The position numbers and the translations under genes are program-made. A stretch of 64,000 nucleotides of DNA from Gammaproteobacteria bacterium (GTDB lineage Bacteria > Pseudomonadota > Gammaproteobacteria > Steroidobacterales > Foliamicaceae). The stretch's first letter is position 1. Each line of letters opens with the position of its first letter. Of this stretch, positions 1-64,000 are shown piece by piece. The stretch spans positions 64,875-128,874 of the forward strand of contig VXSK01000020.1 in NCBI GenBank assembly GCA_009838035.1, in the 5' to 3' direction. A model generated the notes under the pieces. The model was not told where the DNA came from and ran no database searches. It was given only the letters and a program-made list of their open reading frames with translations.

Positions 1-252
1 CAGCGCACGAAACCATCGGTCAAGGCTCAAATCCAGAAGGCCGCAGCGTTGCTGGGCGTTGATGAGACCACATTCGTAACCAGTGCTGCGCTGGAGCGCG
101 CCAGGGCCACGATTGCGGATCAGGAGCGCACGCTGCTATCGGCCGAGGCATGCAAAACAGTACTTGCCGCACTTGATAATCCACCGGAACCCACGGAAGC
201 GTTACGCGAGGCTATGGCCCTGCACCGAGCACGGATGCCCGATGGCGGCTGA
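1..252 (+). CDS. DUF1778-type antitoxin, 5' end outside the window
   Basis: The frame is open from base 1 and gives about 83 residues, ending at the TGA at 250-252. The visible part (TKPSVKAQIQKAAALLGVD, then a helix with TSAALERAR) is the ribbon-helix-helix core typical of DUF1778/TacA antitoxins. Members of this family bind their own promoter as dimers and neutralise a GNAT toxin through an extended C-terminal segment. The toxin gene follows at once and overlaps the stop, the standard arrangement. An in-frame TTG at 49 could start a shorter product, but the homologous sequence continues upstream to the window edge, so the true start lies outside. The family assignment comes from pattern and context. 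Confidence 0.85.
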   Translation, partial: QRTKPSVKAQIQKAAALLGVDETTFVTSAALERARATIADQERTLLSAEACKTVLAALDNPPEPTEALREAMALHRARMPDGG

Positions 253-829
253 ACCTTTTCCCGGCGAACCGCTGCTACTTATTGAGCCGCTGGATCCCGG
301 TAAACATGATCGGGCGGGATTCTCCTGCGGGATTGCCCGTCTGGACAATTACCTTAAGTACACGGCAAGGAAGCACCATGCCGGCGACTTCACCCGAGTC
401 TGGGTTGCAACCAGGGCAAAACAAAAAGAGATCGTCGGATTCTATGCCCTGAATGCTCACTCGCTCCTCGGCGATCAGCTGCCCGCTGATCTCACGAGAA
501 ACGCACCATTGCATGGCGGCATCCCTGCGATCTATCTTTCGATGATCGCCGTCAACCGGCCCGATCAGGGTCAGGGCATCGGCAGGTTTCTTCTTGCCGA
601 CGCGTTGACACGCAGCGTCGGTGCAGCGGATCAGATCGGCCTGAAGACTGTGGTTCTTGATGTCATCGATGATGGCGGTTCGAAGATGACTGCAAAGAGG
701 GTGGCCTTCTACGGCTCCATGGGGTTCCAGACGCTTCCTGGCTATCCAACGAGAATGTTCATTGGAATAGAAACCATTCGCAGGGCCCTTTCAAGGTCAG
801 GGAAGGAGAATGGCCGCCTCGGTTGTTAA
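242..829 (+). CDS. GNAT-family toxin (TacT-like N-acetyltransferase)
   Basis: The product has 195 residues. Known TacT toxins acetylate the amino group of charged aminoacyl-tRNAs and stop translation; that is family knowledge, not shown here. The acetyl-CoA loop is visible as RPDQGQGIGRFLL at about residues 106-118, and the catalytic-tyrosine region as AFYGSMGF near residue 158. The ATG at 242 overlaps the antitoxin stop by 11 bases and begins a typical TacT N-terminus; the frame is open further upstream, but that part reads as antitoxin in another frame. A promoter would lie upstream of the antitoxin, outside the window. The stop is only six bases before the first possible start of the sigma-factor gene. 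Confidence 0.88.
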   Translation: MAAEPFPGEPLLLIEPLDPGKHDRAGFSCGIARLDNYLKYTARKHHAGDFTRVWVATRAKQKEIVGFYALNAHSLLGDQLPADLTRNAPLHGGIPAIYLSMIAVNRPDQGQGIGRFLLADALTRSVGAADQIGLKTVVLDVIDDGGSKMTAKRVAFYGSMGFQTLPGYPTRMFIGIETIRRALSRSGKENGRLGC

Positions 830-835
830 TTCTTA

Positions 836-1444
836 ATGGAGGGAGCTTTCTTGAACCGTTCGTTCAACCCGCGCAATGACGGCATCGTCGACCTGGCCTC
901 GCAGCCGAGGCCGGGGCGCAGGCGGCTGGTGGAGCAGTTGTTCGACCAGCATGCCCAGGCATTGCGGCTGTTCCTGCGCGGGCGCTCGGTTCCTCCGGAC
1001 CAGGTCGAGGACGTGGTGCAGGAACTCTTCACGCGGCTGATGGGCGTCGCCCGGCTGGAAGAGAAGATGTCGGATACGACCGGAAGCAATCGGTCCTATC
1101 TGCTGACCATGGCCAACAACCATCTCGTCAACCGTCACCGCAAGCGGAAGTTGCGCAGCGACTACGCCGCGGCGCAGCGGGGAAACGAACAGGAGCGGGC
1201 GGACGAGCGCACGCCGGAACGGATCGTCGCGGCGCAACTGGAGCTGGAAGCCATGAAGGCCGCCATCATGGACATGCCCCTGAATTGGCGGGTGGCCTTC
1301 ATTCTGCAACGCTTCCGCAACATGAGTTACGAGGAGATCGCCGTGCACATGGGGGTGCAGGCAAAGCAGGTCGATAACTACATCGTGCGCGCGATGCGCA
1401 GGATCCGCAAGACGCAGCGGAAGATGAAGGGCGAAGGAGACTGA
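836..1444 (+). CDS. ECF sigma factor, FecI-like
   Basis: The product has 202 residues and is an RNA polymerase sigma factor of the extracytoplasmic-function class. Region 2 is visible as VEQLFDQHAQALRLFLRGR through VEDVVQELFTRLM (about residues 31-69), and region 4 as MSYEEIAVHMGVQAKQVDNY with a basic recognition helix (about 162-190). The FecR-like gene starts two bases after the stop and a TonB receptor follows, so this is a cell-surface signalling set: an occupied receptor signals through FecR to release the sigma factor. The ATG at 836 lies inside a strong Shine-Dalgarno stretch (GGAGGGAG, 838-845). That stretch is well placed for an in-frame TTG at 851, which may be the real start and would remove five residues. 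Confidence 0.93.
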   Translation: MEGAFLNRSFNPRNDGIVDLASQPRPGRRRLVEQLFDQHAQALRLFLRGRSVPPDQVEDVVQELFTRLMGVARLEEKMSDTTGSNRSYLLTMANNHLVNRHRKRKLRSDYAAAQRGNEQERADERTPERIVAAQLELEAMKAAIMDMPLNWRVAFILQRFRNMSYEEIAVHMGVQAKQVDNYIVRAMRRIRKTQRKMKGEGD

Positions 1445-1446
1445 TC

Positions 1447-2529
1447 GTGCTGAAGAATCTTCAGGAGATTTTGAATGGCCGCGCGGAGCATGCCTTGCAC
1501 CGCCTCTGGTCGGATCAGCTGTCGGAAGCCGAAGCGGCGGCGATCGACAGCCGGGCGCGGAAAGATCCCGGCTACCGGGAAGAGCTGGACGGCTCGCTGG
1601 AGTTTCTCGCACGTATCGAGGACCTCGCCGACGATCGCGAGGTTCGCGCAATCGCCGCGGATTACCGCCAGGTGCTTCTGGAGCGCAAATCGAAACTGAA
1701 GCTCGCGGCAGGCCTCGCCGCGGGCGTTCTGGTGGCATGCGGCGCGGTGCTGCTTTATTTCTCGCCGCTTGGCGGATCGGACGACCGCCTGCTGCAAAAG
1801 TACGTCACCCGCATCGGCGAGCAGCAGACCATCGAACTCGATGACGGCAGCGTAGTCACGCTGAATACCAACGCCCAGTTGCTCGTGGACTACGGCAATC
1901 GGTCCCGCCGGATCCTGCTGGAGCGCGGCGAGGCCTTTTTCGAGGTGGTGACGGACACCGAACGGCCGTTTACGGTGGACCTGGGCTTCGGGTCCGTCAC
2001 CGCGCTCGGGACGGCATTCAATGTCCGGAAGCAGCGTGAACGCTTCCAGGTAGCGGTGATCGAAGGCACGATTGCGCTGCACGAATTGGCTGAAGAAATA
2101 CCCGCATCGCCGGCACCGCTCCCGGCGAGCGGGCAGGCGGTAGTTATTGCGGCGCCTTCGGAGCACCTGCTCGAGGAAGGCTGGGTCGCCGAGTTCGACA
2201 TAGGCCTCGATGAGCTGAGGGCATTCCGGCCCGAGTCCATGGAACGTTACGAGGGCTGGCGGGGCGGCATGCTCGGTTTTTACCGCGAGCCCCTGAACGA
2301 GGTGGTGCGGGAGCTGAACCGCTATTCGCGGAAGAAAATCCTGATCGAGGACGCATCCGTCATGGAATTGAGTGTTTCCATGGTGGTGAGCATTCGGGAG
2401 ATCGAATCCGCGCTCAAGGGCCTGGAGTCGGTGCTGCCGATCGAAGTCGGCAGGCACTACGACCGGATCGAAATTGGCGCTTCGGTGGGGGACTGGAGCA
2501 GAGACAAATCCCAAGAGGTGGGACCATGA
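1447..2529 (+). CDS. FecR-type anti-sigma factor / transmembrane sensor
   Basis: The product has 360 residues. The cytoplasmic N-terminus (about 1-85, DUF4880-like, with HRLWSDQLSEAEAAAIDSRA) should hold the sigma factor. One membrane helix follows at about 87-107. The periplasmic FecR domain (about 120-220) contains the usual DGSVVTLNTNAQL and GEAFFEV signatures. The C-terminal part (about 275-350) resembles the DUF4974/STN-like domain that contacts the receptor's signalling domain. It starts with GTG at 1447, preceded by GGAG. Its end overlaps the TonB receptor start by four bases (ATGA), so the two are translationally coupled. Function is inferred from family and position. Confidence 0.93.
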   Translation: MLKNLQEILNGRAEHALHRLWSDQLSEAEAAAIDSRARKDPGYREELDGSLEFLARIEDLADDREVRAIAADYRQVLLERKSKLKLAAGLAAGVLVACGAVLLYFSPLGGSDDRLLQKYVTRIGEQQTIELDDGSVVTLNTNAQLLVDYGNRSRRILLERGEAFFEVVTDTERPFTVDLGFGSVTALGTAFNVRKQRERFQVAVIEGTIALHELAEEIPASPAPLPASGQAVVIAAPSEHLLEEGWVAEFDIGLDELRAFRPESMERYEGWRGGMLGFYREPLNEVVRELNRYSRKKILIEDASVMELSVSMVVSIREIESALKGLESVLPIEVGRHYDRIEIGASVGDWSRDKSQEVGP

Positions 2530-5500
2530 AAACTTCATTGCGCATACATAATCCGACGGTTCTGTCGGTGGCCATGCTGGCACTTTTGGCGACGGGGGTC
2601 TCAGCCCAATCCGACGAGGTTCTGAAGCTCGACATCAAGCCGCAGAACGCCGATTCGGCGCTGGTCACGCTTGCAAAGTCCTCGGGCGTGCAGATCATTC
2701 TGGCCGACGGGGCCGGCGCGGATGTCGAAGTCGAAGGCTTGCAGGGCGAGTATCGGTTTGACGAGGCCCTGGCGGCTCTGACGACAGAAGCGGGCCTGAC
2801 GCATGAATACACGGCCGAGAACCTGGTGGTGGTTCAGGAGGCGGAGCAGGTCCGGGAACCCGATGCGGCCGACGAAGCGCCGGCCGAAGAGGAAGAGGCG
2901 CCGATCGAACTGGGAGAGCAGAGGGTTACCGGCTCGCGCCTCACGATGGGTGATCCGACGGTCCGCGTTTTCACTCTCACCGCCGAAGACATCCGGGCGC
3001 GCGGCGTCACCACGGTCGAGGAACTTTTCCGGACCCTGCCGTTCGCCTATGCGGGCACCACCACGCAGAACAATGACGCTCCCGTGGGAGCAGGCGATAC
3101 CGAAGATTTCAGGACCGGCGGGATCAATGTGGGCATTTCCACAGTCAACCTGCGCGCCCTGGGTTCGGCCAACACGCTGGTGCTGCTGAACGGACGCCGC
3201 ACCGCGGGCGTTGCCGGCGTCGAGGACAACTATGCGAATCTTGTCAACGTGCCGCTTTCGGCCATCGAGCGCGTGGACATCCAACTGGATGGTTCGTCGG
3301 CCGTGTACGGCGCCGACGCCATCGGCGGGGTGGTGAATTTCATCACCAAGAAGAACTACACCGGCGCCACCTTCCAGGTCCGCGACGAATACAGTTCCAC
3401 CGACGCGAACGCCAGCAAGGTCTCCTTCCAGGGCGGCTACGGCTGGGGCAGCGGCCAGATCACCGCCGTGTTGTCGCGCGATTCGTCCCAGCCCATCACC
3501 AACGAAAAAACCGGCTGGACCAGTTACGACTATCGCGACCACTACGGCGTCGAGTTCGATTCCCGCGACGACCGGGTGGGCCAGCCGGGCGTGGTGTGCC
3601 CCACTACGGTCACCTATCCCACGGGCACTTTTTGCGGTTTTCCGTGGATAACCTACCAGCTTCCCCAGGGGCACAGCGGCGTGGGCGCCACGGTGGATGA
3701 CTTCACGACGAATATCGTGCCCGCCGATATCGTTGCGCCACAGAACGGCGAACACACGCGCAACGAGTCGGGCACCCTGTACCTGGAGCAGTACGTCACC
3801 GAAGATCTGCGTCTGTATGCGGATTTCCTGTATTCGAACAACGTATCGTCGCGCAATCAGAATACCCAGATGTTCCAATGGCCGGTACCCGCCAGCAACG
3901 CCTTTAATCCTTATGGAAGGACCGTGCTGGTGACCTACTATCCGATCAAGGAGATCGAGTCCGGGCTACCCGAGGAATTCTCCGCCTCGGGCAACCGCAA
4001 GCGCTCCCTGTCCGCCGGATTGATCTGGGATATCGGCGACACGACGACCTTCGAATTCAACGCGACCCGATCCCGGTCCACGCGTTATCAGCACCAGTAC
4101 AAGCTGAATGGTCCGGGACTGATCAATCCGGCGAACCCGATTCATGCCCGGATGGTGGAACTGCTGGCCAGTTCCGATCCCAGCGTGGCGATCAACCTGT
4201 TCGGAGACGGATCCGTGCAGAGCCCCGAACTGGCGAGCCTCTACAACACCGACGCGTACCCGCTTCCGTCCGACAGTGTCACCAAGACCCGGTCCGTGGA
4301 GCCGCTGCTGCGCGGCCAGCTCCTTCAGTTGTGGGGGGGTCCGATCAGTTACGCGCTGGGAGCGCAGTTCAATGAAGACACGATTTACCGTGAGGTTACG
4401 CTGATCGACGGCGAGGGCGAGCGCCGGGAGGGCCGCTTCGAGCGCATCGGCGTGGCCCGGCCGACCCGTGAGGCAACCGCGTACTTCGCGGAACTCGCGC
4501 TGCCGATCGTGGGCGAGCGCAACGCCCGCCCGGGTATTGCTTCGCTCGTCCTAAGCCTGCAGGCGCGGCGTGATATCTACAAGACGGAAGGCGCCGACGG
4601 GGGTGTCGATCCGGTGTACGACCGCGTGAACCGGCGCTGGACCTATCCTGGCGATCCCAATGTCATCAACGTAGAGCATTCCGCCACCAGTCCCAGGCTC
4701 GGCATCCAGTACGCTCCGACAGAGGATTTCACATTGCGGGCATCCTGGTCCGAGTCGTTCCGTCCGCCGGTTTGGGGAGACCTTTTCAGCCTTACCAATC
4801 CCTCGTACTACACGTTCTGGACCTATGTGGACCCCTATGAGCCGTCCGGCAATACCGCGCCTATCAACATTCGCTCAACCTTGGCGCGTAATGCAGTCGA
4901 TACGAGGCCGGAATACTCCGAAAACACTTCGTTTAGTTTCGACTGGACCCCTGCAGCCCTGCCCGGTTTCCGCTGGACGCTGGACTGGTCGAAGATCGAC
5001 TTCACCGACAAGATCGAGAATGTCGGTGGACTGTTCAGGGACTATCCGGAAATCATCTTTGCGCTGCCTGATGTGGTGGAGCGGGATGCCGAAGGCAATG
5101 CGACCTTGTTCCGCCGGTCCCGGCCGATCAACATCGCAAAGAAAATAAGCGAGATCATCACCACCGAATTCGCGTACAACTTCGAGACGGCATGGGGCGA
5201 TTTCACGCCCCGGCTCACCTATACGCGGGTGCTGGAGGAGACCTTCCAGATCACCGCAGAGAGCGAAGCCATACGCCGGGAGGGCACCGTGCTGGGCAGC
5301 GACGAGTACCGGGTAAGCGGTCAACTGGACTGGTACCGCGAACGCTGGGCCGGACACCTGTTTGTCTACTACACGCCGAGCTACCTGAACAACAACACGG
5401 GTTCCTGCCTTGAAATCGTGGGAAGGTGCGAGTACTGGGGCCAGGACAAGCCGCACCTGAACGTGGATTCCTATATCTCGGTCGATCTGACCTTGAGTTA

Positions 5501-5654
5501 CACCTTCGACAACGGCATTCAGTTGCGCGCCGGCGGCCGCAATATTCTGGATGCGGAGCCCCCGGAAACGCTTTATTGGGGCATGCCGTACGACCCGTCG
5601 CGCTGGGACGCGCGCGGCCAGGTGATGTTCGTCGAATTCAACTGGGAACTGTAG
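2526..5654 (+). CDS. TonB-dependent receptor with N-terminal STN signalling domain
   Basis: The product has 1042 residues. A signal peptide ends near residue 28 (VSA/QS). The STN (secretin/TonB short N-terminal) domain spans about 33-105 and is the part that talks to FecR. A Glu-rich linker (about 112-130) leads to the plug domain, with VNLRALGSANTLVLLNGRRT and VYGADAIGGVVNFITKK in the 130-285 region. The rest is a 22-strand-type beta-barrel ending in FVEFNWEL. Together with the preceding sigma/anti-sigma pair it forms a transducer that regulates its own uptake genes. The LNGRR signature is common in receptors for large organic ligands rather than simple siderophores, but the ligand is unknown. 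Confidence 0.95.
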   Translation: MKTSLRIHNPTVLSVAMLALLATGVSAQSDEVLKLDIKPQNADSALVTLAKSSGVQIILADGAGADVEVEGLQGEYRFDEALAALTTEAGLTHEYTAENLVVVQEAEQVREPDAADEAPAEEEEAPIELGEQRVTGSRLTMGDPTVRVFTLTAEDIRARGVTTVEELFRTLPFAYAGTTTQNNDAPVGAGDTEDFRTGGINVGISTVNLRALGSANTLVLLNGRRTAGVAGVEDNYANLVNVPLSAIERVDIQLDGSSAVYGADAIGGVVNFITKKNYTGATFQVRDEYSSTDANASKVSFQGGYGWGSGQITAVLSRDSSQPITNEKTGWTSYDYRDHYGVEFDSRDDRVGQPGVVCPTTVTYPTGTFCGFPWITYQLPQGHSGVGATVDDFTTNIVPADIVAPQNGEHTRNESGTLYLEQYVTEDLRLYADFLYSNNVSSRNQNTQMFQWPVPASNAFNPYGRTVLVTYYPIKEIESGLPEEFSASGNRKRSLSAGLIWDIGDTTTFEFNATRSRSTRYQHQYKLNGPGLINPANPIHARMVELLASSDPSVAINLFGDGSVQSPELASLYNTDAYPLPSDSVTKTRSVEPLLRGQLLQLWGGPISYALGAQFNEDTIYREVTLIDGEGERREGRFERIGVARPTREATAYFAELALPIVGERNARPGIASLVLSLQARRDIYKTEGADGGVDPVYDRVNRRWTYPGDPNVINVEHSATSPRLGIQYAPTEDFTLRASWSESFRPPVWGDLFSLTNPSYYTFWTYVDPYEPSGNTAPINIRSTLARNAVDTRPEYSENTSFSFDWTPAALPGFRWTLDWSKIDFTDKIENVGGLFRDYPEIIFALPDVVERDAEGNATLFRRSRPINIAKKISEIITTEFAYNFETAWGDFTPRLTYTRVLEETFQITAESEAIRREGTVLGSDEYRVSGQLDWYRERWAGHLFVYYTPSYLNNNTGSCLEIVGRCEYWGQDKPHLNVDSYISVDLTLSYTFDNGIQLRAGGRNILDAEPPETLYWGMPYDPSRWDARGQVMFVEFNWEL

Positions 5655-5664
5655 TCCCCTCGGC

Positions 5665-5692
5665 GCCGGCCGCTCAGGGAAGGGCGGCCGGC
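5665..5692 (+). terminator. GC-rich hairpin between receptor and lipoprotein genes
   Basis: Perfect 9-bp stems GCCGGCCGC and GCGGCCGGC are separated by a 10-base loop, 10 bases after the receptor stop codon. Only a short run of T follows (GGGTTT). It may act as a partial terminator or as an mRNA-end stabiliser that lowers expression of the downstream lipoprotein relative to the receptor. The stem is directly visible; the role is inferred. Confidence 0.45.
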
Positions 5693-5712
5693 TCGGGTTT
5701 GGAGAGCGGAAG

Positions 5713-6942
5713 ATGATCCGCACCGCAAGTTCTATCGCCGCGATACTGCTTTTTGCCTGCGCCTGCGCACCCGGCAACGAATACGAGATCCGCGTCGACG
5801 CCTCGGCGCTTGAAGACGAGGCATCCAGGGCGGTCGCCTATGGCTATCTTCCGGGCAAGGACGATTACGGCGAGCTGGCGTCCGCGGAATTGCAAAACGG
5901 GCGCGCGACCCTGAGCGGCGTCGTGGATTATGTCCGCATCGTTCAGATCGACGTGCTTCCGGCCGATGATATTTATCCGCTGGGACGCGCGGAGTTCGTG
6001 CTTGAGCCGGGCCTGACCACGGTGCGATTCCTGGCGGACTCCAATGAAGTCGAGGGCGGCCAGTACACGCAGCTCGCCTTCGATTCCTGGCGCGGCGACC
6101 CCGAATACAGCGCCGCCGACGAAGAGCGCCGGGCCAGATTCGACGCCATGGCGGCGATGTCGGAGGAAGAGCGAGAAGAGCGTGAGGCCAGCCGCGTTGA
6201 ATGGAGCGAAATGACGATCGAGTCGAAGCGCGAGGCGCTCAAGCCCAGTCTGATCCAGTCGCGGATACTGCGGGAAATCTATACGACGCATGAGGACCCG
6301 GTCATGCGTTTCGTGGCCCTGTCCGCCGACCAGGGCTGGATCGCCAAATGGGACCTGCATGAGGACTCGAAAGCGGGCCGGTCGATGGGATTTCTGGAGC
6401 AGATCGGCTTCTACGAATCGCTGGAGCGGGAACTTCCCGGGAATCCGGTCGTGGCGGCTGCGGCCGACCGGATCAGGGACGGTTACGAGCGCTACCTGAC
6501 CGCCAGTTCCATCGCCATAGGCACCGAGATCAGGGACTTCGGGGCCGTCTCGCTGGATGGAGAGCCCTTCCGCCTGACCGAAGTCCTCGATGACAACGAA
6601 TACGTGCTGGTCGAGTTCTGGGCGTCCTGGTGCGGACCCTGCAGGGCCGAGATTCCGCACATGAAGGAGGCCTACGAGAAATACCACGGCCAGGGCTTCG
6701 AGATCGTTTCCGTGTCGCTCGACGAGGAACACGAGGACTGGCAGGAGGCTTCGATCGAAGAGCAGATTCCCTGGATCGACGTGGGCGACCAGCAGGGTTT
6801 CGACAGCGAGTCGGCGAAGCTCTACGGAGTGCAGGGGATTCCGGCAAACTACCTGGCCAGGGGCGGCAGCGGTGAAATCGTCGGCACGAACCTGCGCCAG
6901 CGGAAGCTGGACGAAAAGCTGGCGGAGTTGTACGGCGAATAA
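5713..6942 (+). CDS. TlpA-like thioredoxin lipoprotein
   Basis: The product has 409 residues with a lipoprotein signal peptide (AILLFACACAPGN), so it is probably anchored in the envelope facing the periplasm. The N-terminal half is a beta-rich domain like DUF4369, with a charged helical middle rich in EEER. The C-terminal 140 residues are a TlpA/ResA-type thioredoxin fold: active site WCGPC with cysteines 307 and 310, and the cis-proline loop GIPAN. Such proteins reduce or isomerise disulfides of exported proteins. A paralogue with the same two-part layout lies at 23122, so the two bracket the MoxR/TPR operon. It probably belongs to the receptor transcription unit (58-base gap containing a hairpin). 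Confidence 0.9.
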   Translation: MIRTASSIAAILLFACACAPGNEYEIRVDASALEDEASRAVAYGYLPGKDDYGELASAELQNGRATLSGVVDYVRIVQIDVLPADDIYPLGRAEFVLEPGLTTVRFLADSNEVEGGQYTQLAFDSWRGDPEYSAADEERRARFDAMAAMSEEEREEREASRVEWSEMTIESKREALKPSLIQSRILREIYTTHEDPVMRFVALSADQGWIAKWDLHEDSKAGRSMGFLEQIGFYESLERELPGNPVVAAAADRIRDGYERYLTASSIAIGTEIRDFGAVSLDGEPFRLTEVLDDNEYVLVEFWASWCGPCRAEIPHMKEAYEKYHGQGFEIVSVSLDEEHEDWQEASIEEQIPWIDVGDQQGFDSESAKLYGVQGIPANYLARGGSGEIVGTNLRQRKLDEKLAELYGE

Positions 6943-7088
6943 ATCGCACTGCAGGCAAGGTTCCGGTAAGCTGGACGTGATGTAATTGCCTGCAATCCCC
7001 TGACCGGGAATCGCAACGAATTACCTGATCGGCGCATCCATCCCACGGGGGCGTCGAAAAAAACAATCTTCAAGCGGGAGAGAAATCG

Positions 7089-8621
7089 ATGAAACTGAAT
7101 CCATTGCGTTTGGCCATCGCCGTTATGTTCGTGAGTCTGGGCTGGCTGGCGCAGCCTGCCGTTGCCCAGGACGGAGCGTCCCCAGGCGGCACGGCGGAAG
7201 CAAAGGTCATCGGCGATCACGTGCTGGTGCGCGTGGTGCTGAGCACCGAGAAGTTTCACAAGGAAACCCACCTGGTGCTCGACTACACCGACGAGCAGCC
7301 GCTGAGGATTTACAACTGCATTCTCGGCGCGGTCGAATATGGCGAGGGCGAGGAAACCATCAAGATCCTGGCCGACGGCCTGCGCATTGAGGTGCCGAAG
7401 GAGGGCGTCGAGGCCTCCTCCGAATGCACGCTGTTCCTGAAGAACCTGAGCGGGCAGTATTCGGTCGAGTTGAAGGACATCGACGTGTCGGCCATCCTGG
7501 GCGGCCCGGTGCTGCGCCAGTACGCGCTCGGCATGAACCTGGCCGCCGGCGAAGTCAGCTTCACGCCCGCGGACGAATCCAAGGTGGAAGACGCGATGCT
7601 TTGGGCGGAGTCGATCGTCACCGGCTTGCGCACGACCGAGGAGGGCCGGGTGCTTGCGCCGCTGAGCATCGGCGAGAAGGACCGCTCCCTGATGGCTTTC
7701 AATACCGCGGGCTATCACAGCTACATCAATGCGGCTCTGGCCGGCGGACTGGGCTATCCGTTCGGCGACGTGCCGGACATTCACTTCGGCCTTGGCGATC
7801 AGCGCGTTCCGCTGTCCGGCATGGCGGCGCTGTTTCCGGCCGATTTTTCCCAGGATCCGGAGCTTTCCCGGGACTGGCTCGTGGTCCCCGGATTGAGCCT
7901 CTGGACCGCCTTCAGGCTGGAGATCAACCCGGTGCAGGGCTACCTGGCGCTGGAGCCGGTGGTGAACACCAATTATTCAGAGGCCGATTTCGAGTTCTAC
8001 ACGGCGGCGGTGAACGAGGACCGCGACGCGCTGCGGTCGTATCATCAGGGCAACCCGGACGACCGCAACGTGGCGGAGGCGGCCGAGTTGATGTTTGCCC
8101 TGGGACTGGAGCAGAACGCCCCGGTCGAGGAGCAGATGGAGGCGGTGAATTACCGTCTCACCAGGACGCTGGAGCGCATGAAGTCGGGCTGGCTCGCGGA
8201 AACGCTGCAACCGTTGTTTCTCGCGGAAGACCGCGACGAACGCTCCGAGCTGATCACGGCGCTGGCCGAGGAAGCGCTGGAATACATTTCGCGTTCCGAC
8301 GAACCGGGCCTACGGCAGGACCTGCAGCTGATCCTGGGCGACCGCTACCTTGAGGCGGGCGATGCCGAGCAGGCCTGGAAGTACTTCCTGGCTGCCGGCT
8401 TCAGCGGCGATCCGGAAAAGGAGAGCCTGGTGCGTCATGAACTCGGGCGCGTGTACGAGGCCCTGGGGCGCCATCGGCGCGCCTATTCGAATTACGAGCG
8501 CGCCGCATCGCCGCTGCTCGAAGGTTCGCAGGCGCTGAAGGACAGCGCCCGCGACGGGATGGAGCGCATCCGGCCCTTGCTGGAAACGGACGACCCGCTG
8601 GTCGTGGAGGCCGGCAGATAA
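7089..8621 (+). CDS. Secreted protein with two degenerate retropepsin-like domains and TPR-like C-terminus
   Basis: The product has 510 residues. The signal peptide ends at about residue 27 (AVAQ). I do not recognise a named family. The first 145 residues look like one half of a retropepsin-type aspartic protease fold, ending in ILGGPVLRQYALGMNLAAG. The second segment (about 195-290) repeats the pattern with MAFNTAGYHSYINAAL and LWTAFRLEINPVQGYLAL. The catalytic DTG motif is absent: DYTD stands in the first domain and NTAG in the second, so protease activity is unlikely. The C-terminal 200 residues are helical with TPR-like repeats (YLEAGDAEQAWKYFLAAGF; RVYEALGRHRRAYSNYERA). A good ribosome site (GGGAGAG) precedes the ATG. 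The domain reading is my inference. Confidence 0.8.
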   Translation: MKLNPLRLAIAVMFVSLGWLAQPAVAQDGASPGGTAEAKVIGDHVLVRVVLSTEKFHKETHLVLDYTDEQPLRIYNCILGAVEYGEGEETIKILADGLRIEVPKEGVEASSECTLFLKNLSGQYSVELKDIDVSAILGGPVLRQYALGMNLAAGEVSFTPADESKVEDAMLWAESIVTGLRTTEEGRVLAPLSIGEKDRSLMAFNTAGYHSYINAALAGGLGYPFGDVPDIHFGLGDQRVPLSGMAALFPADFSQDPELSRDWLVVPGLSLWTAFRLEINPVQGYLALEPVVNTNYSEADFEFYTAAVNEDRDALRSYHQGNPDDRNVAEAAELMFALGLEQNAPVEEQMEAVNYRLTRTLERMKSGWLAETLQPLFLAEDRDERSELITALAEEALEYISRSDEPGLRQDLQLILGDRYLEAGDAEQAWKYFLAAGFSGDPEKESLVRHELGRVYEALGRHRRAYSNYERAASPLLEGSQALKDSARDGMERIRPLLETDDPLVVEAGR

Positions 8622-8653
8622 GCTCCTTTTCGGCGTAGGCGAGGAGAACTGCC

Positions 8654-10171
8654 ATGGCGGCCAACCCTGCGCCCGACCGTCTTCAGGATCAGCTGAACCG
8701 CCTCGCCGCCCAGGGCGCGAGGCGGCTCAAGCGCTGGGTCCTGCGCTGCGCCTGCGACCGCTATCTGAAATTGCTCTTCCCGGCCGCACTTTGCGTAAGC
8801 GGCGTCATCCTGCTGGCCGAGTTACTGGACACGGCGGCGGGAACGAGTCTTTGGCCCTTCGGCCTGGCCGTGACGGTACTGATTGCGCTGGCGCTGCCCG
8901 TTTTGGCGGTTGCCGGCTGCGTGCTGTTCGATTTCGCAAGCCACCGGATCGACCGGCGCATGTGCCTGGCGCTGTACGACCGTGATCTGGGCCTCAAGGA
9001 CCGGCTGCAGGCGGCCGACCAGTATCTGGCCAAGGCCGACCGCAGCGATTTCGAGCAGGCGGCGGTGGAGGACGCGCGGGGTTATGCGCAAACCGCGCTG
9101 GAGCGTAAGCTGCCGCCGGTCGCGATCCGGCCGCCGGACTGGATTCCGCCGCACCGCAGGCTGGGTGCGCTGGCTGCCGTGCTGCTCGCCGCCGCCCTGT
9201 GGACTGGGCAGTACTCGGCGTCGCAGGCATCGGCCGGCGAGACGCTGGTTGCCGATGCGATTCCCGGCGACCTTCGCCGGGATTCCGACCTCACGCAGGT
9301 CCTGCCCGATCCGCTGCAGCCGCGACCGGCTTCCCTTGCGGCCAGGCGCAATAAGGAAGTCGAAGTGCCCGACTCCGAGGCGGAAAGCCGCCCGGGCGAG
9401 ATGGAGGCGCGCGAGTTCTCCGCCCAGCGGCAGTCCGACAACCGCAGCGCCGCGGGATCGGACGCCCGGCGCAGCAACCGGGCGCGGCAGGCGCAGTCCG
9501 GCGCTTCGGGCCAGCGCGCGGAAAAGCAGGAGCAGGACGAGAGCGAATCCAGGAAAAACGAACCAAGGGAGCAGAAGCCCAGGGACCCGCCGAAAGAAGA
9601 GGAAGACCAGCCGAAGGAATCCGCGGGGCTGAAGGGCGGCAAGGGCGAAATGTCAGGCGGACGCATGGCCGCCTCGGATCACGCCGCCGCCCAGGACAAG
9701 ACCCAGCAGCCGGAACCGGAGGGTGATTCCGATTTCGGCGACGAGGAAGAGGACGAGGAGCAGAAAGCCGGTTCCGCAAGCAAGCCGCTGATCAGTCAGC
9801 GCAAGGCGCCGGTCAACCGCTCCCTGACTCCCTCAGCCGACGGCAATGAGGAACGCGACGACCTGAACGGCCGCGGCGGCCCGTCCGGCCTGAAGAAGAC
9901 CCGCGGCGTGGCCGCGATGCTGCTGGGCGTTCCGCTGCCCGATTACCTGCAGGGCAAGGTCAACCCCGGGCGCATGAAGATTCAGAGCGAGCAGGGCCGC
10001 GCCGAGGAGCACCAGGCCGATCCGACGCAGGCGCGGGAACGCCCGGCGCGCGACGCTGCCGTGGGCCACACGCTGCATCGCGAAATCCCGCCCCTGGGCC
10101 GGGACGTGGTACGAAATTATTTTCTTGCACAGCGAACGAATGGCGGAGAAGCGCCGGAGGAAATCGAATGA
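8654..10171 (+). CDS. Membrane protein with long charged periplasmic region, MoxR operon
   Basis: The product has 505 residues. Two hydrophobic helices are visible at about 38-60 and 68-93 and a third at about 172-190. The remaining 300 residues are strongly charged and low-complexity (runs of E, K, Q, R and D), probably disordered or coiled and exported. I do not recognise a named family. It resembles the variable membrane proteins that accompany MoxR, DUF58 and VWA genes in other bacteria. Its stop overlaps the MoxR start by four bases (ATGA), so it is made with that ATPase. GAGGAG precedes the ATG. A scaffold or client role for the complex is a guess. Confidence 0.82.
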   Translation: MAANPAPDRLQDQLNRLAAQGARRLKRWVLRCACDRYLKLLFPAALCVSGVILLAELLDTAAGTSLWPFGLAVTVLIALALPVLAVAGCVLFDFASHRIDRRMCLALYDRDLGLKDRLQAADQYLAKADRSDFEQAAVEDARGYAQTALERKLPPVAIRPPDWIPPHRRLGALAAVLLAAALWTGQYSASQASAGETLVADAIPGDLRRDSDLTQVLPDPLQPRPASLAARRNKEVEVPDSEAESRPGEMEAREFSAQRQSDNRSAAGSDARRSNRARQAQSGASGQRAEKQEQDESESRKNEPREQKPRDPPKEEEDQPKESAGLKGGKGEMSGGRMAASDHAAAQDKTQQPEPEGDSDFGDEEEDEEQKAGSASKPLISQRKAPVNRSLTPSADGNEERDDLNGRGGPSGLKKTRGVAAMLLGVPLPDYLQGKVNPGRMKIQSEQGRAEEHQADPTQARERPARDAAVGHTLHREIPPLGRDVVRNYFLAQRTNGGEAPEEIE

Positions 10172-11193
10172 CGGACAGTAATGCGGCCGCGGCCGCCGAG
10201 CGCGCCCGGGCGGGCGCCGACGAATTCACCGAAGTATTCAACCGGGTCAAGGCCCAGGTCAGCCGGCTGATCGTGGGCCAGGAAGAGGTCATCGACGGCG
10301 TGCTGACCGCGCTGATGTGCGGTGGGCACGTGCTGCTGGAGGGCGTCCCCGGCCTCGGCAAGACCATGCTGGTCAAGTCACTGGGCGAGGCGCTGAACCT
10401 GCGGTTCTCGCGGATTCAGTTCACTCCCGACATGATGCCCGCGGACATCCAGGGCACGATGGTACTGACGGAGACCGAGGGCGGCGGCCACGAGCTGACC
10501 TTCCAGCAGGGCCCGCTGATCGCCAACCTGGTACTGGCCGACGAGATCAACCGGGCGACCCCCAAGACTCAGTCGGCGCTGCTCGAAGCGATGCAGGAGC
10601 GCCAGGTGACCGTGGGCCGCCGGACGATCCGGCTGGACGAGCCCTACAGCGTGATGGCGACCCAGAACCCGGTGGAGCAGGAAGGCACCTATCCGCTGCC
10701 GGAAGCCCAGTTGGACCGTTTCCTTTTCAAGCAGATCGTGTCCTATCCCAGGGAAGAGGAATACGCGCCTATCCTCGAGCGCACGACCGGCGAGCAGGAC
10801 GTGGTGATCGAACCGGTGGCCGACGCCGAAACCATCGTGCGCCTGCGCGCCGTGGCCCGCGCCGTGGCCGTCCCGGAGGTAGCCCAGCGCTACGCGGTCC
10901 AGCTCGTCATGGGCACTCAGCCGGACAGCGATTACGCGCCCGACAGCATCGGCGCCTACGTGGCGCTGGGCTCCAGCCCGCGGGGCGCGCAGGGGCTGAT
11001 TCTGGGCGGCAAGGTGCGAGCGCTGCTGGCCGGGCGTTTTTCGGTGAGCACCGACGACATCCGTTCGGTGGCCCTGCCCGTGCTGAGGCACCGCGTACTG
11101 GTGAACTTCCACGCGCAGGCCAACCGGGTCACGCCGGACCCGCTGGTGGACGACGTTCTGCAGTCGGTAGAGCCGCCGCACACGGCGAGCTGA
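10168..11193 (+). CDS. MoxR-family AAA+ ATPase
   Basis: The product has 341 residues, the usual MoxR length. Walker A is GVPGLGKT at 59-66, Walker B is LADEINRA with acidic residues at 125-126, and sensor 1 is ATQNPVEQEGTYPLPEAQLD. MoxR ATPases work as chaperones that activate or assemble partner proteins, often through VWA-domain proteins. Here the downstream genes encode exactly such partners: DUF58, a BatA-like protein and a VWA protein. A palindromic repeat (11204-11252) lies between this gene and the DUF58 gene and may separate expression levels. Confidence 0.95.
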   Translation: MTDSNAAAAAERARAGADEFTEVFNRVKAQVSRLIVGQEEVIDGVLTALMCGGHVLLEGVPGLGKTMLVKSLGEALNLRFSRIQFTPDMMPADIQGTMVLTETEGGGHELTFQQGPLIANLVLADEINRATPKTQSALLEAMQERQVTVGRRTIRLDEPYSVMATQNPVEQEGTYPLPEAQLDRFLFKQIVSYPREEEYAPILERTTGEQDVVIEPVADAETIVRLRAVARAVAVPEVAQRYAVQLVMGTQPDSDYAPDSIGAYVALGSSPRGAQGLILGGKVRALLAGRFSVSTDDIRSVALPVLRHRVLVNFHAQANRVTPDPLVDDVLQSVEPPHTAS

Positions 11194-11203
11194 ATTTAAG
11201 CCC

Positions 11204-11252
11204 GGGAGCGAGGGCGTCCCGCCCTCGACGAAGGCGAGACGCCTTCGTTCCC
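11204..11252 (+). repeat. Palindromic repeat, type A, copy 1
   Basis: A 49-base element holds two tandem hairpins, CGAGGGCG-TCC-CGCCCTCG and CGAAGGCG-AGA-CGCCTTCG, enclosed by an outer imperfect stem (GGGAG near the start, TTCCC at the end). A second copy lies at 31956-32003 with the same loops (TCC and AGA) and compensating changes in the stem bases. It sits between the MoxR and DUF58 genes, just upstream of the DUF58 ribosome site. It looks like a REP-type intergenic element; a role in mRNA stability or attenuation is inferred. Confidence 0.8.
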
Positions 11253-11269
11253 AGGGAGGAGAGTAAACC

Positions 11270-12181
11270 ATGGGCATGGCCGCCCCCACAGTTGACGAAT
11301 TCTTCGATACCGAGTTCCTGACCGCTCTGCAGGGCTTCAGCCTGTGGGCGCGGCGCATCATCAGCGGCGGCCGGCATGCCGAGCAGCTCTCGAAGGACAA
11401 GGGCGCCGGCCTAGAGTTCGCCGACTACAAGGCCTACGTGCCTGGCGACGATACGCGCACGATCGACTGGAATATCTACCGGCGCCTCGGCCGCGTGGTC
11501 GTCAAGGTGTTCGAGGAGCGCCAGGAACTGCCCGTTTACCTGCTGGTGGACCGCTCGAGCAGCATGTATTTCGAGGCCGCGCCCAAGATCGGCGTGGCGC
11601 TGAAGGTGGCGCTGGCCCTGGCTTCCATCAGCCTGTCCCAGCATGACAGCGTGGGACTGTTTTCGTTCTCGGACAACCTGGAAATGAAGCTCAAGAACGG
11701 TTCCGGACACGGCCGCCTGATGCGGGTCGCGGAACGCCTGGCGGAGCTCGAAGAGCAGGGCGCCACGGAACTGGTCCAGGCGATCGAAGGCGTGGAACAG
11801 CTGCGCCTGCGGCGGGGGCTGCTAGTCGTCATTTCCGACTTCTACGACCCGGCCGGGCTGGACGCCGTGCTGGGGTCGCTGCGCCAGACCCGGCACCGCC
11901 TGCTGCTGGTGCAGCTGATCGGCGACCACGACCTGGACCCGGCCGGTCGCCGCGACCTGCGCGGCGACGTACGGCTGCGCGACTGCGAGTCGGGCGAGGC
12001 CGTGGACGTGTCGCTCACGCCCGCCATTCTCGCCAATTACCGCACGATCGTGAACGATTTCAACGAGCGCCTCACCGGCTTCGCCACCGGGCAGGGCGCG
12101 GCCTTCCTGCGATTGAATACCGACGAGGAAGTGCTGCCGCAACTGGCGGCGGCGTTCGAGGCGGGGCGCATCGAGATATGA
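11270..12181 (+). CDS. DUF58 protein with VWA-like fold
   Basis: The product has 303 residues. The DUF58 signature YVPGDDTRTIDWNIYRR is at about 56-72 and is followed by a von Willebrand A-type fold with an intact metal-ion site, DRSSS, at 94-98. DUF58 proteins are standard partners of MoxR ATPases. The start ATG is preceded by GGGAGGAG, and the stop overlaps the next gene by four bases. No signal peptide or membrane helix is visible, so it should be cytoplasmic and bind the MoxR ring there. Confidence 0.93.
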   Translation: MGMAAPTVDEFFDTEFLTALQGFSLWARRIISGGRHAEQLSKDKGAGLEFADYKAYVPGDDTRTIDWNIYRRLGRVVVKVFEERQELPVYLLVDRSSSMYFEAAPKIGVALKVALALASISLSQHDSVGLFSFSDNLEMKLKNGSGHGRLMRVAERLAELEEQGATELVQAIEGVEQLRLRRGLLVVISDFYDPAGLDAVLGSLRQTRHRLLLVQLIGDHDLDPAGRRDLRGDVRLRDCESGEAVDVSLTPAILANYRTIVNDFNERLTGFATGQGAAFLRLNTDEEVLPQLAAAFEAGRIEI

Positions 12182-13899
12182 ACTTCGCCAACCTGTCCTG
12201 GCCCTGGTTGCTGGCGGGCGCCGCCGGACTGGCCGGACTGCTGTACGTTCTTCAGCAGTTGCGCATCCGCTACACCGAAGTGGCGGTGCCGACCGCGATG
12301 TTCTGGCGCGAAGCGGCCCGCGACGCCCCGGTGCGTGTGTTTCGCCGGCGCTTTCGCCACTGGCTGGCCTACCTGCTGAGCCTGCTGATCTGCTGGCTCT
12401 TGTGGCTGGGCCTGGCCGAGCCGCGGGTGGACGATCCCGAGGGCGGCCAGTACCACGTGCTTTTCCTGGACGGATCGGCGCACATGTCCGCGCCGGGCGA
12501 CCTTGAGCGCGCCATCGAACGCGTTCGCGACGATTTGCGGAGCCTGCCGGACGACCAGCGCGAAGTCATCTGGGGCGGCGCCAGGAACCTGAAGCTTCTG
12601 AATGCCGGCGAGGAGAGCCTGCTGTTCGATCGCCGGGTGGCCGGGCTCATGCCCGAAGGGGCGCCCTCGGCGGTGGCGGAACAACTCGACCTGCTGGCGC
12701 TGCCCGGCGCCTACCCCGAAGCGGTACGCCTGGTCATCTACGGCCGCGCCCCGGTCAGCGAGGAAGGACTGGATAGCTTGCCTGAGGGCATCCAGGTCCA
12801 GCGCGCCCAGGGTCTGGAAGAACCGGGACCGAACCGCGGCATCGTGGCCATGGGTCTGGGCACGGCCGCTTCCGGGCGCTGGGACGCCGTTGACGTGCTG
12901 GTACGCCTCGAGGCCACCGGAAATCTCAGCACACTTCCGGGCGACGTGGAGCTGAGTCTTGACGGTGCGCCGCTGAGCGGGGCAGTCATCCAGGATGCCC
13001 CTCCCGACGGATTTGTCCTTCGCGACATACCCGCCGCGGGCGGATTGCTGGAGGTCCGCATATCCGATCCGGACGCCTTGCCCGCGGACGACATGGCGCA
13101 GTTGCGCCTGCCCGAACGCCGGGAACTCAGGGTTGCCGTGTCCGCCTCACTGGGTTCCGTTCTCGTGGACGCGGTGCAGGCCGACCCCGGCCTCCTGCTG
13201 GCCGAGGACGATCCGGAAGTCGTATTCCGGCGGGCCGGCGAGGCGTTCGGCGGCGATCTGCCGGCGGTCGAGTTCGCACCGATGAACGAACAGGAAGCCG
13301 CCTTCGAGATTCAGTACACGGGCAATCTGGACGCGGAATCGGCTTTGCGCGACAGCCTGCAGGGATTGGGTCTGAACCTGATCGACGGCGCGGGACTGGC
13401 CGCCGAGGCCGGCCGGCCGGTGAGCGTGCAAACGTCCGGCGGCGAGTCGAGGAGTATTTCCGTTTGGCTGGAACTGCTCGATGAGCGCTTCAACTTCACG
13501 GCGTCGCGGGCGTTCCCGCTGTTCGTTACCCGCACCGCCCGCTGGCTCACCGAGGAAGATGCGGTTTACTCGTATCTGGCCGCGGGCCGGCTCGCGCCCG
13601 ACGAATCATCGGAGTTCGCACTGACCGGTCCCGGGGACAGCGCGACCCGCCTGCTGGGCGCGGACCTGCCGCCGGCGCGCTCGGGAACGCTCGAAGCGCC
13701 CGACGGGGGGCTCTCGTATCCGGTTTCGCTGTTGAGCACGGCGGTAACCACGGGGCAGACCGGCGTGGAACTGTCCGCTTTCGCCCCCGCGGCCACGGGA
13801 CTGGCCGGTCCTTCTCTCCTTGCCTTGATCCTGATTCTCGCGGCGCTCGCGCTGCTGGCCTTCGAGTGGTACGCGTACCAGCGCGGGTTGATGCCGTAG
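12178..13899 (+). CDS. BatA-like membrane protein with degenerate VWA domain
   Basis: The product has 573 residues. It opens with the N-terminal segment typical of BatA-type aerotolerance proteins: a short helix (about 8-26), a basic loop and a second helix (about 61-80). A VWA-like domain follows, but its metal site reads DGSAH at 98-102 instead of DxSxS, so metal binding is doubtful. A long beta-rich periplasmic part follows, and a last membrane helix lies at about 543-563 (LLALILILAALALLAFEW). It lies in the MoxR operon, coupled to DUF58 by a four-base overlap. It is probably a membrane platform for the MoxR complex. Confidence 0.88.
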   Translation: MNFANLSWPWLLAGAAGLAGLLYVLQQLRIRYTEVAVPTAMFWREAARDAPVRVFRRRFRHWLAYLLSLLICWLLWLGLAEPRVDDPEGGQYHVLFLDGSAHMSAPGDLERAIERVRDDLRSLPDDQREVIWGGARNLKLLNAGEESLLFDRRVAGLMPEGAPSAVAEQLDLLALPGAYPEAVRLVIYGRAPVSEEGLDSLPEGIQVQRAQGLEEPGPNRGIVAMGLGTAASGRWDAVDVLVRLEATGNLSTLPGDVELSLDGAPLSGAVIQDAPPDGFVLRDIPAAGGLLEVRISDPDALPADDMAQLRLPERRELRVAVSASLGSVLVDAVQADPGLLLAEDDPEVVFRRAGEAFGGDLPAVEFAPMNEQEAAFEIQYTGNLDAESALRDSLQGLGLNLIDGAGLAAEAGRPVSVQTSGGESRSISVWLELLDERFNFTASRAFPLFVTRTARWLTEEDAVYSYLAAGRLAPDESSEFALTGPGDSATRLLGADLPPARSGTLEAPDGGLSYPVSLLSTAVTTGQTGVELSAFAPAATGLAGPSLLALILILAALALLAFEWYAYQRGLMP

Positions 13900-13911
13900 G
13901 GTCCGGGTGCG

Positions 13912-16407
13912 ATGAGCATATCCTTTACCTATCCCCTGGCCGCGCTGCTGTTGCTGGCCGTGCCGGCATTGTGGTTCTGGCCCGCGCGCCCGCGCACAAC
14001 CTGGCATGGGGTCATCCGATCGCTGCTGTTCGTATTGTTGATTGCGGCGCTGATGCAGCCGGTAACGGTGCTGGAAGTGGAGCAGGAAAGGCACGTCGTT
14101 GTGCTGGACGAGACCGCCAGTATGTCGGCGGCGGCGCGCAGCCGCGGAGCGCAGGCGGCCTCCGCGCTGTTTGCCGAACTGGCCGATCGCGGTGACGCGA
14201 CCATGATTCGCCTGGGCGCGGAAGGTGACGAAAGCACTGCGGACGAGAACGGTGCGCGGCGGATCGTGCCGGGCGAACGCGATGCGTCGCCCCTGGCCGA
14301 GGCGCTGGCGATTGCGGGTCAGTCGATTCCGCGCGAGCAGCGGGGGTCCGTGGTCCTGATCTCCGACGGCCTGGCCACCAGCCGCGATTGGGCCTCATCC
14401 GCGGCGCAGCTCGCCGAGCGCGACATTCCGGTGCACGTGTTCAATCCCGGGGCGGCTTCCACCGATCCGTTCCCGGCGCGGCTGAAACTGAGTACGGGCC
14501 GTCCCGGGGAATCGCTGAGGGCAACGGCCGAAATCAACGGCGCGAACGCCGAGATGCAACTGGTGCTGAGATCGGACGGGGAAGAGCTGGCTCGCTCCGA
14601 GCCCTTCCAGGGCGAAGGGCGCCATTACGTTGAAGTCGATTTCGAAGCCGGTGAACCGGGCTTTCTTGACGTAACGGCGGAACTGGTGGTCGAGCCCGGC
14701 GCCCGGGACGATCCCGGCAACAATCACCTGCAGGCCGTGGCGGCGATCCAGGCGCCGCTGCGCATCCTCTATCTGGGGTCGCGCCAGGAAGGCGCGGCGC
14801 GGCGCCTGGCCGAAATTCTGGGGCCGGGACATGAGATCGACACGGCGGATCCGGCCGCGCTGGACGGGGACACCGATCTGGAGCCCTATCAGGTCGTGAT
14901 GCTCGACGACGTTCCGGCGCGCCTGCTCTCCGAGGCGTTCCAGGCGCGCCTTGAAGACGCCATCGTGGACCAGGGCCTGGGTTTGATGATGAGCGGCGGC
15001 CAGGCGTCCTTTGCCGACGGCGGCTACTTCGAAACGCCGGTGGCGGAGCTGCTGCCGGTCGAGATTACCGGTGAGGACGACATCAGCGATCCCAGCGTGG
15101 CGCTCGCCCTGATACTGGACACCTCCGGCTCCATGGGCGGAACGCGCATCGAGCTGGCCAAGCAAATCGCCCGGATCGCGGTGCGCCGCCTGCAACCGCA
15201 CGACCGGGTCGGGATCGTCGAGTTCTATGGCGCCAAGCACTGGGCGGTGCCCTTGCAGCCGGCCTCCAACAAGATCGAGATCGACCGCGCCATCGGTCGC
15301 ATGAAGGCCATCGGCGGCACGGTCCTGTACCCCGCGATCCAGGAAGCCTACTATGGGTTGCAGAACGTCAATGCGCGTTTCAAGCACATCATTCTCGTGA
15401 CGGATGCGGGCGTCGAGGACGCCAATTACGAGGCGATGGTGCGCAGCATCTCGCGCGACAACATCAACGTTTCGACCATCCTCGTCGGACAGGGCGGACA
15501 TAACCTGGTCATGTCCGACATCGCGAACTGGGGCCAGGGACGCTTTTATGGCGTCGGCAACCAGTTCAGCCTGGTGGAGCTGGTACTGAAGCGGCCCACG
15601 ATACGCAAGGCGGTCCGCTACAAGCGCGGCAGTTTTGCGCTGGACGGCCTGAGCGGACCCGGATGGTGGGGGCCGGTGGATCCCGCCGCCCTGCCGCCGC
15701 TGAACGGCTATGCCCAGGTGGAGCCGCGCGACGGAGCGGAAATGCTGATCCGGGTCGCGGACGCCCGCTATCCGGTACTTTCGACCTGGCGTTACGGGCT
15801 GGGCCGGGTAACGGCCCTGATGACCGAACCGGCCGGCCAGGGCACGGAAGACTGGCGCGAATGGCCGGATTTCGCCGAGTTCCTGGGACGAATCGTGTCC
15901 CGTACGGCCTCGGACCAGGAACCCTTCAAGCTGGGATTGCAGCGCCGGGGCGGCCGGGCCCACCTGAGCGTGCGGCGCTACGACAACGACCCGCTGCTGG
16001 CGCCGGACGCCCGGCTGGTGGATGCAAGCGGTCGCGAAACGGCGGAGCCTTTGCCTGCGCTGATCGAGACGGCGCCCGGACTGTTCGAGGCGGACTTTTC
16101 CGCTGCGCCGGGAGAGGCGGTACGGGTCGTGGTGCGGCCGAACCGCGGTCCGGGAGCGCAGCGCATCGCGATCGCGCCTTACTCCGACCGGTTCGAAGAA
16201 ACCCAGGTCGATCCGTCGTCGTCGCTTGACCTGGACGAACTGGCGGCGCTGACCGGCGGCGCCGTGTTGACCGGCGGCGACGCTGCACAGATTCGCGCCG
16301 GCGGCGGGCTGCGGGCGGGCGACGTGACGCGGCTTTGGCCGTGGCTGCTGCTGGCCGCCCTGCTCGCCTACCTGGCGGACATCACCTACCGCCGCTGGCC
16401 GCGTTGA
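13912..16407 (+). CDS. Large membrane-anchored VWA protein with GATase-like domain
   Basis: The product has 831 residues. Two N-terminal membrane helices (about 8-24 and 35-50) are followed by a first VWA-like domain with metal motif DETAS at 66-70. A beta-rich region and a class-I glutamine-amidotransferase-like fold (around 325-370, with LGLMMSGGQASFADGGYF) come next. A second VWA domain has a perfect metal site, DTSGS, at 403-407. A C-terminal helix (about 806-826) closes the protein. This layout is known from MoxR-associated operons in several phyla. It should sit in the inner membrane with the VWA parts available for ligand or client binding. Which side each domain faces is uncertain. 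Confidence 0.9.
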   Translation: MSISFTYPLAALLLLAVPALWFWPARPRTTWHGVIRSLLFVLLIAALMQPVTVLEVEQERHVVVLDETASMSAAARSRGAQAASALFAELADRGDATMIRLGAEGDESTADENGARRIVPGERDASPLAEALAIAGQSIPREQRGSVVLISDGLATSRDWASSAAQLAERDIPVHVFNPGAASTDPFPARLKLSTGRPGESLRATAEINGANAEMQLVLRSDGEELARSEPFQGEGRHYVEVDFEAGEPGFLDVTAELVVEPGARDDPGNNHLQAVAAIQAPLRILYLGSRQEGAARRLAEILGPGHEIDTADPAALDGDTDLEPYQVVMLDDVPARLLSEAFQARLEDAIVDQGLGLMMSGGQASFADGGYFETPVAELLPVEITGEDDISDPSVALALILDTSGSMGGTRIELAKQIARIAVRRLQPHDRVGIVEFYGAKHWAVPLQPASNKIEIDRAIGRMKAIGGTVLYPAIQEAYYGLQNVNARFKHIILVTDAGVEDANYEAMVRSISRDNINVSTILVGQGGHNLVMSDIANWGQGRFYGVGNQFSLVELVLKRPTIRKAVRYKRGSFALDGLSGPGWWGPVDPAALPPLNGYAQVEPRDGAEMLIRVADARYPVLSTWRYGLGRVTALMTEPAGQGTEDWREWPDFAEFLGRIVSRTASDQEPFKLGLQRRGGRAHLSVRRYDNDPLLAPDARLVDASGRETAEPLPALIETAPGLFEADFSAAPGEAVRVVVRPNRGPGAQRIAIAPYSDRFEETQVDPSSSLDLDELAALTGGAVLTGGDAAQIRAGGGLRAGDVTRLWPWLLLAALLAYLADITYRRWPR

Positions 16408-16418
16408 GGATGGCAACG

Positions 16419-19400
16419 ATGAATAACAGGACACCCCGTTGTTTTCTTGCCCTTGCACTGTTGCTCGCAGTCCTGTGCCTCCCGCCCCCGGCGCAAGCCC
16501 AGTCCGCGCTCGCCGAGTTGATTGCCTCGCTTCAGGCTTCCGAGCGCTTCGAGCCCGAGAGAGTCGCCGCGGTCTATCGCGAGACGGTTCTGACCGGCGC
16601 CGGCATCGACCGCGCCGTGGCGCGCTTGCGGGCCTATGCGCGCGCCGGCACGCTCAGTCCCCAGGGCCAGGCCGCGTCACATCTGGCAATCGCGCATCTG
16701 CAATGGCGCGACGGTGCGATCGAGGACGCGGTGCTGTCCTCGGATCTGGCGCTGGAGAGTTCGCCGACGCGCGAGGCGCTGCTGCTGAAGGCGCGATTAC
16801 TGGATGCCGGCGGCGATGAGGACGCGGCGCGCGAGTGGTATCAGCGGGCGGCCGAGGCCTACGACGAGGGCGACGAGCAGTGGCTGATCCGCGTGCGCCT
16901 GGCAATGATGGATGTCAGTTCGCGCAACGTCGAGGTCCTGGAGGAACTGGCGTCGCAGCGCGACCAGTCCTTCCGCAACCAGGCCGCCGTGGTGCTGGCG
17001 CTGCTGGGCCGTCCGGAGCGGGCGATTGAGCTGTACCAGCCCCTGCCCGGGGCGGCCCGGCTCTACCGGCAGTATTTGCGCCTGTCGGAGTGGGCGCTGA
17101 GCGCCGGGTCGCATGAGTTGGCCCGCGAGCAGGCCTGGCTCGCCTATGCGGACGCGCCGGTTCGCGTGGATCGCCTCTACGCATTGAGCCTGCTGGCCGA
17201 GTCGTACCGCAGCGCCGATGAACTGGCGCTCCTGCTGGCCGACTTGGCCACGCGCGATCCCGCAGACCAGGACCTGCTGCGCCTGCGCGTGGAGACCCTG
17301 ATCGAGACCGAAGATTACCCGCAGGCGCTCGAACTGTATGGCCAACTGGAAGGTTCGGAAGCCGACATTGCCGAGCGCCGCCGTCTGGTTTCGCTGTATG
17401 AGGCAGCCGGCGACACGGACGCGATGGTGAGCGAGTATCGCCGGATGATGGACGCCGAGCCCGCCCAGCCGCAGTGGTATGACGGCCTGGCGGCGCACTA
17501 TCTCAACGTCGCCGATAACGACGCGGCGCTGGCCGTGTGGGAGACGTTTCAGGAGCGCAACGGCGAACGCGCGGGCGTATTGGTCGAGGGCGGCCGTCTG
17601 ATGGTTGCGATGGGCTTTGTCGATGAAAGCGTGGCGATGATCGAGCGCCACCTGCAAGCGCACGGTCCGGATGTGGGCGCGCTGTTGTTCCTGTTCGAGA
17701 CCTGGCTGGACCGCGGCGATGACGAACCGGCGCTTGACGCGCTTGAACGCCTCGAGGAGTTCCTGCCCCCCGACGCTGCCGAGCTGGTGGAGCTGGCCGA
17801 TGCTTATGAGCGATTGAGCCGGCCGCAGGAAGCGCTGCGGGTGTTCGAGGCCATCCGGGACGTTCGCGGGGAGCTCGGTTACGACGATCAGATGCGTCTG
17901 GCCTGGCTGTACACGATCGTGGATCGCAAGACCGAGGCGCTGGATTTGTGGCGCGACATCTGGGTTGGCGTCGAGAGCCCGGCGCGGCGCAGTTTTGCCG
18001 AAAGCCAGTTGCTGCTGTTGGCGGCCGAGCTGAGCGCCCTGGGTGACATGGCGGTGGAGCTCGAAGGAATGCTGATGCTGGGCACCGCCAACCGCAACCA
18101 CATGAATCTCCTGGTGCGCATTTACGTGGAATCCGGCGACAAGCTGTCGGCGACCGAGATCATTGACGAGTATGCCGAGTCGATGGGCGAGGACGCGATC
18201 GGCCATCAGCAACTGCTGGCGCACGTGTACATGCTGCTGGAGGACTATCCGGCCCACGACCAGGCCTTGCGCCGCCTGTACGAGATCGACCCCGACAACC
18301 GGCTCGATCACATCCAGAGCATTATCCTGAACCTGTTGACGTTCGATCTCGCCACCGGGACCAATGAGCGGCTTGGTGAGATTCAGCGCTGGATCGAGGA
18401 GTTGCGTACGTACGACGAAGAAGCCGTAACCGGCGAGTTCGAGGCCAGCATTTTTTCGACCGCGGGTTTTGTCGACCAGGCGGTGGAGGCGTATCGGCGG
18501 GCGCTGGTGGAGCAGCCCGAGAACAGCGACAACCTGTTGTTGCTGGCCGACGTCATGGACAACAACGGCCAGACCGACGAGGCGGTGGCGATTCTGCAAT
18601 TCTTCGCCGAGAACGCCGTCGAGGACAACGACTTCGTTGTGGCGGTGGACGGCGTATTGAACCTGATCGGCACCACGACCTTCTTTCAGCAACCGGACCC
18701 CGAAACGCTGGATACCCTGGCCTGGACCCGGCGGGTGATCCTGGAGCGAATCGCGTCTCGCGCGAACCGGTTTTACCTGTACGAGCTTTTGGCCGACATT
18801 GCCCGCGAGCAGGGCGACACCGAGGCTTCCTTCCTGGCGCTGGAGAACTCGCTGGCGGAAGCGGGCCTGAGGCGCCCGGCGGTGTTGCGCGAACTGCTCA
18901 CCATGGCCACGCCGAACACGGGCTTTGGCGGGTTCAGCACCGGCGGCGGCGATATCGACCGGCAACTCAAGTACGGGCGCCGCCTGGTCGGTCTGCGCCA
19001 GCAGTTGCCGCCGGAGGTGTATATCGACGTCGGCAAGTCGCTGCTGGCGCGGGAAGACGTCTCGGGCGCCGAGCGGGCCTTCGAGATGATCGACGACATC
19101 ACCGGGATGATCGACATCGACCGGACCAAGGCGGAGATGTTCGAGGAGGCCGGGTATGACGAGCAGTCGCGGGTGTTCTACAACCGCGCGCTCAACGTCA
19201 ACCGCGACAGTCTGGAACTTTTGCACAAGACCGGGTTCCTGTACGAGGTGATCGGCCGCGAGGACGTGGCGTTTGAGCGCTATATGCAGGCTATCAGCGA
19301 CGTGCTCCGCCGCCAGTCCACGATCCTGGCCGCCGGTGCCCGTCCGGTGGACCCCAACTCCTGGCAGGCGATCATGAACCAGCGCACCGACACCACCGTG

Positions 19401-22400
19401 TCGCGCGAGTATCGCGAGCACTATGCCTCGCTGGAGCAGGGATTGCTGCTGAGTTGGCCTGAGGGCGCGGAAGAGTCCGAGGCGGCGGCCGCGGAACTGA
19501 AGGCCCTGTTCGAAACCGAGTTGCGCAATGTGCTCGACCGCACCGAAGATGAGCTGTTGCCGCTCGCCCGCTATGCGCGCCTGGACCGCACGGCCCGGCT
19601 GGTTCGAACGGTCGGTTTCTTCCTGGATGACAGGGATCTCGCGCAGTATGCCGACCGCAGGCTGCTGGCGCACTTCGGCGACGACGCCGACTTTGCCGAG
19701 CACCTGATCGCGGCGTACGGAGCTGCCGGCCGGCCGCTTCCCGACGGCGTGACCGTCGACGACGACGACGCGCTGGGCGCAATGACGCCGCTGCGAAGGC
19801 AGTTGGCCCTGGCCGGGAAACGGGAGGATTTCGAGACCCAATTGCAACTGCTCCGACTGGCCGGCGCCTTCGACGAAATGGAAACGCTGCTGGGCGAGCG
19901 GATTCTGGACGGTGAATTCACGGAAGGGCTGGGCTATGCGCTGGGTCTGCTCGGCAAGCCCGAGTTCCGGCGCCTGGCTCTCGCCACATCGTCAAAGCTT
20001 CTGGAAGAACGCGACGCGTTCAAGGCGCTGGTGGGTTCGAACGTGGACTTGCTCATTCGGGCGGAGGAAGTGGCCGGGCAGCCCCTGGTGCCGCCGGAGG
20101 AAGTCGTTGCGCTGCTGCTGGATCCGGGCGCCGGCGCCGAGCCGGCCAGCCCGTTCGGTTTCAACGACAACAGCGGCTACTGGCAATACCTCGAGGAGCG
20201 GGGAAGCACGCAGGACCGGATCCGCTTTCTGCAGGCCGAGGTGGAGGGCGCCGGGTCTGATGGCAATGCCGGCATCTTTTTTCCGGGCAGCGATGCTCTG
20301 AGCCGCGTTCGCCCGCTGCTCAAGGAAGAACTGACCGCCGCGCAGCGCAGCGAGGTGGCGGACACGGTCATCGAATACCTGTCCGGCCTCGAGACCAACG
20401 ATGACAGCGTGTTCTACACGGTCGCCCAGGCAATGATGATCGTTGACGGCCGCCGGGAGAATGCCGAAGTGCTGTACCGCGTTGCCGATTACGTCCGCAA
20501 TCGCTGGCCGAACATGCCCGACGTGAGACCGTTCCTCGAGGCCATATATGCGGGCCGAAGTGACGAAGCGTTCCGGTTGATCGTCGAGATGGAGGAGAAT
20601 CTGCCGTCGCCGCAAGGCTTCCCCGTTCGTTTTTTCGCACCCGGGCTGAATGACGCCCTGGAGGCTGCGAGCTCGGAATTGCTCGACAGGATTGCCGCCG
20701 GCGAGGAGGTGCCGCTTGATCTGGCCCGCGCGGCCTATGAACGCGAATACTCGTCGCGGTTCTTTTATCGACCGCCAACCATGGACCGGCTGGATCGCCA
20801 GGACCTCGTGCTGGACCGGCTTGCCGCGCTGGATCCCGATCCTTCCCGATACCGGGCCGACCGGATCAGTGTGTGGCTCAACCTGGGCTATGCGGACCGC
20901 GCCGGCGAAGCGATCGCCGAGGAATACCGGTCGGCGCCGGACGATGCTGCCTGGCGGCTGGCGCATTTCCTGTTTTTCCGTTCGCAGCAGCGCTTCGGGG
21001 AAGCGCTCGAAGTCGTTTCGGACGGCGGTGCGGATCTGAGCGATCCCGCGGTCATGCAGCAGGTAATGGCCCGGCAGACGCGGGCGCCCGGCGCGGTTGG
21101 CGCGATTATCCGCCAGTTGCAGACCATGCAGCCTGTCGAGGAGGATTCGGGATCCGTATCGGCAGGTTCCGGTCTTCTGGTACTTGGCGGCCCCCAACCG
21201 CAAAGCCGTCGGAAAGGTCCTGTAGAGCGGCTGGGCGAGGCGCTGAACGCCGGCGATCACGAGGAAGGACAACGGGCCCTTCGGGAGGCGTGGCGCAGTC
21301 TGCTGACGCCCCGCAATTCTCCGTACGGGCCTCCTCCGGGAACCATGCCGCTGACGTTCCTCGCCAGCGGTCTATTGAATACTGCGATGCCGGAGCCCGG
21401 GAAGAAGACGTCTGCAAACCGCGGCGGATACTTCAGTGGCGTGGCCTACATCATGACGCCTGCAGGAATGTCGGGGAGTTCAAACGGTCGCGCCATGGGC
21501 GAAAAGGCCCCCGAGCGACGCATGTTGTTTGACGCCGTTGCGGAGGCGCCCTACGGCGCTGCCGAACTGGATGCCTTCCTGCGCGCGATTCCGGACGGGA
21601 CGCGGACGGGATTCCGTCAGCTTTACGAATACCTGGCCAAGGCCTCCGACGACGGCGGGCGGCTGGAGGAACTGTGGAATCGCCTCAACCTCCAGGAAAT
21701 CACCGATCACGAATTTACGCTGTGGATGATGCTGCGCGACGAGCAGAGAGTTGAATTTGGCCCCGGGGGCCTGCAGGCATTCGAAGCCCGCTTGGCGGCC
21801 GTTTCCGATCCCTCGCCGTACCAACTGCTTCTTGCCGCCCGAGTTCTTGCCACGGCCGGTGCGGTGGACCGGTCGGTGGATTACTACAAGCTGGTGGCGG
21901 CGCGCAGAATCGAGCACAACGAGTATGGCGACCAGGAGCGCTTCTTTTACGGCTTTTACGGGGGACAACCGAGCCCCGCCAACCTCCTGGAGCTGATCGG
22001 TGAAGTTGCGCAGAGACTGCCCTCGGAGGCGGCGCGTGAGGTTCTGGATGCGGTCCTGCTTCTCGCCCGGCCTGCGAAGGAGATGCCGGCCTACGACATG
22101 CTGTTCGACGCCTTTCTGATTGCCTCCCTGGAAAAGGTGTACTCGCCGGAGGAAGTGTTCGTGCAGGCGCGGCGCCGGTCCCCGGCTGCTCTGGACTTGC
22201 CGGAACGCCTGTACGAATCGGGTGCGTTAAAGGCGGCCGAGTTGGCGCGCGCTTTTGCACGCGCGGGCGACCTGGCGCGCGCAACGGAGATTCTCGGCGC
22301 CATGCTGACGGAAGCGGGTCCACCCGCACTTACGCCGGAGGAACAGATGGATATGCGGCTAAGGTTCAGTGCCCAGGCCGCGAGCGCCCTCAGCCTGCTC

Positions 22401-23072
22401 TACGGTCTTCCGGCAGTGACCCAGCGGTACCAATACCAGGATCAGGGCTATACCGCCGCGCAGGAGGTTCTCAGAAGGCAAATGCGGCTGTTCCCTATGG
22501 GTGAGGACGAATGGCCGGGCATGCCGGACTGGGTCGCGGCAGCCACCGACATGCTGCTGGACCTGGTGGCGAGTCGACAGGTGGAACAGTACGACGCACT
22601 CCGGTTGCTCGTTCCGCTCGGGATGCGGCAATTGCGTGCGGAAGAACCTGCGCAGGACGTAGGCCTGATGGCCCGCATCCTGCAGAGCATCGAAGCCGGC
22701 GGCCGCCCCTTGAGCGCCGAAGGACTCGTGCTGCTTGCTTCCCTTGCGGAAGCGGGCGGAGGATCCCTGCAGTTCGATCGGGTGGCCGGAATACTGGAGG
22801 AAGGCCGGCTGCCATGGAAGGAGCGGTTAACGCTGCTGGGCCTGTATCAGGACTCCGACGAGGGGGCGCAACTGCTGGAGCTCGTACGCGCCAACGGCCT
22901 CGACAGCGGCCTGGGCGTGTTGCGCGTGCTGCAAACGATCGCCGAGCGGATTGAGGACAGTGCCTACGTCGCTGAATTGCAGGAACGCATCGAGCGGGAA
23001 GAGGCGGCCGAGAAGGAACTGACGCCGGACGAAGAGGAAGAGACCCAGGCCGTCGCTATGGCCATCCCCTGA
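16419..23072 (+). CDS. Giant periplasmic TPR-repeat protein (2217 residues)
   Basis: The predicted protein is very long and almost wholly helical, built of degenerate tetratricopeptide repeats across its length. Examples are PTREALLLKARLLDAGGDED near the start and FASAIFSTAGFVDQ-like pairs later. A signal peptide is clear (ALALLLAVLCLPPPAQAQS), so it is exported. I choose the ATG at 16419 because GAGGA lies eight bases before it; an earlier in-frame ATG at 16410 sits too close to that site. The last about 25 residues are acidic. As final large gene of the MoxR operon it could be a scaffold for periplasmic assembly. No enzyme domain is visible. Confidence 0.9.
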   Translation: MNNRTPRCFLALALLLAVLCLPPPAQAQSALAELIASLQASERFEPERVAAVYRETVLTGAGIDRAVARLRAYARAGTLSPQGQAASHLAIAHLQWRDGAIEDAVLSSDLALESSPTREALLLKARLLDAGGDEDAAREWYQRAAEAYDEGDEQWLIRVRLAMMDVSSRNVEVLEELASQRDQSFRNQAAVVLALLGRPERAIELYQPLPGAARLYRQYLRLSEWALSAGSHELAREQAWLAYADAPVRVDRLYALSLLAESYRSADELALLLADLATRDPADQDLLRLRVETLIETEDYPQALELYGQLEGSEADIAERRRLVSLYEAAGDTDAMVSEYRRMMDAEPAQPQWYDGLAAHYLNVADNDAALAVWETFQERNGERAGVLVEGGRLMVAMGFVDESVAMIERHLQAHGPDVGALLFLFETWLDRGDDEPALDALERLEEFLPPDAAELVELADAYERLSRPQEALRVFEAIRDVRGELGYDDQMRLAWLYTIVDRKTEALDLWRDIWVGVESPARRSFAESQLLLLAAELSALGDMAVELEGMLMLGTANRNHMNLLVRIYVESGDKLSATEIIDEYAESMGEDAIGHQQLLAHVYMLLEDYPAHDQALRRLYEIDPDNRLDHIQSIILNLLTFDLATGTNERLGEIQRWIEELRTYDEEAVTGEFEASIFSTAGFVDQAVEAYRRALVEQPENSDNLLLLADVMDNNGQTDEAVAILQFFAENAVEDNDFVVAVDGVLNLIGTTTFFQQPDPETLDTLAWTRRVILERIASRANRFYLYELLADIAREQGDTEASFLALENSLAEAGLRRPAVLRELLTMATPNTGFGGFSTGGGDIDRQLKYGRRLVGLRQQLPPEVYIDVGKSLLAREDVSGAERAFEMIDDITGMIDIDRTKAEMFEEAGYDEQSRVFYNRALNVNRDSLELLHKTGFLYEVIGREDVAFERYMQAISDVLRRQSTILAAGARPVDPNSWQAIMNQRTDTTVSREYREHYASLEQGLLLSWPEGAEESEAAAAELKALFETELRNVLDRTEDELLPLARYARLDRTARLVRTVGFFLDDRDLAQYADRRLLAHFGDDADFAEHLIAAYGAAGRPLPDGVTVDDDDALGAMTPLRRQLALAGKREDFETQLQLLRLAGAFDEMETLLGERILDGEFTEGLGYALGLLGKPEFRRLALATSSKLLEERDAFKALVGSNVDLLIRAEEVAGQPLVPPEEVVALLLDPGAGAEPASPFGFNDNSGYWQYLEERGSTQDRIRFLQAEVEGAGSDGNAGIFFPGSDALSRVRPLLKEELTAAQRSEVADTVIEYLSGLETNDDSVFYTVAQAMMIVDGRRENAEVLYRVADYVRNRWPNMPDVRPFLEAIYAGRSDEAFRLIVEMEENLPSPQGFPVRFFAPGLNDALEAASSELLDRIAAGEEVPLDLARAAYEREYSSRFFYRPPTMDRLDRQDLVLDRLAALDPDPSRYRADRISVWLNLGYADRAGEAIAEEYRSAPDDAAWRLAHFLFFRSQQRFGEALEVVSDGGADLSDPAVMQQVMARQTRAPGAVGAIIRQLQTMQPVEEDSGSVSAGSGLLVLGGPQPQSRRKGPVERLGEALNAGDHEEGQRALREAWRSLLTPRNSPYGPPPGTMPLTFLASGLLNTAMPEPGKKTSANRGGYFSGVAYIMTPAGMSGSSNGRAMGEKAPERRMLFDAVAEAPYGAAELDAFLRAIPDGTRTGFRQLYEYLAKASDDGGRLEELWNRLNLQEITDHEFTLWMMLRDEQRVEFGPGGLQAFEARLAAVSDPSPYQLLLAARVLATAGAVDRSVDYYKLVAARRIEHNEYGDQERFFYGFYGGQPSPANLLELIGEVAQRLPSEAAREVLDAVLLLARPAKEMPAYDMLFDAFLIASLEKVYSPEEVFVQARRRSPAALDLPERLYESGALKAAELARAFARAGDLARATEILGAMLTEAGPPALTPEEQMDMRLRFSAQAASALSLLYGLPAVTQRYQYQDQGYTAAQEVLRRQMRLFPMGEDEWPGMPDWVAAATDMLLDLVASRQVEQYDALRLLVPLGMRQLRAEEPAQDVGLMARILQSIEAGGRPLSAEGLVLLASLAEAGGGSLQFDRVAGILEEGRLPWKERLTLLGLYQDSDEGAQLLELVRANGLDSGLGVLRVLQTIAERIEDSAYVAELQERIEREEAAEKELTPDEEEETQAVAMAIP

Positions 23073-23121
23073 TCCTCCGTCGAATGAAACGCAAGGTAAA
23101 CTCCAACCAGGGAGAACGACC

Positions 23122-24222
23122 ATGAAAAAACATCTGCTAATTGGTTTGTGCTTCGCCGCAAGCGCCGCGCTGGCGTCGGAAAGCGACATCACGGTGACGG
23201 CCAGCGGCCTGGACAAGTTCGAAGGCGAGCTGATCGAAATCGGTTACACCGACCCGCGCACCGACGCGGGCTTCGAGGTGCTGGGTATCGCGATCATCCA
23301 GGACGGCGAAGCCACGATGAGGATTCCGTTGTCCGAGCCCCTGCTCATCGAATTGAACCTGCTTGCCGGCGCGAAGGCCGACGAGTTCCGGGTACGCGGG
23401 ATTGCCGAGCCCGGCGGCGAGCATGAGGTCCTGTGGGATTCCGCCACCGACGCGCTCACCTTCAGCGGCGGCGACTACAACGAGATAATCCGCGCCGCGC
23501 TGGACGAACCCGGCGAAGCGGCTACCGAATCCCTGCGCGTCATCTATCTTGAGTATGAGGATCCGGTTGCCCGGCTGCTTGCGCTGCGGGCCGCCTGGCA
23601 GGACGGCGAGGACGAGGAGCAGGTGAAGGTCATGGAAGAACTGGAGTCGCTGCTGGGTGAGAACCTGACGGTGCAGTTGCTCAAGGTGTTCACGGCCAAA
23701 CGGGTCGAGGAACTGGCCGAGGCGATCCGCGACTTCACCGCCAACAGCCTGGCCGGCGAGGAAATCCGCCTCTTTGACGTCGTGGCCAGGAATAAATTCA
23801 CGCTGGTCGAATTCTGGGCTTCCTGGTGCGGGCCGTGCATCGCCGAGATTCCGCACCTCAAGGCGGCCTACGAGCGATTCCGCGAACAGGGATTCGAGAT
23901 CCTCGCCTTCAACCTGGACGATGAACGCGAAGCCTGGCGCCAGGCGTCCGAGGACGACTACAACATCGAGTGGCTCAACGTGTCGGACGAACTCGCATTC
24001 GATAGCCCCGTGGCCAAGATGTATCGCGTCGACGCCATCCCCGCCAGCTTCCTGGTCAGCACCGACGGCGTGACCGTCGGCCGGAACCTCCGCGGCAACG
24101 GTCTGCAACTGCGCCTGGAAGAGCTGTTCAAGGAAGAGGCCGCCAAGGCAGCCGCAGCCGAGGCGGAAGCCGCGAACGAGGAGCCCGCCGAACCGAACTC
24201 CGGAGAAGCCGTCGAGGAATAA
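23122..24222 (+). CDS. TlpA-like periplasmic thioredoxin
   Basis: The product has 366 residues with a signal peptide (CFAASAALASE). The layout mirrors the lipoprotein at 5713: a beta-rich N-terminal domain, a helical middle and a thioredoxin fold with WCGPC (cysteines 236 and 239) and cis-proline loop AIPAS. Unlike its paralogue it has no lipobox and it ends in an Ala/Glu-rich tail of about 35 residues. The gene follows the giant TPR gene after 49 bases, with a good ribosome site (AGGGAGAA), so it is likely the last gene of the operon. It would supply disulfide reductase or isomerase activity in the periplasm. Confidence 0.9.
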   Translation: MKKHLLIGLCFAASAALASESDITVTASGLDKFEGELIEIGYTDPRTDAGFEVLGIAIIQDGEATMRIPLSEPLLIELNLLAGAKADEFRVRGIAEPGGEHEVLWDSATDALTFSGGDYNEIIRAALDEPGEAATESLRVIYLEYEDPVARLLALRAAWQDGEDEEQVKVMEELESLLGENLTVQLLKVFTAKRVEELAEAIRDFTANSLAGEEIRLFDVVARNKFTLVEFWASWCGPCIAEIPHLKAAYERFREQGFEILAFNLDDEREAWRQASEDDYNIEWLNVSDELAFDSPVAKMYRVDAIPASFLVSTDGVTVGRNLRGNGLQLRLEELFKEEAAKAAAAEAEAANEEPAEPNSGEAVEE

Positions 24223-24236
24223 CCCTGGGGAGTGCC

Positions 24237-24255
24237 GTGAGGGCAGTGCCCTCAC
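24237..24255. terminator. Hairpin between convergent genes
   Basis: Perfect 8-bp stem GTGAGGGC / GCCCTCAC with an AGT loop, placed between the stops of convergent genes ending at 24222 (+) and 24265 (-). It lacks a clear T-run but is well placed to end transcription from both sides. Confidence 0.55.
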
Positions 24256-24264
24256 CCCCGATCG

Positions 24265-25287
24265 CTACGTGGGGGCGGGTTCGTTCTCCTTCATGTAGAC
24301 CTCGAACGACGACTCGCTCGGCATGTCCTCGTCGAGTTCGTTGACCAGGTATTCCGGATAGTTCTGCTCGGCGTAGGCGAGGATGTTCGCCGGCAGTTCG
24401 TCCAGGCTGCCGAGGCCCCGGGTCGTGCAGCGATAGAACAGCCGGCCCTCGTGCCGGCCCATCATCTGCCACGGAAGCCAGGGGGCCAGGCGGATCCAGG
24501 AACCGCTGTGCTTCACGCGATCCAGTGAGGGATTGCGCAAATCGTCGTCGTCGCAGACGTACTCGAACATTTCACAAACGGGCAGGAGTTCGCCAGTCGA
24601 TTCCCGCACCCAGACCTCGGGGTCGAGCAGGTTGGGCACCACGCCGCGGAAGTCCAGCCATACGGAAGTCTGATCGCCGCTGGTCTGCCAGTTCAGGATG
24701 AAGGGATTGCTGGGGTCGTCGGACGCGCGGTAGTTGGGGAACTTGAAGAACATTTCGCCGGTCTGGTCTCCCACCGGCGCCTGGGAGCGGAAATTGGGCC
24801 CGAACACGCCCTTGACCATGCGATTGTGGATGTGCATGACCTTGTTGGTCTCCCCGGTGTACGGGTTGTCCCAGGTCTCGATGATCTCGTTGGTCCTGAG
24901 ATCCTTGTAGAAGCCCACTTCCTTCCAGAAGCTTGCGAAGGCGCCGTTCTCCTGACGCACCGTATAGCCCAGGCCGAAGCCTTCCAGGCCGAACAGCGCA
25001 TCGGGCGTATTGTTCGGCAGCATTCCGAACACCAGGCCCGAGTACCAGCCATGCACCCAGTCTCGGTCCTTCAGCGAATTCGTCAGCTTGAAATACGCTT
25101 CCAGGTTGTCCATGGGGTTCATCCAGTCGTAGTCGATACGGTCCTGGGCCTGATCCTGGCCCCCGTCCTCGGCCTGATTCTGGTCCTGGCCCTGGCCGCA
25201 GCCGGGCAGGGCTGAGGCGGCCGCGAGAGCGGCGCCCCCCAACAGGATATTGCGCCGACTGAACGGTGAATCGAATTGGTGCGGCAT
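24265..25287 (-). CDS. DUF1838 protein, Tat-exported lipoprotein (paralogue 1)
   Basis: The product has 340 residues. The N-terminus has a twin-arginine motif (SRRNIL) and a hydrophobic stretch ending in a lipobox (ALPGC), then a Gln/Asp-rich spacer. DUF1838 hallmarks are present: DLRTNEIIETWDNPYTGE in the middle and APWLPWQMMGRHEG near the C-terminus. DUF1838 has no established biochemical function. The gene lies divergent to a second DUF1838 gene at 25473 with 185 bases between, so both may share a control region. It is one of five DUF1838 genes in this window. Confidence 0.9.
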   Translation of the reverse strand: MPHQFDSPFSRRNILLGGAALAAASALPGCGQGQDQNQAEDGGQDQAQDRIDYDWMNPMDNLEAYFKLTNSLKDRDWVHGWYSGLVFGMLPNNTPDALFGLEGFGLGYTVRQENGAFASFWKEVGFYKDLRTNEIIETWDNPYTGETNKVMHIHNRMVKGVFGPNFRSQAPVGDQTGEMFFKFPNYRASDDPSNPFILNWQTSGDQTSVWLDFRGVVPNLLDPEVWVRESTGELLPVCEMFEYVCDDDDLRNPSLDRVKHSGSWIRLAPWLPWQMMGRHEGRLFYRCTTRGLGSLDELPANILAYAEQNYPEYLVNELDEDMPSESSFEVYMKENEPAPT

Positions 25288-25472
25288 GACAGTCCTCCCG
25301 GTTGATGCGCGTATTCGTGGCCCGTGAGTCTAGACAGGCCGAGGTTCGTTTGCAATCGGCTCGGGCTTCCTGAGGACATGCTAGAGTCCCAAGCGCGCCT
25401 CGCGCTGGAGGTGGCCGACCGGCTCTGTTGGCCGGCCGTATTATTGGCCGCTGACAAATCGGGAGGAAACGC

Positions 25473-26318
25473 ATGAAACGCAGAACGGCACTCGGTCTTA
25501 TCGGAGCGGCCGCCGCCGCGCCCCTGGTGAGGGTTCCGGCAGCGCGCGCGGAGATGCTGGATCTGGATCCGTCCGATCCGCACCACACGCTCATGATCAC
25601 GCGCAAGCTCGCGCATACGATGGACGACAGCATCGTCTACTGGTGGGCGAAATTGCTGCGGATGGCCGTGGTAGACAAGATAGCGACCCCGCTTTGGGAC
25701 GTCCATGTGGGCGCATTGCTGAAGACCCGGGACGCCGGCGAGAACGGCGCATACGAAACGACGGCCATCAGCATGGTCTTCTACACCGACCTGGAGACCG
25801 GCGAATTCCTGGAAACCTTCAAAAACCCGTTTACGGGCCAGGAGGTCGAGGTCGGCTATTTCCCGGCCAGGCCGGCGACGCAGGTGCGCAGCATCGATGA
25901 GTACCCGAAGGAGCGGCCGGCCGGGGAAGGGTTCAGGAGCATCCGCATCCATCCGCTCGGACCGGCCGTGATCGAGGGTGACGACGTATGGGTTCGGGAC
26001 GACGCCATTTTCCGCATGGAACCCGAGACGCCGGAGGCCGGCCGGCCGTTTCGCGGCAACGACTGGAGTACCTATCACGGTTCGCTGAAGGACGTGGCCA
26101 ATCCGGAAGTCCTGAATGCGCCGGCAACCTGGCACTTCAACGACATCCTGAGTTACCTGCCCTGGATGGGCATGGGCGACAGGCCCGGCGACTACGTCTC
26201 GCGCGGTTTCGGGCGCAAGGTTTCGTCTTTCGATGCGATGCCGGAAAGGCTGCGGGGACTCATCCGCACCAGGCACCCGGAGATTTACAACGACCCCGCG
26301 GGCGCGCTTGAGGGATAG
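25473..26318 (+). CDS. DUF1838 protein (paralogue 2)
   Basis: The product has 281 residues. It opens with KRRTALGLIGAAAAAPLV and an AxA-type site near residue 27, a likely Tat signal. The family motif FYTDLETGEFLETFKNPFTG is at about 108-127 and SYLPWMGMGDRPGDY near 226-240. GGGAGG precedes the ATG. The next gene starts four bases after the stop, so this is the first gene of an operon with an alpha/beta hydrolase and a nitrilase-fold enzyme. Function is unknown; by context it is a periplasmic catabolic or binding protein. Confidence 0.9.
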   Translation: MKRRTALGLIGAAAAAPLVRVPAARAEMLDLDPSDPHHTLMITRKLAHTMDDSIVYWWAKLLRMAVVDKIATPLWDVHVGALLKTRDAGENGAYETTAISMVFYTDLETGEFLETFKNPFTGQEVEVGYFPARPATQVRSIDEYPKERPAGEGFRSIRIHPLGPAVIEGDDVWVRDDAIFRMEPETPEAGRPFRGNDWSTYHGSLKDVANPEVLNAPATWHFNDILSYLPWMGMGDRPGDYVSRGFGRKVSSFDAMPERLRGLIRTRHPEIYNDPAGALEG

Positions 26319-26322
26319 AAGC

Positions 26323-27339
26323 ATGAAACCGGGTCCGCACCGGGTCGCACTGCCTGCCTGCCTTGCGGCCGTTGGTGCGATGGCGGCATCTGCCTGTTCC
26401 CCGGAGGTGGAGACCAGCGCCGAACCGGTTTCCGCCGGCACGATCAGCTATGAGGATATCGTCGCGAAGTACGCGGACCCGGATTCCCGATTCGTTGTGC
26501 TGGAAGGCAACGACGGCATCAACGTCCACTACAAGGATGAGGGATCGGGTCCCGCGGTTCTGCTCGTGCACAGTTCGACGGGCGATCTCAAGGACTACGA
26601 CGTCTGGGTGGACATTCTGAGCGCGGACTATCGCGTCGTGCGGCTTGATCTTCCGGCATTCGGTCTGACCGGTCCGGTGCCGAGCGGCAACTACTCCGTG
26701 GACCGGTTCCTGACGCTGGTGGACAGCCTGATGGACCACCTGGGCATCGAGCGGTTCGCGATCGCCGGCGCCTCCTACGGGGGTCTGGTAGCGTTCCGAT
26801 ATGCCGGCACCCGAACCGATCGCGTGACCGGCCTGGTGCTGCTGAACTCGGCGGGCATCGAGTACGGCGGCCGCGGCGGCACCACGGAGCGCGTCCGTGA
26901 CACGTCCACGGCGTTCATGCCGAAACGCTACACGATCGAGGAAATGGGCGCCAACCTGCGTTACTCGGTCAACGACCACGGCAACATTACCGAGGATCTG
27001 ATCCAGCGCAAGACCGACTACTGGAACGTAATCGGCCGCGACCGGGAAGGGTTCATTGCCATGCAGATGTACGAGCGGGGGAACCCGGAACGGGTGCTGG
27101 CCCGGGTCCGCGCGCCGGCGCTGGTCATGTGGGGCGGCGACAGCAGGGCGCTGTCGCCGGAAACGGCACAGGCGTTCGTCGATGCGATGAAGAACGCGGC
27201 GAGCACGGAAAAGATCATCTTCGAGGGCGGCGGGCACTTCCTGCATATTTCGAGGCCGGAAGCCACCGGCCGTGCCGTGAAGGCGTTTCTGGACCGCGAG
27301 TTCGGATCCCCGGCGAATCAACCAGGAGAAAAAACATGA
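26323..27339 (+). CDS. Alpha/beta hydrolase, probable lipoprotein
   Basis: The product has 338 residues. The N-terminus ends in AASAC, a plausible lipobox, so the enzyme is probably envelope-attached. The fold shows the oxyanion region LLVHSST, the nucleophile elbow GASYGG, an acid in MWGGDSRAL and the histidine in GGGHFLH, so the triad is complete. It should hydrolyse an ester, amide or similar bond; the substrate is not known. The ATG at 26323 directly follows the DUF1838 gene. The stop overlaps the next start by four bases (ATGA). Confidence 0.9.
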   Translation: MKPGPHRVALPACLAAVGAMAASACSPEVETSAEPVSAGTISYEDIVAKYADPDSRFVVLEGNDGINVHYKDEGSGPAVLLVHSSTGDLKDYDVWVDILSADYRVVRLDLPAFGLTGPVPSGNYSVDRFLTLVDSLMDHLGIERFAIAGASYGGLVAFRYAGTRTDRVTGLVLLNSAGIEYGGRGGTTERVRDTSTAFMPKRYTIEEMGANLRYSVNDHGNITEDLIQRKTDYWNVIGRDREGFIAMQMYERGNPERVLARVRAPALVMWGGDSRALSPETAQAFVDAMKNAASTEKIIFEGGGHFLHISRPEATGRAVKAFLDREFGSPANQPGEKT

Positions 27340-28505
27340 GTGAGAAGCTCGGCAAGAACGATACCCCGGAGTCATTGAGGCGCCGGCAGTTGTTGACCGC
27401 CGGATCCGCCGGCGCGGTGGCCCTGGCATTGGGGGGCCGGGCGGCGAGTGCGGACGACGCGGCCGCCGATGGTGGCGGTTCCGTGAGCGTGGCTGCCGAC
27501 GGCGACTACGAGCGGGTGCCGCTGCGCAAGGACACGGTGCGGGTGACCGCCGTGCAGTCCATCATGCGGGCCGTTCGCAACACGCAAAACCCCGGGCCCG
27601 AGATGAAGGCCAACCTCGACCACATGCTCGACATGATCGACAAGGCCAACGGCTTTCCGGGTCGGCAGGACCTGATCTGCTTCCACGAACAGCCGATCAT
27701 GGGCTGGAACCCGTGGACGCGCGAAGAGGTCCTGCGCGTGGCCATCGAAATACCGGGGCCGGAAACCGAGGCGCTGGGCAAAAAAGCGAAGGAGTACGGC
27801 TGTTACATCACCTTCGGCACCTATGCAAAAAACGCGGACTGGCCGGGTCATCTGCTGCTGAACGGCGTGCTGATAGGTCCCGAGGGCAACGTGGTCGCCA
27901 ATCACTGGAAAACCAACAATATTCGCGGCTTCATTCCCGGCTGGGACATCTTCACGACCGGGATCTACGACGTGCTCGACCGCTATCGCGAGATGTACGG
28001 CGAGGACGCCGTTTTGCCGGTCGCGCGCACCGATATCGGCAATATCTCCTGCACGATTACGCCAAGGCAGCCGGACATCGTCCGCGCGCTGGCCATGAAG
28101 GGCCTCGAAATCCGCCTGAGTTCGTCTTCGGGAGGTTACAGCCTTACCGAGGCCCAGGTCATCGCCGGGCACAACCGGCTCTGGAGCGTGGTATGCAACC
28201 AGTCCGTTTCGCCGGAGCAGCCGGGCTTTCCGGAGTTCTCGGGTTCGGGCGACACGGCCATCTTCGATCCGCGCGGAACCATCGCGGCGCGCGCCAGGTC
28301 GGTGCACGAGGAATTCGTCAGGACCACCATCCCGATGGCGGCTTTCCGCCGCTCGCGCACCATTCCGCCCGGAGTCCCGATGGAAATGCTTCGCCCGGTT
28401 TACGATCGGTATGTTCCGCGTGACGGATCAAACGGCCAGGCGTCGTATCTCCCCGCGGACGGGGCGGACGCATCGCGGCATTTCGGGAGCATCCGGAACT
28501 GGTAG
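27336..28505 (+). CDS. Nitrilase-superfamily amidohydrolase with Tat signal
   Basis: The product has 389 residues. It carries the carbon-nitrogen hydrolase triad with normal spacing: Glu118 (CFHEQ), Lys192 (NHWKT) and Cys239 (GNISC). The N-terminus RRRQLLTAGSAGAVALALGG is a twin-arginine signal, so the enzyme is predicted to be exported folded; most nitrilase-fold enzymes are cytoplasmic. Conserved DIVRALAMKG follows the cysteine. The branch is likely an aliphatic amidase or N-carbamoyl hydrolase type, but I cannot say which. AGGAGAA precedes the ATG, and it is coupled to the hydrolase gene before it. Confidence 0.92.
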   Translation: MSEKLGKNDTPESLRRRQLLTAGSAGAVALALGGRAASADDAAADGGGSVSVAADGDYERVPLRKDTVRVTAVQSIMRAVRNTQNPGPEMKANLDHMLDMIDKANGFPGRQDLICFHEQPIMGWNPWTREEVLRVAIEIPGPETEALGKKAKEYGCYITFGTYAKNADWPGHLLLNGVLIGPEGNVVANHWKTNNIRGFIPGWDIFTTGIYDVLDRYREMYGEDAVLPVARTDIGNISCTITPRQPDIVRALAMKGLEIRLSSSSGGYSLTEAQVIAGHNRLWSVVCNQSVSPEQPGFPEFSGSGDTAIFDPRGTIAARARSVHEEFVRTTIPMAAFRRSRTIPPGVPMEMLRPVYDRYVPRDGSNGQASYLPADGADASRHFGSIRNW

Positions 28506-28536
28506 TCGATCCGAATATCTGGACTCCATGGCGTGA

Positions 28537-28565
28537 TTGCGGTTATTCCGATCACTACTTAGAAT
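28537..28565 (+). promoter_or_regulatory. Candidate sigma-70 promoter for the TonB receptor gene
   Basis: TTGCGG at 28537-28542 and TAGAAT at 28560-28565 are separated by 17 bases, the best spacing. The -10 box matches five of six consensus positions, the -35 only three. Transcription would begin about 25 bases before the receptor ATG at 28596. It would separate the receptor from the nitrilase gene. Confidence 0.4.
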
Positions 28566-28595
28566 GGCATTTCAAGACTAATGGGAGGACGCATC

Positions 28596-31001
28596 ATGCG
28601 TAGTCTGCACAATCGCCTCTTGCTGGGCGGCGCCCTAATGAGTCTTTTCGCTGCCGACATGGCAGTCATGGCGCAGGACCTTGCACTTGAAGAAATCGTG
28701 GTTACGGCGCGCAAGCGCGACGAGTCGATCCAGGACATCCCGCTGAGCGTCACGGCTTTCGGGTCTGAGCAGCTCAGGGAGCAGCAGATCACGGACGTCG
28801 AGGACATGCTTCAGTTCGTCCCGGGTGTGCACATGAGCAACCACACCGGAAACCGCAACAATCCGGCGATCCGGTTCCGCGCCATCGACCCGCCCTCGAG
28901 CGTGCGCAGCACGCAGACATCGTCCGCGTTCGTGGACGGCGTCTATCTGCCGGGAACCAGCCAGTGGCTGTCGATGAACGACATCGAGCGCGTTGAGGTC
29001 GTGAAAGGCCCGCAAAGCGCCTTCTTCGGCCGCGCCACCTTCGGCGGCGCCATCAATTTCATCAGCAGGACGCCGGGCGACGAATTCAACGGCGACATCA
29101 ATCTGATCGTTGGCGATAATGGCCGCGCGGATGCGTGGGTCAGCGCCGAGGGTCCGCTCGTGGAAGACCGGCTGTATGTCCGGGCCTCCGGCCGCTTCTA
29201 CACCTACGATGGGGCCTGGACGAACGAGCACCCCACCGGCGGCGATCTGGGCTCCCAGCAGACGAACGCCGGCAGCGTGACCCTGTACGCCACGCCCACG
29301 GAAGATCTCTCCATCAAGCTGCGTCATGTGCGAACCGAAGATGACGACGGGCTGGCCGTTCAGTTTTTGGTCAAGGGCGAGAACAACAATTGCGGACCGT
29401 TCACCACCAACGGCGTTACGGGGAGATCGAATTATTACTGCGGGACGCTGAGCCGAGACCTGATCTCCAACGGCATTTCCATCGACACGTCGCCCCCGGA
29501 GGACTTCGTGTACAAGGACAACATGGGCCTGGACCGCACAACCGAACTCACCAGCCTGAATATCGACTGGGACATCGGCGGCTACACCGTGAGTTCTGTG
29601 ACGGGCCGATACCGCGAGGACACGGCGGAGTTGCGCGAACTCCTCACGGACGAACTCCTGGTCTACATTGGGTGGAAGGACGAGTCGTGGTCGCAGGAAC
29701 TGCGCCTGAGCTCGCCCCAGGACAAACGGCTGCGCTGGATGGTGGGTGCCTACTATCTCGACCTGACATACGGCAAGGAAGGCCTAAGCGCCTTCCCCTG
29801 CCCGGGCGCTGCTGGGCCCTTCTGCTTCGACCCCACTATCCGCGCGCGTAGCGGAAGAGGCGGCCGCGGCCTCTTCGGGCCCAGTCCAGCCGTCGCCGAG
29901 AACGTCGAAAACCAGGCGATATTCGGCAGCGTGGCTTATGACCTTACCGAGCAGCTTACCGTCAGCCTTGAGTTCCGGTACGAAGAGGAAACGCTTGCGA
30001 ACGCCTCCTCCGTGACTCAGGAGGCCATGCCGCTGGATCCGAACGACCCCATCGGCACGGCCCAGCCTTTCGGCGGCGCCGAGATTGACCTGGCCGCCGA
30101 TTTCGAGGCGGAGTTGCCGCGCGTCATCGTGGACTACAAATTGACCGAGAACACCCTGCTCTATGCAAGCTATGCGAAGGGTAACAATCCCGGCGGCTTC
30201 AACCCCGAGGTCATTCAATTGGAGCCTACTGTCGCCTTTCCGGCGTTTTTCGCGGCGGAAGGCATCGGCAAGGAAGTCCTGCAGGCGGAGTTGGACTCCT
30301 GGGAGTTCGGTGGCAAGCACACCCTTGCCGACGGCCGGGGCTTCCTGAACGGTGCGGTCTATGTCATGCAATGGAGAAACCAGCGCTTCCGGGGATTCAC
30401 CCGGGACGTGGACAGCAACGGTGACGGCGTTTTCATCATCGGGTCGGACCGGATCGGCCCACAGGTCGATTACAACAGTAACGGCAGTACCGACATCTGG
30501 GGGTTTGAGCTGGCGGGTAGCTGGGCGTTCAGCGACAACTGGGTCGGCACCGCGTCCTATAACTACAACAAGAGCGACATCAAGGTGTATCAGGATGGCA
30601 TCAATGCGCGGGTCTATGGCAGCGGGGATGCAAGCGGCTTCGAGGTCGCGCGCTCACCGGATCATGCTGCGACCCTGGCTGTCGACTTCAACATGCCCGC
30701 CGACAACGTATGGGGCGGGGACGGCGAGTGGTTCGCCCGCTGGGATGCCTGGTACCAGTCATCGACCTGGAATTGGGTCGTGAACCTCGCCAAGACCGAG
30801 GAGGCGGTGCTGCAGAATATTCGCGGCGGCTGGCGCAACGACCGCTACAGCGTTATGTTGTGGATCGAGAACCTGACCGACGACGACTCCGTGCTGGCAT
30901 CGCAGCGGACCACGGGCAGTTTCCTGTCGGGCACGCTGGGCTACCAGCTGACCCTGCCCGAGCCGCGCACCTACGGCCTGACGCTGGCCGCGAGCTTCTA
31001 G
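28596..31001 (+). CDS. TonB-dependent receptor (locus 1)
   Basis: The product has 801 residues with signal peptide, TonB-box-like EEIVVTARKR, plug domain (DIPLSVTAFG; VEVVKGPQSAFFGRATFGGA) and beta-barrel ending in LTLAASF. I choose ATG 28596 because GGGAGG lies seven bases upstream of it; an ATG at 28581 in the same frame precedes that site. There is no STN domain, so it is a transporter rather than a signalling receptor. This plug type is common in receptors for organic compounds. The surrounding hydrolases and DUF1838 genes suggest it imports their substrate or product. Confidence 0.94.
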   Translation: MRSLHNRLLLGGALMSLFAADMAVMAQDLALEEIVVTARKRDESIQDIPLSVTAFGSEQLREQQITDVEDMLQFVPGVHMSNHTGNRNNPAIRFRAIDPPSSVRSTQTSSAFVDGVYLPGTSQWLSMNDIERVEVVKGPQSAFFGRATFGGAINFISRTPGDEFNGDINLIVGDNGRADAWVSAEGPLVEDRLYVRASGRFYTYDGAWTNEHPTGGDLGSQQTNAGSVTLYATPTEDLSIKLRHVRTEDDDGLAVQFLVKGENNNCGPFTTNGVTGRSNYYCGTLSRDLISNGISIDTSPPEDFVYKDNMGLDRTTELTSLNIDWDIGGYTVSSVTGRYREDTAELRELLTDELLVYIGWKDESWSQELRLSSPQDKRLRWMVGAYYLDLTYGKEGLSAFPCPGAAGPFCFDPTIRARSGRGGRGLFGPSPAVAENVENQAIFGSVAYDLTEQLTVSLEFRYEEETLANASSVTQEAMPLDPNDPIGTAQPFGGAEIDLAADFEAELPRVIVDYKLTENTLLYASYAKGNNPGGFNPEVIQLEPTVAFPAFFAAEGIGKEVLQAELDSWEFGGKHTLADGRGFLNGAVYVMQWRNQRFRGFTRDVDSNGDGVFIIGSDRIGPQVDYNSNGSTDIWGFELAGSWAFSDNWVGTASYNYNKSDIKVYQDGINARVYGSGDASGFEVARSPDHAATLAVDFNMPADNVWGGDGEWFARWDAWYQSSTWNWVVNLAKTEEAVLQNIRGGWRNDRYSVMLWIENLTDDDSVLASQRTTGSFLSGTLGYQLTLPEPRTYGLTLAASF

Positions 31002-31029
31002 AATTCTGCGAAGAGTCCTACCGCTCGCT

Positions 31030-31929
31030 GTGTTGCTGATGGCGGCGCTGCTTCCGCAGCGCTCGCCGGCGGACTGGGACTACCGTACCGTCGAAGGCGC
31101 GGGCGGCGTCCCCCTGAACGTCGTAACGGCAGGGGACCCGTCCTCGCCCGCGATCCTGCTGATTCACGGCTTCGGACAGAGCCACTACAGCTTCGTCCAT
31201 CAGCTCAATTCCGATCTGGCCGACGATAATTTCCTTGTGGCCTTCGACTTGAGGGGGCATGGCGCGTCCGGCAAGCCGTGGGCCGCGGAAGACTACACCG
31301 AGCACACGGTCTGGGCCGAGGACGTCGCCGCCGTGGTCTCGGCCACCGGCATTGAACGGCCGGTGGTCGTCGCCTGGTCGTACGGCACGATGATCGCAAT
31401 GGACTATATCCGCGAGCATGGCATCAGCGGCATCGCCGGGATCATTCTCACCGGTGGCCAGGGCGGCCTGAAGCCGTTGCGGATGCCCGGAACGGACGAC
31501 CCGGACATGGCGGAGCTCGGGGAGATTCGCGTACTGCAGCAAAGCCGGGACCTGGCCGACAATATCCGCGCCGGCGAACGGGTGATTGATCTGTTGACCG
31601 CGTCACCCTTACCCGAGCGCGAGCGGGAGTTGTTCCGGTCACTCGGCCTGATGGTGCCGGCCTATGTCCGCCGCGCCATGGTGCACCGGCGCCTGGACAA
31701 TCAGGACCTCGTGGATCGGCTCTCCTTGCCGGTGCTGTTTGCCCTGGGCGCGGAGGACAACCCCTTCCAGCTTGAAGACGCAGCCGAACTCGCGGCAAGC
31801 CGCGAGAACGTGAGCCTCACCATCTACGAAGAGGCCGGGCACTCGGTGTTCCTCGAACAGCCCCAACGCTTCAACGACCAACTGCGCCGCTTCGCGGAGC
31901 GCGTCCGCGCCTCCGCGTCGCTCGAGTGA
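31030..31929 (+). CDS. Alpha/beta hydrolase, exported
   Basis: The product has 299 residues from the GTG at 31030. The fold is clear: LLIHGFGQSH, nucleophile elbow AWSYGT, acid in LGAEDNP and histidine in EEAGHSVF. The reading frame is open back to just before 31001, and the segment just before the GTG (ILRRVLPLA) completes a textbook signal peptide. Translation may therefore begin at a non-standard ATT (31003) or CTG (31006), right after the receptor stop. The GTG start leaves a weak signal peptide. The substrate is unknown, presumably an ester of the compound handled by this locus. Confidence 0.9.
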   Translation: MLLMAALLPQRSPADWDYRTVEGAGGVPLNVVTAGDPSSPAILLIHGFGQSHYSFVHQLNSDLADDNFLVAFDLRGHGASGKPWAAEDYTEHTVWAEDVAAVVSATGIERPVVVAWSYGTMIAMDYIREHGISGIAGIILTGGQGGLKPLRMPGTDDPDMAELGEIRVLQQSRDLADNIRAGERVIDLLTASPLPERERELFRSLGLMVPAYVRRAMVHRRLDNQDLVDRLSLPVLFALGAEDNPFQLEDAAELAASRENVSLTIYEEAGHSVFLEQPQRFNDQLRRFAERVRASASLE

Positions 31930-31944
31930 GGGCGGTAGCCCTCA
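31927..31944 (+). terminator. Hairpin overlapping the hydrolase stop codon
   Basis: A 7-bp stem TGAGGGC / GCCCTCA with a GGTA loop begins at the TGA of the hydrolase gene. It resembles the hairpin at 24237. It is followed closely by a type A palindromic repeat, so the two may together stop or slow transcription before the serine-hydrolase-like gene. Confidence 0.45.
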
Positions 31945-31955
31945 AGGTGCCCCTG

Positions 31956-32003
31956 GGGGGGAGGGCGTCCCGCCCTCCAGGAAGGCGAGACGCCTTCCCT
32001 CCC
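31956..32003 (+). repeat. Palindromic repeat, type A, copy 2
   Basis: Tandem hairpins GGAGGGCG-TCC-CGCCCTCC and GGAAGGCG-AGA-CGCCTTCC lie inside an outer stem. The loops and central bases are identical to copy 1 at 11204, while the outer stem bases change in a paired way (C/G to G/C). That pattern suggests the structure is kept. Confidence 0.8.
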
Positions 32004-32029
32004 GGGTTATTACGCGGGAGCAGATCGGG

Positions 32030-33208
32030 ATGCGCCGCGTAGTCGTTTTCATCGCCATTGCCGCCGCCGTGGCCGTCCTGGCTGCGGTGCTGTTCGTTGA
32101 CTGGCGGTTCTGGTACCGCTGGTACACGCTGCCGGAGGACCCCGGCGAGTGGCCGGCGAGCTATTACCAGCCTGTCGTGGAGGTTCCCGGCAATCCCGGG
32201 GAATTCTTCCCGGCGGCTGGCGTGGCGGAACTCACGATCGACGCCGGCGCCCTGGAGGCGGCTGCGTCCTGGACCGAGCAACACAACAGCGTTGCGCTTT
32301 TGGTGCTGCACCGGGGCGTAGTGCAGCTTGAGCGTTACTGGCAAGACATCGGCCCCGAATCGTTGTTCACCGGCCGGGCGATGACCCGGTCGCTGCTTCC
32401 CCCGCTGGTCGCGATCGCAATCGAGGAGGGCGCCGTCAAATCGCTGGACGATCCGGTAGGCCGCTATCTTCCGGAATGGAGCGATGACGACCGGGGGCGG
32501 ATCACGGTACGCCAGTTGTTGCGGAACCTCAGCGGGCTCGAGAACCCGCCGCTGGCCGGAGATCCGGATCCCTACGCCAAGAACGCCCGCATATCGCTGG
32601 GTTCCGATTTTCGCGCCGCGGCGCTGGATTTCGACCTCGAAAACACTCCGGGCGAGTTCTTCGCTTTCTCCAACGCCAATGCCCAGCTGGTGGGAGCGGT
32701 GCTGGAGTCCGCAACGGGCGAGCCCTACGAGGACTATCTGAACAGCAGGCTGTGGGCCCCGCTGGGCGCCGGCCCGGCGCAGATCTACATGGACCGGCCG
32801 GGCGGCATGCCCGCGGTCTATTGCTGCTATCGCGCCACGCCCAGGGACTGGTTGCGCTACGGCGCCGCGCTGGCCGCGGGTGGCCGCGTGGCGGACCGCC
32901 GGCTCTGGCCGGAGGGCTGGGTGGAGGAGATGACCGCAGGTTCGGGCATCTATCCGAATTACGGTTACCAGATCTGGGTGGGGAATCCGACCGGCAGCGG
33001 CCGGCGCTACGTCCAGGACCGCGAGCAGGCCGCGCCGCACGGGCCGCCGATCGAAGCCGACGGCGTATTTTTCCTGGAGGGCGGCGGCTTTCGCACCATG
33101 TATGTCATGCCGGACGAGGAGCTGGTGATACTGCGGCTGGGTTATTTCCATCCCGACTGGCTCACTTCCACGCTGCCCAACCTGGTCCTGGCCGGACTCA
33201 CCGAATAA
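32030..33208 (+). CDS. Class C beta-lactamase-fold protein lacking catalytic residues
   Basis: The product has 392 residues with an N-terminal membrane anchor (about 4-24). It aligns across the serine hydrolase family (PF00144), including VDDP-like SLDDPVGRYLPEW and SNANAQLVGAVLESATG. All three active-site motifs are changed: SxxK reads A117-M-T-R120, YxN reads F213-S-N215, and the C-terminal GH motif reads G351-G352. The related gene at 49017 keeps SLHK. So this is probably a pseudoenzyme, perhaps a binding or regulatory protein, not an esterase. The reading frame is intact, which argues against decay. It precedes a DUF1838 gene by eight bases. Confidence 0.88.
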   Translation: MRRVVVFIAIAAAVAVLAAVLFVDWRFWYRWYTLPEDPGEWPASYYQPVVEVPGNPGEFFPAAGVAELTIDAGALEAAASWTEQHNSVALLVLHRGVVQLERYWQDIGPESLFTGRAMTRSLLPPLVAIAIEEGAVKSLDDPVGRYLPEWSDDDRGRITVRQLLRNLSGLENPPLAGDPDPYAKNARISLGSDFRAAALDFDLENTPGEFFAFSNANAQLVGAVLESATGEPYEDYLNSRLWAPLGAGPAQIYMDRPGGMPAVYCCYRATPRDWLRYGAALAAGGRVADRRLWPEGWVEEMTAGSGIYPNYGYQIWVGNPTGSGRRYVQDREQAAPHGPPIEADGVFFLEGGGFRTMYVMPDEELVILRLGYFHPDWLTSTLPNLVLAGLTE

Positions 33209-33216
33209 GGAATCCC

Positions 33217-34149
33217 ATGTCAAAAATCAGGCCGCTTGTTTCCCCGAAACCGAAGCCCGGCGTATCGGCTACCCGCCGACAGTTGTGTCAATCGCTGGTT
33301 GCCGGCGCGGCCCTGGTCGGCCCGGGACTGCTTCCGCTGAACGCGTCCGCATCCGCGGACCTCGATCTGAGCAGCGACCGCGACCTGTTACGCGCCTTGG
33401 TCAAGATGCGCGGCAGCCTGGATTCCGGGCTCGTGATCGGCTGGCTGCGGGCGAAGAGATTCGCGGTGTCCCAGGGCCGGATCGAACCGCTTTGCGGGTT
33501 CCTGGCCGCGGTTTTCAGCCGGTTTCGGCAGGTCTCCGATGAATTGTTCGAGGCCATCGTGCTGGAAATTACCCATTACACCGATTTCGAGACCGGCGCC
33601 CTTCTGGATCGACTGGCCATGCCGTTCGCGGGCCACACAGTGGAGGTGCCGGCATTCCGTTTTGGTCCCGCAAGCACCCGGTATGCGGTGCGGCTTGATG
33701 AAGAAGACGAGTTCGAGCCCGAGCCGGACAGCACGCAGGGCGCTTTCTCGCCCGCCGCTTCGATTCTGATGACCAAGTCCATTCACCGGGAACGGATTCA
33801 CGCGGGAATCCTGTACCTGCGTCACGAGGAGCATGGCCGGGTCAAGCCCAGGGACAGCGATTTGCCCGGCATGTTCTACAAGGAATCGACGGTCTGGTCC
33901 GCGCCGCTGGACGAAGTGCTCGATCCGAACCTGACCCGCGTGGATGCCCGAGTGAACTACTCGGCGATGACCAGCTGGCGGCCGTGGATGCATATGGGCG
34001 ACATTCCCGGCCATACCGCGTCCAACGGCTTTGGCGCAAGGGCGCGGTCGGTCGCGGATCTGCCGGACGATTTTCTGCGCTACACGCGGGAACTGCATCC
34101 GGACGTGTTGGAGGACCCGGAAGCCGTGCTGGACACGTTTGAGGGGTAG
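33217..34149 (+). CDS. DUF1838 protein (paralogue 3)
   Basis: The product has 310 residues. A twin-arginine-like signal (TRRQLCQSLVAGAAL) ends at about residue 46. The family motif is degenerate here (TDFETGALLDRLAMPFAG), while SWRPWMHMGDIPGH is kept near the C-terminus. I place the start at ATG 33217, eight bases after the serine-hydrolase-like gene; no strong ribosome site is visible, so translation may depend on coupling. It is the last gene of the plus-strand run beginning at 25473. Confidence 0.88.
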   Translation: MSKIRPLVSPKPKPGVSATRRQLCQSLVAGAALVGPGLLPLNASASADLDLSSDRDLLRALVKMRGSLDSGLVIGWLRAKRFAVSQGRIEPLCGFLAAVFSRFRQVSDELFEAIVLEITHYTDFETGALLDRLAMPFAGHTVEVPAFRFGPASTRYAVRLDEEDEFEPEPDSTQGAFSPAASILMTKSIHRERIHAGILYLRHEEHGRVKPRDSDLPGMFYKESTVWSAPLDEVLDPNLTRVDARVNYSAMTSWRPWMHMGDIPGHTASNGFGARARSVADLPDDFLRYTRELHPDVLEDPEAVLDTFEG

Positions 34150-34163
34150 AGGACCCGGCTGCC

Positions 34164-35039
34164 CTAAAGGTCGAACGGGATCGGGCGTTCGAATTCGCCC
34201 CAGCGCGGCTCCAGCAGTTCGGGGTATTCGCGCTCCATGCGGTCGAGAAACTCGCGCGGCAGTTCCGATGGGGAATTGATTTTCTTGCCATCCCAGAAGC
34301 CCGCCAGGTGGCCCATGCCTTCCGGCATCTTCAGCCAGGCGGGATGTTCGAAGGCGTAGTGTCCGCAGAAGTGGGCGGGCAGCGACGTGATGGTCTCGTT
34401 TGCGAACAGGTCGAATTCCACCCAGTTGCAGGAATTCTCGATGTGCGTGGCCGGCCAGTCCGGCGGAGCGCTGCGAACCAGGTCCATCTTGATCAGGTCG
34501 TTCTCGATCCGGAACTTGCGGTAGGGAGACTGGACGAACCCGTCGCCCGCCAGGTTGCGAAAACCGATCGGGCTTCCGATGGTTCCCGGATCGGTCAGCA
34601 GCGGCGTCACCGGCACCTCGACCCGCTCGCCCGTTATGGGATTGGTCACGGAATCGGTAAATTCGTTGGTGTGGAGGTCCCGCGGCAATGAAATATTGTG
34701 CGCGTGGATGCGGTAGTTGTAGTCGCCGAGATGGCGGAAATAGCTGTACTCGATACCCTCGTAGCGGATCAGGGGCTCCGGGCGCCGTCCCCCGGGGATG
34801 ACGAAGACCAGCCAGTGGTACCAGGTCAGGGTCGTGCCCTGCTCGTCGACCAGGTCCCGCTCCATGCGCATCTGCGCGCGAAACTCCTCCACCGGGTCGT
34901 CGAAATAGAGGAATTCGGAAACGACTGGGCTGACCGGCGGCTCGACCGATTTGGGTGCGGCGGCCTCAAGAACCCGTGCACCCAGCAGGGAGCCGGTCGC
35001 GCCGGCCGTGGCGGTAACGAAAGTGCGTCTGTTTACCAT
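34164..35039 (-). CDS. DUF1838 protein (paralogue 4)
   Basis: The product has 291 residues. It has a Tat-type signal (NRRTFVTATAGATGSLLG). The family motif DLHTNEFTDSVTNPITGERV is well preserved, and the end contains HPAWLKMPEGMGHLAGFWDG. It is convergent with paralogue 3 (15 bases apart). Its start overlaps the end of the GMC oxidoreductase gene by seven bases, so the two are one transcription unit and likely act on the same compound. Confidence 0.9.
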   Translation of the reverse strand: MVNRRTFVTATAGATGSLLGARVLEAAAPKSVEPPVSPVVSEFLYFDDPVEEFRAQMRMERDLVDEQGTTLTWYHWLVFVIPGGRRPEPLIRYEGIEYSYFRHLGDYNYRIHAHNISLPRDLHTNEFTDSVTNPITGERVEVPVTPLLTDPGTIGSPIGFRNLAGDGFVQSPYRKFRIENDLIKMDLVRSAPPDWPATHIENSCNWVEFDLFANETITSLPAHFCGHYAFEHPAWLKMPEGMGHLAGFWDGKKINSPSELPREFLDRMEREYPELLEPRWGEFERPIPFDL

Positions 35040-36670
35040 GGTTCGTCTTCTCCCTTGTCGTTTCGGCGCCCTTCGGGCTGGCCCTGACGGATGAAATCCG
35101 CCGCCCGTTCCCCGATCATCATCGCGGTCGCGTTGGTGTTGCCGCTGGTCAGGCTGGGCATCACCGAAGCGTCGGCGACGCGCAGCCCGTCGACGCCGCG
35201 AACGGTCAGGTCGGACCGGGTGACCGCGAGTCTGTCCGTGCCCATTTTGCACGTGCCGACGGGGTGGTAGCCGAGAAAGGCGGTACGGCGCAGGTAGTCG
35301 CGCCAATCGTCGCCGCTTTGCACCTCGGGCCCGGGCAGCCGCTCGCCGATTCGGTAGGGCGCGAACGCCGGGCCGTTGAGTATTTCACGGACCTGCCGGC
35401 ACCCCGCGATCAGCCGGCCCATGTCGTCGTCGTCCAGCAGCGCGTGAGAGATGACCGGCGGCGCATCCGGGTCCGCGCTGCGCAGTCGTATGCTGCCCCG
35501 GGACCGGGGATGGGACACGTTGATCGCGGCGGAGATGGCCGGCCGGTCATAAGGGATCACGCCTTCTTCCGAGAAGCTGAAGGCATATGGGCCGAGCTGC
35601 ACCTGGATGTCGGGCCGCGGCTCGCTCGGAGCGGATCGGATGAAGGCCACTGCGTGGGGGTACGGACTGGTGGCGGGGCCGCGACCGAACAGCAGCCAGT
35701 TCAATCCGTGCAAGACGATCTTCCAGCTGTTGATCTCGGTGTTGTAGGTGGACACGTTCACGTCGATGCCCACCATGCCCTCGGGGTGCTCCTGGAGGTT
35801 CGCGCCGACGCCCGGGAGGTCTTTTACGATTTCGATGCCGGCGTCGCGCAGTTGCCCGGCCGGGCCGATCCCGGACAGCATCAGCAACTTGGGCGAGGCG
35901 ATCGCGCCGGCGCACAGAATCACCTCGCGGCCGGCTTCGGCGCGATGCATACGGCCGCCTCTTCGATACTCCACGCCCGCGCAGCGGCCGTTCTCGAACA
36001 GCAGCCGCCGGCACACGCTGTGCGTACGGATGGCGAGATTCCGGCGCCGGCGCACGGGATGCAGATAAGCCCTCGCAGCGTTGTAGCGGCGGCCGCGCTG
36101 CTGATTCACTTCGGTATAAGCCACGCCTTCCTGGGTGCGGCCGTTGTAGTCGTCGTTGAGCGTCAATCCCGACTCGACGGCGGCCTGCACGAAGATGTGC
36201 GCCAGCGGATGCGTTGTACGCAGCGCCGCGGTGCGGACCGGACCGGTGCGGCCCCGATAACGGTCGTCTCCGAGAGGCGTGGATTCCATGCGCCTGAAGA
36301 ACGGCAGCACGTCGGCATAAGCCCATCCGGGGCAGCCTTCCGCGGCCCAGCGGTCAAAGTCGTAGTCCGCGCCGCGCACGTACAGCATGCCGTTGATCGA
36401 ACTGCTGCCGCCCAGGGTCTTGCCGGCCGGCCACAGGTCTACGCGATCGTTGCGGCTGGGATCGGGCTCCGCCTGATAACACCAGTCGAGCCGGGGATTG
36501 CCGATGGCGCGGATGATCGCCGCCGGCATCCGGATATACAGCGAGCGGTCGTCCCCGCCGGCCTCCAGCAGCAATACCCGCGTGTCCGGGTCCGCGGACA
36601 GGCGGTTCGCAACGGCACAGCCCGCCGAACCGGCGCCCACGACGATGTAGTCCCAGGAACTGACGGACAA
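35033..36670 (-). CDS. GMC-family FAD oxidoreductase (choline dehydrogenase-like)
   Basis: The product has 545 residues. The FAD-binding motif is GAGSAGCAVANRLS near the N-terminus, with the first GMC signature in GKTLGGSSSINGMLYVRG and the second in GAIASPKLLMLSGIGP. The catalytic pair is visible in GYHPVGTCKMG and SGNTNATAMMIGE. There is no signal peptide, so it is cytoplasmic. It should oxidise an alcohol and pass electrons to a quinone or other acceptor. A repeat element lies 64 bases upstream of its start (36734-36841). Among GMC members the substrate cannot be told from sequence. Confidence 0.95.
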   Translation of the reverse strand: MSVSSWDYIVVGAGSAGCAVANRLSADPDTRVLLLEAGGDDRSLYIRMPAAIIRAIGNPRLDWCYQAEPDPSRNDRVDLWPAGKTLGGSSSINGMLYVRGADYDFDRWAAEGCPGWAYADVLPFFRRMESTPLGDDRYRGRTGPVRTAALRTTHPLAHIFVQAAVESGLTLNDDYNGRTQEGVAYTEVNQQRGRRYNAARAYLHPVRRRRNLAIRTHSVCRRLLFENGRCAGVEYRRGGRMHRAEAGREVILCAGAIASPKLLMLSGIGPAGQLRDAGIEIVKDLPGVGANLQEHPEGMVGIDVNVSTYNTEINSWKIVLHGLNWLLFGRGPATSPYPHAVAFIRSAPSEPRPDIQVQLGPYAFSFSEEGVIPYDRPAISAAINVSHPRSRGSIRLRSADPDAPPVISHALLDDDDMGRLIAGCRQVREILNGPAFAPYRIGERLPGPEVQSGDDWRDYLRRTAFLGYHPVGTCKMGTDRLAVTRSDLTVRGVDGLRVADASVMPSLTSGNTNATAMMIGERAADFIRQGQPEGRRNDKGEDEPW

Positions 36671-36733
36671 AACCTCGCTGCTGATTCAGAAAAGCGGATC
36701 ATACGAGACGCGGCCGCAACTCCGCTAACCCTC

Positions 36734-36841
36734 GGTTCCTCTTGCACACCGGTTCCGGGAACCGCCAGCGAGCACATCCCTGTGGGCTCGGCGTCGGCAT
36801 CCTGCCTCCGACGTTCCCGGAACCGGTGTGCAAGAGGAACC
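36734..36841 (-). repeat. Variable-arm hairpin element 1
   Basis: Perfect 29-bp inverted-repeat arms at 36734-36762 and 36813-36841 enclose a 50-base core. Read on the minus strand, the core contains two small hairpins, GGCA-GGA-TGCC and CACA-GGGA-TGTG. The core matches elements at 36865, 38237, 48893 and 61034, but the arms are unique. The GGA-bearing strand is the sense strand of the GMC gene, whose start lies 64 bases downstream. Confidence 0.9.
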
Positions 36842-36864
36842 TTTAGCAGGCGGCGCCGGCTAAA

Positions 36865-36964
36865 GCCCTTCGTTCGTCCCCCTCCTCGTAGGAGCGTTGG
36901 AGCAGGACAGCGAGAATCGAGCCAGGGATGGCGTCTCCAACGAGGAGGGGGACGAACGAAGGGC
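36865..36964 (+). repeat. Variable-arm hairpin element 2
   Basis: Perfect 24-bp arms at 36865-36888 and 36941-36964 enclose a 52-base core with the hairpin GCCA-GGGA-TGGC at 36921-36932 and a degenerate first hairpin around GCAGGACAGC. The left arm is pyrimidine-rich. The core is nearly identical to element 3 at 38237. It ends 44 bases before the permease start and is in the sense orientation for that gene. Confidence 0.9.
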
Positions 36965-37008
36965 GAGGAAGCACGCGAACGAAGGACTAATGGTCTATTC
37001 TTTGCAGA

Positions 37009-38217
37009 ATGTTCTTTCTTGACGTGCTGAGGCAGGCGCTGGAATCGATCGGCGCCAACCTGTTTCGCGCCCTGCTGACGATGCTGGGCATGATCATCGG
37101 CGTCGCGGCGGTGGTGACCATGGTTTCGCTGGGTACCGGCGCGCAGCGTGCGGTGGAGGAACAGATGGAGGCGCTGGGGGCCGACATCCTGGCGGTCACC
37201 AATTCCCAGCGGCGGTTCTGGGGCGTGTCGCTGGAGAACAGCAGTCTGGGCGTGGACGACGCCTCGGCGCTGCGAAGGGACGCGCGCCATCTTGAGCGAG
37301 TGGTGCCCAGGATCACTCAGCGCCTGCAGTTCGAGTTCGGCAACAGCAACACCCGCGTTGAGCTGATCGGATCCACCACCGAGTATCCCGAGCTGCACCG
37401 CTACGAAATTGCCGCCGGGAGGATGTTCGTTCCGCAGGAAGAGGAGGCGCGCCTGCGCGTGGCGGTGCTCGGAAGCGAGGTTCCCGGGAAGCTGGAAACC
37501 ACGGCGAGCGCGCTGCTGGGGCAGAGCGTGCTGTTGGGCGGGGTTCCGTTCACTGTGATCGGCGTCCTGGAGGAAACCGGCTCGGTCGGCATGCAGAATC
37601 CCAATGACGATGTGCTTGTGCCGCTGTCCACGGCGCAGTACCGGGTAACCGGCAGTGACCGGCTCGAAAGCATGGACGTGCAGATCCGCTCCGGCTCGGC
37701 AGTGGAGCAGGCGCTGGTGGACGTGGAGCGCATTCTGCGCCGCGAGCACCGGATCCGCCCTGGCGAGGACAACGATTTCGGGATCCTGGACCGCAAGCAG
37801 TTTCTGGAGGTTCGCGAGGAAACCACCCGTATCTTCGCCCTGCTGCTTCCGGCAATCGCGGGGGTCAGCCTGGTGGTGGGCGGAATCGGCATCATGAACA
37901 TCATGCTCGTGACGGTGGCAGAACGCACCCGCGAAATCGGCGTGCGCCGGGCGATAGGCGCGACCCGCGGCGCGATCATGTCGCAGATCCTGGTCGAATC
38001 CTCGCTGCTGTGCCTGCTCGGCGGCTTGCTGGGCGTGGCCGCCGGCTGGGGAGCCTCGAAACTGCTGGCGGAGTTCTTCAACTGGCAGACCGTGGTGGCG
38101 GCGGAATCGATCGGGGTCGGACTGGGCTGCAGCCTGCTGATCGGCATCGTCTTCGGCCTGTGGCCCGCCCGCCGCGCCTCAACGCTGGACCCCATCGAAG
38201 CCCTGCGCCACGAATAA
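37009..38217 (+). CDS. MacB-type ABC transporter permease, orphan
   Basis: The product has 402 residues. It has the MacB layout: one N-terminal helix (about 20-40, LLTMLGMIIGVAAVVTM), a large periplasmic domain (about 50-270) and three C-terminal helices of the FtsX fold with the signature REIGVRRAIGATR. Usually this subunit is encoded with an ATPase and a membrane-fusion protein; neither is present on either side here. It is flanked instead by two hairpin elements with almost the same core (36865 and 38237). It would work with an ATPase encoded elsewhere. Substrates of this family range from peptides to macrolides and lipoproteins. Confidence 0.92.
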   Translation: MFFLDVLRQALESIGANLFRALLTMLGMIIGVAAVVTMVSLGTGAQRAVEEQMEALGADILAVTNSQRRFWGVSLENSSLGVDDASALRRDARHLERVVPRITQRLQFEFGNSNTRVELIGSTTEYPELHRYEIAAGRMFVPQEEEARLRVAVLGSEVPGKLETTASALLGQSVLLGGVPFTVIGVLEETGSVGMQNPNDDVLVPLSTAQYRVTGSDRLESMDVQIRSGSAVEQALVDVERILRREHRIRPGEDNDFGILDRKQFLEVREETTRIFALLLPAIAGVSLVVGGIGIMNIMLVTVAERTREIGVRRAIGATRGAIMSQILVESSLLCLLGGLLGVAAGWGASKLLAEFFNWQTVVAAESIGVGLGCSLLIGIVFGLWPARRASTLDPIEALRHE

Positions 38218-38236
38218 TCGGACAGCCGCTGCGGAA

Positions 38237-38334
38237 GCCTTTTTCCTGCCCGTCCCGTCAGGGAGCGTTGGAGCAGGGACAGCGAGAATCGAGCCAGGAT
38301 GGCGTCTCCCGGACGGGACGGGCAGGAAAAAGGC
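38237..38334 (+). repeat. Variable-arm hairpin element 3
   Basis: Perfect 23-bp arms at 38237-38259 and 38312-38334 enclose a 52-base core almost identical to that of element 2, with the hairpin GCCA-GGA-TGGC at 38293-38303. The arms share no sequence with those of the other elements. It starts 19 bases after the permease stop, in sense orientation to it, and lies before the end of the convergent MFS gene, so it may also act as a terminator. Confidence 0.9.
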
Positions 38335-38378
38335 GAGGGCCGCACGAACGTAACTTGACTCGCCCTTTGCGGGCCTCG

Positions 38379-39599
38379 TCAGGACGCGCCGGCAACCTCT
38401 GGATTGGGGATTCGCGGCATCCAGAGCAGGGTGGCCAGTCCCAGCACCGCCGCCACCCCGCCCCAGTACACGGTGGCCGTGGTCAAACCGATCGACTGGG
38501 CCCAACCTCCGAGCGCCGCGCTGCCCAGCGCCACGCCGCCGAAAGCAACGACGCTCCACAAGCTCATGACGCGCCCCCGGTATTTTTCCTCGACCACCGC
38601 CTGGGTGAGCGTTTGCGATCCCACGCCGCAAATGGTCAGGGCGCATCCGAAGAACGGCAGTTGCAGCATGGCGAGCCAGAAATTGCCGGTAAAGCCGAAG
38701 GCAACGATCAGCAGGCCGGCCAGCGCCACGCAAATGGCGGCCGATGTGCGAAGCTGCTTCAGGTCCTTGTTCCGGGCCACCCAGAAGCCACCCGCTACCG
38801 CCCCCACGCCGAAAGAGGAAATCAGCAGTGACATTCCGTCGCTGCCCCGTTGAAAGACTTCGTCGGCGTACGGCGCCATGAGCTCGAACAGCGCCCGTCC
38901 GAAGGTGGCGCCAATCAACACGAGAACAAGGTAGTAGCGGATTGCGGGATGGCGCAGGGTGTAACTGACGCCGTCGCGCAGCAGGCGGGCCAGTCCGATC
39001 TGCCGTTCCAGTTCGCGCGCCACCGGCTGCAGCTTCAGGTCCCAGAGCACCCATGCCATGCCGAGAAAGGTGGCGGTGCTGATCGCGAACGCCGGCGCCA
39101 GACCGAAAAACTTGATGATGTAGCCGCCGAGCACCGGGCCGATGACGCGCGCGACGTTGAAACTCACCGCGCCCAGTCCCACGGCGCTGGCGAGTTGCAT
39201 GGACGGCACCAGGTTGGCCATCAGGGCTAGGCGCATGGGCGTATAGCCGCCGCTGAACACGCCGAAGGACAGCGCGAGCAGGAACAGCGCGGCCGGCGTC
39301 ATGAGGCCGAGGGCCGACAGGGCGAACAGGCCGGCAGTGACGCCGATGTTGAGCACGTTGAAGGTCTGCGCCGCCCTGCGCCGGTCCCAGCGGTCGGCGT
39401 ATGCGCCGAATACCGGTCCCAGCACGGCCACCGGGAAATACGCCGCAAACGCCACCGCCGCGACGAAAAACTCCGACTCGGTCAGCTGCCAGGCCTGCCA
39501 TCCCAGCGACAGCCGCAGGATCCACAGGCCATGCGTGGTGATGGTGCTGCCGATCAGGAAACGGCGATAGGCGGGCGTTGATAATGCGGAGCTGGACAT
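38379..39599 (-). CDS. MFS transporter (EntS/DHA3-like)
   Basis: The product has 406 residues with about 12 hydrophobic helices. The loop motif GAYADRWDRRRAAQ between helices 2 and 3 is the MFS signature, and the overall pattern is like the DHA3/EntS group of proton-driven exporters. I take the start at 39599 (MSSSALSTPAYRRFLIG), since the open frame upstream is not membrane-like and reads into the divergent metF region. Substrate unknown. It is divergent from metF with 128 bases between. Confidence 0.9.
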   Translation of the reverse strand: MSSSALSTPAYRRFLIGSTITTHGLWILRLSLGWQAWQLTESEFFVAAVAFAAYFPVAVLGPVFGAYADRWDRRRAAQTFNVLNIGVTAGLFALSALGLMTPAALFLLALSFGVFSGGYTPMRLALMANLVPSMQLASAVGLGAVSFNVARVIGPVLGGYIIKFFGLAPAFAISTATFLGMAWVLWDLKLQPVARELERQIGLARLLRDGVSYTLRHPAIRYYLVLVLIGATFGRALFELMAPYADEVFQRGSDGMSLLISSFGVGAVAGGFWVARNKDLKQLRTSAAICVALAGLLIVAFGFTGNFWLAMLQLPFFGCALTICGVGSQTLTQAVVEEKYRGRVMSLWSVVAFGGVALGSAALGGWAQSIGLTTATVYWGGVAAVLGLATLLWMPRIPNPEVAGAS

Positions 39600-39727
39600 G
39601 CCGGGGGGCCGATTACCTGGCGGAGTTCGCGGCGTGAAGTGGGCCGCGATGGATAGCCGCCGGGCCAAATGGGCGAGCGAGTGAGTATGATGCGCGCAGC
39701 GTGAATTGTCCACGCCGAACCAAGCCC

Positions 39728-40594
39728 ATGAGCCCACCCGCCAAAATTTCGCTGGAGTTCTTTCCGCCACGCACGGACGAACTGACCGCAATGCTGGAAG
39801 CCTCGCTGAAGCGCCTGTTGCCGTACGGTCCGCTGTACTGCACGGTTTCCTATGGCGCGGGCGGTTCGACGCGGGCAGGTACGGCGCGCTGGGTGCGGCG
39901 GATCCGCCAGGACTTCGGCATCGATTGCGCACCCCATCTAACCCACGTCTCGCACACCCGCGACGAGGTGCGGGAGATCGTGCGGGGCTACGTCGCGCAG
40001 GGCGTGCGGAGGATGATCGCGTTGCGCGGAGACATCCCTGCGGACGGTATTCCGGACGAAGTGCGCAAACGTGGCTATTCCTCGACGGTGGAGTTGATCG
40101 CCGACCTGAGGGCCGAGGGGATTAACGAGGTCATGGTAGGCACGCACCCAGAGCACGGCGGTGGCGACAGCGCCAGTTTGCGCCGGCACCTGGAGTTCGT
40201 GAAGCAGAAGCTCGACGCCGGCGCCACGCTGGCCATCACCCAGTTCTTCCTCGATAACCACAGGTACTATCGGCTGCGCGATGTTTTCGCGGGAGCGGGC
40301 ATGGAGCACCTGCTGGCGCCCGGCATCATGCCCCTGCATAACTACAGGCAAGTGTTTTCGTTTGCCGGCAAGACCCACGTGGAGGTTCCGGCCGCGCTGC
40401 GCGAGCGTTTTCAACAGGCCGGGGAGGATCCCGACGCGGTCAGGCAAATCGCCGAGGGTTTCTCGCTGGACCAGGTTCGGGACCTTGCGGAGAATGGCGT
40501 GGAGCGTTTTCACATCTACACGATGAATCGGGCGCCGTTGACCGCGGCCATCTGCGAGGCGCTGGGATCGAGCGCCCCGGGTCCGCAGTCGTGA
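39728..40594 (+). CDS. metF: 5,10-methylenetetrahydrofolate reductase
   Basis: The product has 288 residues. The enzyme reduces methylene-THF to methyl-THF with FAD, supplying methyl groups to MetH. Family signatures are LEFFPPR at the start, [15 protein letters not shown] and [13 protein letters not shown] prefer the ATG at 39728; a GTG at 39701 is possible. The stop overlaps the metH start by four bases (GTGA), so the enzyme and its user are translationally coupled. No SAM or SAH riboswitch was recognised upstream. Confidence 0.96.
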
Positions 40595-43500
40595 ACAGTC
40601 CGTCGGCCCGGGCCGAGGCCCTGGGCGAACTGATCCGCACCCGAATCGTTTTCATCGACGGTGCGATGGGCACGCTTGCCCAGACCCTGGATCTTTCTGA
40701 GGAGCAATACCGGGGTCGGGAGTTTGCCGACTGGCCCCAGGTGCTGAAGGGCAACCACGACCTGCTGTGCCTGACCCAGCCGCATTTCGTGCGTGAGATC
40801 CACGACTCTTATCTCGAGGCCGGGGCCGACATCCTGACCACCAACAGCTTTACCGCCAATGCGCCATCGCAGGCGGACTACGGCCTTGAGGACCGGGTAG
40901 CCGACATCAACCGCGCATCGGCGAAGATCGCCCGCGAGGCCGCGGACGCGGCCCAGCAGCGCGACGGGCGGCCCTATTTCGTGGCCGGCAGCCTGGGGCC
41001 CACCAACCGGACCGCATCGCTGTCGCCGCGCGTGGAGGACCCCGGCTACCGGGCCACCGATTTCGACCAGCTCGCGGCCACCTATGAGATCGCCACCCGG
41101 GCGCTGATGGAAGGCGGCGCCGACCTGCTGCTGATCGAGACCATTTTCGATACCCTCAACGCCAAGGCGGCGTTGTACGCTATCGCGCGCGCCGGCGACA
41201 GTCTGGGGCGCACCTTGCCCGTAATCGTTTCCGGCACGATTACCGACGCTTCGGGCCGGACGCTGTCGGGCCAGACCGTGGAAGCCTTCTACAACTCCAT
41301 CCGGCATGCGCCCATGACCGCCATCGGCCTGAACTGCTCGCTGGGCGCGACCGAGCTGCATCCGCACATGCGCGAACTGTCGCGGGTCGCCGAATTGCCC
41401 GTGAGCGTCCACCCCAACGCCGGTTTGCCCAACGAACTGGGCGAATACACCGAGTCGCCGGAGGAGATGGCGGCCACGCTGGAAGCGATGGCGAGGGAGG
41501 GGCTGCTGAATCTGGCCGGCGGCTGCTGCGGCACGACGCCGGAGCACATCCGGGCGATGCGCGAGGCGCTGGCCGGTATCGGCCCGCGCACCCCGCCCGC
41601 GCCGCCGCCGATCACCAGGCTGGCCGGGCTGCAGCCGCTGAACATCGACGACAGCACCGGCTTCGTTCACGTGGGGGAGCGCACCAACGTTACCGGTTCG
41701 GCGATCTTCCGGCGGCTCATCGAGGCGGACGACTACTCCGCCGCGGTGGAGGTGGCGCGCCAGCAGGTCGAGGCCGGCGCCAACCTGCTGGACGTGAACA
41801 TGGACGAAGGGCTGCTCGATTCCGAGGCCGCGATGCGCCGCTACGTCAACCTGCTGGCTGCCGAGCCCGACATCTCGCGGGCGCCCGTCATGATCGACTC
41901 GTCGCGTTTCGAGGTGCTGGTTGCCGGCCTGAAATGCCTGCAGGGCAAGGGCGTGGCCAATTCCATCAGTCTCAAGAACGGCGAGGAGGAATTCCTTGAG
42001 CAGGCGCGCGAGATCCGGCGCCTGGGCGCGGCCGTGATCGTCATGGCTTTCGACGAGCAGGGCCAGGCCGAGAGCGTCGATGAGCGGGTCGCGATCGCCG
42101 AGCGCAGTTTCCGGCTGCTCGTGGAAGAGGCTGGTTTTCCGCCGGAAGACATCATCTTCGACCTGAACATTTTCGCCGTCGCCACGGGTATCGAGGAGCA
42201 CGACGACTACGGCCGCGCTTTCATCGAGGCCACCGGCCGGGTGCGCGAGCGGCTGCCCGGCGTGCATGCCAGCGGCGGGGTCAGCAACCTGTCGTTCTCG
42301 TTCCGCGGCAACAATGCGGTGCGCGAGGCGATGCACTCGGTGTTCCTGTATCACGCCATCGCCGGGGGCATGGACTTCGGGATCGTCAACGCCGGCCAGC
42401 TGGGCGTGTACGAGGACATCCCCAAGCGGCTGCGCGACACGGTGGAGGACGTGATCCTCAATCGCAACCCGGGCGCGGGCGAGCGGCTGCTGCAACTGGC
42501 GCAGGAATACCAGGGGCGGGGAGCGCGGCAGGACCGCGACGAACAGGAGTGGCGCGCTCTGCCGCTGGCGGAGCGATTGAGCCATGCGCTGGTGCACGGG
42601 CTGGACGCCCACGTGGTGGAGGACACCGAGGCCGCCCGGCAGGGCAGCGAACGGGCGCTGGACGTGATCGAGGGCCCGCTGATGGACGGCATGAACATCG
42701 TGGGCGACCTGTTCGCCACCGGCAGGATGTTCCTGCCGCAGGTGGTCAAGTCGGCCCGGGTCATGAAGAAGGCCGTGGCCCATCTCATCCCCTTTATCGA
42801 ACAGGAGGGCAGCGGCGTGTCCAGCCGCGGGCGCCTGGTGGTCGCGACGGTCAAGGGCGACGTGCACGACATCGGGAAGAACATCGTGGGCGTGGTGCTG
42901 CAGTGCAACGGCTATGAGGTCATCGACCTCGGCGTAATGACGCCCTGCGAGGAGATCCTGGACACCGCCGTCAGGGAAAAGGCCGACTACGTCGGTCTGT
43001 CCGGCCTGATCACGCCTTCGCTCAACGAGATGGTGCACGTGGCCGGCGAGATGCAGCGTCGCGGCATGGACCTGCCGTTATTGATCGGCGGCGCCACCAC
43101 CTCGCCGCGGCATACGGCGCTGAAGATCGATCCGGCCTACGAGGGCGGCGTGGTGTATGTGAAGGACGCGTCCCGGGCGGTGGGGGTGCTGAGTGAACTG
43201 AGCGGCGCCGGGCGCGACGCGTACCTGCGCGGCGTCGCCCGCGACCTGAAACGCCGCCGGGAGCAGCCGGCCGGCAAGCGCCGGCGCGAGGACCTGCTCA
43301 GCCTTGAGGAGACGCGGGGCAATCGGCTCGAGATCGACTGGGGCGCGGAACCTCCGGTCGAGCCCGCGCGCACCGGCGTTGTCGAACCGCAGTCGCCGAC
43401 GCTGGAGGACCTATACGGCTACATCGACTGGCAGCCCTATTTCGCAGCCTGGGAGATGCACGGGAAATTCCCCCAGCTTCTGGATGATCCGAAGAAGGGC

Positions 43501-44280
43501 AAGGCCGCGAGCGAACTCTGGGACGACCTGCACCGCTCGCTGATCGAACCCATCAGGGCCGGGGAGATCGAATTCCCGTCGGCGGGCGTTGCCGGAATTT
43601 TCCCGGCCGCTTCCCACGGAGACGACATCGTGTTGTTCGAGGACGAATCACGGGCAACGGAACTGGGGCGCATTCACGGCCTGCGCGAGCAGCGGCGAAT
43701 GCCGCCGGGCAGGGCCAATACCGCGCTGGCCGACTTCGTCGCCCCGCCCACTGCGGGCGGCGACTGGGTCGGGATGTTCGCGGTCACCGCCGGGGGCAAT
43801 CTGGACGAGACCATAGCGAAGCTGGCCCGCGGCAGGGATGTGGCCGACGACTACGGCGCCATCCAGCTCAAGGCGCTGGCCGACCGGGCAGCCGAAGCGT
43901 TCGCGGAGTATCTGCACGAGAAGGTGCGCAGGGAGTTGTGGGGATACGCGAGCGACGAGTCGTTCAGCAACGAGGACCTGATTGCCGAACGCTACCGGGG
44001 CATTCGTCCCGCGCCGGGTTACCCGGGTTGTCCGGACCACAGCGAGAAGGAACTGATCTGGCGCCTGCTGGACGTCGAGCGGCGCATCGGCGCGCGCCTG
44101 ACCGAGTCGTACGCGATGTGGCCGGCCGCCACGGTGTCGGGCTACTACTTCGCCCATCCCCGGTCCCGCTACCCGAATATCGGACTGATCGGAGACGATC
44201 AGCTCGCCGACTACGCCCGGCGGAAGAAGATCACGCTTGACGAAGCGCGCCTCTGGCTGGCGCCCAATCTCGCCGACTAA
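40591..44280 (+). CDS. metH: Cobalamin-dependent methionine synthase
   Basis: The product has 1229 residues, full length. Modules in order: homocysteine-binding with zinc ligands (NCS and GGCCG) at about 1-330, pterin-binding ([11 protein letters not shown]) at about 355-620, cobalamin cap and Rossmann domains with the cobalt-ligand motif DVHDIG (His759), and the SAM-activation domain (about 930-1229, [15 protein letters not shown]). The enzyme transfers the methyl group from methyl-THF to homocysteine through B12. Start is GTG at 40591. Having all modules on one chain, it needs no separate activation protein except a reductase. The stop overlaps the end of prmC on the other strand by four bases. 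Confidence 0.98.
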
Positions 44281-45119
44281 ATCCGGGCTGAGGTTACGCG
44301 CTCATGGCCCGCCAGGTCGCGATGCGTGACCGGCGGTCCAAGTCCGGCGTGGCGCATCAGTGAGCGGACCGGCGCGCCCTGGTCCGCGCCGTGCTCAACC
44401 ACCAGCATTCCTCCGCGGTTGAGGTGCGGCGGCGCGCCGGAAATGACCAGGCGCAGTTCCCGCAGGCCGTCCGGACCGCCATCCAGCGCCGCACGCGGTT
44501 CAAAGCACAGCGGCGGGTCGCCGCACAGGGCCGACTCCACGTACGGCGGATTGCAGGCGATGGCGTCGAAGCGCCGGCCCTCCAGCGGACCGTACCACGG
44601 GCCCTGAACGAAGCGCACCCGGCCCGGCGCCAGCCCGGCGGCGTTACGCTGCGCGACGGCAAGCGCAAGGCGGGAACTGTCGGTGGCGACGAATTGCGAT
44701 TCAGGCAGGGTCCGGGCCAGTACGACAGCAACCGCGCCGCACCCCGTCCCCAGTTCCAGTATTCGTGGAATCCCGTCGGCCGAACTGACCCCGTCGCGGA
44801 TGACGTCCACCAGCAACTCGGTCTCCGGCCGAGGCACCAGCACGTCGCGGCTGATCTCGAATTCCAGCGAATAAAACTCCCGGCGACCGATGATCTGCGC
44901 CAAGGGCCTTCCGGCGCCGCGTTCGGCCAGCAGTGCTTCGAATTGCTGCACGGCCCCGCTTTGCGACTCTTCCGCCGTGCGCGCGTAAAGCGCGGTGCGG
45001 TCCACGCCCAGCGCATGCGCCAGCAGCAACTCGCAATCCAGCCGCGCACTGTCGCTGACGCTCTTAAGCCGCCTTGTCCCCTCCCTCAACAGGGAACCCA
45101 GACTTCGCACCGCCGCCAT
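44277..45119 (-). CDS. prmC: Release-factor glutamine methyltransferase
   Basis: The product has 280 residues. PrmC (HemK) methylates the glutamine of the GGQ motif in release factors. The N-terminal helical domain (about 1-90) is followed by the SAM-binding motif [13 protein letters not shown] and the active-site motif NPPY. In many gammaproteobacteria prmC follows prfA; here prfA is 9 kb away at 54424 and prmC sits tail-to-tail with metH. It is divergent from the cystathionine enzyme gene at 45212. Confidence 0.96.
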
Positions 45120-45211
45120 CGCCCTATTGTCCCCGACCTGTTGCCGTGACGCGTCACGAGTATTGTGTTCTCGGCGCTTCCCGCCATAATGCGCCTTCAG
45201 GATTCAGCACC

Positions 45212-46366
45212 ATGAGCAAGAAGCAGGGCAATTCCACTCGCTGCGTACACGCGGGCGACACCCACGACGCCGCAACCGGCGGGGTCATGCCTGCGATCCA
45301 TCAGAGCAGCACCTTCGCCTACCCGGCCGTGCGGGAGCGGCCGGAACACATCTACACTCGCCTGTCGAATCCGACCCGCAACGCCTTCGAGCGGGCCCTG
45401 AACGAGCTGGAAGGGGGAGCGGGAACCCTCGCCTTCTCGTCCGGCCAGGCAGCCAGCAACGCGGTGCTGGAACTGCTCGAGCCCGGCGATCACATCATCG
45501 GCCCCGCCAACGTGTACGGCGGCAGCTTCAACCTGCTGCGGGTGGCGGGCGAGGCCCGCTTCGAGGTCAGCTACGTTCACCAGGACGAGGGCCCTGGCGC
45601 CGTGCAGGCCGCCTGGCGCAAGAACACGCGGCTGGTGTGGATGGAAACGCCGTCAAACCCGCTGATGCGCATTACCGACCTCAAGGCCATATCGGCACTG
45701 TGTGCGGAGCAGGGCGCCCTGAGCTGCGTGGACAGCACGCTCGCTACGCCTCTGGCGACGCAGCCGCTGTCATTGGGCTGCGATATTTCGATGCACTCCA
45801 TTACCAAGTACGTTGCCGGGCATTCGGACGTGCTGGGCGGCACCCTGAGTATTGCCGGCGGGGAGCTGGCGGAGCGCCTCAAGCGGGTGCGCACCCGCAC
45901 GGGCGGCGTGCTGGCGCCGCTGGATTCGTACCTGGCCTTACGCGGGCTGAAGACGATGGAACTGCGGGTGCGCCGCCAGTTCGAGAACGCCGGGCGCATA
46001 GCGAGGGACCTGCGCCAGCATGAAAAGGTGGCGCAGGTTCACTACCCCGGCCTTGAAGACCATCCCCAGCATGACGTCGCGAAGAGGCAGATGGACGGCT
46101 TCGGGGCGGTGGTGTCGCTGCATCTTCATGGCGACGAAACCGCGGCCGAGCGGCTGCTGAACGCCCTGGAACTGTTCACGGTCGCGGAGAGCCTGGGCGG
46201 CGTGGAAAGCCTTGCCGGCTTTCCGCCGCTGATGAGTCACTCGGCGATGACGCCCGAGGCCCGCGAGACCGCCGAGATCACCGGCAACCTGGTGCGGCTG
46301 TCCTGCGGCATCGAAGACGCCGACGACCTCATCGCCGACCTGCACCAGGCACTGGCGCAGGTATAG
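45212..46366 (+). CDS. Cys/Met-metabolism PLP enzyme (cystathionine gamma-synthase or beta-lyase)
   Basis: The product has 384 residues. The PLP lysine is K199 in SITKYVAGHSD; other signatures are YTRLSNPTRNAFE and WMETPSNPLMRITD. The family includes MetB, MetC and methionine gamma-lyase, and sequence alone does not separate them safely. The location beside metF and metH favours a role in making homocysteine. I take ATG 45212 as the start because conserved sequence begins there. Confidence 0.93.
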   Translation: MSKKQGNSTRCVHAGDTHDAATGGVMPAIHQSSTFAYPAVRERPEHIYTRLSNPTRNAFERALNELEGGAGTLAFSSGQAASNAVLELLEPGDHIIGPANVYGGSFNLLRVAGEARFEVSYVHQDEGPGAVQAAWRKNTRLVWMETPSNPLMRITDLKAISALCAEQGALSCVDSTLATPLATQPLSLGCDISMHSITKYVAGHSDVLGGTLSIAGGELAERLKRVRTRTGGVLAPLDSYLALRGLKTMELRVRRQFENAGRIARDLRQHEKVAQVHYPGLEDHPQHDVAKRQMDGFGAVVSLHLHGDETAAERLLNALELFTVAESLGGVESLAGFPPLMSHSAMTPEARETAEITGNLVRLSCGIEDADDLIADLHQALAQV

Positions 46367-46372
46367 ACCCCG

Positions 46373-48808
46373 TTACATTGAGTAGCTGAAGCGCACTCCC
46401 GCCTGGCGCTTGTCCGGCGCGAAGATCACGGTCGCCAAGTTGCCCAGGGCGAAGAAGTCGCCGGAGGACTGCGCCGTGCGCACCGTGTCGTCGCCGGTTA
46501 CGTTATCGACGTAGGCGAACACGCTCCAGCGCTCGGCCTGCAGGCCGATGCGCGCATCGACGTTGACCCAGGAGTCGAACACGTTGCGACGTCCTACCGC
46601 GATGCCGCGCTCGCTCTGGTATTGCATGAGCAGGTCGAGCTGCAGGTTCATGCCGTTGCCGACGGGGCGGGTATAGCTGGCCGAGACGTTGAAGTTGTGA
46701 CGCGGCACGCGCTCCATCTCCCTGCCGGATTGATCCACCGAACAGAGGAAGAACCCGGCGGGTGTTTGCTGCAGCGTGCAATCGCCTACCAGCCCGATCG
46801 TAAGGTTGCTATTGGTGAGGCTCACATAGTCGGTGTACTCGCTGTCCAGCCACGTATATCCGCCGCGAATCAGCAGCTCTTCCGTGAGTGCAAGCGCGCC
46901 CTCGACTTCAAAGCCCCTGATTTCCGCGGCGCCCGCATTGCCCACCACCAGGTCGAAGCCGGTGGCCGCGGTTACGCTGGGCTCAAGGCTGACCGTCTGT
47001 TTGCCCTCGTAATCCATGAAGAACGCCGCGGCGTTGAACGTCACGCGGCCATCGGCCAGCGTGCTCTTGAATCCGGCTTCGTAGCTCCACAATTCCTCCG
47101 GCGCGAAGCGCGCGGTAAGGGGGTTCGGACTCGCGATCGTGGACACGCCGCCGGGCTTGACGCCCTTGGCGATGGAAGCGTAGGTGAGTATGTTCTCGGA
47201 GTACTGGTACTCCAGCGTGAACCGAGGCGTGAAGAAACTGTCCTCGGAACCCCGCTGGACGGTCGGATTGTTGTTTACGGGGATCGGTCCGGCAAACGCG
47301 GCGCCGATCATGCCGTTCCCGCCCACGGTCCAGTAGGTGTCCGTGGACTCATCCGAGTAGCGGGCTTCCACCGAGCCGGTCAGCCTGTCGTTGAAGTCGT
47401 ATTCGAGGATTCCGTACACCGACCAGTGATCGGTATCGCGCCCCTCGTCGCGCTTCGTGATGGGGCTTTGCGCGGCCACGTTCTGGCCCGCGGAAATGAA
47501 CGGAACGAACATCAGCACGATCAGGTTTCCGTTCTTCTGCCGCACTTCCTCGTTCCAGTACAGTCCGCCCACGGCCCAGCGGAACCCGTCGGATTCCAGG
47601 TCGCCGAGCCTGAGCTCGAGGTTGGTCTGGTCAATGTCCGCATCCAGGTCGAAAAGGAACTGCGCGGGCAGGGGTTCGTTGACGCCGGGCGACGGCAGGA
47701 AAACCGGCCCCCAGGGCTCTCCGTAGTAGTCCACGTCCATGTTCTGGGTGGTTTCGGCGGAGGTGCTGCCCAGCCAGGCGTTCAGCTTGGCCCCGCCGAA
47801 GTCCCATTCGGCGCGCGCGTGCAGCAGCAGCGAATCGAAGGTGCTTCCCTCGTAGTCCTCGCCGGTGTAAGGGTTCAGGCTGGCGGTAATCCTGTCCAGC
47901 AGAGTGATCGCTCCGGGCGGCGGCGCAAAGACATTCGCGGGGTAGGGAGCCGGTCCGAATGCGCCCGGCGCCAAGAGTCCCACGACGTGCTCGGGCAAAT
48001 AGACGGGATCGGCGTGGCCGGTCTTGCTGGCGAGCTGCATTTGCGGTCGGATTTCGTATTCGTCCGACGAGTAGGCAACCCTGAGGTCGAGTTTGAACGT
48101 GTCCGATGGCCGGAATGCGGCCGCTGCCGACACGCCCGTGGAGTCCGAACCGCCAATGCCTTCGCCCGACACTTCGTTCTCGTAGTAGCCGTCGTGCTGC
48201 GCCGTTACGGCGTTGATCCGCAGGCCGAGGGTCTCCGATACCGGGAAGGACACGCCCACGCGGGCTTCCATCTGCCCGTAGTCGCCCACGTCGGCGGAAA
48301 AGCTGGCCTCCATTTCGTCGCTGGGCGCCCTGGAGACGTAGTTCACCGCGCCGCCGAAGGCCACCCGGCCGTACAGCGCGCTTTGCGGACCCTTGACCAC
48401 TTCGATGCGCTCGATGTCCATGACCTTGAGGTTCATCAGCATTCCGCCGCCCGAGGTCAGCATCGATTCCGACGAGATGTCGATTCCGTCCACCAGGATG
48501 CCGACCGGCGCGCGGCCGCGGTCGGTGGGAAGTCCGCGGATATGCGGGCGGGTGTCCTGCGGGATCCAGCCCTTGTCGAACACCAGGCCGGGCGTGAGCC
48601 GGGCGATGTCGTCGATGTCCCTGATGCCGGCCGCGGCAATGGCTTCTTCGTCGAACACGGAGATGCTCAGCGGGATGTCCTGTACCGATTCGGTCCGTTT
48701 TCGGGCCGTGACGACGATTTCTTCGATTTCCTGTGCCGGCAGCGAGGTGGCAAGCAAGGAAAGGGCGGCGAGCGCGATCGCCGGGCGCGTGAAACGCGAT
48801 AAGGTCAT
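46373..48808 (-). CDS. TonB-dependent receptor (locus 2)
   Basis: The product has 811 residues with signal peptide (LLATSLPAQE), EEIVVTARKR, plug (DIPLSISVFD; IEVVKGPQSALYGRVAFGGA) and beta-barrel. It lacks an STN domain. It is the same general type as the receptor at 28596 but clearly diverged in the barrel, so it probably takes a different or modified ligand. It ends in VRFSYSM, with Met rather than the usual terminal Phe. Element 4 lies 84 bases upstream. Confidence 0.94.
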   Translation of the reverse strand: MTLSRFTRPAIALAALSLLATSLPAQEIEEIVVTARKRTESVQDIPLSISVFDEEAIAAAGIRDIDDIARLTPGLVFDKGWIPQDTRPHIRGLPTDRGRAPVGILVDGIDISSESMLTSGGGMLMNLKVMDIERIEVVKGPQSALYGRVAFGGAVNYVSRAPSDEMEASFSADVGDYGQMEARVGVSFPVSETLGLRINAVTAQHDGYYENEVSGEGIGGSDSTGVSAAAAFRPSDTFKLDLRVAYSSDEYEIRPQMQLASKTGHADPVYLPEHVVGLLAPGAFGPAPYPANVFAPPPGAITLLDRITASLNPYTGEDYEGSTFDSLLLHARAEWDFGGAKLNAWLGSTSAETTQNMDVDYYGEPWGPVFLPSPGVNEPLPAQFLFDLDADIDQTNLELRLGDLESDGFRWAVGGLYWNEEVRQKNGNLIVLMFVPFISAGQNVAAQSPITKRDEGRDTDHWSVYGILEYDFNDRLTGSVEARYSDESTDTYWTVGGNGMIGAAFAGPIPVNNNPTVQRGSEDSFFTPRFTLEYQYSENILTYASIAKGVKPGGVSTIASPNPLTARFAPEELWSYEAGFKSTLADGRVTFNAAAFFMDYEGKQTVSLEPSVTAATGFDLVVGNAGAAEIRGFEVEGALALTEELLIRGGYTWLDSEYTDYVSLTNSNLTIGLVGDCTLQQTPAGFFLCSVDQSGREMERVPRHNFNVSASYTRPVGNGMNLQLDLLMQYQSERGIAVGRRNVFDSWVNVDARIGLQAERWSVFAYVDNVTGDDTVRTAQSSGDFFALGNLATVIFAPDKRQAGVRFSYSM

Positions 48809-48892
48809 GGTTGTCCCCTATTCAAGTGCAAGAGAATTCCGCCTCCCCAAGCGGATCGAAGTCGAGTATATACGCCAGCCTCAATCCGGGGG

Positions 48893-49012
48893 AATCGCCG
48901 CGAGCGCAAACCACCTTTCCCAGGACACGCCTACAAGCACATCCCTGTGGGCTCGGTGTCGGCATCCTGCCTCCAACGTTCCTGGGAAAGGTGGTTTGCG
49001 CTCGCGGCGATT
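48893..49012 (-). repeat. Variable-arm hairpin element 4
   Basis: Perfect 33-bp arms at 48893-48925 and 48980-49012, the longest of the set, enclose a 54-base core. On the minus strand the core has hairpins GGCA-GGA-TGCC (48961-48971) and CACA-GGGA-TGTG (48938-48949). The core matches element 1 closely and the arms do not. It begins five bases after the stop of the serine-hydrolase fusion gene and lies before the receptor gene, both on the minus strand, so it is sense to both. Confidence 0.9.
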
Positions 49013-49016
49013 TGCG

Positions 49017-51206
49017 CTATTGGGATTCGCGCCAGGATTGTGCCCGGAGGGATGCGTTGGCGCTCAGTGCAGCGTGGAACAGCGCCACGTCGTAGTAGTG
49101 GTAGCTGGCTCGAGGCAGCATCAGGGCGTCGAAGGGCGTGGCCGGAGTACGGTCAAGCCGCAGTATTCCCCGGTCGCACCAGGCCCCGGTGACTCCGGGG
49201 ATCGAGGCGCGCCGTACCTGTCCCGGCAGCGCGGGCGCCACCGCGCCGCGATTGGCCGAGGCTGGCGTCCATTCGCCCGGCGCCGACCAGTTCAGCGGGT
49301 TGCTGCACTGCACGTCCAGGCCGCCGCCTTCGCGCTGGTATTGCGGGAAACGCTGGGCCGTGGCGAACTCGGCGGCCCGGGCGTCGCCGGTCGGTCCGAA
49401 TGTGACCCAGGAGGCCACGCAGCCCGTATCGTCACTCTTCCGGCATGGCTTGAAGCTCTCCAGCCTGTCCAGGTAGGAGCCCAGCGGAACCGGGATGCCG
49501 GCGATATAAGTGACGGCCATGCGTTTCCTGAGCGCATCGTCCGTTGCGATGACGTCGCTCAGCAGACGCTCGGCGTGCAGCGCGCCCTGACTGTGGCCCA
49601 GCAGCACGATGGGGCGGTCGCCGGTGCGCTCGGCAAAATGCGTGAACGCGCGCACGACATCGGTGAAGGCCAGCCCGTAAGCCGGATCCCGATTGCCGCG
49701 CTGATCGAAAACGGCGGCCGAAGCAGCCTGGCGATAGCGCGGGGCATAGACCGCGCAGCAGGCATCCAGCACGCTCGCCTGCGACGCCACCACGGCATCC
49801 ACGGCGGGACGCGCCTCGGCATCCGGCACGGTGGCGTTCCATTCGCTTCCGGGCCAGGTGGTGGGGTGGATATAGAAGCCGGCGGCGTGCTCCGCTGAGA
49901 GCGTTTCTTCGCCATCCGGATAGCGCGCCCAGTTGTCCCGGCTTTCGTAATCGGGCGGACGCGGCGCGGCGCGCTCGCCGAACGCATGATCGGGGATGGC
50001 GACGCTGAGGGACACGGAGGAAGCGGGCTTCAGCGCCCCGATCAGGCCGTTCATCATCTTCGCTTCGTCCCAGTCCAGGCGGTCTTCTCCGAAGCGCACG
50101 ACCACCAGCCCCAGCGACGGCACGACATAGACACGCTGCGAGAAGTGCCCTTCCATGTACCAGGCGTCGGGCGCCGCCAGCGCCGGGTCGCGCGGCACTT
50201 CCAGGTGCGGCTTCGACATGCGAAGCTGGGTGGGCGAGTAGGGTTCGTTTCGCCACAGTTGCATGCCGAAATTGGGATTGGTGGACGCGCCCTGTGTCAT
50301 TCGGTCCACCCAGCCTTCGGGCAGCAGGCGGCGGCCCTGCCAGACGCCGTCTGCGGCCATCAGCTCGCCGATGCGCAGCCAGTTGCGCCCGTTGGATATC
50401 AGGCAACAGAACGATTGCGCATTGCCGCCGGGGCGGTCCAGTTGCACCCAGGCTTCTCCGGCCCCCAGCGGCTCCCAGATCCAGTCCCGCAGCAGTTGTG
50501 CCCAGGACCGTCCGGCGGCCCTCTCGATCGCGATCGAAAGCGCCTGCACGCTGGCGTTGGACCAGATGTACTCGGCGCCCGGTTCCGCGGCCATGGGCGT
50601 GCCGAGCGCTTCACGGGCCAGGTGGCCGGTCAGGAACAGCCGCGCGCCGGGGGCGAACGGACTGACGGCGAAGCGGCCCCGCTCCAGGCCGCCTTCCATG
50701 TACGCCAAGTTCGCCAGGGTGATTCCCGAGCGCTGCGGATCGCCCGCCCACTCCTCCAGCCAGAAGGAGGCCGGCTGGTCCTCGGATTCGATCGCGCCGT
50801 TGTAAATGGCCGCGCCCAGCATCAAGGCGGTCACGCTCTTGTGCAGCGACTGGGAGTTGTAGGGCGTTCTGGAATTGGCTCCGCGGTCATAGCGTTCGAA
50901 CTGCAGTTCGCCGTTGACGGAAACCAGCAGCGCATAGGTTTGCTGGCTCTGCGCGTAGTCCCAGGCTTCCTCCAGCACATCCTGCGGGATGACCAGGTCC
51001 TGCCCGGTATCGGGAGCCGGGCTGTCGCCATAGACGATCGGTACCTGCGGCGAGAACTTACGGGCATTGGCCGGATCGTCCGCAGACTGGGGCCAGGTCG
51101 CGAAACGGATCCAGAGGCGATAGTCGCTCGCCATCCAGCCGAGCGTGCCCAGCAGCGCCACAAGCACGATCAGGGCCACAGCAAGCCACGCGCGTTTCTT
51201 TCCCAT
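49017..51206 (-). CDS. Serine hydrolase (PF00144-type) fused to DUF3089 alpha/beta hydrolase
   Basis: The product has 729 residues. After a membrane anchor (about 7-26), residues 80-400 form a class C beta-lactamase-fold hydrolase with intact S120-L-H-K123 and GHFSQRVYVVPS near the end; the YxN position is W-S-N at 215-217. Residues about 430-725 form a separate domain with FYIHPTTW, DACCAVYAPRYRQA and nucleophile GHSQGA, the pattern of DUF3089. So it has two predicted hydrolase sites on one chain facing the periplasm. An alternative start lies four codons upstream (51218). Confidence 0.9.
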   Translation of the reverse strand: MGKKRAWLAVALIVLVALLGTLGWMASDYRLWIRFATWPQSADDPANARKFSPQVPIVYGDSPAPDTGQDLVIPQDVLEEAWDYAQSQQTYALLVSVNGELQFERYDRGANSRTPYNSQSLHKSVTALMLGAAIYNGAIESEDQPASFWLEEWAGDPQRSGITLANLAYMEGGLERGRFAVSPFAPGARLFLTGHLAREALGTPMAAEPGAEYIWSNASVQALSIAIERAAGRSWAQLLRDWIWEPLGAGEAWVQLDRPGGNAQSFCCLISNGRNWLRIGELMAADGVWQGRRLLPEGWVDRMTQGASTNPNFGMQLWRNEPYSPTQLRMSKPHLEVPRDPALAAPDAWYMEGHFSQRVYVVPSLGLVVVRFGEDRLDWDEAKMMNGLIGALKPASSVSLSVAIPDHAFGERAAPRPPDYESRDNWARYPDGEETLSAEHAAGFYIHPTTWPGSEWNATVPDAEARPAVDAVVASQASVLDACCAVYAPRYRQAASAAVFDQRGNRDPAYGLAFTDVVRAFTHFAERTGDRPIVLLGHSQGALHAERLLSDVIATDDALRKRMAVTYIAGIPVPLGSYLDRLESFKPCRKSDDTGCVASWVTFGPTGDARAAEFATAQRFPQYQREGGGLDVQCSNPLNWSAPGEWTPASANRGAVAPALPGQVRRASIPGVTGAWCDRGILRLDRTPATPFDALMLPRASYHYYDVALFHAALSANASLRAQSWRESQ

Positions 51207-51250
51207 GGCGCGAATCATACCGGCGCGCGTTTGCGCCGCCTTCGCTTCGT

Positions 51251-52642
51251 TCAGGGGAGGGCGGCGGCGGTTTCGCCCGCCAGCCTTCCGTAGGTGGTGG
51301 CGGTGAGCAGGCCGTTGCCGGCGATATAGCCCCAGCGGGACGGACCCGAGACGCCGCGCGCCGCCCCGCCGCCGGCGAACAGGTTGGGGAAGGCGCTGCC
51401 GTCTGCGCGAAGGACGCGGGCCCGCGCATCCACCCTGAGTCCGCCCTGCGTGTGGAACAGGGCGCCGGTCACGCGCACCCCGTACCAGGGCGCGGCGAGT
51501 TCCGGCCTGCCGGTGAAATCGCGGCCGAATGAATCGCTTGCTTCTCCCCGGGTCAGGGCCGCCGTCTCGGCCAGCGTCTGCTCCAGTGCCCCGGCCGGCA
51601 GCCCGAACAATTCCGCCAGTTCTCCCGGGGTCGAGGCCTCTCGCACCGCGCCCGCTGTGATCGCTTCGCGGTAATCGTTGAATTCGTGCATCAACTCGTG
51701 CAGGCGCTGGTCGTAGACCGTAACGGCAACGTGTTCCGGCTGCGCCAGCACTTCCATCGCCTGCTCGGAATAACCGAGCGATTCGTCGGAAAAGCGCCGG
51801 CCCTCGAGGTTTACCTGGATCCCGCCCTCCAGGATGACCGGCCACAGGATCGGCACGCCGTAGCCCTTGGCGAGGCCGCCGTGCCCCTGGTAGGAGCGGA
51901 TGTCGGCGATCGCCGCGCCGAGTTCCCGGCCCCACTGGATCGCCTCGCCCTGGTTGCCCGGATGGCCGAAGAACTCGGCGTGGCGCAGCTCGGGGATATA
52001 TTCGGACACCATGTCCTGGTTGCCGGCGAAACCGCAGCAGGCCAGGATCAGCGCTTCGCAGCCGAGGTCCTCGGTGCTGCCGTCCGGTCGCACGCAGCGC
52101 AGCCCGCTTATGCGGCCGTCGGCATCGGCGAACAGGTGGCTGACGCGCGCGTCCGTCAGCAGGTCCGCGCCGGCGTCGGTGCAGGCGTCCAGCAGGCTGC
52201 CCATCAGTTCGGCGCCGGTGCGGTTGGGGCTGCCGTGCATGCGTTTGACGCTGTGCCCCGTGTAGAGGAAGCTGTCGACCAGCGACAGCGCCACGCCGCA
52301 TTCGTCGGCCAGCCACTCCACGGTGCGTGCGGACTCGCGTGCCAGCGCCAGAACCACGTCCGCGTCGGTCTGGCGCTTCGCCTTGGCCAGCACGTCCTCG
52401 GCGAAAAGTTCCGGCGAGTCTTCGATTCCCTTATCGCGCTGCATCCGGGTGTCGGCGCCCGGGATCAGTCCGGTGGACATGCCGGTCGTGCCGATGGGCA
52501 CGGCGTCGCGTTCGAGTATGAGCACTTCGGCGCCCGCCTGGCGGGCCGCGAGTCCGGCGCACAGGCCGCAGCCGCCCGCGCCGACCACGGCGACGGGGAC
52601 GCTCCAGTCGAATTTCGCTTCCCCGGCGGGCAATACGCTCAT
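51251..52642 (-). CDS. FAD-dependent oxidoreductase, fumarate reductase / ketosteroid dehydrogenase type
   Basis: The product has 463 residues. The dinucleotide motif GAGGCGLCAGLAARQAG and ILERD start the protein, and NLFAGGGAARGVSG with GYIAGNGLL close the FAD domain. This is the FAD_binding_2 family: flavoproteins that reduce or desaturate double bonds, including fumarate reductases and 3-ketosteroid dehydrogenases. There is no covalent-flavin His motif and no signal peptide. It is 44 bases upstream of the fusion hydrolase gene and in the same operon. The substrate is unknown. Confidence 0.92.
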   Translation of the reverse strand: MSVLPAGEAKFDWSVPVAVVGAGGCGLCAGLAARQAGAEVLILERDAVPIGTTGMSTGLIPGADTRMQRDKGIEDSPELFAEDVLAKAKRQTDADVVLALARESARTVEWLADECGVALSLVDSFLYTGHSVKRMHGSPNRTGAELMGSLLDACTDAGADLLTDARVSHLFADADGRISGLRCVRPDGSTEDLGCEALILACCGFAGNQDMVSEYIPELRHAEFFGHPGNQGEAIQWGRELGAAIADIRSYQGHGGLAKGYGVPILWPVILEGGIQVNLEGRRFSDESLGYSEQAMEVLAQPEHVAVTVYDQRLHELMHEFNDYREAITAGAVREASTPGELAELFGLPAGALEQTLAETAALTRGEASDSFGRDFTGRPELAAPWYGVRVTGALFHTQGGLRVDARARVLRADGSAFPNLFAGGGAARGVSGPSRWGYIAGNGLLTATTYGRLAGETAAALP

Positions 52643-52750
52643 CGAATCCTCAGGTGGCGCCCTCGCTGGCGAAAACGCGAATCATACGCCCCACTCGCGG
52701 GTGCGTTATCGTTACGCACTTCTGTCTGAACATGCTTGGGAGAGAGTTCC

Positions 52751-53641
52751 ATGAATCGGAGGGAATTGCTGCGGGGTGCGGCCGTGATGGGTATCGGGGT
52801 GGGCGCGCCTCGAATGTTGGCGGCGGAAGCGGCGGCGGCCGCCACTGCCGAAACACTGACGCTGCCCGGCGATCCGGAAGGCCAATGCCGTGCGATGGTC
52901 CGCGCCTACGGAAACGAAGGCGGCGATCCCTGCGTCTTCAAGACCCGCGGCAAGGTCTTTGCCGTTCAGGAAGACGCGGTCACGCCCATGTACGGGTTCC
53001 TGGGCAGCGAAACCGGCTGGTGGAAGCAGGTGGAGGAACACGTGTGGGTACGCTATCCGTCCACGGTTTCGTTCTTCACCGATCTCGAGACCGGCGAGTT
53101 CATCGACCAGTACACCAGCCCCTTCAACGGCGCCACGGTCACGCTGCCGGCCAGCTTCATACGGCACAAGGAAGGGCAGTACTACACGCCGATGGGCGTG
53201 TGGTTCGGCAGCATGAAGCGGGTATTTCCCGACCATTACGCCGAGAAGCCGCTGCACCTGGACTGGACCGATGACAACGGCGTCCTGCGCCTGCAGGAAG
53301 GCTCGCGTTTTCCTCCCATCCTCCCCCAGCCGTCGCTGGAATACGCTTCCCTTTTCGCCGCGACGCATGAAGTCCTGGGCGAGGAACCGCGCCAGCCGAC
53401 CGCCGCCGCCGGAGGCTGGAACATTTTTTCCGCTACCCGCCGGCCGTACAACGAAATGGGCATCCTGCCCGGCCACGTGATCTGGCATTTCGACGCGGTC
53501 AAGGTGCCGTCCTTCGAGGACCTGGACGCCGGCTATCTCGAGCGTGCCCGGGCCCTGTCGCCGGTATTCGAGCAATCGCCCGAGCACGACGACGGCCCGT
53601 CGTTCTTCGAACGCATCATCGAGATGCGCGGTTTCGGCTGA
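52751..53641 (+). CDS. DUF1838 protein (paralogue 5)
   Basis: The product has 296 residues. A twin-arginine signal (NRRELLRGAAVMGIGVG) starts at ATG 52751, preceded by GGGAGAG. The family motif FTDLETGEFIDQYTSPFNG is at about 112-130. The C-terminal half is less like the other paralogues (no PWM.MG motif). It is followed after 36 bases by an Asp/Glu-racemase-like gene, probably cotranscribed. Confidence 0.9.
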   Translation: MNRRELLRGAAVMGIGVGAPRMLAAEAAAAATAETLTLPGDPEGQCRAMVRAYGNEGGDPCVFKTRGKVFAVQEDAVTPMYGFLGSETGWWKQVEEHVWVRYPSTVSFFTDLETGEFIDQYTSPFNGATVTLPASFIRHKEGQYYTPMGVWFGSMKRVFPDHYAEKPLHLDWTDDNGVLRLQEGSRFPPILPQPSLEYASLFAATHEVLGEEPRQPTAAAGGWNIFSATRRPYNEMGILPGHVIWHFDAVKVPSFEDLDAGYLERARALSPVFEQSPEHDDGPSFFERIIEMRGFG

Positions 53642-53677
53642 GCGTGCGTGGCGGGTGATTCGTTGGAGGAATAAACG

Positions 53678-54421
53678 ATGACCGATGCTTTGGGATGGCG
53701 AAGAAAGTTCGGGGTGCTGGGGCCTTCGACCAACACGGTCGTGCAACCGGATTTCGACGACCTGCGTCCGCCGGGCGTGACCAATCACTACTCGCGGATC
53801 ATCATTCAGGACGCCAATGCAATATCGGACGAGACCTTCATGGCCGGCACCATCGAGATTTCCGAGAATACGGCGGCAGCCGTTCGCGGCGTGCTGACCT
53901 GCAAGCCGGACTACCTGGTCATGGGGATGTCGGCGGTGACGTTTTACGGCGGCGTGAAGGGCGGCACCGAATGGAAGAGGAGGATCGAGGAGATCGCGGA
54001 ACTGAAGCTGTCCGTCGGTTCCGAGGCCGTGGCCGACGCGCTCGACGCCTACGGCTCGCGCAACGTCGCGTTCATGTCGCCCTATTACCCGGTGGCCAAC
54101 CGCGAGGTCAGCCGATACCTGTCGGACCGCGGATTCAACGTCGTGCGCGACTCCTGCCTGCGCTGCCCCTCATGGACCGCCATCGCGGAAGTACCTGAAT
54201 CGCGGGTGGCCAGCGTATTCCGGGAACTCGACGGCGACGATGTGGACGCGCTGGTGCAGGTGGGCACCAACCTCTCGGCGATCCGGCTGGCGGCGGGCGC
54301 GGAGCGGTTGCTCGGCAAGCCCGTGATCGCCATCAACACCGCCACCTATTGGCATGCGCTGAGAGCCAACGGCATCCAGGACAAGGTCATGGGATTCGGC
54401 CGCCTGCTGGAGGAGTTCTAG
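53678..54421 (+). CDS. Asp/Glu racemase / maleate isomerase-like protein without catalytic cysteines
   Basis: The product has 247 residues. The fold and length match the maleate isomerase / arylmalonate decarboxylase branch, with FGVLGPSTNTVVQPDF at the start. The two cysteine positions of the family read VMGMSAV (M84) and VGTNLS (G196). The family uses one or both cysteines for catalysis, so this protein has another mechanism or no activity. Other cysteines (near residues 75, 155 and 158) are not at these positions. GGAGGAA precedes the ATG. It sits with a DUF1838 gene. Confidence 0.88.
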   Translation: MTDALGWRRKFGVLGPSTNTVVQPDFDDLRPPGVTNHYSRIIIQDANAISDETFMAGTIEISENTAAAVRGVLTCKPDYLVMGMSAVTFYGGVKGGTEWKRRIEEIAELKLSVGSEAVADALDAYGSRNVAFMSPYYPVANREVSRYLSDRGFNVVRDSCLRCPSWTAIAEVPESRVASVFRELDGDDVDALVQVGTNLSAIRLAAGAERLLGKPVIAINTATYWHALRANGIQDKVMGFGRLLEEF

Positions 54422-54423
54422 CC

Positions 54424-55509
54424 TTATCCGGGATCCAGGGTGGCGAGCTGTTCGGCCTCCATGTGCTGGCGTAGCGGCTCGATGATCCCGTCGAGGTCGC
54501 CTTCCATGATCTGCGGCAGCTTGTAGAGACTCAGGTTGATGCGGTGGTCGGTGACCCGGCCCTGCGGGAAGTTGTACGTGCGGATGCGCTCGGAGCGGTC
54601 GCCGCTGCCGACCTGAGAGCGCCGTTCCTCGGCGCGCTCGTGCTCGAGGCGGCTCTGCTCGGCGTCCAGCAGCCGGGCGCGCAGCAGCGACAGCGCCCGG
54701 GCGCGATTCTTGTGCTGCGAGCGCTCGTCCTGACATTCGACGACGATTCCAGTGGGCAGGTGGGTGAGTCGGACCGCGGAGTCGGTCTTGTTCACGTGCT
54801 GGCCGCCGGCGCCCGAAGCGCGATAGGTATCGACCCTCAGGTCGCCGGGATCGATCTCGATTTCTCCCGTTTCCTCGGCTTCCGGGAGCACCGCCACGGT
54901 GCAGGCCGAGGTGTGAATCCGCCCCTGCGACTCCGTTTCCGGCACCCGCTGCACGCGATGGGCGCCGGACTCGAACCGCAGGTAGGAAAAGACCCGCTTG
55001 CCGGCCAGCCGGCAGACGATTTCCTTGTAGCCGCCGTGTTCGCCCTCGCTCATCTGAATGATCTCCTGCGCCCAGCCGCGCCCCTCCGCATAGCGCGCGT
55101 ACATGCGGAACAGGTCGCCGGCGAAAATCGCCGCTTCGTCGCCGCCGGTGCCGGCGCGGATCTCCAGGTAAACGTCGCGGGCGTCGCGCGGGTCGGGCTT
55201 GAGCAGGAAACGGCGCAACCGGACTTCCAGGGCCGCCTGTTCGCGCCGCGCCTCCTCGGCCTCTTCCCGCGCCAGCTCGCGCAGTTCCTCGTCGTCGCCG
55301 CCGAGCATTTCCTCCGCCGAAGCCTCCGTTTCCAGCGCCCGCTCCAGCCGGTCCAGCAGACTGGCCAGGGGCTGCAGACGCGAGTGCTCGCGGCCGGCAT
55401 CGCGCCGGCGCACCGGATCCGAAAGCACTTCCGGATCCGCCAGCGACGCCTCAAGTTGTTCAAAACGGGACTTGAGGCCGCGGAGTTTTTCCAGCAGGGC
55501 GGGGTTCAT
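54424..55509 (-). CDS. prfA: Peptide chain release factor 1
   Basis: The product has 361 residues. RF1 reads UAG and UAA and releases the peptide. The GGQ motif is at 235-237 ([10 protein letters not shown]), and the codon-recognition motif PxT reads PET at 190-192 in [17 protein letters not shown], which marks RF1 rather than RF2. hemA, its usual upstream neighbour in gammaproteobacteria, is missing; a divergent TPR lipoprotein gene lies there instead. Confidence 0.98.
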
Positions 55510-55570
55510 GGTCGTTTCCGCGTGGGGTCTGTTGACCGGCGGTGCCTGGCACTGAGGCTATTATCGCAGT

Positions 55571-57226
55571 GTGGATCTTCGTCCCAGCACCAGGTTGGCC
55601 GCCGTCTTTTTCGCAGGGTGCTCCCTCGCGGCTTGCGCAAGCACGCAGATGAGTCTGGCCGAGGCCGGCTGGCCGGCGTTTCCGGGTCATGAAGCCCGTG
55701 CCCTGCTGGCCGAGGCGCAGCGCGTGCCGGACGGTGCGGCGGCAGCTCTGAAGGCCCGGGAGGCGGCGGAGTTCGCGTTCCGGCGCGATCTCTATGCCGT
55801 TGCCCTGGAAGCGGCGACCTTGTGGCATGCGAGCGAAACAGGCGACCCGGAAGTCCTGGCGCTGCTGGCAGCCCTGAACGCGGCTGCCGGCGACATGCAG
55901 GCGGCGTACGAAGCGGCTCGCGAGGGTCTTTCCGCGGACGCGGATGACGGACGCTTTCTCGCATTGCTCGAGGAGCGGCTGAACGGAATCAATTCGGACG
56001 CGCTTACCACCACGGACCTGGAGCCGCTGACCAGCCGGCTCGCCGCCGAGCATCCCGATCTGCCGCAAGTGCTCAATCTCGGTGCGCGTGTGGCGCTTGC
56101 CGCCGAGCAACATTCGCAGGCCTCCCGGTTGGCGGAAGACCTGTTGCAGCTTGATCCCGGGCGCGACGATGCGCATGCGCTCGCGGCCACCGCGCTGTTG
56201 CGCGCCGGCGACCCGGATGCCGCCCTCGCCCGGTTGACCGAGCAATTGGCTATTCGCGACAGCCTGGTGCTGGAGCAGAACTACGTGGCCTTGCTGCTGG
56301 CGGCGGAACAACCGCGCGAGGCCTTCGGCCGCCTTCGAAATCTTCGCGCCACGCACCCGCGCTCTCCGGATCTGGCGCTGCAGGAGGCCGGGCTGCTGCG
56401 GATGCTCGACGCCGATAATTACGCCGAGCCGATATACCTCGAGCTTTTTTCGCGCGGCTACCGGCCCGATTTCTGCCGCTTGGCCCTGGGGCAGATCGCC
56501 GCCCGGCGCGAGGATTGGCTGGAATCGATCGAGTGGCTCGCCGGGATCGAAACGGACCGGCTGGCGCCCGCGGCCGCGAGTGTGCTGGTCGGGGCTTTCG
56601 TCGCGCGGGATGAAATCGACGAGGCGCTGGCGACCCTTCTGGACCATGTCGGGCGCTATCCCCAGCACGCCTTCGAGAGCCTGCCGCTGTTCGCTTTCGT
56701 GATGCGGGCCGCCGATCGCGATGGTCAGGCGCTGGCGGCGTACGAGGAAGCTCTTCGCTACCGGCCGCAAAGCCGTGCATTGAGGATGCAGCGAGCCCAC
56801 CTGCTGCTGGATCTCAAGAAACACCGCAGGGCGATTCGGGAGATGGAAGGCTTGCTGGCCGAGCACCCGCGTGACTCGGAAGTGCTCAATGCCCTGGGAT
56901 ACACGCTGGCGGATCGGGGCATACGACTTGAGGAAGCCCATGGTCATATCAGCCTGGCGCTGGAGCTCGACCCGGGCTCGCCCGCGATCGTGGACAGCAT
57001 GGGCTGGGTGCTCTACCGCCTGGGCCGGAAGGAGGAGGCCGTGCCGCTGCTGGAGCAGGCGCTTGAGGGCCTTCCGAATCCCGAAGTCGCCGCGCACCTG
57101 TGCGAGGTCCTGTACGAACTGGGACAGACGGAACGGGCCGACGAACTGCTGAGCGATTCGCTGGTGCAGTACGAGGACGAGGACACGACGCTCCTGGAGG
57201 CCGTTCGGGACAGGTATTCGCGATGA
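55571..57226 (+). CDS. TPR-repeat lipoprotein
   Basis: The product has 551 residues. It starts with GTG at 55571; a lipobox (SLAAC) follows, then repeated helical pairs of TPR type. The last repeats are clearest (VLNALGYTLADRG; DSMGWVLYRLGRKEEAVPLL). The stop overlaps the lolB start by four bases, so it may work with outer-membrane lipoprotein sorting. TPR proteins next to lolB are seen in other proteobacteria. No enzyme domain is visible. Confidence 0.9.
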   Translation: MDLRPSTRLAAVFFAGCSLAACASTQMSLAEAGWPAFPGHEARALLAEAQRVPDGAAAALKAREAAEFAFRRDLYAVALEAATLWHASETGDPEVLALLAALNAAAGDMQAAYEAAREGLSADADDGRFLALLEERLNGINSDALTTTDLEPLTSRLAAEHPDLPQVLNLGARVALAAEQHSQASRLAEDLLQLDPGRDDAHALAATALLRAGDPDAALARLTEQLAIRDSLVLEQNYVALLLAAEQPREAFGRLRNLRATHPRSPDLALQEAGLLRMLDADNYAEPIYLELFSRGYRPDFCRLALGQIAARREDWLESIEWLAGIETDRLAPAAASVLVGAFVARDEIDEALATLLDHVGRYPQHAFESLPLFAFVMRAADRDGQALAAYEEALRYRPQSRALRMQRAHLLLDLKKHRRAIREMEGLLAEHPRDSEVLNALGYTLADRGIRLEEAHGHISLALELDPGSPAIVDSMGWVLYRLGRKEEAVPLLEQALEGLPNPEVAAHLCEVLYELGQTERADELLSDSLVQYEDEDTTLLEAVRDRYSR

Positions 57227-57822
57227 GGCAAAAGGCGGCGTTTACCGGATTCCTGCTTGCGGTCGCATGGCTGCTGGCGGGCTGCACGGCGACAGGCAAT
57301 CGCGTCCCCGCCGTCCTGGACGCCGCCGCGCTTGCGGAACTTGAATCCTGGGAGCTGCGCGGACGTGTGGCGCTGAACCGGGAGGGCCGGGGGGCGCAGG
57401 CCAATGTCCTGTGGCGCCAGGAAGGACCTCTTGCGCGGCTGGAATTGAGCGGCCCCTGGGGCGTGGGCGCCGAGCGCGTGCGGATCGAGGGCGGCGACGT
57501 CAACCTGTTCAGCGAGGGCGACTGGGTTTCGATGTGTGCACCCGGCATGCAGATCGAGGAGTTGGAAATGCTGTGCGACAGTGCGCCGCTGAAAAGCCTT
57601 CCCTACTGGTTGCGCGGATTGCCGGATCCCGGTTCCCCGTTCACCGAATACAGTTCCGGCCAGGGCGCGGCGCGGGAATTCCGCCAGGACGGCTGGAGTA
57701 TCGAGGTGAACGCGCTGGCCCGCTCGGGCGACCTCGCCGTTCCCCGAAGGCTCAACATATCCGGACCCGGCGCTTCGATGAGGGTGGCCATCACGAACTG
57801 GGAGTTGCCGCCGGTTCGCTGA
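57223..57822 (+). CDS. lolB: Outer-membrane lipoprotein receptor LolB
   Basis: The product has 199 residues with lipobox LLAGC. LolB accepts lipoproteins from LolA and inserts them in the outer membrane. The family start ELESWELRGRVAL and the middle part LARLELSGPWGVGAERV, plus YWLRGLPDPG, fit LolB well. It is coupled to the TPR gene by an ATGA overlap. ispE, the common downstream gene, is absent; a helicase gene follows. Confidence 0.93.
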   Translation: MRQKAAFTGFLLAVAWLLAGCTATGNRVPAVLDAAALAELESWELRGRVALNREGRGAQANVLWRQEGPLARLELSGPWGVGAERVRIEGGDVNLFSEGDWVSMCAPGMQIEELEMLCDSAPLKSLPYWLRGLPDPGSPFTEYSSGQGAAREFRQDGWSIEVNALARSGDLAVPRRLNISGPGASMRVAITNWELPPVR

Positions 57823-57842
57823 GCCGGCCGGGGCGGTTGCAC

Positions 57843-59405
57843 GTGGACACTCGCGCCCCGGGCCTGGAAATCACCGACGAGTTCGCCCGCGCGCTTAAGG
57901 GCATGGAGCAGGGCGCCCGGCACCTGCTGATCACCGGCAGCGCGGGGACCGGCAAGTCCACTCTGCTGAGTTACTTCTGCCAAAGCGTAGACTGGGACCC
58001 GGTGGTCCTGGCGCCTACCGGGGTGGCGGCGCTGAACGTTGGCGGTCAGACCGTCCACCGCTTTTTCGGCTTCGGGATCGACGTGACGCCGCAAGCCATC
58101 GCCGCGCGCCGCGGCAAACCGCGCAACGCGAAACTCTACAGAAACCTGCGCACGCTGATCATCGACGAGGTATCGATGCTGCGCGCGGACCTGCTCGACT
58201 GCGTGGATCTCTTTCTCAGGCGCTACGGCCCCCGCCCGAACGCCCGTTTCGGCGGCGTCCACATGGTGTTCATCGGCGACCTCTACCAGCTTCCGCCGGT
58301 GGTTACCGGACTGGAGCACGAGGCGCTTCGCCAGGTTTACGAGTCTCCCCATTTCTTCAGCGCCCGCGCGCTCGAGGACGTGGAGCTGGAGATCATCGAA
58401 CTCACGCGCGTATTCCGCCAGCGCGATCGCGAGTTCGTGCGCTTGCTGAACCGCGTCCGCAAGAAGTCGCTGGAACACAGCGACCTGCAGCGCCTGAACC
58501 GGCGGGTGGACCCCCAATTCGATCCGCCTGACGGCGAGGGGTACATCACGCTGACCGGCACCAACCGCAAGGCCGGCCTGATCAACCGCAACCGGCTGGA
58601 CGGCCTGGTCGCGCCGGAGCATCGGTTCGATGCCGTGATCGAAGGCGCTTTCGGCCGCGAGTACTACCCCACGGAGGCGCAACTGCGCTTCAAGGCCGGC
58701 GCCCAGGTCATGCTGCTGAACAACGACGGCGCCGGACGCTGGGTCAACGGCAGCATCGGCGTGATCGAGGGCGTGAACATCGGCGGCGGCGAGGCGTATG
58801 TGCTGGTCCGCCTGGCCGATTCCGGACGGCGCGTTCGCGTCGAGCCGTACGAATGGGAGCTGATCCGCTTCGAGGCCCGGGAGGGGTCCATCGTCAGCAG
58901 CCCGGCGGGAACCTTCACCCAGTTTCCGTTCCGGCTGGCCTGGGCGGTGACCGTCCACAAGAGCCAGGGCAAGACTTTCGAACGGATGGTGATCGATCTC
59001 GACCGCGTGTTCGCCGCCGGTCAGACCTACGTTGCCCTGAGCCGCTGCACGTCCTTCGAGGGGCTGGTGCTGACCCGCCCGTTGACGGCCGGTTCCATCC
59101 GTTGCGACTGGCGCGTGCAGCGCTTCCTGACCGGCGAGCAATACAAGCGCGCGGAACGAAGCCTGTCCACGGACACCAAGCTCGAAATCATCGAGAGAGC
59201 CATCGCCGCGGCTAGCCCCCTCGACATGGAGTACCTGAAGCGCAACGACGTGCGCACGCGACGCCGTATCCGCCCGCTTGAAGTGGGCATGCGGTCTTAC
59301 TCCAACCGGGAATTCCTCGGCATGCGCGCCTGGTGCATGCTGCGCCAGGACGAGCGGACCTTCCGCGTCGACCGCATCCTCTCCCTAAGCCCTCCCGACA
59401 CCTGA
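57843..59405 (+). CDS. Pif1-like superfamily 1 DNA helicase
   Basis: The product has 520 residues from GTG 57843; TTG 57837 is an alternative. Helicase motifs in order: GSAGTGKST (Walker A, K38), APTGVAALNVGGQTVH, IIDEVSM (Walker B), GDLYQLPPV, and late motifs VHKSQGKTFERMVID and YVALSRC. This order identifies a Pif1/RecD-like 5'-3' helicase. About 80 residues follow the last motif with no known domain (rich in Arg, including RNDVRTRRRIRPL), perhaps a nucleic-acid binding tail. Its place beside lolB suggests no functional link. Confidence 0.93.
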   Translation: MDTRAPGLEITDEFARALKGMEQGARHLLITGSAGTGKSTLLSYFCQSVDWDPVVLAPTGVAALNVGGQTVHRFFGFGIDVTPQAIAARRGKPRNAKLYRNLRTLIIDEVSMLRADLLDCVDLFLRRYGPRPNARFGGVHMVFIGDLYQLPPVVTGLEHEALRQVYESPHFFSARALEDVELEIIELTRVFRQRDREFVRLLNRVRKKSLEHSDLQRLNRRVDPQFDPPDGEGYITLTGTNRKAGLINRNRLDGLVAPEHRFDAVIEGAFGREYYPTEAQLRFKAGAQVMLLNNDGAGRWVNGSIGVIEGVNIGGGEAYVLVRLADSGRRVRVEPYEWELIRFEAREGSIVSSPAGTFTQFPFRLAWAVTVHKSQGKTFERMVIDLDRVFAAGQTYVALSRCTSFEGLVLTRPLTAGSIRCDWRVQRFLTGEQYKRAERSLSTDTKLEIIERAIAAASPLDMEYLKRNDVRTRRRIRPLEVGMRSYSNREFLGMRAWCMLRQDERTFRVDRILSLSPPDT

Positions 59406-59446
59406 CGAGGTCCTATAATCGAGGGGAAAGCATGGGGGAGACGACC

Positions 59447-59833
59447 ATGAGTGACAATCCCGGCTACACGGCCGATTTCATCAAGTCCGACACGGACCAG
59501 GCCACGTTCATGAAGGATCCGGCGATGGATCATCTGATGACGGCGCTGGTGTCGGTGAGCACCGAGATCTGGGCGCAGGCCCGGCGCATGAAGATCATGG
59601 AGCGATTGCTGGAGGACCATGGGAAGGTGACGCGCGAGATGATCGAGGGTTACATGCCGAGCGCGGAGGAGGAGGCGTCCTGGCGTGCCGAGCGCGACAG
59701 TTTCATCGAGCGGACGTTCGGTTCGATCACGGTGGGGCATTCGGGCGAGGGCCAGCCGATGATGGAGTTCCGCAACCGGTCGGCCCCGGAGGGGTCGACG
59801 AATCGCGCCGGCATGGGAGGTGACCCGTCATGA
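59447..59833 (+). CDS. Small hypothetical protein coupled to a methyltransferase
   Basis: The product has 128 residues. I chose ATG 59447 because GGGGGAG precedes it by six bases. The sequence is hydrophilic and mostly helical (SVSTEIWAQARRMKIMERLLE; GYMPSAEEEASWRAERD). No signal peptide, metal motif or known family is recognised. Its stop overlaps the methyltransferase start by four bases, so the two are likely partners. A TATAAT sequence at 59414-59419 is a possible -10 box, without a good -35 box. Confidence 0.8.
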   Translation: MSDNPGYTADFIKSDTDQATFMKDPAMDHLMTALVSVSTEIWAQARRMKIMERLLEDHGKVTREMIEGYMPSAEEEASWRAERDSFIERTFGSITVGHSGEGQPMMEFRNRSAPEGSTNRAGMGGDPS

Positions 59834-61008
59834 TGAATCGACGCACGATTCTGGGCGCCCTGGCCGCGGCCTTTTCGGCAACGGCGGCCACGCGCAAGGC
59901 GCGCGCGTCCACGGCCACTCCGCCTTCACCGCCGTACGACTTCGAGCCGCGCGGCAACATCGGCAAGCTGGAGCGTCTGGCCAGTCTTGACCTGGAAAGC
60001 CGCCAGGACTTCCTGACCGGCTTCCGCGTCTGGTCGAACGGCCCTCTGGGCCGCGCCGCACAGGTTCGCGCCGAACACATCTTCAAGCAAGAGGGCATCG
60101 ATCCCACGAGCAATCTTTCGATCGAGGCGCTGCGCGAAGTACTGGAACGCGACCCGGTGATCGGCGCCAGCATGCGCTACTGGATCAGCGGCCAGGAGAT
60201 CAGCTGGAAGATCCTGCAGGAGGAGTTCCACGGCAAGGCTCACACCTATCTCGCGGAACTGGACGCGGCCGACAAGGCCGGTCCGGGCTCGGTGAAGCTG
60301 GACCCGGACCTCAAGGTTCCGGAATACGCTTCGCACGAGATCCACATCCAGCCCGGCGGCTACGTGGGCGATCCCTTTGCGGGCCACATCTATCACTACG
60401 GCACCAACCACTTCTACATGGGTCACAACGACCAGGACGAGGTGCACGCGCAACTGGCGGCGGCGGTCGAGCCGCCCGAAGACGGCCAGGTCAAGCGCAT
60501 TCTCGATCTGGCCTGCGGGCCCGGCCAGCTGACCCTGGCGCTGAAGGATCGTTTCCCGGATGCCGAGGTGTGGGGACTGGACGTTTCCGCCCCGATGGTG
60601 CGTTATGCGCACATGCGGGCGGTCGAGCTCGGCAGGGAAATGCACTTCGTGCAGGCGCTGGGCGAGAAGACCGGCTTCCCGGACGGTTTCTTCGACATTG
60701 TGGCTTCGTACATCGTCTTTCACGAGACCCCGGCGCAGATCACCAGGGACATCGTTGCCGAGGTGCGGCGCATTACGCGTCCCGGCGGCGTTTTCCAGCC
60801 GTTCGATTTTCCGAGCGACGAGCACCCGCCCACCGGTTTTAGCAAGTTCCGGCGCTGGTGGGACCATCGCTGGAACCAGGAAGTGTGGCGCAACGAATTC
60901 GCGAGCATCCATTTCCCGACCGAGATCGAGAAGGCCGGCTTTTCGGTGCGCGAAGCGAAGAAGGGCGTGCTGTTCTTCGGGCGGGTTCACGCAACGCGCA
61001 ACGCTTAG
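59830..61008 (+). CDS. SAM-dependent methyltransferase with Tat-like signal
   Basis: The product has 392 residues. A class I methyltransferase domain occupies the C-terminal half: ILDLACGPGQLTLAL (about 223-237), VWGLDVS, and FDIVASYIVFHE. The N-terminal half (about 30-215) has no family I recognise but is rich in aromatic residues (HIYHYGTNHFYMG). The N-terminus NRRTILGALAAAFSATAA looks like a twin-arginine signal. Export would be odd because SAM is cytoplasmic, so the leader may be uncleaved, or the protein may have lost SAM use. The ATG at 59833 is an equal alternative start. Confidence 0.88.
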   Translation: MMNRRTILGALAAAFSATAATRKARASTATPPSPPYDFEPRGNIGKLERLASLDLESRQDFLTGFRVWSNGPLGRAAQVRAEHIFKQEGIDPTSNLSIEALREVLERDPVIGASMRYWISGQEISWKILQEEFHGKAHTYLAELDAADKAGPGSVKLDPDLKVPEYASHEIHIQPGGYVGDPFAGHIYHYGTNHFYMGHNDQDEVHAQLAAAVEPPEDGQVKRILDLACGPGQLTLALKDRFPDAEVWGLDVSAPMVRYAHMRAVELGREMHFVQALGEKTGFPDGFFDIVASYIVFHETPAQITRDIVAEVRRITRPGGVFQPFDFPSDEHPPTGFSKFRRWWDHRWNQEVWRNEFASIHFPTEIEKAGFSVREAKKGVLFFGRVHATRNA

Positions 61009-61033
61009 CGCCTGATTTCGGGGCACTTGGTAA

Positions 61034-61140
61034 GCCATTTCTTTGCTCCCTTCTTCAGGGAGTATTGGAGCCAGGGATGGCGGAGCAAGCTACAGGGATG
61101 TATTCATGCGTCTCCCGGAAGAAGGGAGCAAAGAAATGGC
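61034..61140 (+). repeat. Variable-arm hairpin element 5
   Basis: Perfect 23-bp arms at 61034-61056 and 61118-61140 enclose a 61-base core with two clean hairpins, GCCA-GGGA-TGGC (61070-61081) and TACA-GGGA-TGTA (61091-61102). The second matches 11 of 12 positions of the published CsrA SELEX consensus RUACARGGAUGU. It lies between two plus-strand genes, in the sense orientation, ending 17 bases before the dehydrogenase start. Confidence 0.9.
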
Positions 61141-61157
61141 GAGATCGAAGCGCGTAA

Positions 61158-63107
61158 ATGACCAGGATCGAAGCAATGTGCTTGGCTCTAGTCGGCCTGT
61201 TTCTGGCGGGCGCATGCGGAACTGCGGCGGCTCAGGAGCATGCAGGCGCCGACGGCAATCCGGGCGAGTGGCCCAATTTCGGAAGGGACCCGGGCGGAAG
61301 CCAGTATTCCCCGCTGGACGAGATCACGCGCGAAAACGTAGGACGTCTCGAACAGGCCTGGGTACACCACAGCGGCGACTATAAGGAAGGCCCCTTCAGG
61401 ATCGGGTCGACGCAGCAGGCGGTGCCGCTGATGGCCAACGGGCTGGTCTATTTCTGCACGCCGTTCAACCGGGTGTTCGCCGTCGATGCCGAAAGCGGCG
61501 AAGAAGTCTGGGTGTTCGATGCGCACGCCGCGCTGACGGGCAACGAAGCGGAACGCGCCGGGGAACGCGGGCCGAGCACCTGCCGCGGATTGGCCTACTG
61601 GGAGCAGGCCGAAGCATCTTCCAAGCCCTGTGTGAAGCGCATCTTCAAGGGCGACTTCACCGGCGCCGTCCACGCCGTCGATGCGCTGACCGGGGAAGCC
61701 TGCCGGGATTTCGGCGCGGCCACGGATCACCCCGGCTACGTGTCGCACTGGGATTACGAGGGCTATGGCGAAGGAGAGGTTCGCGGCATGTCGTCGCCGC
61801 CGGTCGTGCTGGGCGACCTGGTGATCGCCGGCAGCGGTTCGAACGACGGAATAGCCAATGCGAACGACGGCGTGGTGCGGGCCTTCGACGTGCGAACCGG
61901 GGCAATGGTCTGGGAGTTCAATCCCATCCCCCCGGAGTACAGCGCTGTTACGGGCGCCGCCAACGTATGGACCACGATGAGCGCCGATCCGGCGCGCAAC
62001 CTGGTGTTTCTGCCCACCACCAGCCCATCGGTGGACTACTATGGCGGAGGCCGCCGCGTGGAACTTCCGCTGGCCAACGCCGTGGTGGCGGTGGACGGGG
62101 CAACCGGCAAGCCCGCCTGGTCTTTCCAGATCATTCACCACGACCTGTACGACTACGACCTGCCGGGCCACGCCCTGCTTGTGACCATCCGCAAGGACGG
62201 AAAGGCGCGCGAGGTCGCCATACAGCAGACCAAGAGCGGTCATCTTTTCGTATTCGACAGGGATACGGGCGAACCGGTTTTTCCCATCGAGGAGCAGGCC
62301 ATTCCGCCTTCCGATCTGCCCGACGAGACCGCCTTTCCCACTCAGCCCCTGCCCACGGGCATCTCGACCTTCGCCCGCACCGAACTGGACCGGGACAGCC
62401 TTTTCGGGATCACCGCACTGGACCGCGCCTGGTGCCGCAGGCGGTTTGACGAATCGCGCTACGACGGCCTCTTCACGCCGCCCAGCCGGCGCGGCAGCAT
62501 CCTGTTTCCCTCGGCGCTGGGCGGCGGAAACTGGGGCGGCGCGGCCTTCGATCCGGCAAGCAATCTTCTCGTGATCAAGGCCGAGAACCTGGCTACCTGG
62601 CTGCGCTTCGTGCCGCTGGAAGAGGGCGAGCATGACGGGCCGCGCGACTATCTCAATCGCACACTGAGCGGAACGCCCTACCGCGTGGAAGGCGAGGTCT
62701 GGATCTCGCCTTCGGGGTTTCCGTGCACGCCGCCCCCGTGGGGCACGCTGAGCGCCATCGACATGGACAGCGGCGAGTTGCGCTGGCAGGTGCCCCTGGG
62801 ACGCCTGCGCGCGATGGGCATTACGTTGCCGTCCGCATTCGGCTGGGGCTCGCCCAGTGTCGGCGGTCCCATCGTTACCGCCGGGGGGCTGGTGTTCGTG
62901 GCCTCCACCCTCGATCACAACCTGCGCGCCCTGGACGTGGAAACCGGCGAGGAACTCTGGTCCGGCGACTTGCCGGCGCCCGGCATGACGGTGCCGATCA
63001 CCTACCGCGCGGGCGGACGGCAATACGTTGTGATCGCTGCCGGCGGAAACGCCCGCGCCGGGACCGCGCAATCGGATGCGGTGGTGGCTTTCGCCTTGCC
63101 GGACTGA
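61158..63107 (+). CDS. PQQ-dependent quinoprotein dehydrogenase, periplasmic
   Basis: The product has 649 residues. The signal peptide ends near residue 25, with a possible lipobox (LAGAC). The repeated eight-bladed propeller motifs are visible (VDAESGEEVWVFD; VDALTGEACRDF; DMDSGELRWQVPLG; DVETGEELWSGDL). It resembles the glucose/quinate dehydrogenase group without the membrane domain found in some members. PQQ with calcium would oxidise an alcohol or sugar in the periplasm and pass electrons to the respiratory chain. No cytochrome c domain is fused. There is no clear ribosome site; the hairpin element ends just upstream. Confidence 0.94.
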   Translation: MTRIEAMCLALVGLFLAGACGTAAAQEHAGADGNPGEWPNFGRDPGGSQYSPLDEITRENVGRLEQAWVHHSGDYKEGPFRIGSTQQAVPLMANGLVYFCTPFNRVFAVDAESGEEVWVFDAHAALTGNEAERAGERGPSTCRGLAYWEQAEASSKPCVKRIFKGDFTGAVHAVDALTGEACRDFGAATDHPGYVSHWDYEGYGEGEVRGMSSPPVVLGDLVIAGSGSNDGIANANDGVVRAFDVRTGAMVWEFNPIPPEYSAVTGAANVWTTMSADPARNLVFLPTTSPSVDYYGGGRRVELPLANAVVAVDGATGKPAWSFQIIHHDLYDYDLPGHALLVTIRKDGKAREVAIQQTKSGHLFVFDRDTGEPVFPIEEQAIPPSDLPDETAFPTQPLPTGISTFARTELDRDSLFGITALDRAWCRRRFDESRYDGLFTPPSRRGSILFPSALGGGNWGGAAFDPASNLLVIKAENLATWLRFVPLEEGEHDGPRDYLNRTLSGTPYRVEGEVWISPSGFPCTPPPWGTLSAIDMDSGELRWQVPLGRLRAMGITLPSAFGWGSPSVGGPIVTAGGLVFVASTLDHNLRALDVETGEELWSGDLPAPGMTVPITYRAGGRQYVVIAAGGNARAGTAQSDAVVAFALPD

Positions 63108-63117
63108 TCCGCCGGCT

Positions 63118-64000
63118 CTAGTCCTCCAGGAGCCTGCGCGCAATGCGGCGCGCCTGCGGGAGATCATCCGCGACATGATCGGCCGGAACGGCGCGAAGAA
63201 CGCCGAGTGTGTTGATCATTTCGGCCACGGTTCCGGTCAGGCCGACCACGATCACGTCGGTGTTTGCGTCCCGCGCCACGTCCAGAATCTGCTCGATGAC
63301 CATGGCGGCGCTGTCGTCCAGATACTTCGCGCCGGAAAAATCGAAGACGACGATTTCGTGGTCCTTGATGTCGGCGCCGATCACGCTCACCAGGTTGCGT
63401 GAAGAAGCAACCGTAAGCGTGCCGCGCAAGGCCACCATACCCACCCTGGCCTGCAGCGGGTCGCTGAATGCCATGCCCTCCTCGCCGGCGAAGAACGTCC
63501 GGTCAAGCACCGGCACCGAAACCACGCTGTCCAGTTCCAGGCCCTTCAACTGGCGCGCGTGATTCATGCCGGCAACGATCAGGCCGATCGCGACCGCCGT
63601 CACCAGGTCCACCACCACGGTCAGCAGCAGCGTCATCAGCATGACCACCAGGTGATCGCGGCGCAGGCGGTGGATGCGAAGCAACATGCGCCAGTCGACG
63701 ATGTCCCAGCCGATTTTCATCAGGATGCCGGCCAGCACCGCGTGCGGGATCGGCTCGACGTACTTTCCGAACCCCAGCAGCAATGCCAGCAGGAACAGGG
63801 CGCGAATGGCGCCGGACACCTGCGTGCTGCCGCCCGCGCGGATATTCGTCACAGTCCCGATCGTTGCGCCTGCGCCCGGCATTCCGCCGAACAGGCCGGA
63901 AATCATGTTGCCGATTCCCTGCCCCACCAGTTCCTTGTCCGGCTTGTGGCGCGTGCCGGTCATGGAGTCCGCCACCAGCGAGGTAAGCAGGCTGTCCACG
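63118..64000 (-). CDS. SulP-family anion transporter, C-terminal part (start outside window)
   Basis: About 294 residues are visible; the frame is open to the right edge. It includes the last transmembrane helices (GQGIGNMISGLFGGMPGAGATIG; DLVTAVAIGLIVAG) and the complete cytoplasmic STAS domain (about the last 110 residues, with VVFDFSGAKYLDDSAA). SulP transporters carry sulfate, bicarbonate or dicarboxylates; the substrate cannot be told. It is convergent with the dehydrogenase gene, with 10 bases between. Confidence 0.93.
   Translation of the reverse strand, partial: VDSLLTSLVADSMTGTRHKPDKELVGQGIGNMISGLFGGMPGAGATIGTVTNIRAGGSTQVSGAIRALFLLALLLGFGKYVEPIPHAVLAGILMKIGWDIVDWRMLLRIHRLRRDHLVVMLMTLLLTVVVDLVTAVAIGLIVAGMNHARQLKGLELDSVVSVPVLDRTFFAGEEGMAFSDPLQARVGMVALRGTLTVASSRNLVSVIGADIKDHEIVVFDFSGAKYLDDSAAMVIEQILDVARDANTDVIVVGLTGTVAEMINTLGVLRAVPADHVADDLPQARRIARRLLED

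Follow-up and report, generated by a model that had tools for sequence, protein, structure and literature searches.

REPINs are hairpin-forming, non-autonomous repeats dispersed between genes, in which the paired REP ends are conserved and the middle varies. MITEs are likewise short and non-autonomous, with shared terminal inverted repeats and a target-site duplication. The sponge RNAs CsrB, CsrC and RsmX/Y/Z carry several GGA-loop hairpins per RNA. For the REP superfamilies, a stem of 5–13 bp with a loop of 2–20 nt has been given for the GTAG type, and a stem of 8–9 bp with a loop of 4–5 nt for the CGTC type (PMC3733652). The SELEX consensus of CsrA is RUACARGGAUGU, in which ACA and GGA are invariant and the loop of a hairpin contains the GGA (PMC4347634). 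In Beggiatoaceae, intergenic TAACTGA repeats have been proposed to act after transcription, with canonical CsrA binding judged unlikely (PMC4679880). Template switching in yeast genes homogenizes inverted-repeat arms and inverts spacers (PMC8604942), and has been suggested as the process by which RNA hairpins arise and persist (PMC8794818).

Here, we analyze a pair of hairpins within a 64-kb window (64,000 nucleotides, the whole stretch of DNA studied) and the repeat family to which they belong. The family is REP-like but, by the features tested, non-REP: it combines a fixed core with an apparently self-renewing stem, and the core can be inverted. The pair itself is the family's usual head-to-head dimer in its least usual place, between divergent genes.

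Results

A head-to-head hairpin pair between divergent genes

Two near-perfect hairpins occupy the interval 36671–37008, the gap between the reading frame of a GMC oxidoreductase gene (35033–36670, minus strand, beginning at 36670) and the ATG at 37009 of a MacB/FtsX-type permease gene (37009–38217, plus strand), whose closest named relative is a Woeseiaceae MAG protein with 55% identity. Element 1 (36734–36841, minus strand) has a core of type C and 29-bp arms (36734–36762 and 36813–36841) that are 100% complementary and enclose a 50-nt loop; element 2 (36865–36964, plus strand) has a core of type B and 30-bp arms (36865–36894 and 36935–36964) with one mismatch (97% complementary) around a 40-nt loop. 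They score 78.9 and 70.1 bits, respectively, with the covariance model R1 introduced below. The spacer (36842–36864), read from the sequence, forms a TTTAGC...GCTAAA palindrome. The inverted pair joined by CTTTAGC (36841–36847) and GCTAAAG (36859–36865) that an earlier note had recognized was recovered in full.

Each loop contains two mini-hairpins. In element 1, mini-hairpin 1, GGCAGGATGCC (36796–36806, minus strand), has a helix that covaries over 37 aligned cores, and mini-hairpin 2, CACAGGGATGTG (36773–36784, minus strand), is assigned from fold and covariation. In element 2, mini-hairpin 1 (36895–36912, plus strand) is predicted from the fold as CGUUG/CAGCG with GAGCAGGA in the loop, mini-hairpin 2, GCCAGGGATGGC (36921–36932, plus strand), is assigned from fold and covariation, and a 3' tail (36965–36989, plus strand) follows that, by junction reading, is part of the segment missing in sister genomes. 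The whole elements fold with z-scores of −9.95 (element 1) and −10.85 (element 2), with none of 200 shuffles as good in either case; folded alone, the loops gain little or nothing over shuffles (z −0.01 and −1.98, respectively). In the whole-element fold, the GGA of mini-hairpin 1 of element 1 is in the loop, whereas the loop folded alone favors a different pairing.

Rfam 15 yielded no match at the gathering threshold across the 64-kb window, and at a relaxed threshold nine of the 12 matches at the pair's locus were microRNA precursor families. Intrinsic terminators were considered and rejected, as the terminator scan found none at the pair and a T tract is missing from the tail GRGATCGAAGCG, itself only weakly conserved. 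A sigma-70 scan of 36600–37100 with a simple model found no site, an uninformative outcome given that only 0.1 was expected.

The pair's site could be read across in G001, G002, G004, G005, G006 and G007. The genomes G002, G006 and G007 have the same gene pair, separated by about 58 bp as counted in window coordinates, and no hairpin pair; their flanks join directly at GAGAC|ATGG, without window bases 36710–36989 (280 bp, comprising the pair and its outer tails, as delimited by blast and junction reading of orthologous loci). The left edge of this segment is uncertain by about 8–12 bases because G001 keeps 12 bases resembling its start. At the same site, G004 has a different sequence and no element, and in G005 the GMC and permease genes flank about 8 kb of different DNA (G005:C50:10660–18628; L222, L275). 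At least five related pairs are found at other sites in G000, G005 and G006, with 90–96% identity, and from these copies elsewhere we infer insertion rather than loss. No target duplication was seen at the GAGAC|ATGG junction, few sites of the family being base-clean. In the short gap of two sister genomes (L223 and L224, near position 1500), a small palindrome, GATTCCGCAAAGCGGATC, might be an operator; read by eye, it is imperfect in the window (36683–36701).

The window holds further copies. A third element (type B, 38237–38334, plus strand) has an orthologous copy in G006, and its site is without an element in G001, G002, G004 and G007. The site of a fourth (type C, 48893–49012, minus strand) is without an element in G004, G006 and G007; the core is inverted in G001, and G005 has compensated stem differences. 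A fifth (type A, 61034–61140, plus strand) scores 94.7 bits with R1.

A dispersed family with conserved cores and copy-specific stems

The motif CAGGGATG occurs 115 times in the genome versus 24 times for a reversed control, a contrast that alone says little because 62 of its sites in the fetched loci lie outside elements and 40 inside. Around the sites of two core patterns (for the first, 100 of 115, among the matches listed), the genome forms 45 hairpins, whose three related loops define the types A, B and C. Their stems vary by copy, many sharing a loose consensus and others being wholly different, and all are almost perfectly complementary. From 203 loci of the genus (1.49 Mb), we gathered 186 distinct elements, using the stem and loose motifs of the core as criteria; one or more of these elements (L291 10286) have another loop. 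The arms have a median length of 29 bp (range 16–46), and the conserved core, usually 40–55 nt, comprises two mini-hairpins with CA(N)GGA loops. With no sequence filter, 171 of 184 distinct inverted repeats in the genus loci (arms of at least 20 bp, loop 35–110) carry the core motif, and 180 have at least one A(N)GGA; as these loci were chosen by core matches, the figures give no genome-wide rate. Across the genus set, 67 element-by-genome combinations were scored empty under a loose flank criterion, few of them base-clean.

The covariance model R1, built from 34 sequences, has matches in all nine genus genomes, 28–149 in each (with at most 150 candidates scored per genome, where a palindrome may count on both strands), and none in 10 non-genus genomes of the order panel. 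In a class-wide panel, with at most 12 candidates scored per genome and stricter filters, 67 of 369 genomes (own genome included) and 60 of 272 genera have matches; G291, with one, is the single other genome of the order among them. For 31 class-wide copies (six from G325 and four from G255), selected as high-scoring matches with a GGA pattern, the cores are alike and the stems unrelated, even within one genome. Because the GGA pattern had been used to pick these cores, the count was repeated without it: an inverted repeat is present in 37 of 39 class loci, and CA(N)GGANG in 38 of 39 repeats. Plasmids and phages gave no match to one core, taken from L217, and two viral contigs match one core pattern. 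We found no description of the family in Rfam or the openly licensed literature, which does not establish its absence from print.

Several variants accompany the typical copies. One mini-hairpin, the first in A types and the second in B types, is in some cases swapped for a longer, unrelated hairpin without GGA (G000: L065 580–720, L075 667–793, L076 644–769, L081 594–720 and L079 750–863; G006: L263 7210–7330; G005: L282 11926–12045, L294 6090–6209, L297 5693–5824 and L289 8232). Long-stem hairpins with a different loop share GGCGGGACGCGCC or nearly so (L291 10286–10394 and L289 497–594 in G005; L324 1043–1140 in G001), and the one in L291 is cleanly missing in G001 (L336), where 4 nt lie between intact flanks; these hairpins are possibly a second family of the same habit. 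Type B sequences also stand within the first 170 bases of the G000 contigs C6, C11, C12, C13 and C23, so the repeats probably break the assembly.

Elements favor gene 3' ends and show no sense bias

We classified 174 of the 186 elements by their neighboring genes, which were called with a simple codon score trained on the window; three were too far from genes, and nine lacked enough flank or gene calls. Of these, 53 are co-directional sense, 49 co-directional antisense, 55 convergent and 17, the rarest class, divergent. There is no sense bias (p = 0.77), and convergent positions exceed divergent ones (p = 8e-6); the simple gene calls and the counting of orthologous elements per genome make these p-values optimistic. 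The median distance is 22–23 nt to a gene 3' end versus 52–63 nt to a 5' end, and none of the elements checked lies inside a called gene. Neighboring elements are head to head in 19 of 21 pairs, with the other two in tandem, and the 18 head-to-head pairs with gene calls comprise eight convergent, seven co-directional and three divergent cases, the pair at 36671–37008 among the last. That each core is sense to its own gene, as had been claimed from the sequence, is true at this locus because a head-to-head pair happens to sit between divergent genes; 15 of the 18 pairs are not divergent. In G004, which is a single contig, no replication-strand bias is apparent, with 20 elements on the leading and 24 on the lagging strand (the terminus was taken opposite dnaA, and one of 45 listed matches was dropped as a palindrome's other strand). 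Within this chromosome (G004:C1), 29 of the 44 elements lie in the third from 1.089 to 2.19 Mb.

Stem changes are mostly compensated, and cores probably flip

Among 5354 arm pairs in the 186 elements, 5255 are Watson-Crick, 31 G-T, 10 A-C, 39 A-G (mostly 4–5 bases from the loop) and 19 other. G-T exceeds A-C (p = 0.0015), hinting at selection on the hairpin of the sense strand too. Orthologous sites filled in both genomes provided 70 pairs, with 12 further pairs left out and a median flank identity of 92.7% over all 70. A strict set comprises 31 pairs whose cores have equal length and differ at no more than three positions, and whose stems agree over at least half of their length. Of its 911 stem positions, 821 are unchanged, 66 differ in a compensated manner, 21 on one side and three otherwise; the cores of this set differ at 24 of 1517 positions. 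A wide set of 47 same-orientation pairs, at some of which the original copy has probably given way to a different one, has 223 compensated, 29 single and seven other changes in 1361 stem positions. Ectopic conversion and template switching are counted together in these figures, and p-values are too small because neither the ortholog pairs nor the elements shared by several genomes count as independent observations. The fourth element of the window (48893–49012) provides an example: G000 and G005 differ at seven of 31 stem positions, all compensated. Here, the outer 8 nt of one arm also match the flank of the element-free site in G007, with one mismatch in G004 and two in G006.

In 22 of the 70 ortholog pairs, the core orientation is opposite. 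Stems are at least 69% alike in 11 of these (about seven sites), so the loop itself probably turned; six of these likely flips fall within the strict set, and five have unequal cores or eight core differences. At one site (G000 L073 versus G007 L117), the elements are identical save for their opposite orientation. The other 11 opposite-orientation pairs look more like different copies at the same site. Together, compensated stem changes and core inversions fit the marks of replication template switching between the arms, and the stems apparently stay almost perfectly paired because each half keeps being recopied from the other.

The core resembles CsrA-binding hairpins

To compare cores, 31 class-wide and six genus sequences were aligned. 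The inner stem end and mini-hairpins are paired in 93.5% of cells, and both sides have changed in 94 cells versus 26.2 in shuffles (0 of 500 as many). The C, A, G, G, A and closing G of mini-hairpin 2 do not vary at all; for mini-hairpin 1, this holds for the C, the A and one G, with the rest of GGA at 90% or above. Mini-hairpin 2 resembles the CsrA SELEX consensus RUACARGGAUGU, and GGA is presented in a hairpin loop as in CsrA/RsmA-binding RNA. The exact SELEX 12-mer occurs in five of 31 class cores and none of 186 genus cores, and TACARGGATGT in 10 of 31 and 21 of 186, respectively. Two or more ANGGA are present in 129 of 186 genus cores and in 30 of 31 class cores, the latter set being GGA-selected. 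A csrA gene was found in all nine genus genomes and in eight of the 10 order-panel genomes from outside the genus. Of the 66 other class genomes with elements, 61 have the gene (53 of 54 among those of good quality); G212, which is 98% complete, has eight element matches and no csrA match. As the mini-hairpins resemble CsrA/RsmA sites, the elements may be CsrA-binding RNA, which is the most attractive of the possible readings of the conserved core.

Discussion

We consider it likely that the two hairpins represent a head-to-head dimer from a mobile, REP-like family and entered as one unit of about 280 bp, with stems recopied by template switching and a core kept by selection. In this scheme, one such unit would have been inserted between the GMC and permease genes. 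During replication, one stem arm would be copied from the other, keeping the stems perfect; the same template switching could spread stem copying into flanking DNA, and its between-strand form would flip the core. Maintenance of the core would reflect its recognition, most likely at the RNA level by a protein that binds GGA hairpins, such as CsrA/RsmA, or alternatively by a mobilizing enzyme acting on the DNA hairpin.

In the wide sense, the elements behave like REP sequences: they are high-copy extragenic palindromes near 3' ends, often as head-to-head dimers. As in the GTAG and CGTC superfamilies (PMC3733652), they lie between mostly convergent or co-directional genes, close behind 3' ends, head-to-head dimers predominate, and the CGTC type also occurs without a dedicated transposase. 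Unlike those repeats, they have a median stem of 29 bp rather than 5–13 or 8–9 bp, and a loop of 40–55 nt with two mini-hairpins rather than one of 2–20 or 4–5 nt; moreover, the stem sequence is copy-specific, the core is conserved and its orientation flips (PMC3733652). The short stem and loop of REP sequences are thus absent (arms 16–46 bp). So is the unpaired GTAG end: some copies read GTA|GCC, but in 115 elements anchored on GCC strong conservation is limited to A beside the stem (82%) and C five bases out (76%), with G at −3 in 39% and T at −2 in 33%. Nor was a RAYT gene flanked by the repeat found in the nine genus genomes, none of which has a Y1_Tnp match. Compared with REPINs, which are dispersed non-autonomous hairpins as well, the arrangement is reversed, the middle being conserved and the paired ends varying. 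The elements are like MITEs in being short, non-autonomous and differently present between genomes; they differ in that their inverted repeats are copy-specific rather than shared (many genus arms have a loose consensus) and no partner transposase was found. The junction at the site of the pair shows no target duplication, although few sites of the family are base-clean.

At the level of mechanism, the closest parallels are inverted repeats under template switching, which likewise have homogenized arms, multi-base compensated changes and inverted spacers; those cases are single loci in yeast genes and RNA genes, whereas here a dispersed family has a conserved spacer (PMC8604942, PMC8794818). 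As for RNA-level parallels, Csr/Rsm sponges and CsrA target hairpins also present GGA in a hairpin loop, several per RNA (PMC4347634). The present elements, unlike the sponges, are many scattered intergenic copies with two hairpins each on a long stem, have no Rfam match in the window, and are putative RNAs. The TAACTGA repeats are similarly abundant and intergenic, and CsrA was considered for them too, but they are direct heptamer repeats without GGA (PMC4679880).

Other explanations account for parts of these observations. The earlier note had placed the promoters of both genes next to or inside the hairpins, giving each mRNA a structured 5' leader. One part of this stands: the hairpins take up most of the space between the divergent genes, so that any transcript initiated outside them would have a strongly structured leader. 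Both elements also fold very stably, with cores in sense at 63 and 44 nt from the called gene starts. A built-in promoter or leader arrangement is not supported, as G002, G006 and G007 keep the gene pair without hairpins. It is unlikely that the pair serves either flanking gene as a dedicated 5' leader, and regulation of both mRNAs in cis is highly improbable given that the 174 elements show no sense preference, lie closer to gene 3' than 5' ends (median 22–23 versus 52–63 nt) and form mostly non-divergent head-to-head pairs (15 of 18). For the family as a whole, a role as 5' leaders was rejected on the missing sense bias and the preference for 3' ends. Mobilization by a REP-associated tyrosine transposase, making this a RAYT-driven REP or REPIN family, would agree with the REP-like placement and the 19 of 21 head-to-head neighbors, and the RAYT domain Y1_Tnp is found somewhat more often in class genomes with elements (53 of 66) than in the others (187 of 302). 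Y1_Tnp, however, has no match in any of the nine genus genomes (one of which is only 66% complete), just one of 30 Y1_Tnp loci in genomes with elements lies within about 1.5 kb of an R1 match, and G004 shows no replication-strand bias (20 versus 24). RAYT/REP membership was rejected for the genus on the first two of these results, the class-wide association is weak, and we regard this reading overall as very unlikely.

Perfect stems might also be kept solely by selection on RNA structure, through ordinary point mutations and later compensation. The excess of G-T over A-C mismatches (31 versus 10) and the covariation of the mini-hairpins themselves are in line with such selection, yet G-T accounts for only 31 of 5354 stem pairs, a small share for an RNA helix in which wobble pairs are tolerated. 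In the strict set, compensated changes are more numerous than those on one side (66 versus 21), and the core inversions and the match of a stem to its target flank suggest a copying mechanism, all of which makes selection alone an unlikely account. A further reading, compatible with the template-switching dimer favored above, concerns the function of the core: as candidate CsrA/RsmA-binding RNA elements, each transcribed core would offer two GGA hairpins to a CsrA dimer, and copies would act as mRNA-borne sites or, once the long stem has been cut, as a dispersed sponge. We put this forward tentatively, as a possibility that the sequences suggest. It draws on the likeness of the mini-hairpins to the SELEX consensus, including the exact 12-mer in five of 31 class cores, on CA(N)GGANG in 38 of 39 class inverted repeats without a GGA filter, on the covarying mini-hairpin stems, on the presence of csrA in nine of nine genus and 61 of 66 other element-bearing genomes, and on the G-T excess in the stems. 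Against it, the elements favor neither sense nor antisense orientation to genes (53 versus 49), csrA is common anyway (eight of 10 non-genus order genomes), G212 combines eight element matches with no csrA match, the exact 12-mer is found in none of 186 genus cores, some copies carry a hairpin without GGA in place of one mini-hairpin, and the isolated loops have little or no folding advantage over shuffled sequences (z −0.01 and −1.98).

Judged by sequence, a bolder extension appears doubtful, namely that a mobile family found across much of the class carries near-optimal pairs of CsrA/RsmA hairpins to many genomic sites, on self-recopied stems that can adopt nearly any sequence, with the copies jointly forming a heritable, copy-number-tunable CsrA sponge or regulon that could be switched per site by core inversion.

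What identifies REP-type families is the conservation of their paired part; here, the middle is kept and the stem apparently renewed. The family thereby offers natural multi-locus material for watching template switching homogenize and flip bacterial inverted repeats, and it carries the caution that compensatory stem changes are no proof of RNA function. The conserved GGA mini-hairpins, in turn, pose the question whether a widespread repeat feeds CsrA-binding sites into genomes.

Follow-up and report, generated by a model that had tools for sequence, protein, structure and literature searches.

ERIC, RUP, NEMIS, Correia and other MITE-like palindromes are intergenic elements that encode no enzyme and have conserved ends. 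REP elements are defined by a GTAG or CGTC foot, found in more than 90% of the members of most families, by a length of 20–40 nt and by stems of 6–13 bp (PMC3733652), and they are insertion targets of some IS elements (PMC1525189). Template switching between inverted repeats has arm homogenization and spacer inversion as its published outcomes (PMC8604942), and it has been argued both to generate perfect RNA stems and hairpins and to preserve them, including multibase compensatory changes (PMC8794818). The RNA-binding protein CsrA selects the consensus RUACARGGAUGU in SELEX, with GGA in a hexaloop, and RsmE an ANGGAN hexaloop; dual-site binding prefers a distance of more than 18 nt (PMC7652899). 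Here, we describe a family of hairpin elements found in a gammaproteobacterial genome and its congeners.

The window analyzed, which is the whole 64,000-nucleotide stretch of DNA, carries five of these elements, E1–E5. A blind scan of the window for inverted repeats with spacers of 30–140 nt returned exactly the five elements listed in a preliminary description of this DNA, at the same coordinates, while each of ten order-3 Markov control sequences contained none. The RNA fold z-scores of E1–E5 were −7 to −12 relative to shuffles. E1 (36734..36841, minus strand) has perfect 29-bp arms (36734–36762 and 36813–36841) and a type-2 core (36763..36812, minus strand) with two GGA hairpins, GGC-AGGAT-GCC and CAC-AGGGAT-GTG; its right arm, in core orientation, is followed by GAG (36731–36733; ctc on the plus strand). 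E2 (36865..36964, plus strand) has perfect 25-bp arms (36865–36889 and 36940–36964) around a type-1 core, with AAA on its 5' side and GAGGAAGCA on its 3' side. E3 (38237..38334, plus strand), also with a type-1 core, has perfect 23-bp arms (38237–38259 and 38312–38334) and is followed by GAG. The longest arms, 33 bp and likewise perfect (48893–48925 and 48980–49012), enclose the type-2 core of E4 (48893..49012, minus strand). E5 (61034..61140, plus strand), with perfect 23-bp arms (61034–61056 and 61118–61140) and GAG thereafter, has a third type of core, with the hairpins GCC-AGGGAT-GGC and TAC-AGGGAT-GTA. In several copies, the stem runs further inward via GGAG/CTCC. The arm lengths first reported for E1, E3, E4, and E5 (29, 23, 33, and 23 bp) were reproduced, and that of E2 was corrected from 24 to 25 bp; GAG directly 3' of the right arm was found in four of the five as described, the exception being E4 with CCC. 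The claim of a single core common to all five did not hold: E2 and E3 share the type-1 core GGAGCGTTGGAGCAGGGACAGCGAGAATCGAGCCAGGATGGCGTCTCC, E1 and E4 share a type-2 core (CGTCGGAGGCAGGATGCCGACGCCGAGCCCACAGGGATGTGCTCG...), and the core of E5 is of a related, intermediate type.

The family was searched with a covariance model built on type 1. The genome gave 82 matches at E ≤ 1, or about 59 full-length places once 15 matches duplicated on the opposite strand and 8 partial ones had been dropped, and all eight congeners gave 23–65 matches each; this search of the genome and its relatives with the core, which the preliminary description had put forward as a check, thus returned many copies. Outside the genus but within the order, 48 of 49 genomes had no covariance-model match, and the three weak matches in the 49th (G046) were rejected as family members, being GTAG-type REP dimers, a different repeat. 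An exact 20-nt core scan of about 85,000 genomes found the core only in four gammaproteobacterial MAGs, namely the congeners G001, G002, G005, and G007, whose isolate names may point to marine sponge samples. The viral contigs searched for the type-1 core held zero copies. At the Rfam gathering score only tRNA was detected, so the family matches no Rfam entry, and weak Rfam matches to microRNAs were dismissed as artefacts of long hairpins. In element lists drawn from search matches and retrieved stretches, and hence enriched in type-1 copies, the elements were about 98–120 nt long (full range 86–142 nt), with arms of 18–33 bp, mostly 22–33 bp. An A preceded the first G of the arm in 89% of the members, and a G followed the right arm in 91%. 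The GTAG foot occurred in 25 of 125 copies (20%), and AAAG, GAAG, and TAAG together were commoner.

The family resembles REPs in being extragenic, palindromic, and of high copy number, in its frequent divergent pairs or inverted dimers, in its partly conserved foot, and in that its cores are also hit by site-specific insertion. In contrast to the 20–40 nt and 6–13-bp stems of REPs (PMC3733652), however, its members span 98–120 nt with 18–33-bp arms, and they conserve a structured core where REPs conserve the stem. A Y1/RAYT transposase was present in 0 of 9 genomes of the genus and in 6 of 10 other genomes of the order, which ruled out this enzyme as the mobilizer; no other transposase or mobilizing enzyme was identified. 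The low frequency of the GTAG foot, the large size and the lack of a Y1 transposase in the genus, despite its occurrence in sister families, led us to reject assignment to REPs by definition. With ERIC, RUP, NEMIS, Correia, and other MITE-like elements, the family shares a similar size, an intergenic position, empty sites, and the absence of an encoded enzyme, but its ends vary in pairs while its middle is conserved, and only the feet (A before an initial GC, G after a final GC) are constant. A classical MITE was also rejected, since the ends are not conserved; target duplications were not seen in about 20 comparisons with imprecise junctions. The contrast with REP and MITE families that had been drawn at the outset, a conserved loop between ends that differ from copy to copy, was thus upheld, and the best reading is a non-autonomous, REP-like palindromic repeat restricted to the genus. 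A multi-copy insertion was also observed at a fixed point of the cores, with only its two ends assembled; MAG assemblies break at copies, which leaves the picture of arrays and insertions incomplete. The IS110 family was rejected as its source because PF01548 is absent from the assembly, and contig ends that hinted at an autonomous form, its loop carrying a gene, are better read as this same core insertion.

The gene order of the window is conserved across all congeners, in long blocks of 72–94% identity. The inserted segment with the divergent pair E1+E2 (36710..36989; 280 nt) is absent from G002, G006, and G007, where the junction is CATACGAGAC/ATGGTCTATT, and from G001. The E3-containing segment (38218..38376) is replaced by 13–17 nt in G001, G002, G004, and G007; E3 is present in G006 with a compensated arm change from T-A to A-T. 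The E4 site is empty in G002, G004, G006, and G007, and G001 and G005 have orthologues, each with different perfect arms. A further site between convergent genes (46367..46372) is empty here and filled in three congeners, by a type-1 element in G001 and G006 and by a different, type-2-like element in G005. The flanks of filled and empty sites are 85–96% identical, and the empty sites were clean for E1+E2, E3, and E4 as well as for loci occupied only in other species. The empty sites that syntenic congeners show in place of E1+E2, E3, and E4 mean that the family is mobile, and its elements have jumped into new sites. In about 20 filled/empty comparisons, the unit comprised the hairpin with about 12 nt of conserved flank on the 5' side and 16–18 nt on the 3' side; no target duplication was seen in them, and the junctions were slightly imprecise.

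The gene contexts of 121 copies, based on gene calls by a simple home-made caller, were convergent in 51 cases (42%), codirectional sense in 31, codirectional antisense in 25, and divergent in 14; the 34 gene pairs of the whole window comprised 9 convergent, 17 codirectional, and 8 divergent ones. Most copies were located 10–40 nt past a stop codon in either orientation, and the context counts indicated that copies are found chiefly downstream of stop codons, on either strand alike. This location and the share of convergent contexts would suit bidirectional intrinsic terminators between convergent genes. We nevertheless regard this function as very improbable, as a U-tract is missing after either arm, no terminator-like call was made in the E1–E3 region, the 50-nt branched loop is not terminator-like, and divergent regions, including that of E1/E2, are also occupied.

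Perfect arms of differing sequence had been ascribed in the preliminary description either to an inverted copy of adjacent DNA made at arrival or to strong selection for pairing. Arrival with copying of adjacent host DNA would give site-specific arms. Among 55 sampled arms in the genome, 24 matched a further copy at 80% identity or more; for four of the five window arms, relatives of this kind exist elsewhere in the genus at non-orthologous loci, that of E4 having orthologues only, and the E2 arm GCCCTTCGTTCGTCCCCCTCCTC is identical in several copies from other species. The mutual dissimilarity of the arms noted earlier is therefore true of the five elements among themselves, but not genus-wide. 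Since arm sequences are common to unrelated loci, the arms are carried by the element and travel with it. The empty sites, when inspected for a pre-existing arm, contained none, except for 4–8 outermost bases at E4, where AATCGC(CG) is found in the empty site of G007; partial copying of host DNA into the other arm may fit this last observation. Taken together, arms common to unrelated loci and species and missing from empty sites largely refute the copying of host DNA, which we consider extremely improbable.

The pairing of the arms was examined by a direct count without alignment. In 3637 pairs from 140 elements, obtained with a detector that favors perfect arms but penalizes every mismatch type equally, there were 3613 Watson–Crick pairs, 11 G-U, 5 A-C, and 8 others. 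When 82 type-1 copies were aligned with a fit to the structure, which biases the pairing counts in its favor, 98.6% of the cells of the whole structure were paired, double changes occurred in 27 of the 29 pairs of the outer helix with almost no G-U, and double-change cells numbered 515 against 114 ± 12 in shuffles, with far fewer when partners were slid. The arms also stay complementary in the congeners, as the preliminary description had expected. Orthologous arm pairs, which are not phylogenetically independent, had changed on both sides in 82 cases and on one side in 43, with misaligned and replaced pairs still included; of the one-sided changes, at least 13 trace back to a single element that had been replaced, and misalignment or contig ends account for about 10. 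Double arm changes affected 7.6% of the pairs at orthologous sites, compared with a divergence of 5.0% in the core and about 4–12% in the flanks. E4 provides an example, with arms that are each perfectly matched and read AATCGCCGCGAGCGCAAACCACC in this genome, AATCTCCGCGAGCGCAAACTGCC in G001, and AATCGCCGCGAGGCCGCACTACC in G005. In G001, moreover, the E4 core is inverted, relative to this genome and G005, within orthologous but diverged arms, while the outer flanks keep their orientation; this was the one case of in-place core inversion found.

If natural selection for pairing, in RNA or in cruciforms, were the sole force, acting through successive compensatory mutations, it would account for the very strong covariation of the outer helix, including its paired cells and its excess of double changes. 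The earlier suggestion of strongly selected pairing stands insofar as pairing is kept strictly (515 against 114), but homogenization at the DNA level fits the data better, and we consider selection alone an unlikely explanation. G-U, the usual intermediate, accounts for only about 0.3% of the arm pairs. Two independent mutations per compensated change should make double changes much rarer than single neutral changes, whereas they occur at about the divergence rate of the flanks; and the inversion of the E4 core is not predicted. The rarity of G-U, the lockstep change at the flank rate and the core inversion thus favored DNA-level homogenization over base-by-base RNA selection, and the last two led us to prefer template switching over pairing selection alone. 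Quasipalindromes shaped by template switching in E. coli and yeast (PMC8604942, PMC7202029) share arm homogenization and spacer inversion with the present elements, and differ in that here a whole dispersed mobile family bears the signature across species.

We propose the following course. An element lands in intergenic DNA, mostly a short way past a stop codon and in many cases within a convergent gene pair, with no fixed orientation, and each copy brings its own arms. Template switching by DNA polymerase between the close inverted arms (quasipalindrome correction) would then transfer a mutation in one arm to its partner. The arms would thus drift roughly as fast as the flanks without losing their perfect complementarity, and the enclosed core would occasionally flip. 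The core may be conserved for recognition by a mobilizing protein or by a host protein such as CsrA. On this reading the elements are a mobile palindromic repeat, and the perfection of their arms is probably due mainly to template switching during replication, which we infer to be the agent of arm copying, and not to base-by-base RNA selection. Some points run contrary to this account. The search for a mobilizing enzyme gave no candidate, target duplications were not seen at the slightly imprecise junctions, and the in-place core inversion is a single case. Perfect arms could also result from strong selection for exact Watson–Crick pairing, in cruciform DNA or RNA; orthologues may in part differ in their arms through replacement by another copy of the family; and G-U outnumbered A-C (11 vs. 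5), a difference that is not significant and has the direction expected under selection.

Two small hairpins make up the folded core, and their A(N)GGA loops resemble CsrA/RsmA sites. The loops are AGGGAU, AUGGAU, AAGGAU, AGGAU, or AGGAC; the loop bases are invariant, and the closing pairs vary (CAC/GTG, TAC/GTA, TCC/GGA, CCC/GGG, and GTC/GAC). In 41 type-2/3 cores, hairpin 2 has the loop A(N)GGA(Y) and the closing pairs CG/UA/GC and AU/CG/UA, with 99.2% of the cells paired and G-U absent. Unlike the outer helix, the inner hairpin of type 1 contains a U-G pair that never varies, and G-U is frequent in it. The covariation score of both core hairpins was 0.40 as compared with 0.09 in shuffles. 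At least one strict GGA hairpin was present in 119 of 125 distinct cores on the core strand, in contrast to 5 of 125 on the antisense strand and about 9% of shuffles; about half of the distinct cores had at least two, and most of the others had one together with a second GGA motif. The distance from GGA to GGA was mostly 17–23 nt, and the genome encodes one csrA (E = 4.5e-24).

These features raise the possibility that the elements are RNA regulators, in which the two A(N)GGA loops would bind one CsrA dimer, as cis sites or dispersed sponges, and selection would keep the arms paired. The invariant loops with covarying closing pairs, the strand specificity of the strict hairpins, the spacing, the presence of csrA, and the match of the cores to the SELEX consensus RUACARGGAUGU and the ANGGAN hexaloop of CsrA/RsmE (PMC7652899) argue for such a role. 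On the other hand, the codirectional neighbors are divided without preference between sense (31) and antisense (25), which one would not expect of an RNA acting in cis, Rfam gave no match to a family of this kind, and about half of the distinct cores have just one strict hairpin. Binding of the core by CsrA is plausible as judged from the sequence, and the regulator role as a whole is suggested only tentatively. A CsrA-binding RNA is compatible both with mobility and with template switching. CsrB/RsmZ-type RNAs share with the family CAGGA(U/C)G and ANGGAN hexaloop hairpins, with two sites about 17–23 nt apart; they differ from the roughly 60 dispersed intergenic copies seen here, which are set in a long perfect stem and match no Rfam entry.

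Perfectly covarying stems are normally taken as proof of a selected RNA. The present family offers a counterexample from nature, with many loci, dating by flank divergence, and empty sites: here a mutation mechanism appears to be largely responsible for the perfect covariation. It warns that covariation alone is insufficient to call functional RNAs among bacterial intergenic repeats. The family could also allow the rate of arm conversion to be measured in nature. The conserved core, with its likeness to CsrA sites, also suggests a regulatory role that is open to direct test. A more speculative reading, in our judgment unlikely, is that a mobile repeat deals dual-site CsrA-binding hairpins across a symbiont genus, with a long self-correcting stem as their chassis. 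If this were true, template switching would keep the stem perfect without selection, so that new CsrA sites would reach many operons and be displayed there for a long time.

Divergent pairs of the hairpin elements, with about 30 nt between the two members, were frequent and were often mixed, one type-1 copy being paired with a type-2 or third-type copy. Such pairs were observed in the window (36734-36964) and elsewhere in the same genome on contig C5 and at C23:93983-94228, C29:4808-5069, C4:51330-51581, and C2:119706-119958. Both members of a pair apparently travel, or are duplicated, together: the window pair and the C5 pair have the same spacer. Half elements, consisting of the core and right arm without the left arm, also occurred in this genome, in tandem arrays with a period of 68-70 nt (C5:44985-45073, C28:1523-1612, and C23:30-117).

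Type-1 cores were split by a multi-copy insertion, always at one point (GGAGCGTTGGAG^CAGGGACAGCG), at the ends of contigs C4, C6, C12, C13, C19, C23, and C29 (repeat-bearing stretches L062-L066, L077, L225, and L232) and in the congener G007 (L219-L221). Its termini read TATCCATGTTGTCAAGCATGG... at one end and ...GGCCCTATTCAAACAGACAAG at the other; its body was absent from the assembly of the analysed genome, in which PF01548 (IS110 family) also had no match. This insertion looks like an IS targeting the hairpin repeat, just as REPs are targeted by some IS. A nested palindrome with the pattern GTGAGCGCCGATG(A/C/T)CCCGGCGC... took the place of one GGA loop in several copies, across differing core types and species (L029, ~1502; L112; L126; L129; L172; L213; L216).

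G046, a genome of another family in the order, carried three Y1 transposase genes and head-to-head REP dimers of the GTAG type (L140, L149, and L158). Like the hairpin family, these dimers combined perfectly paired inner arms that differed between copies with a conserved loop, CGAGAATCGAGTCCGCGAGTCTCGAG.

At one intergenic site with orthologues in the congeners G001-G007 (L199/L208/L211), element type and orientation varied by species, which points to either a hot spot for insertion or repeated replacement.
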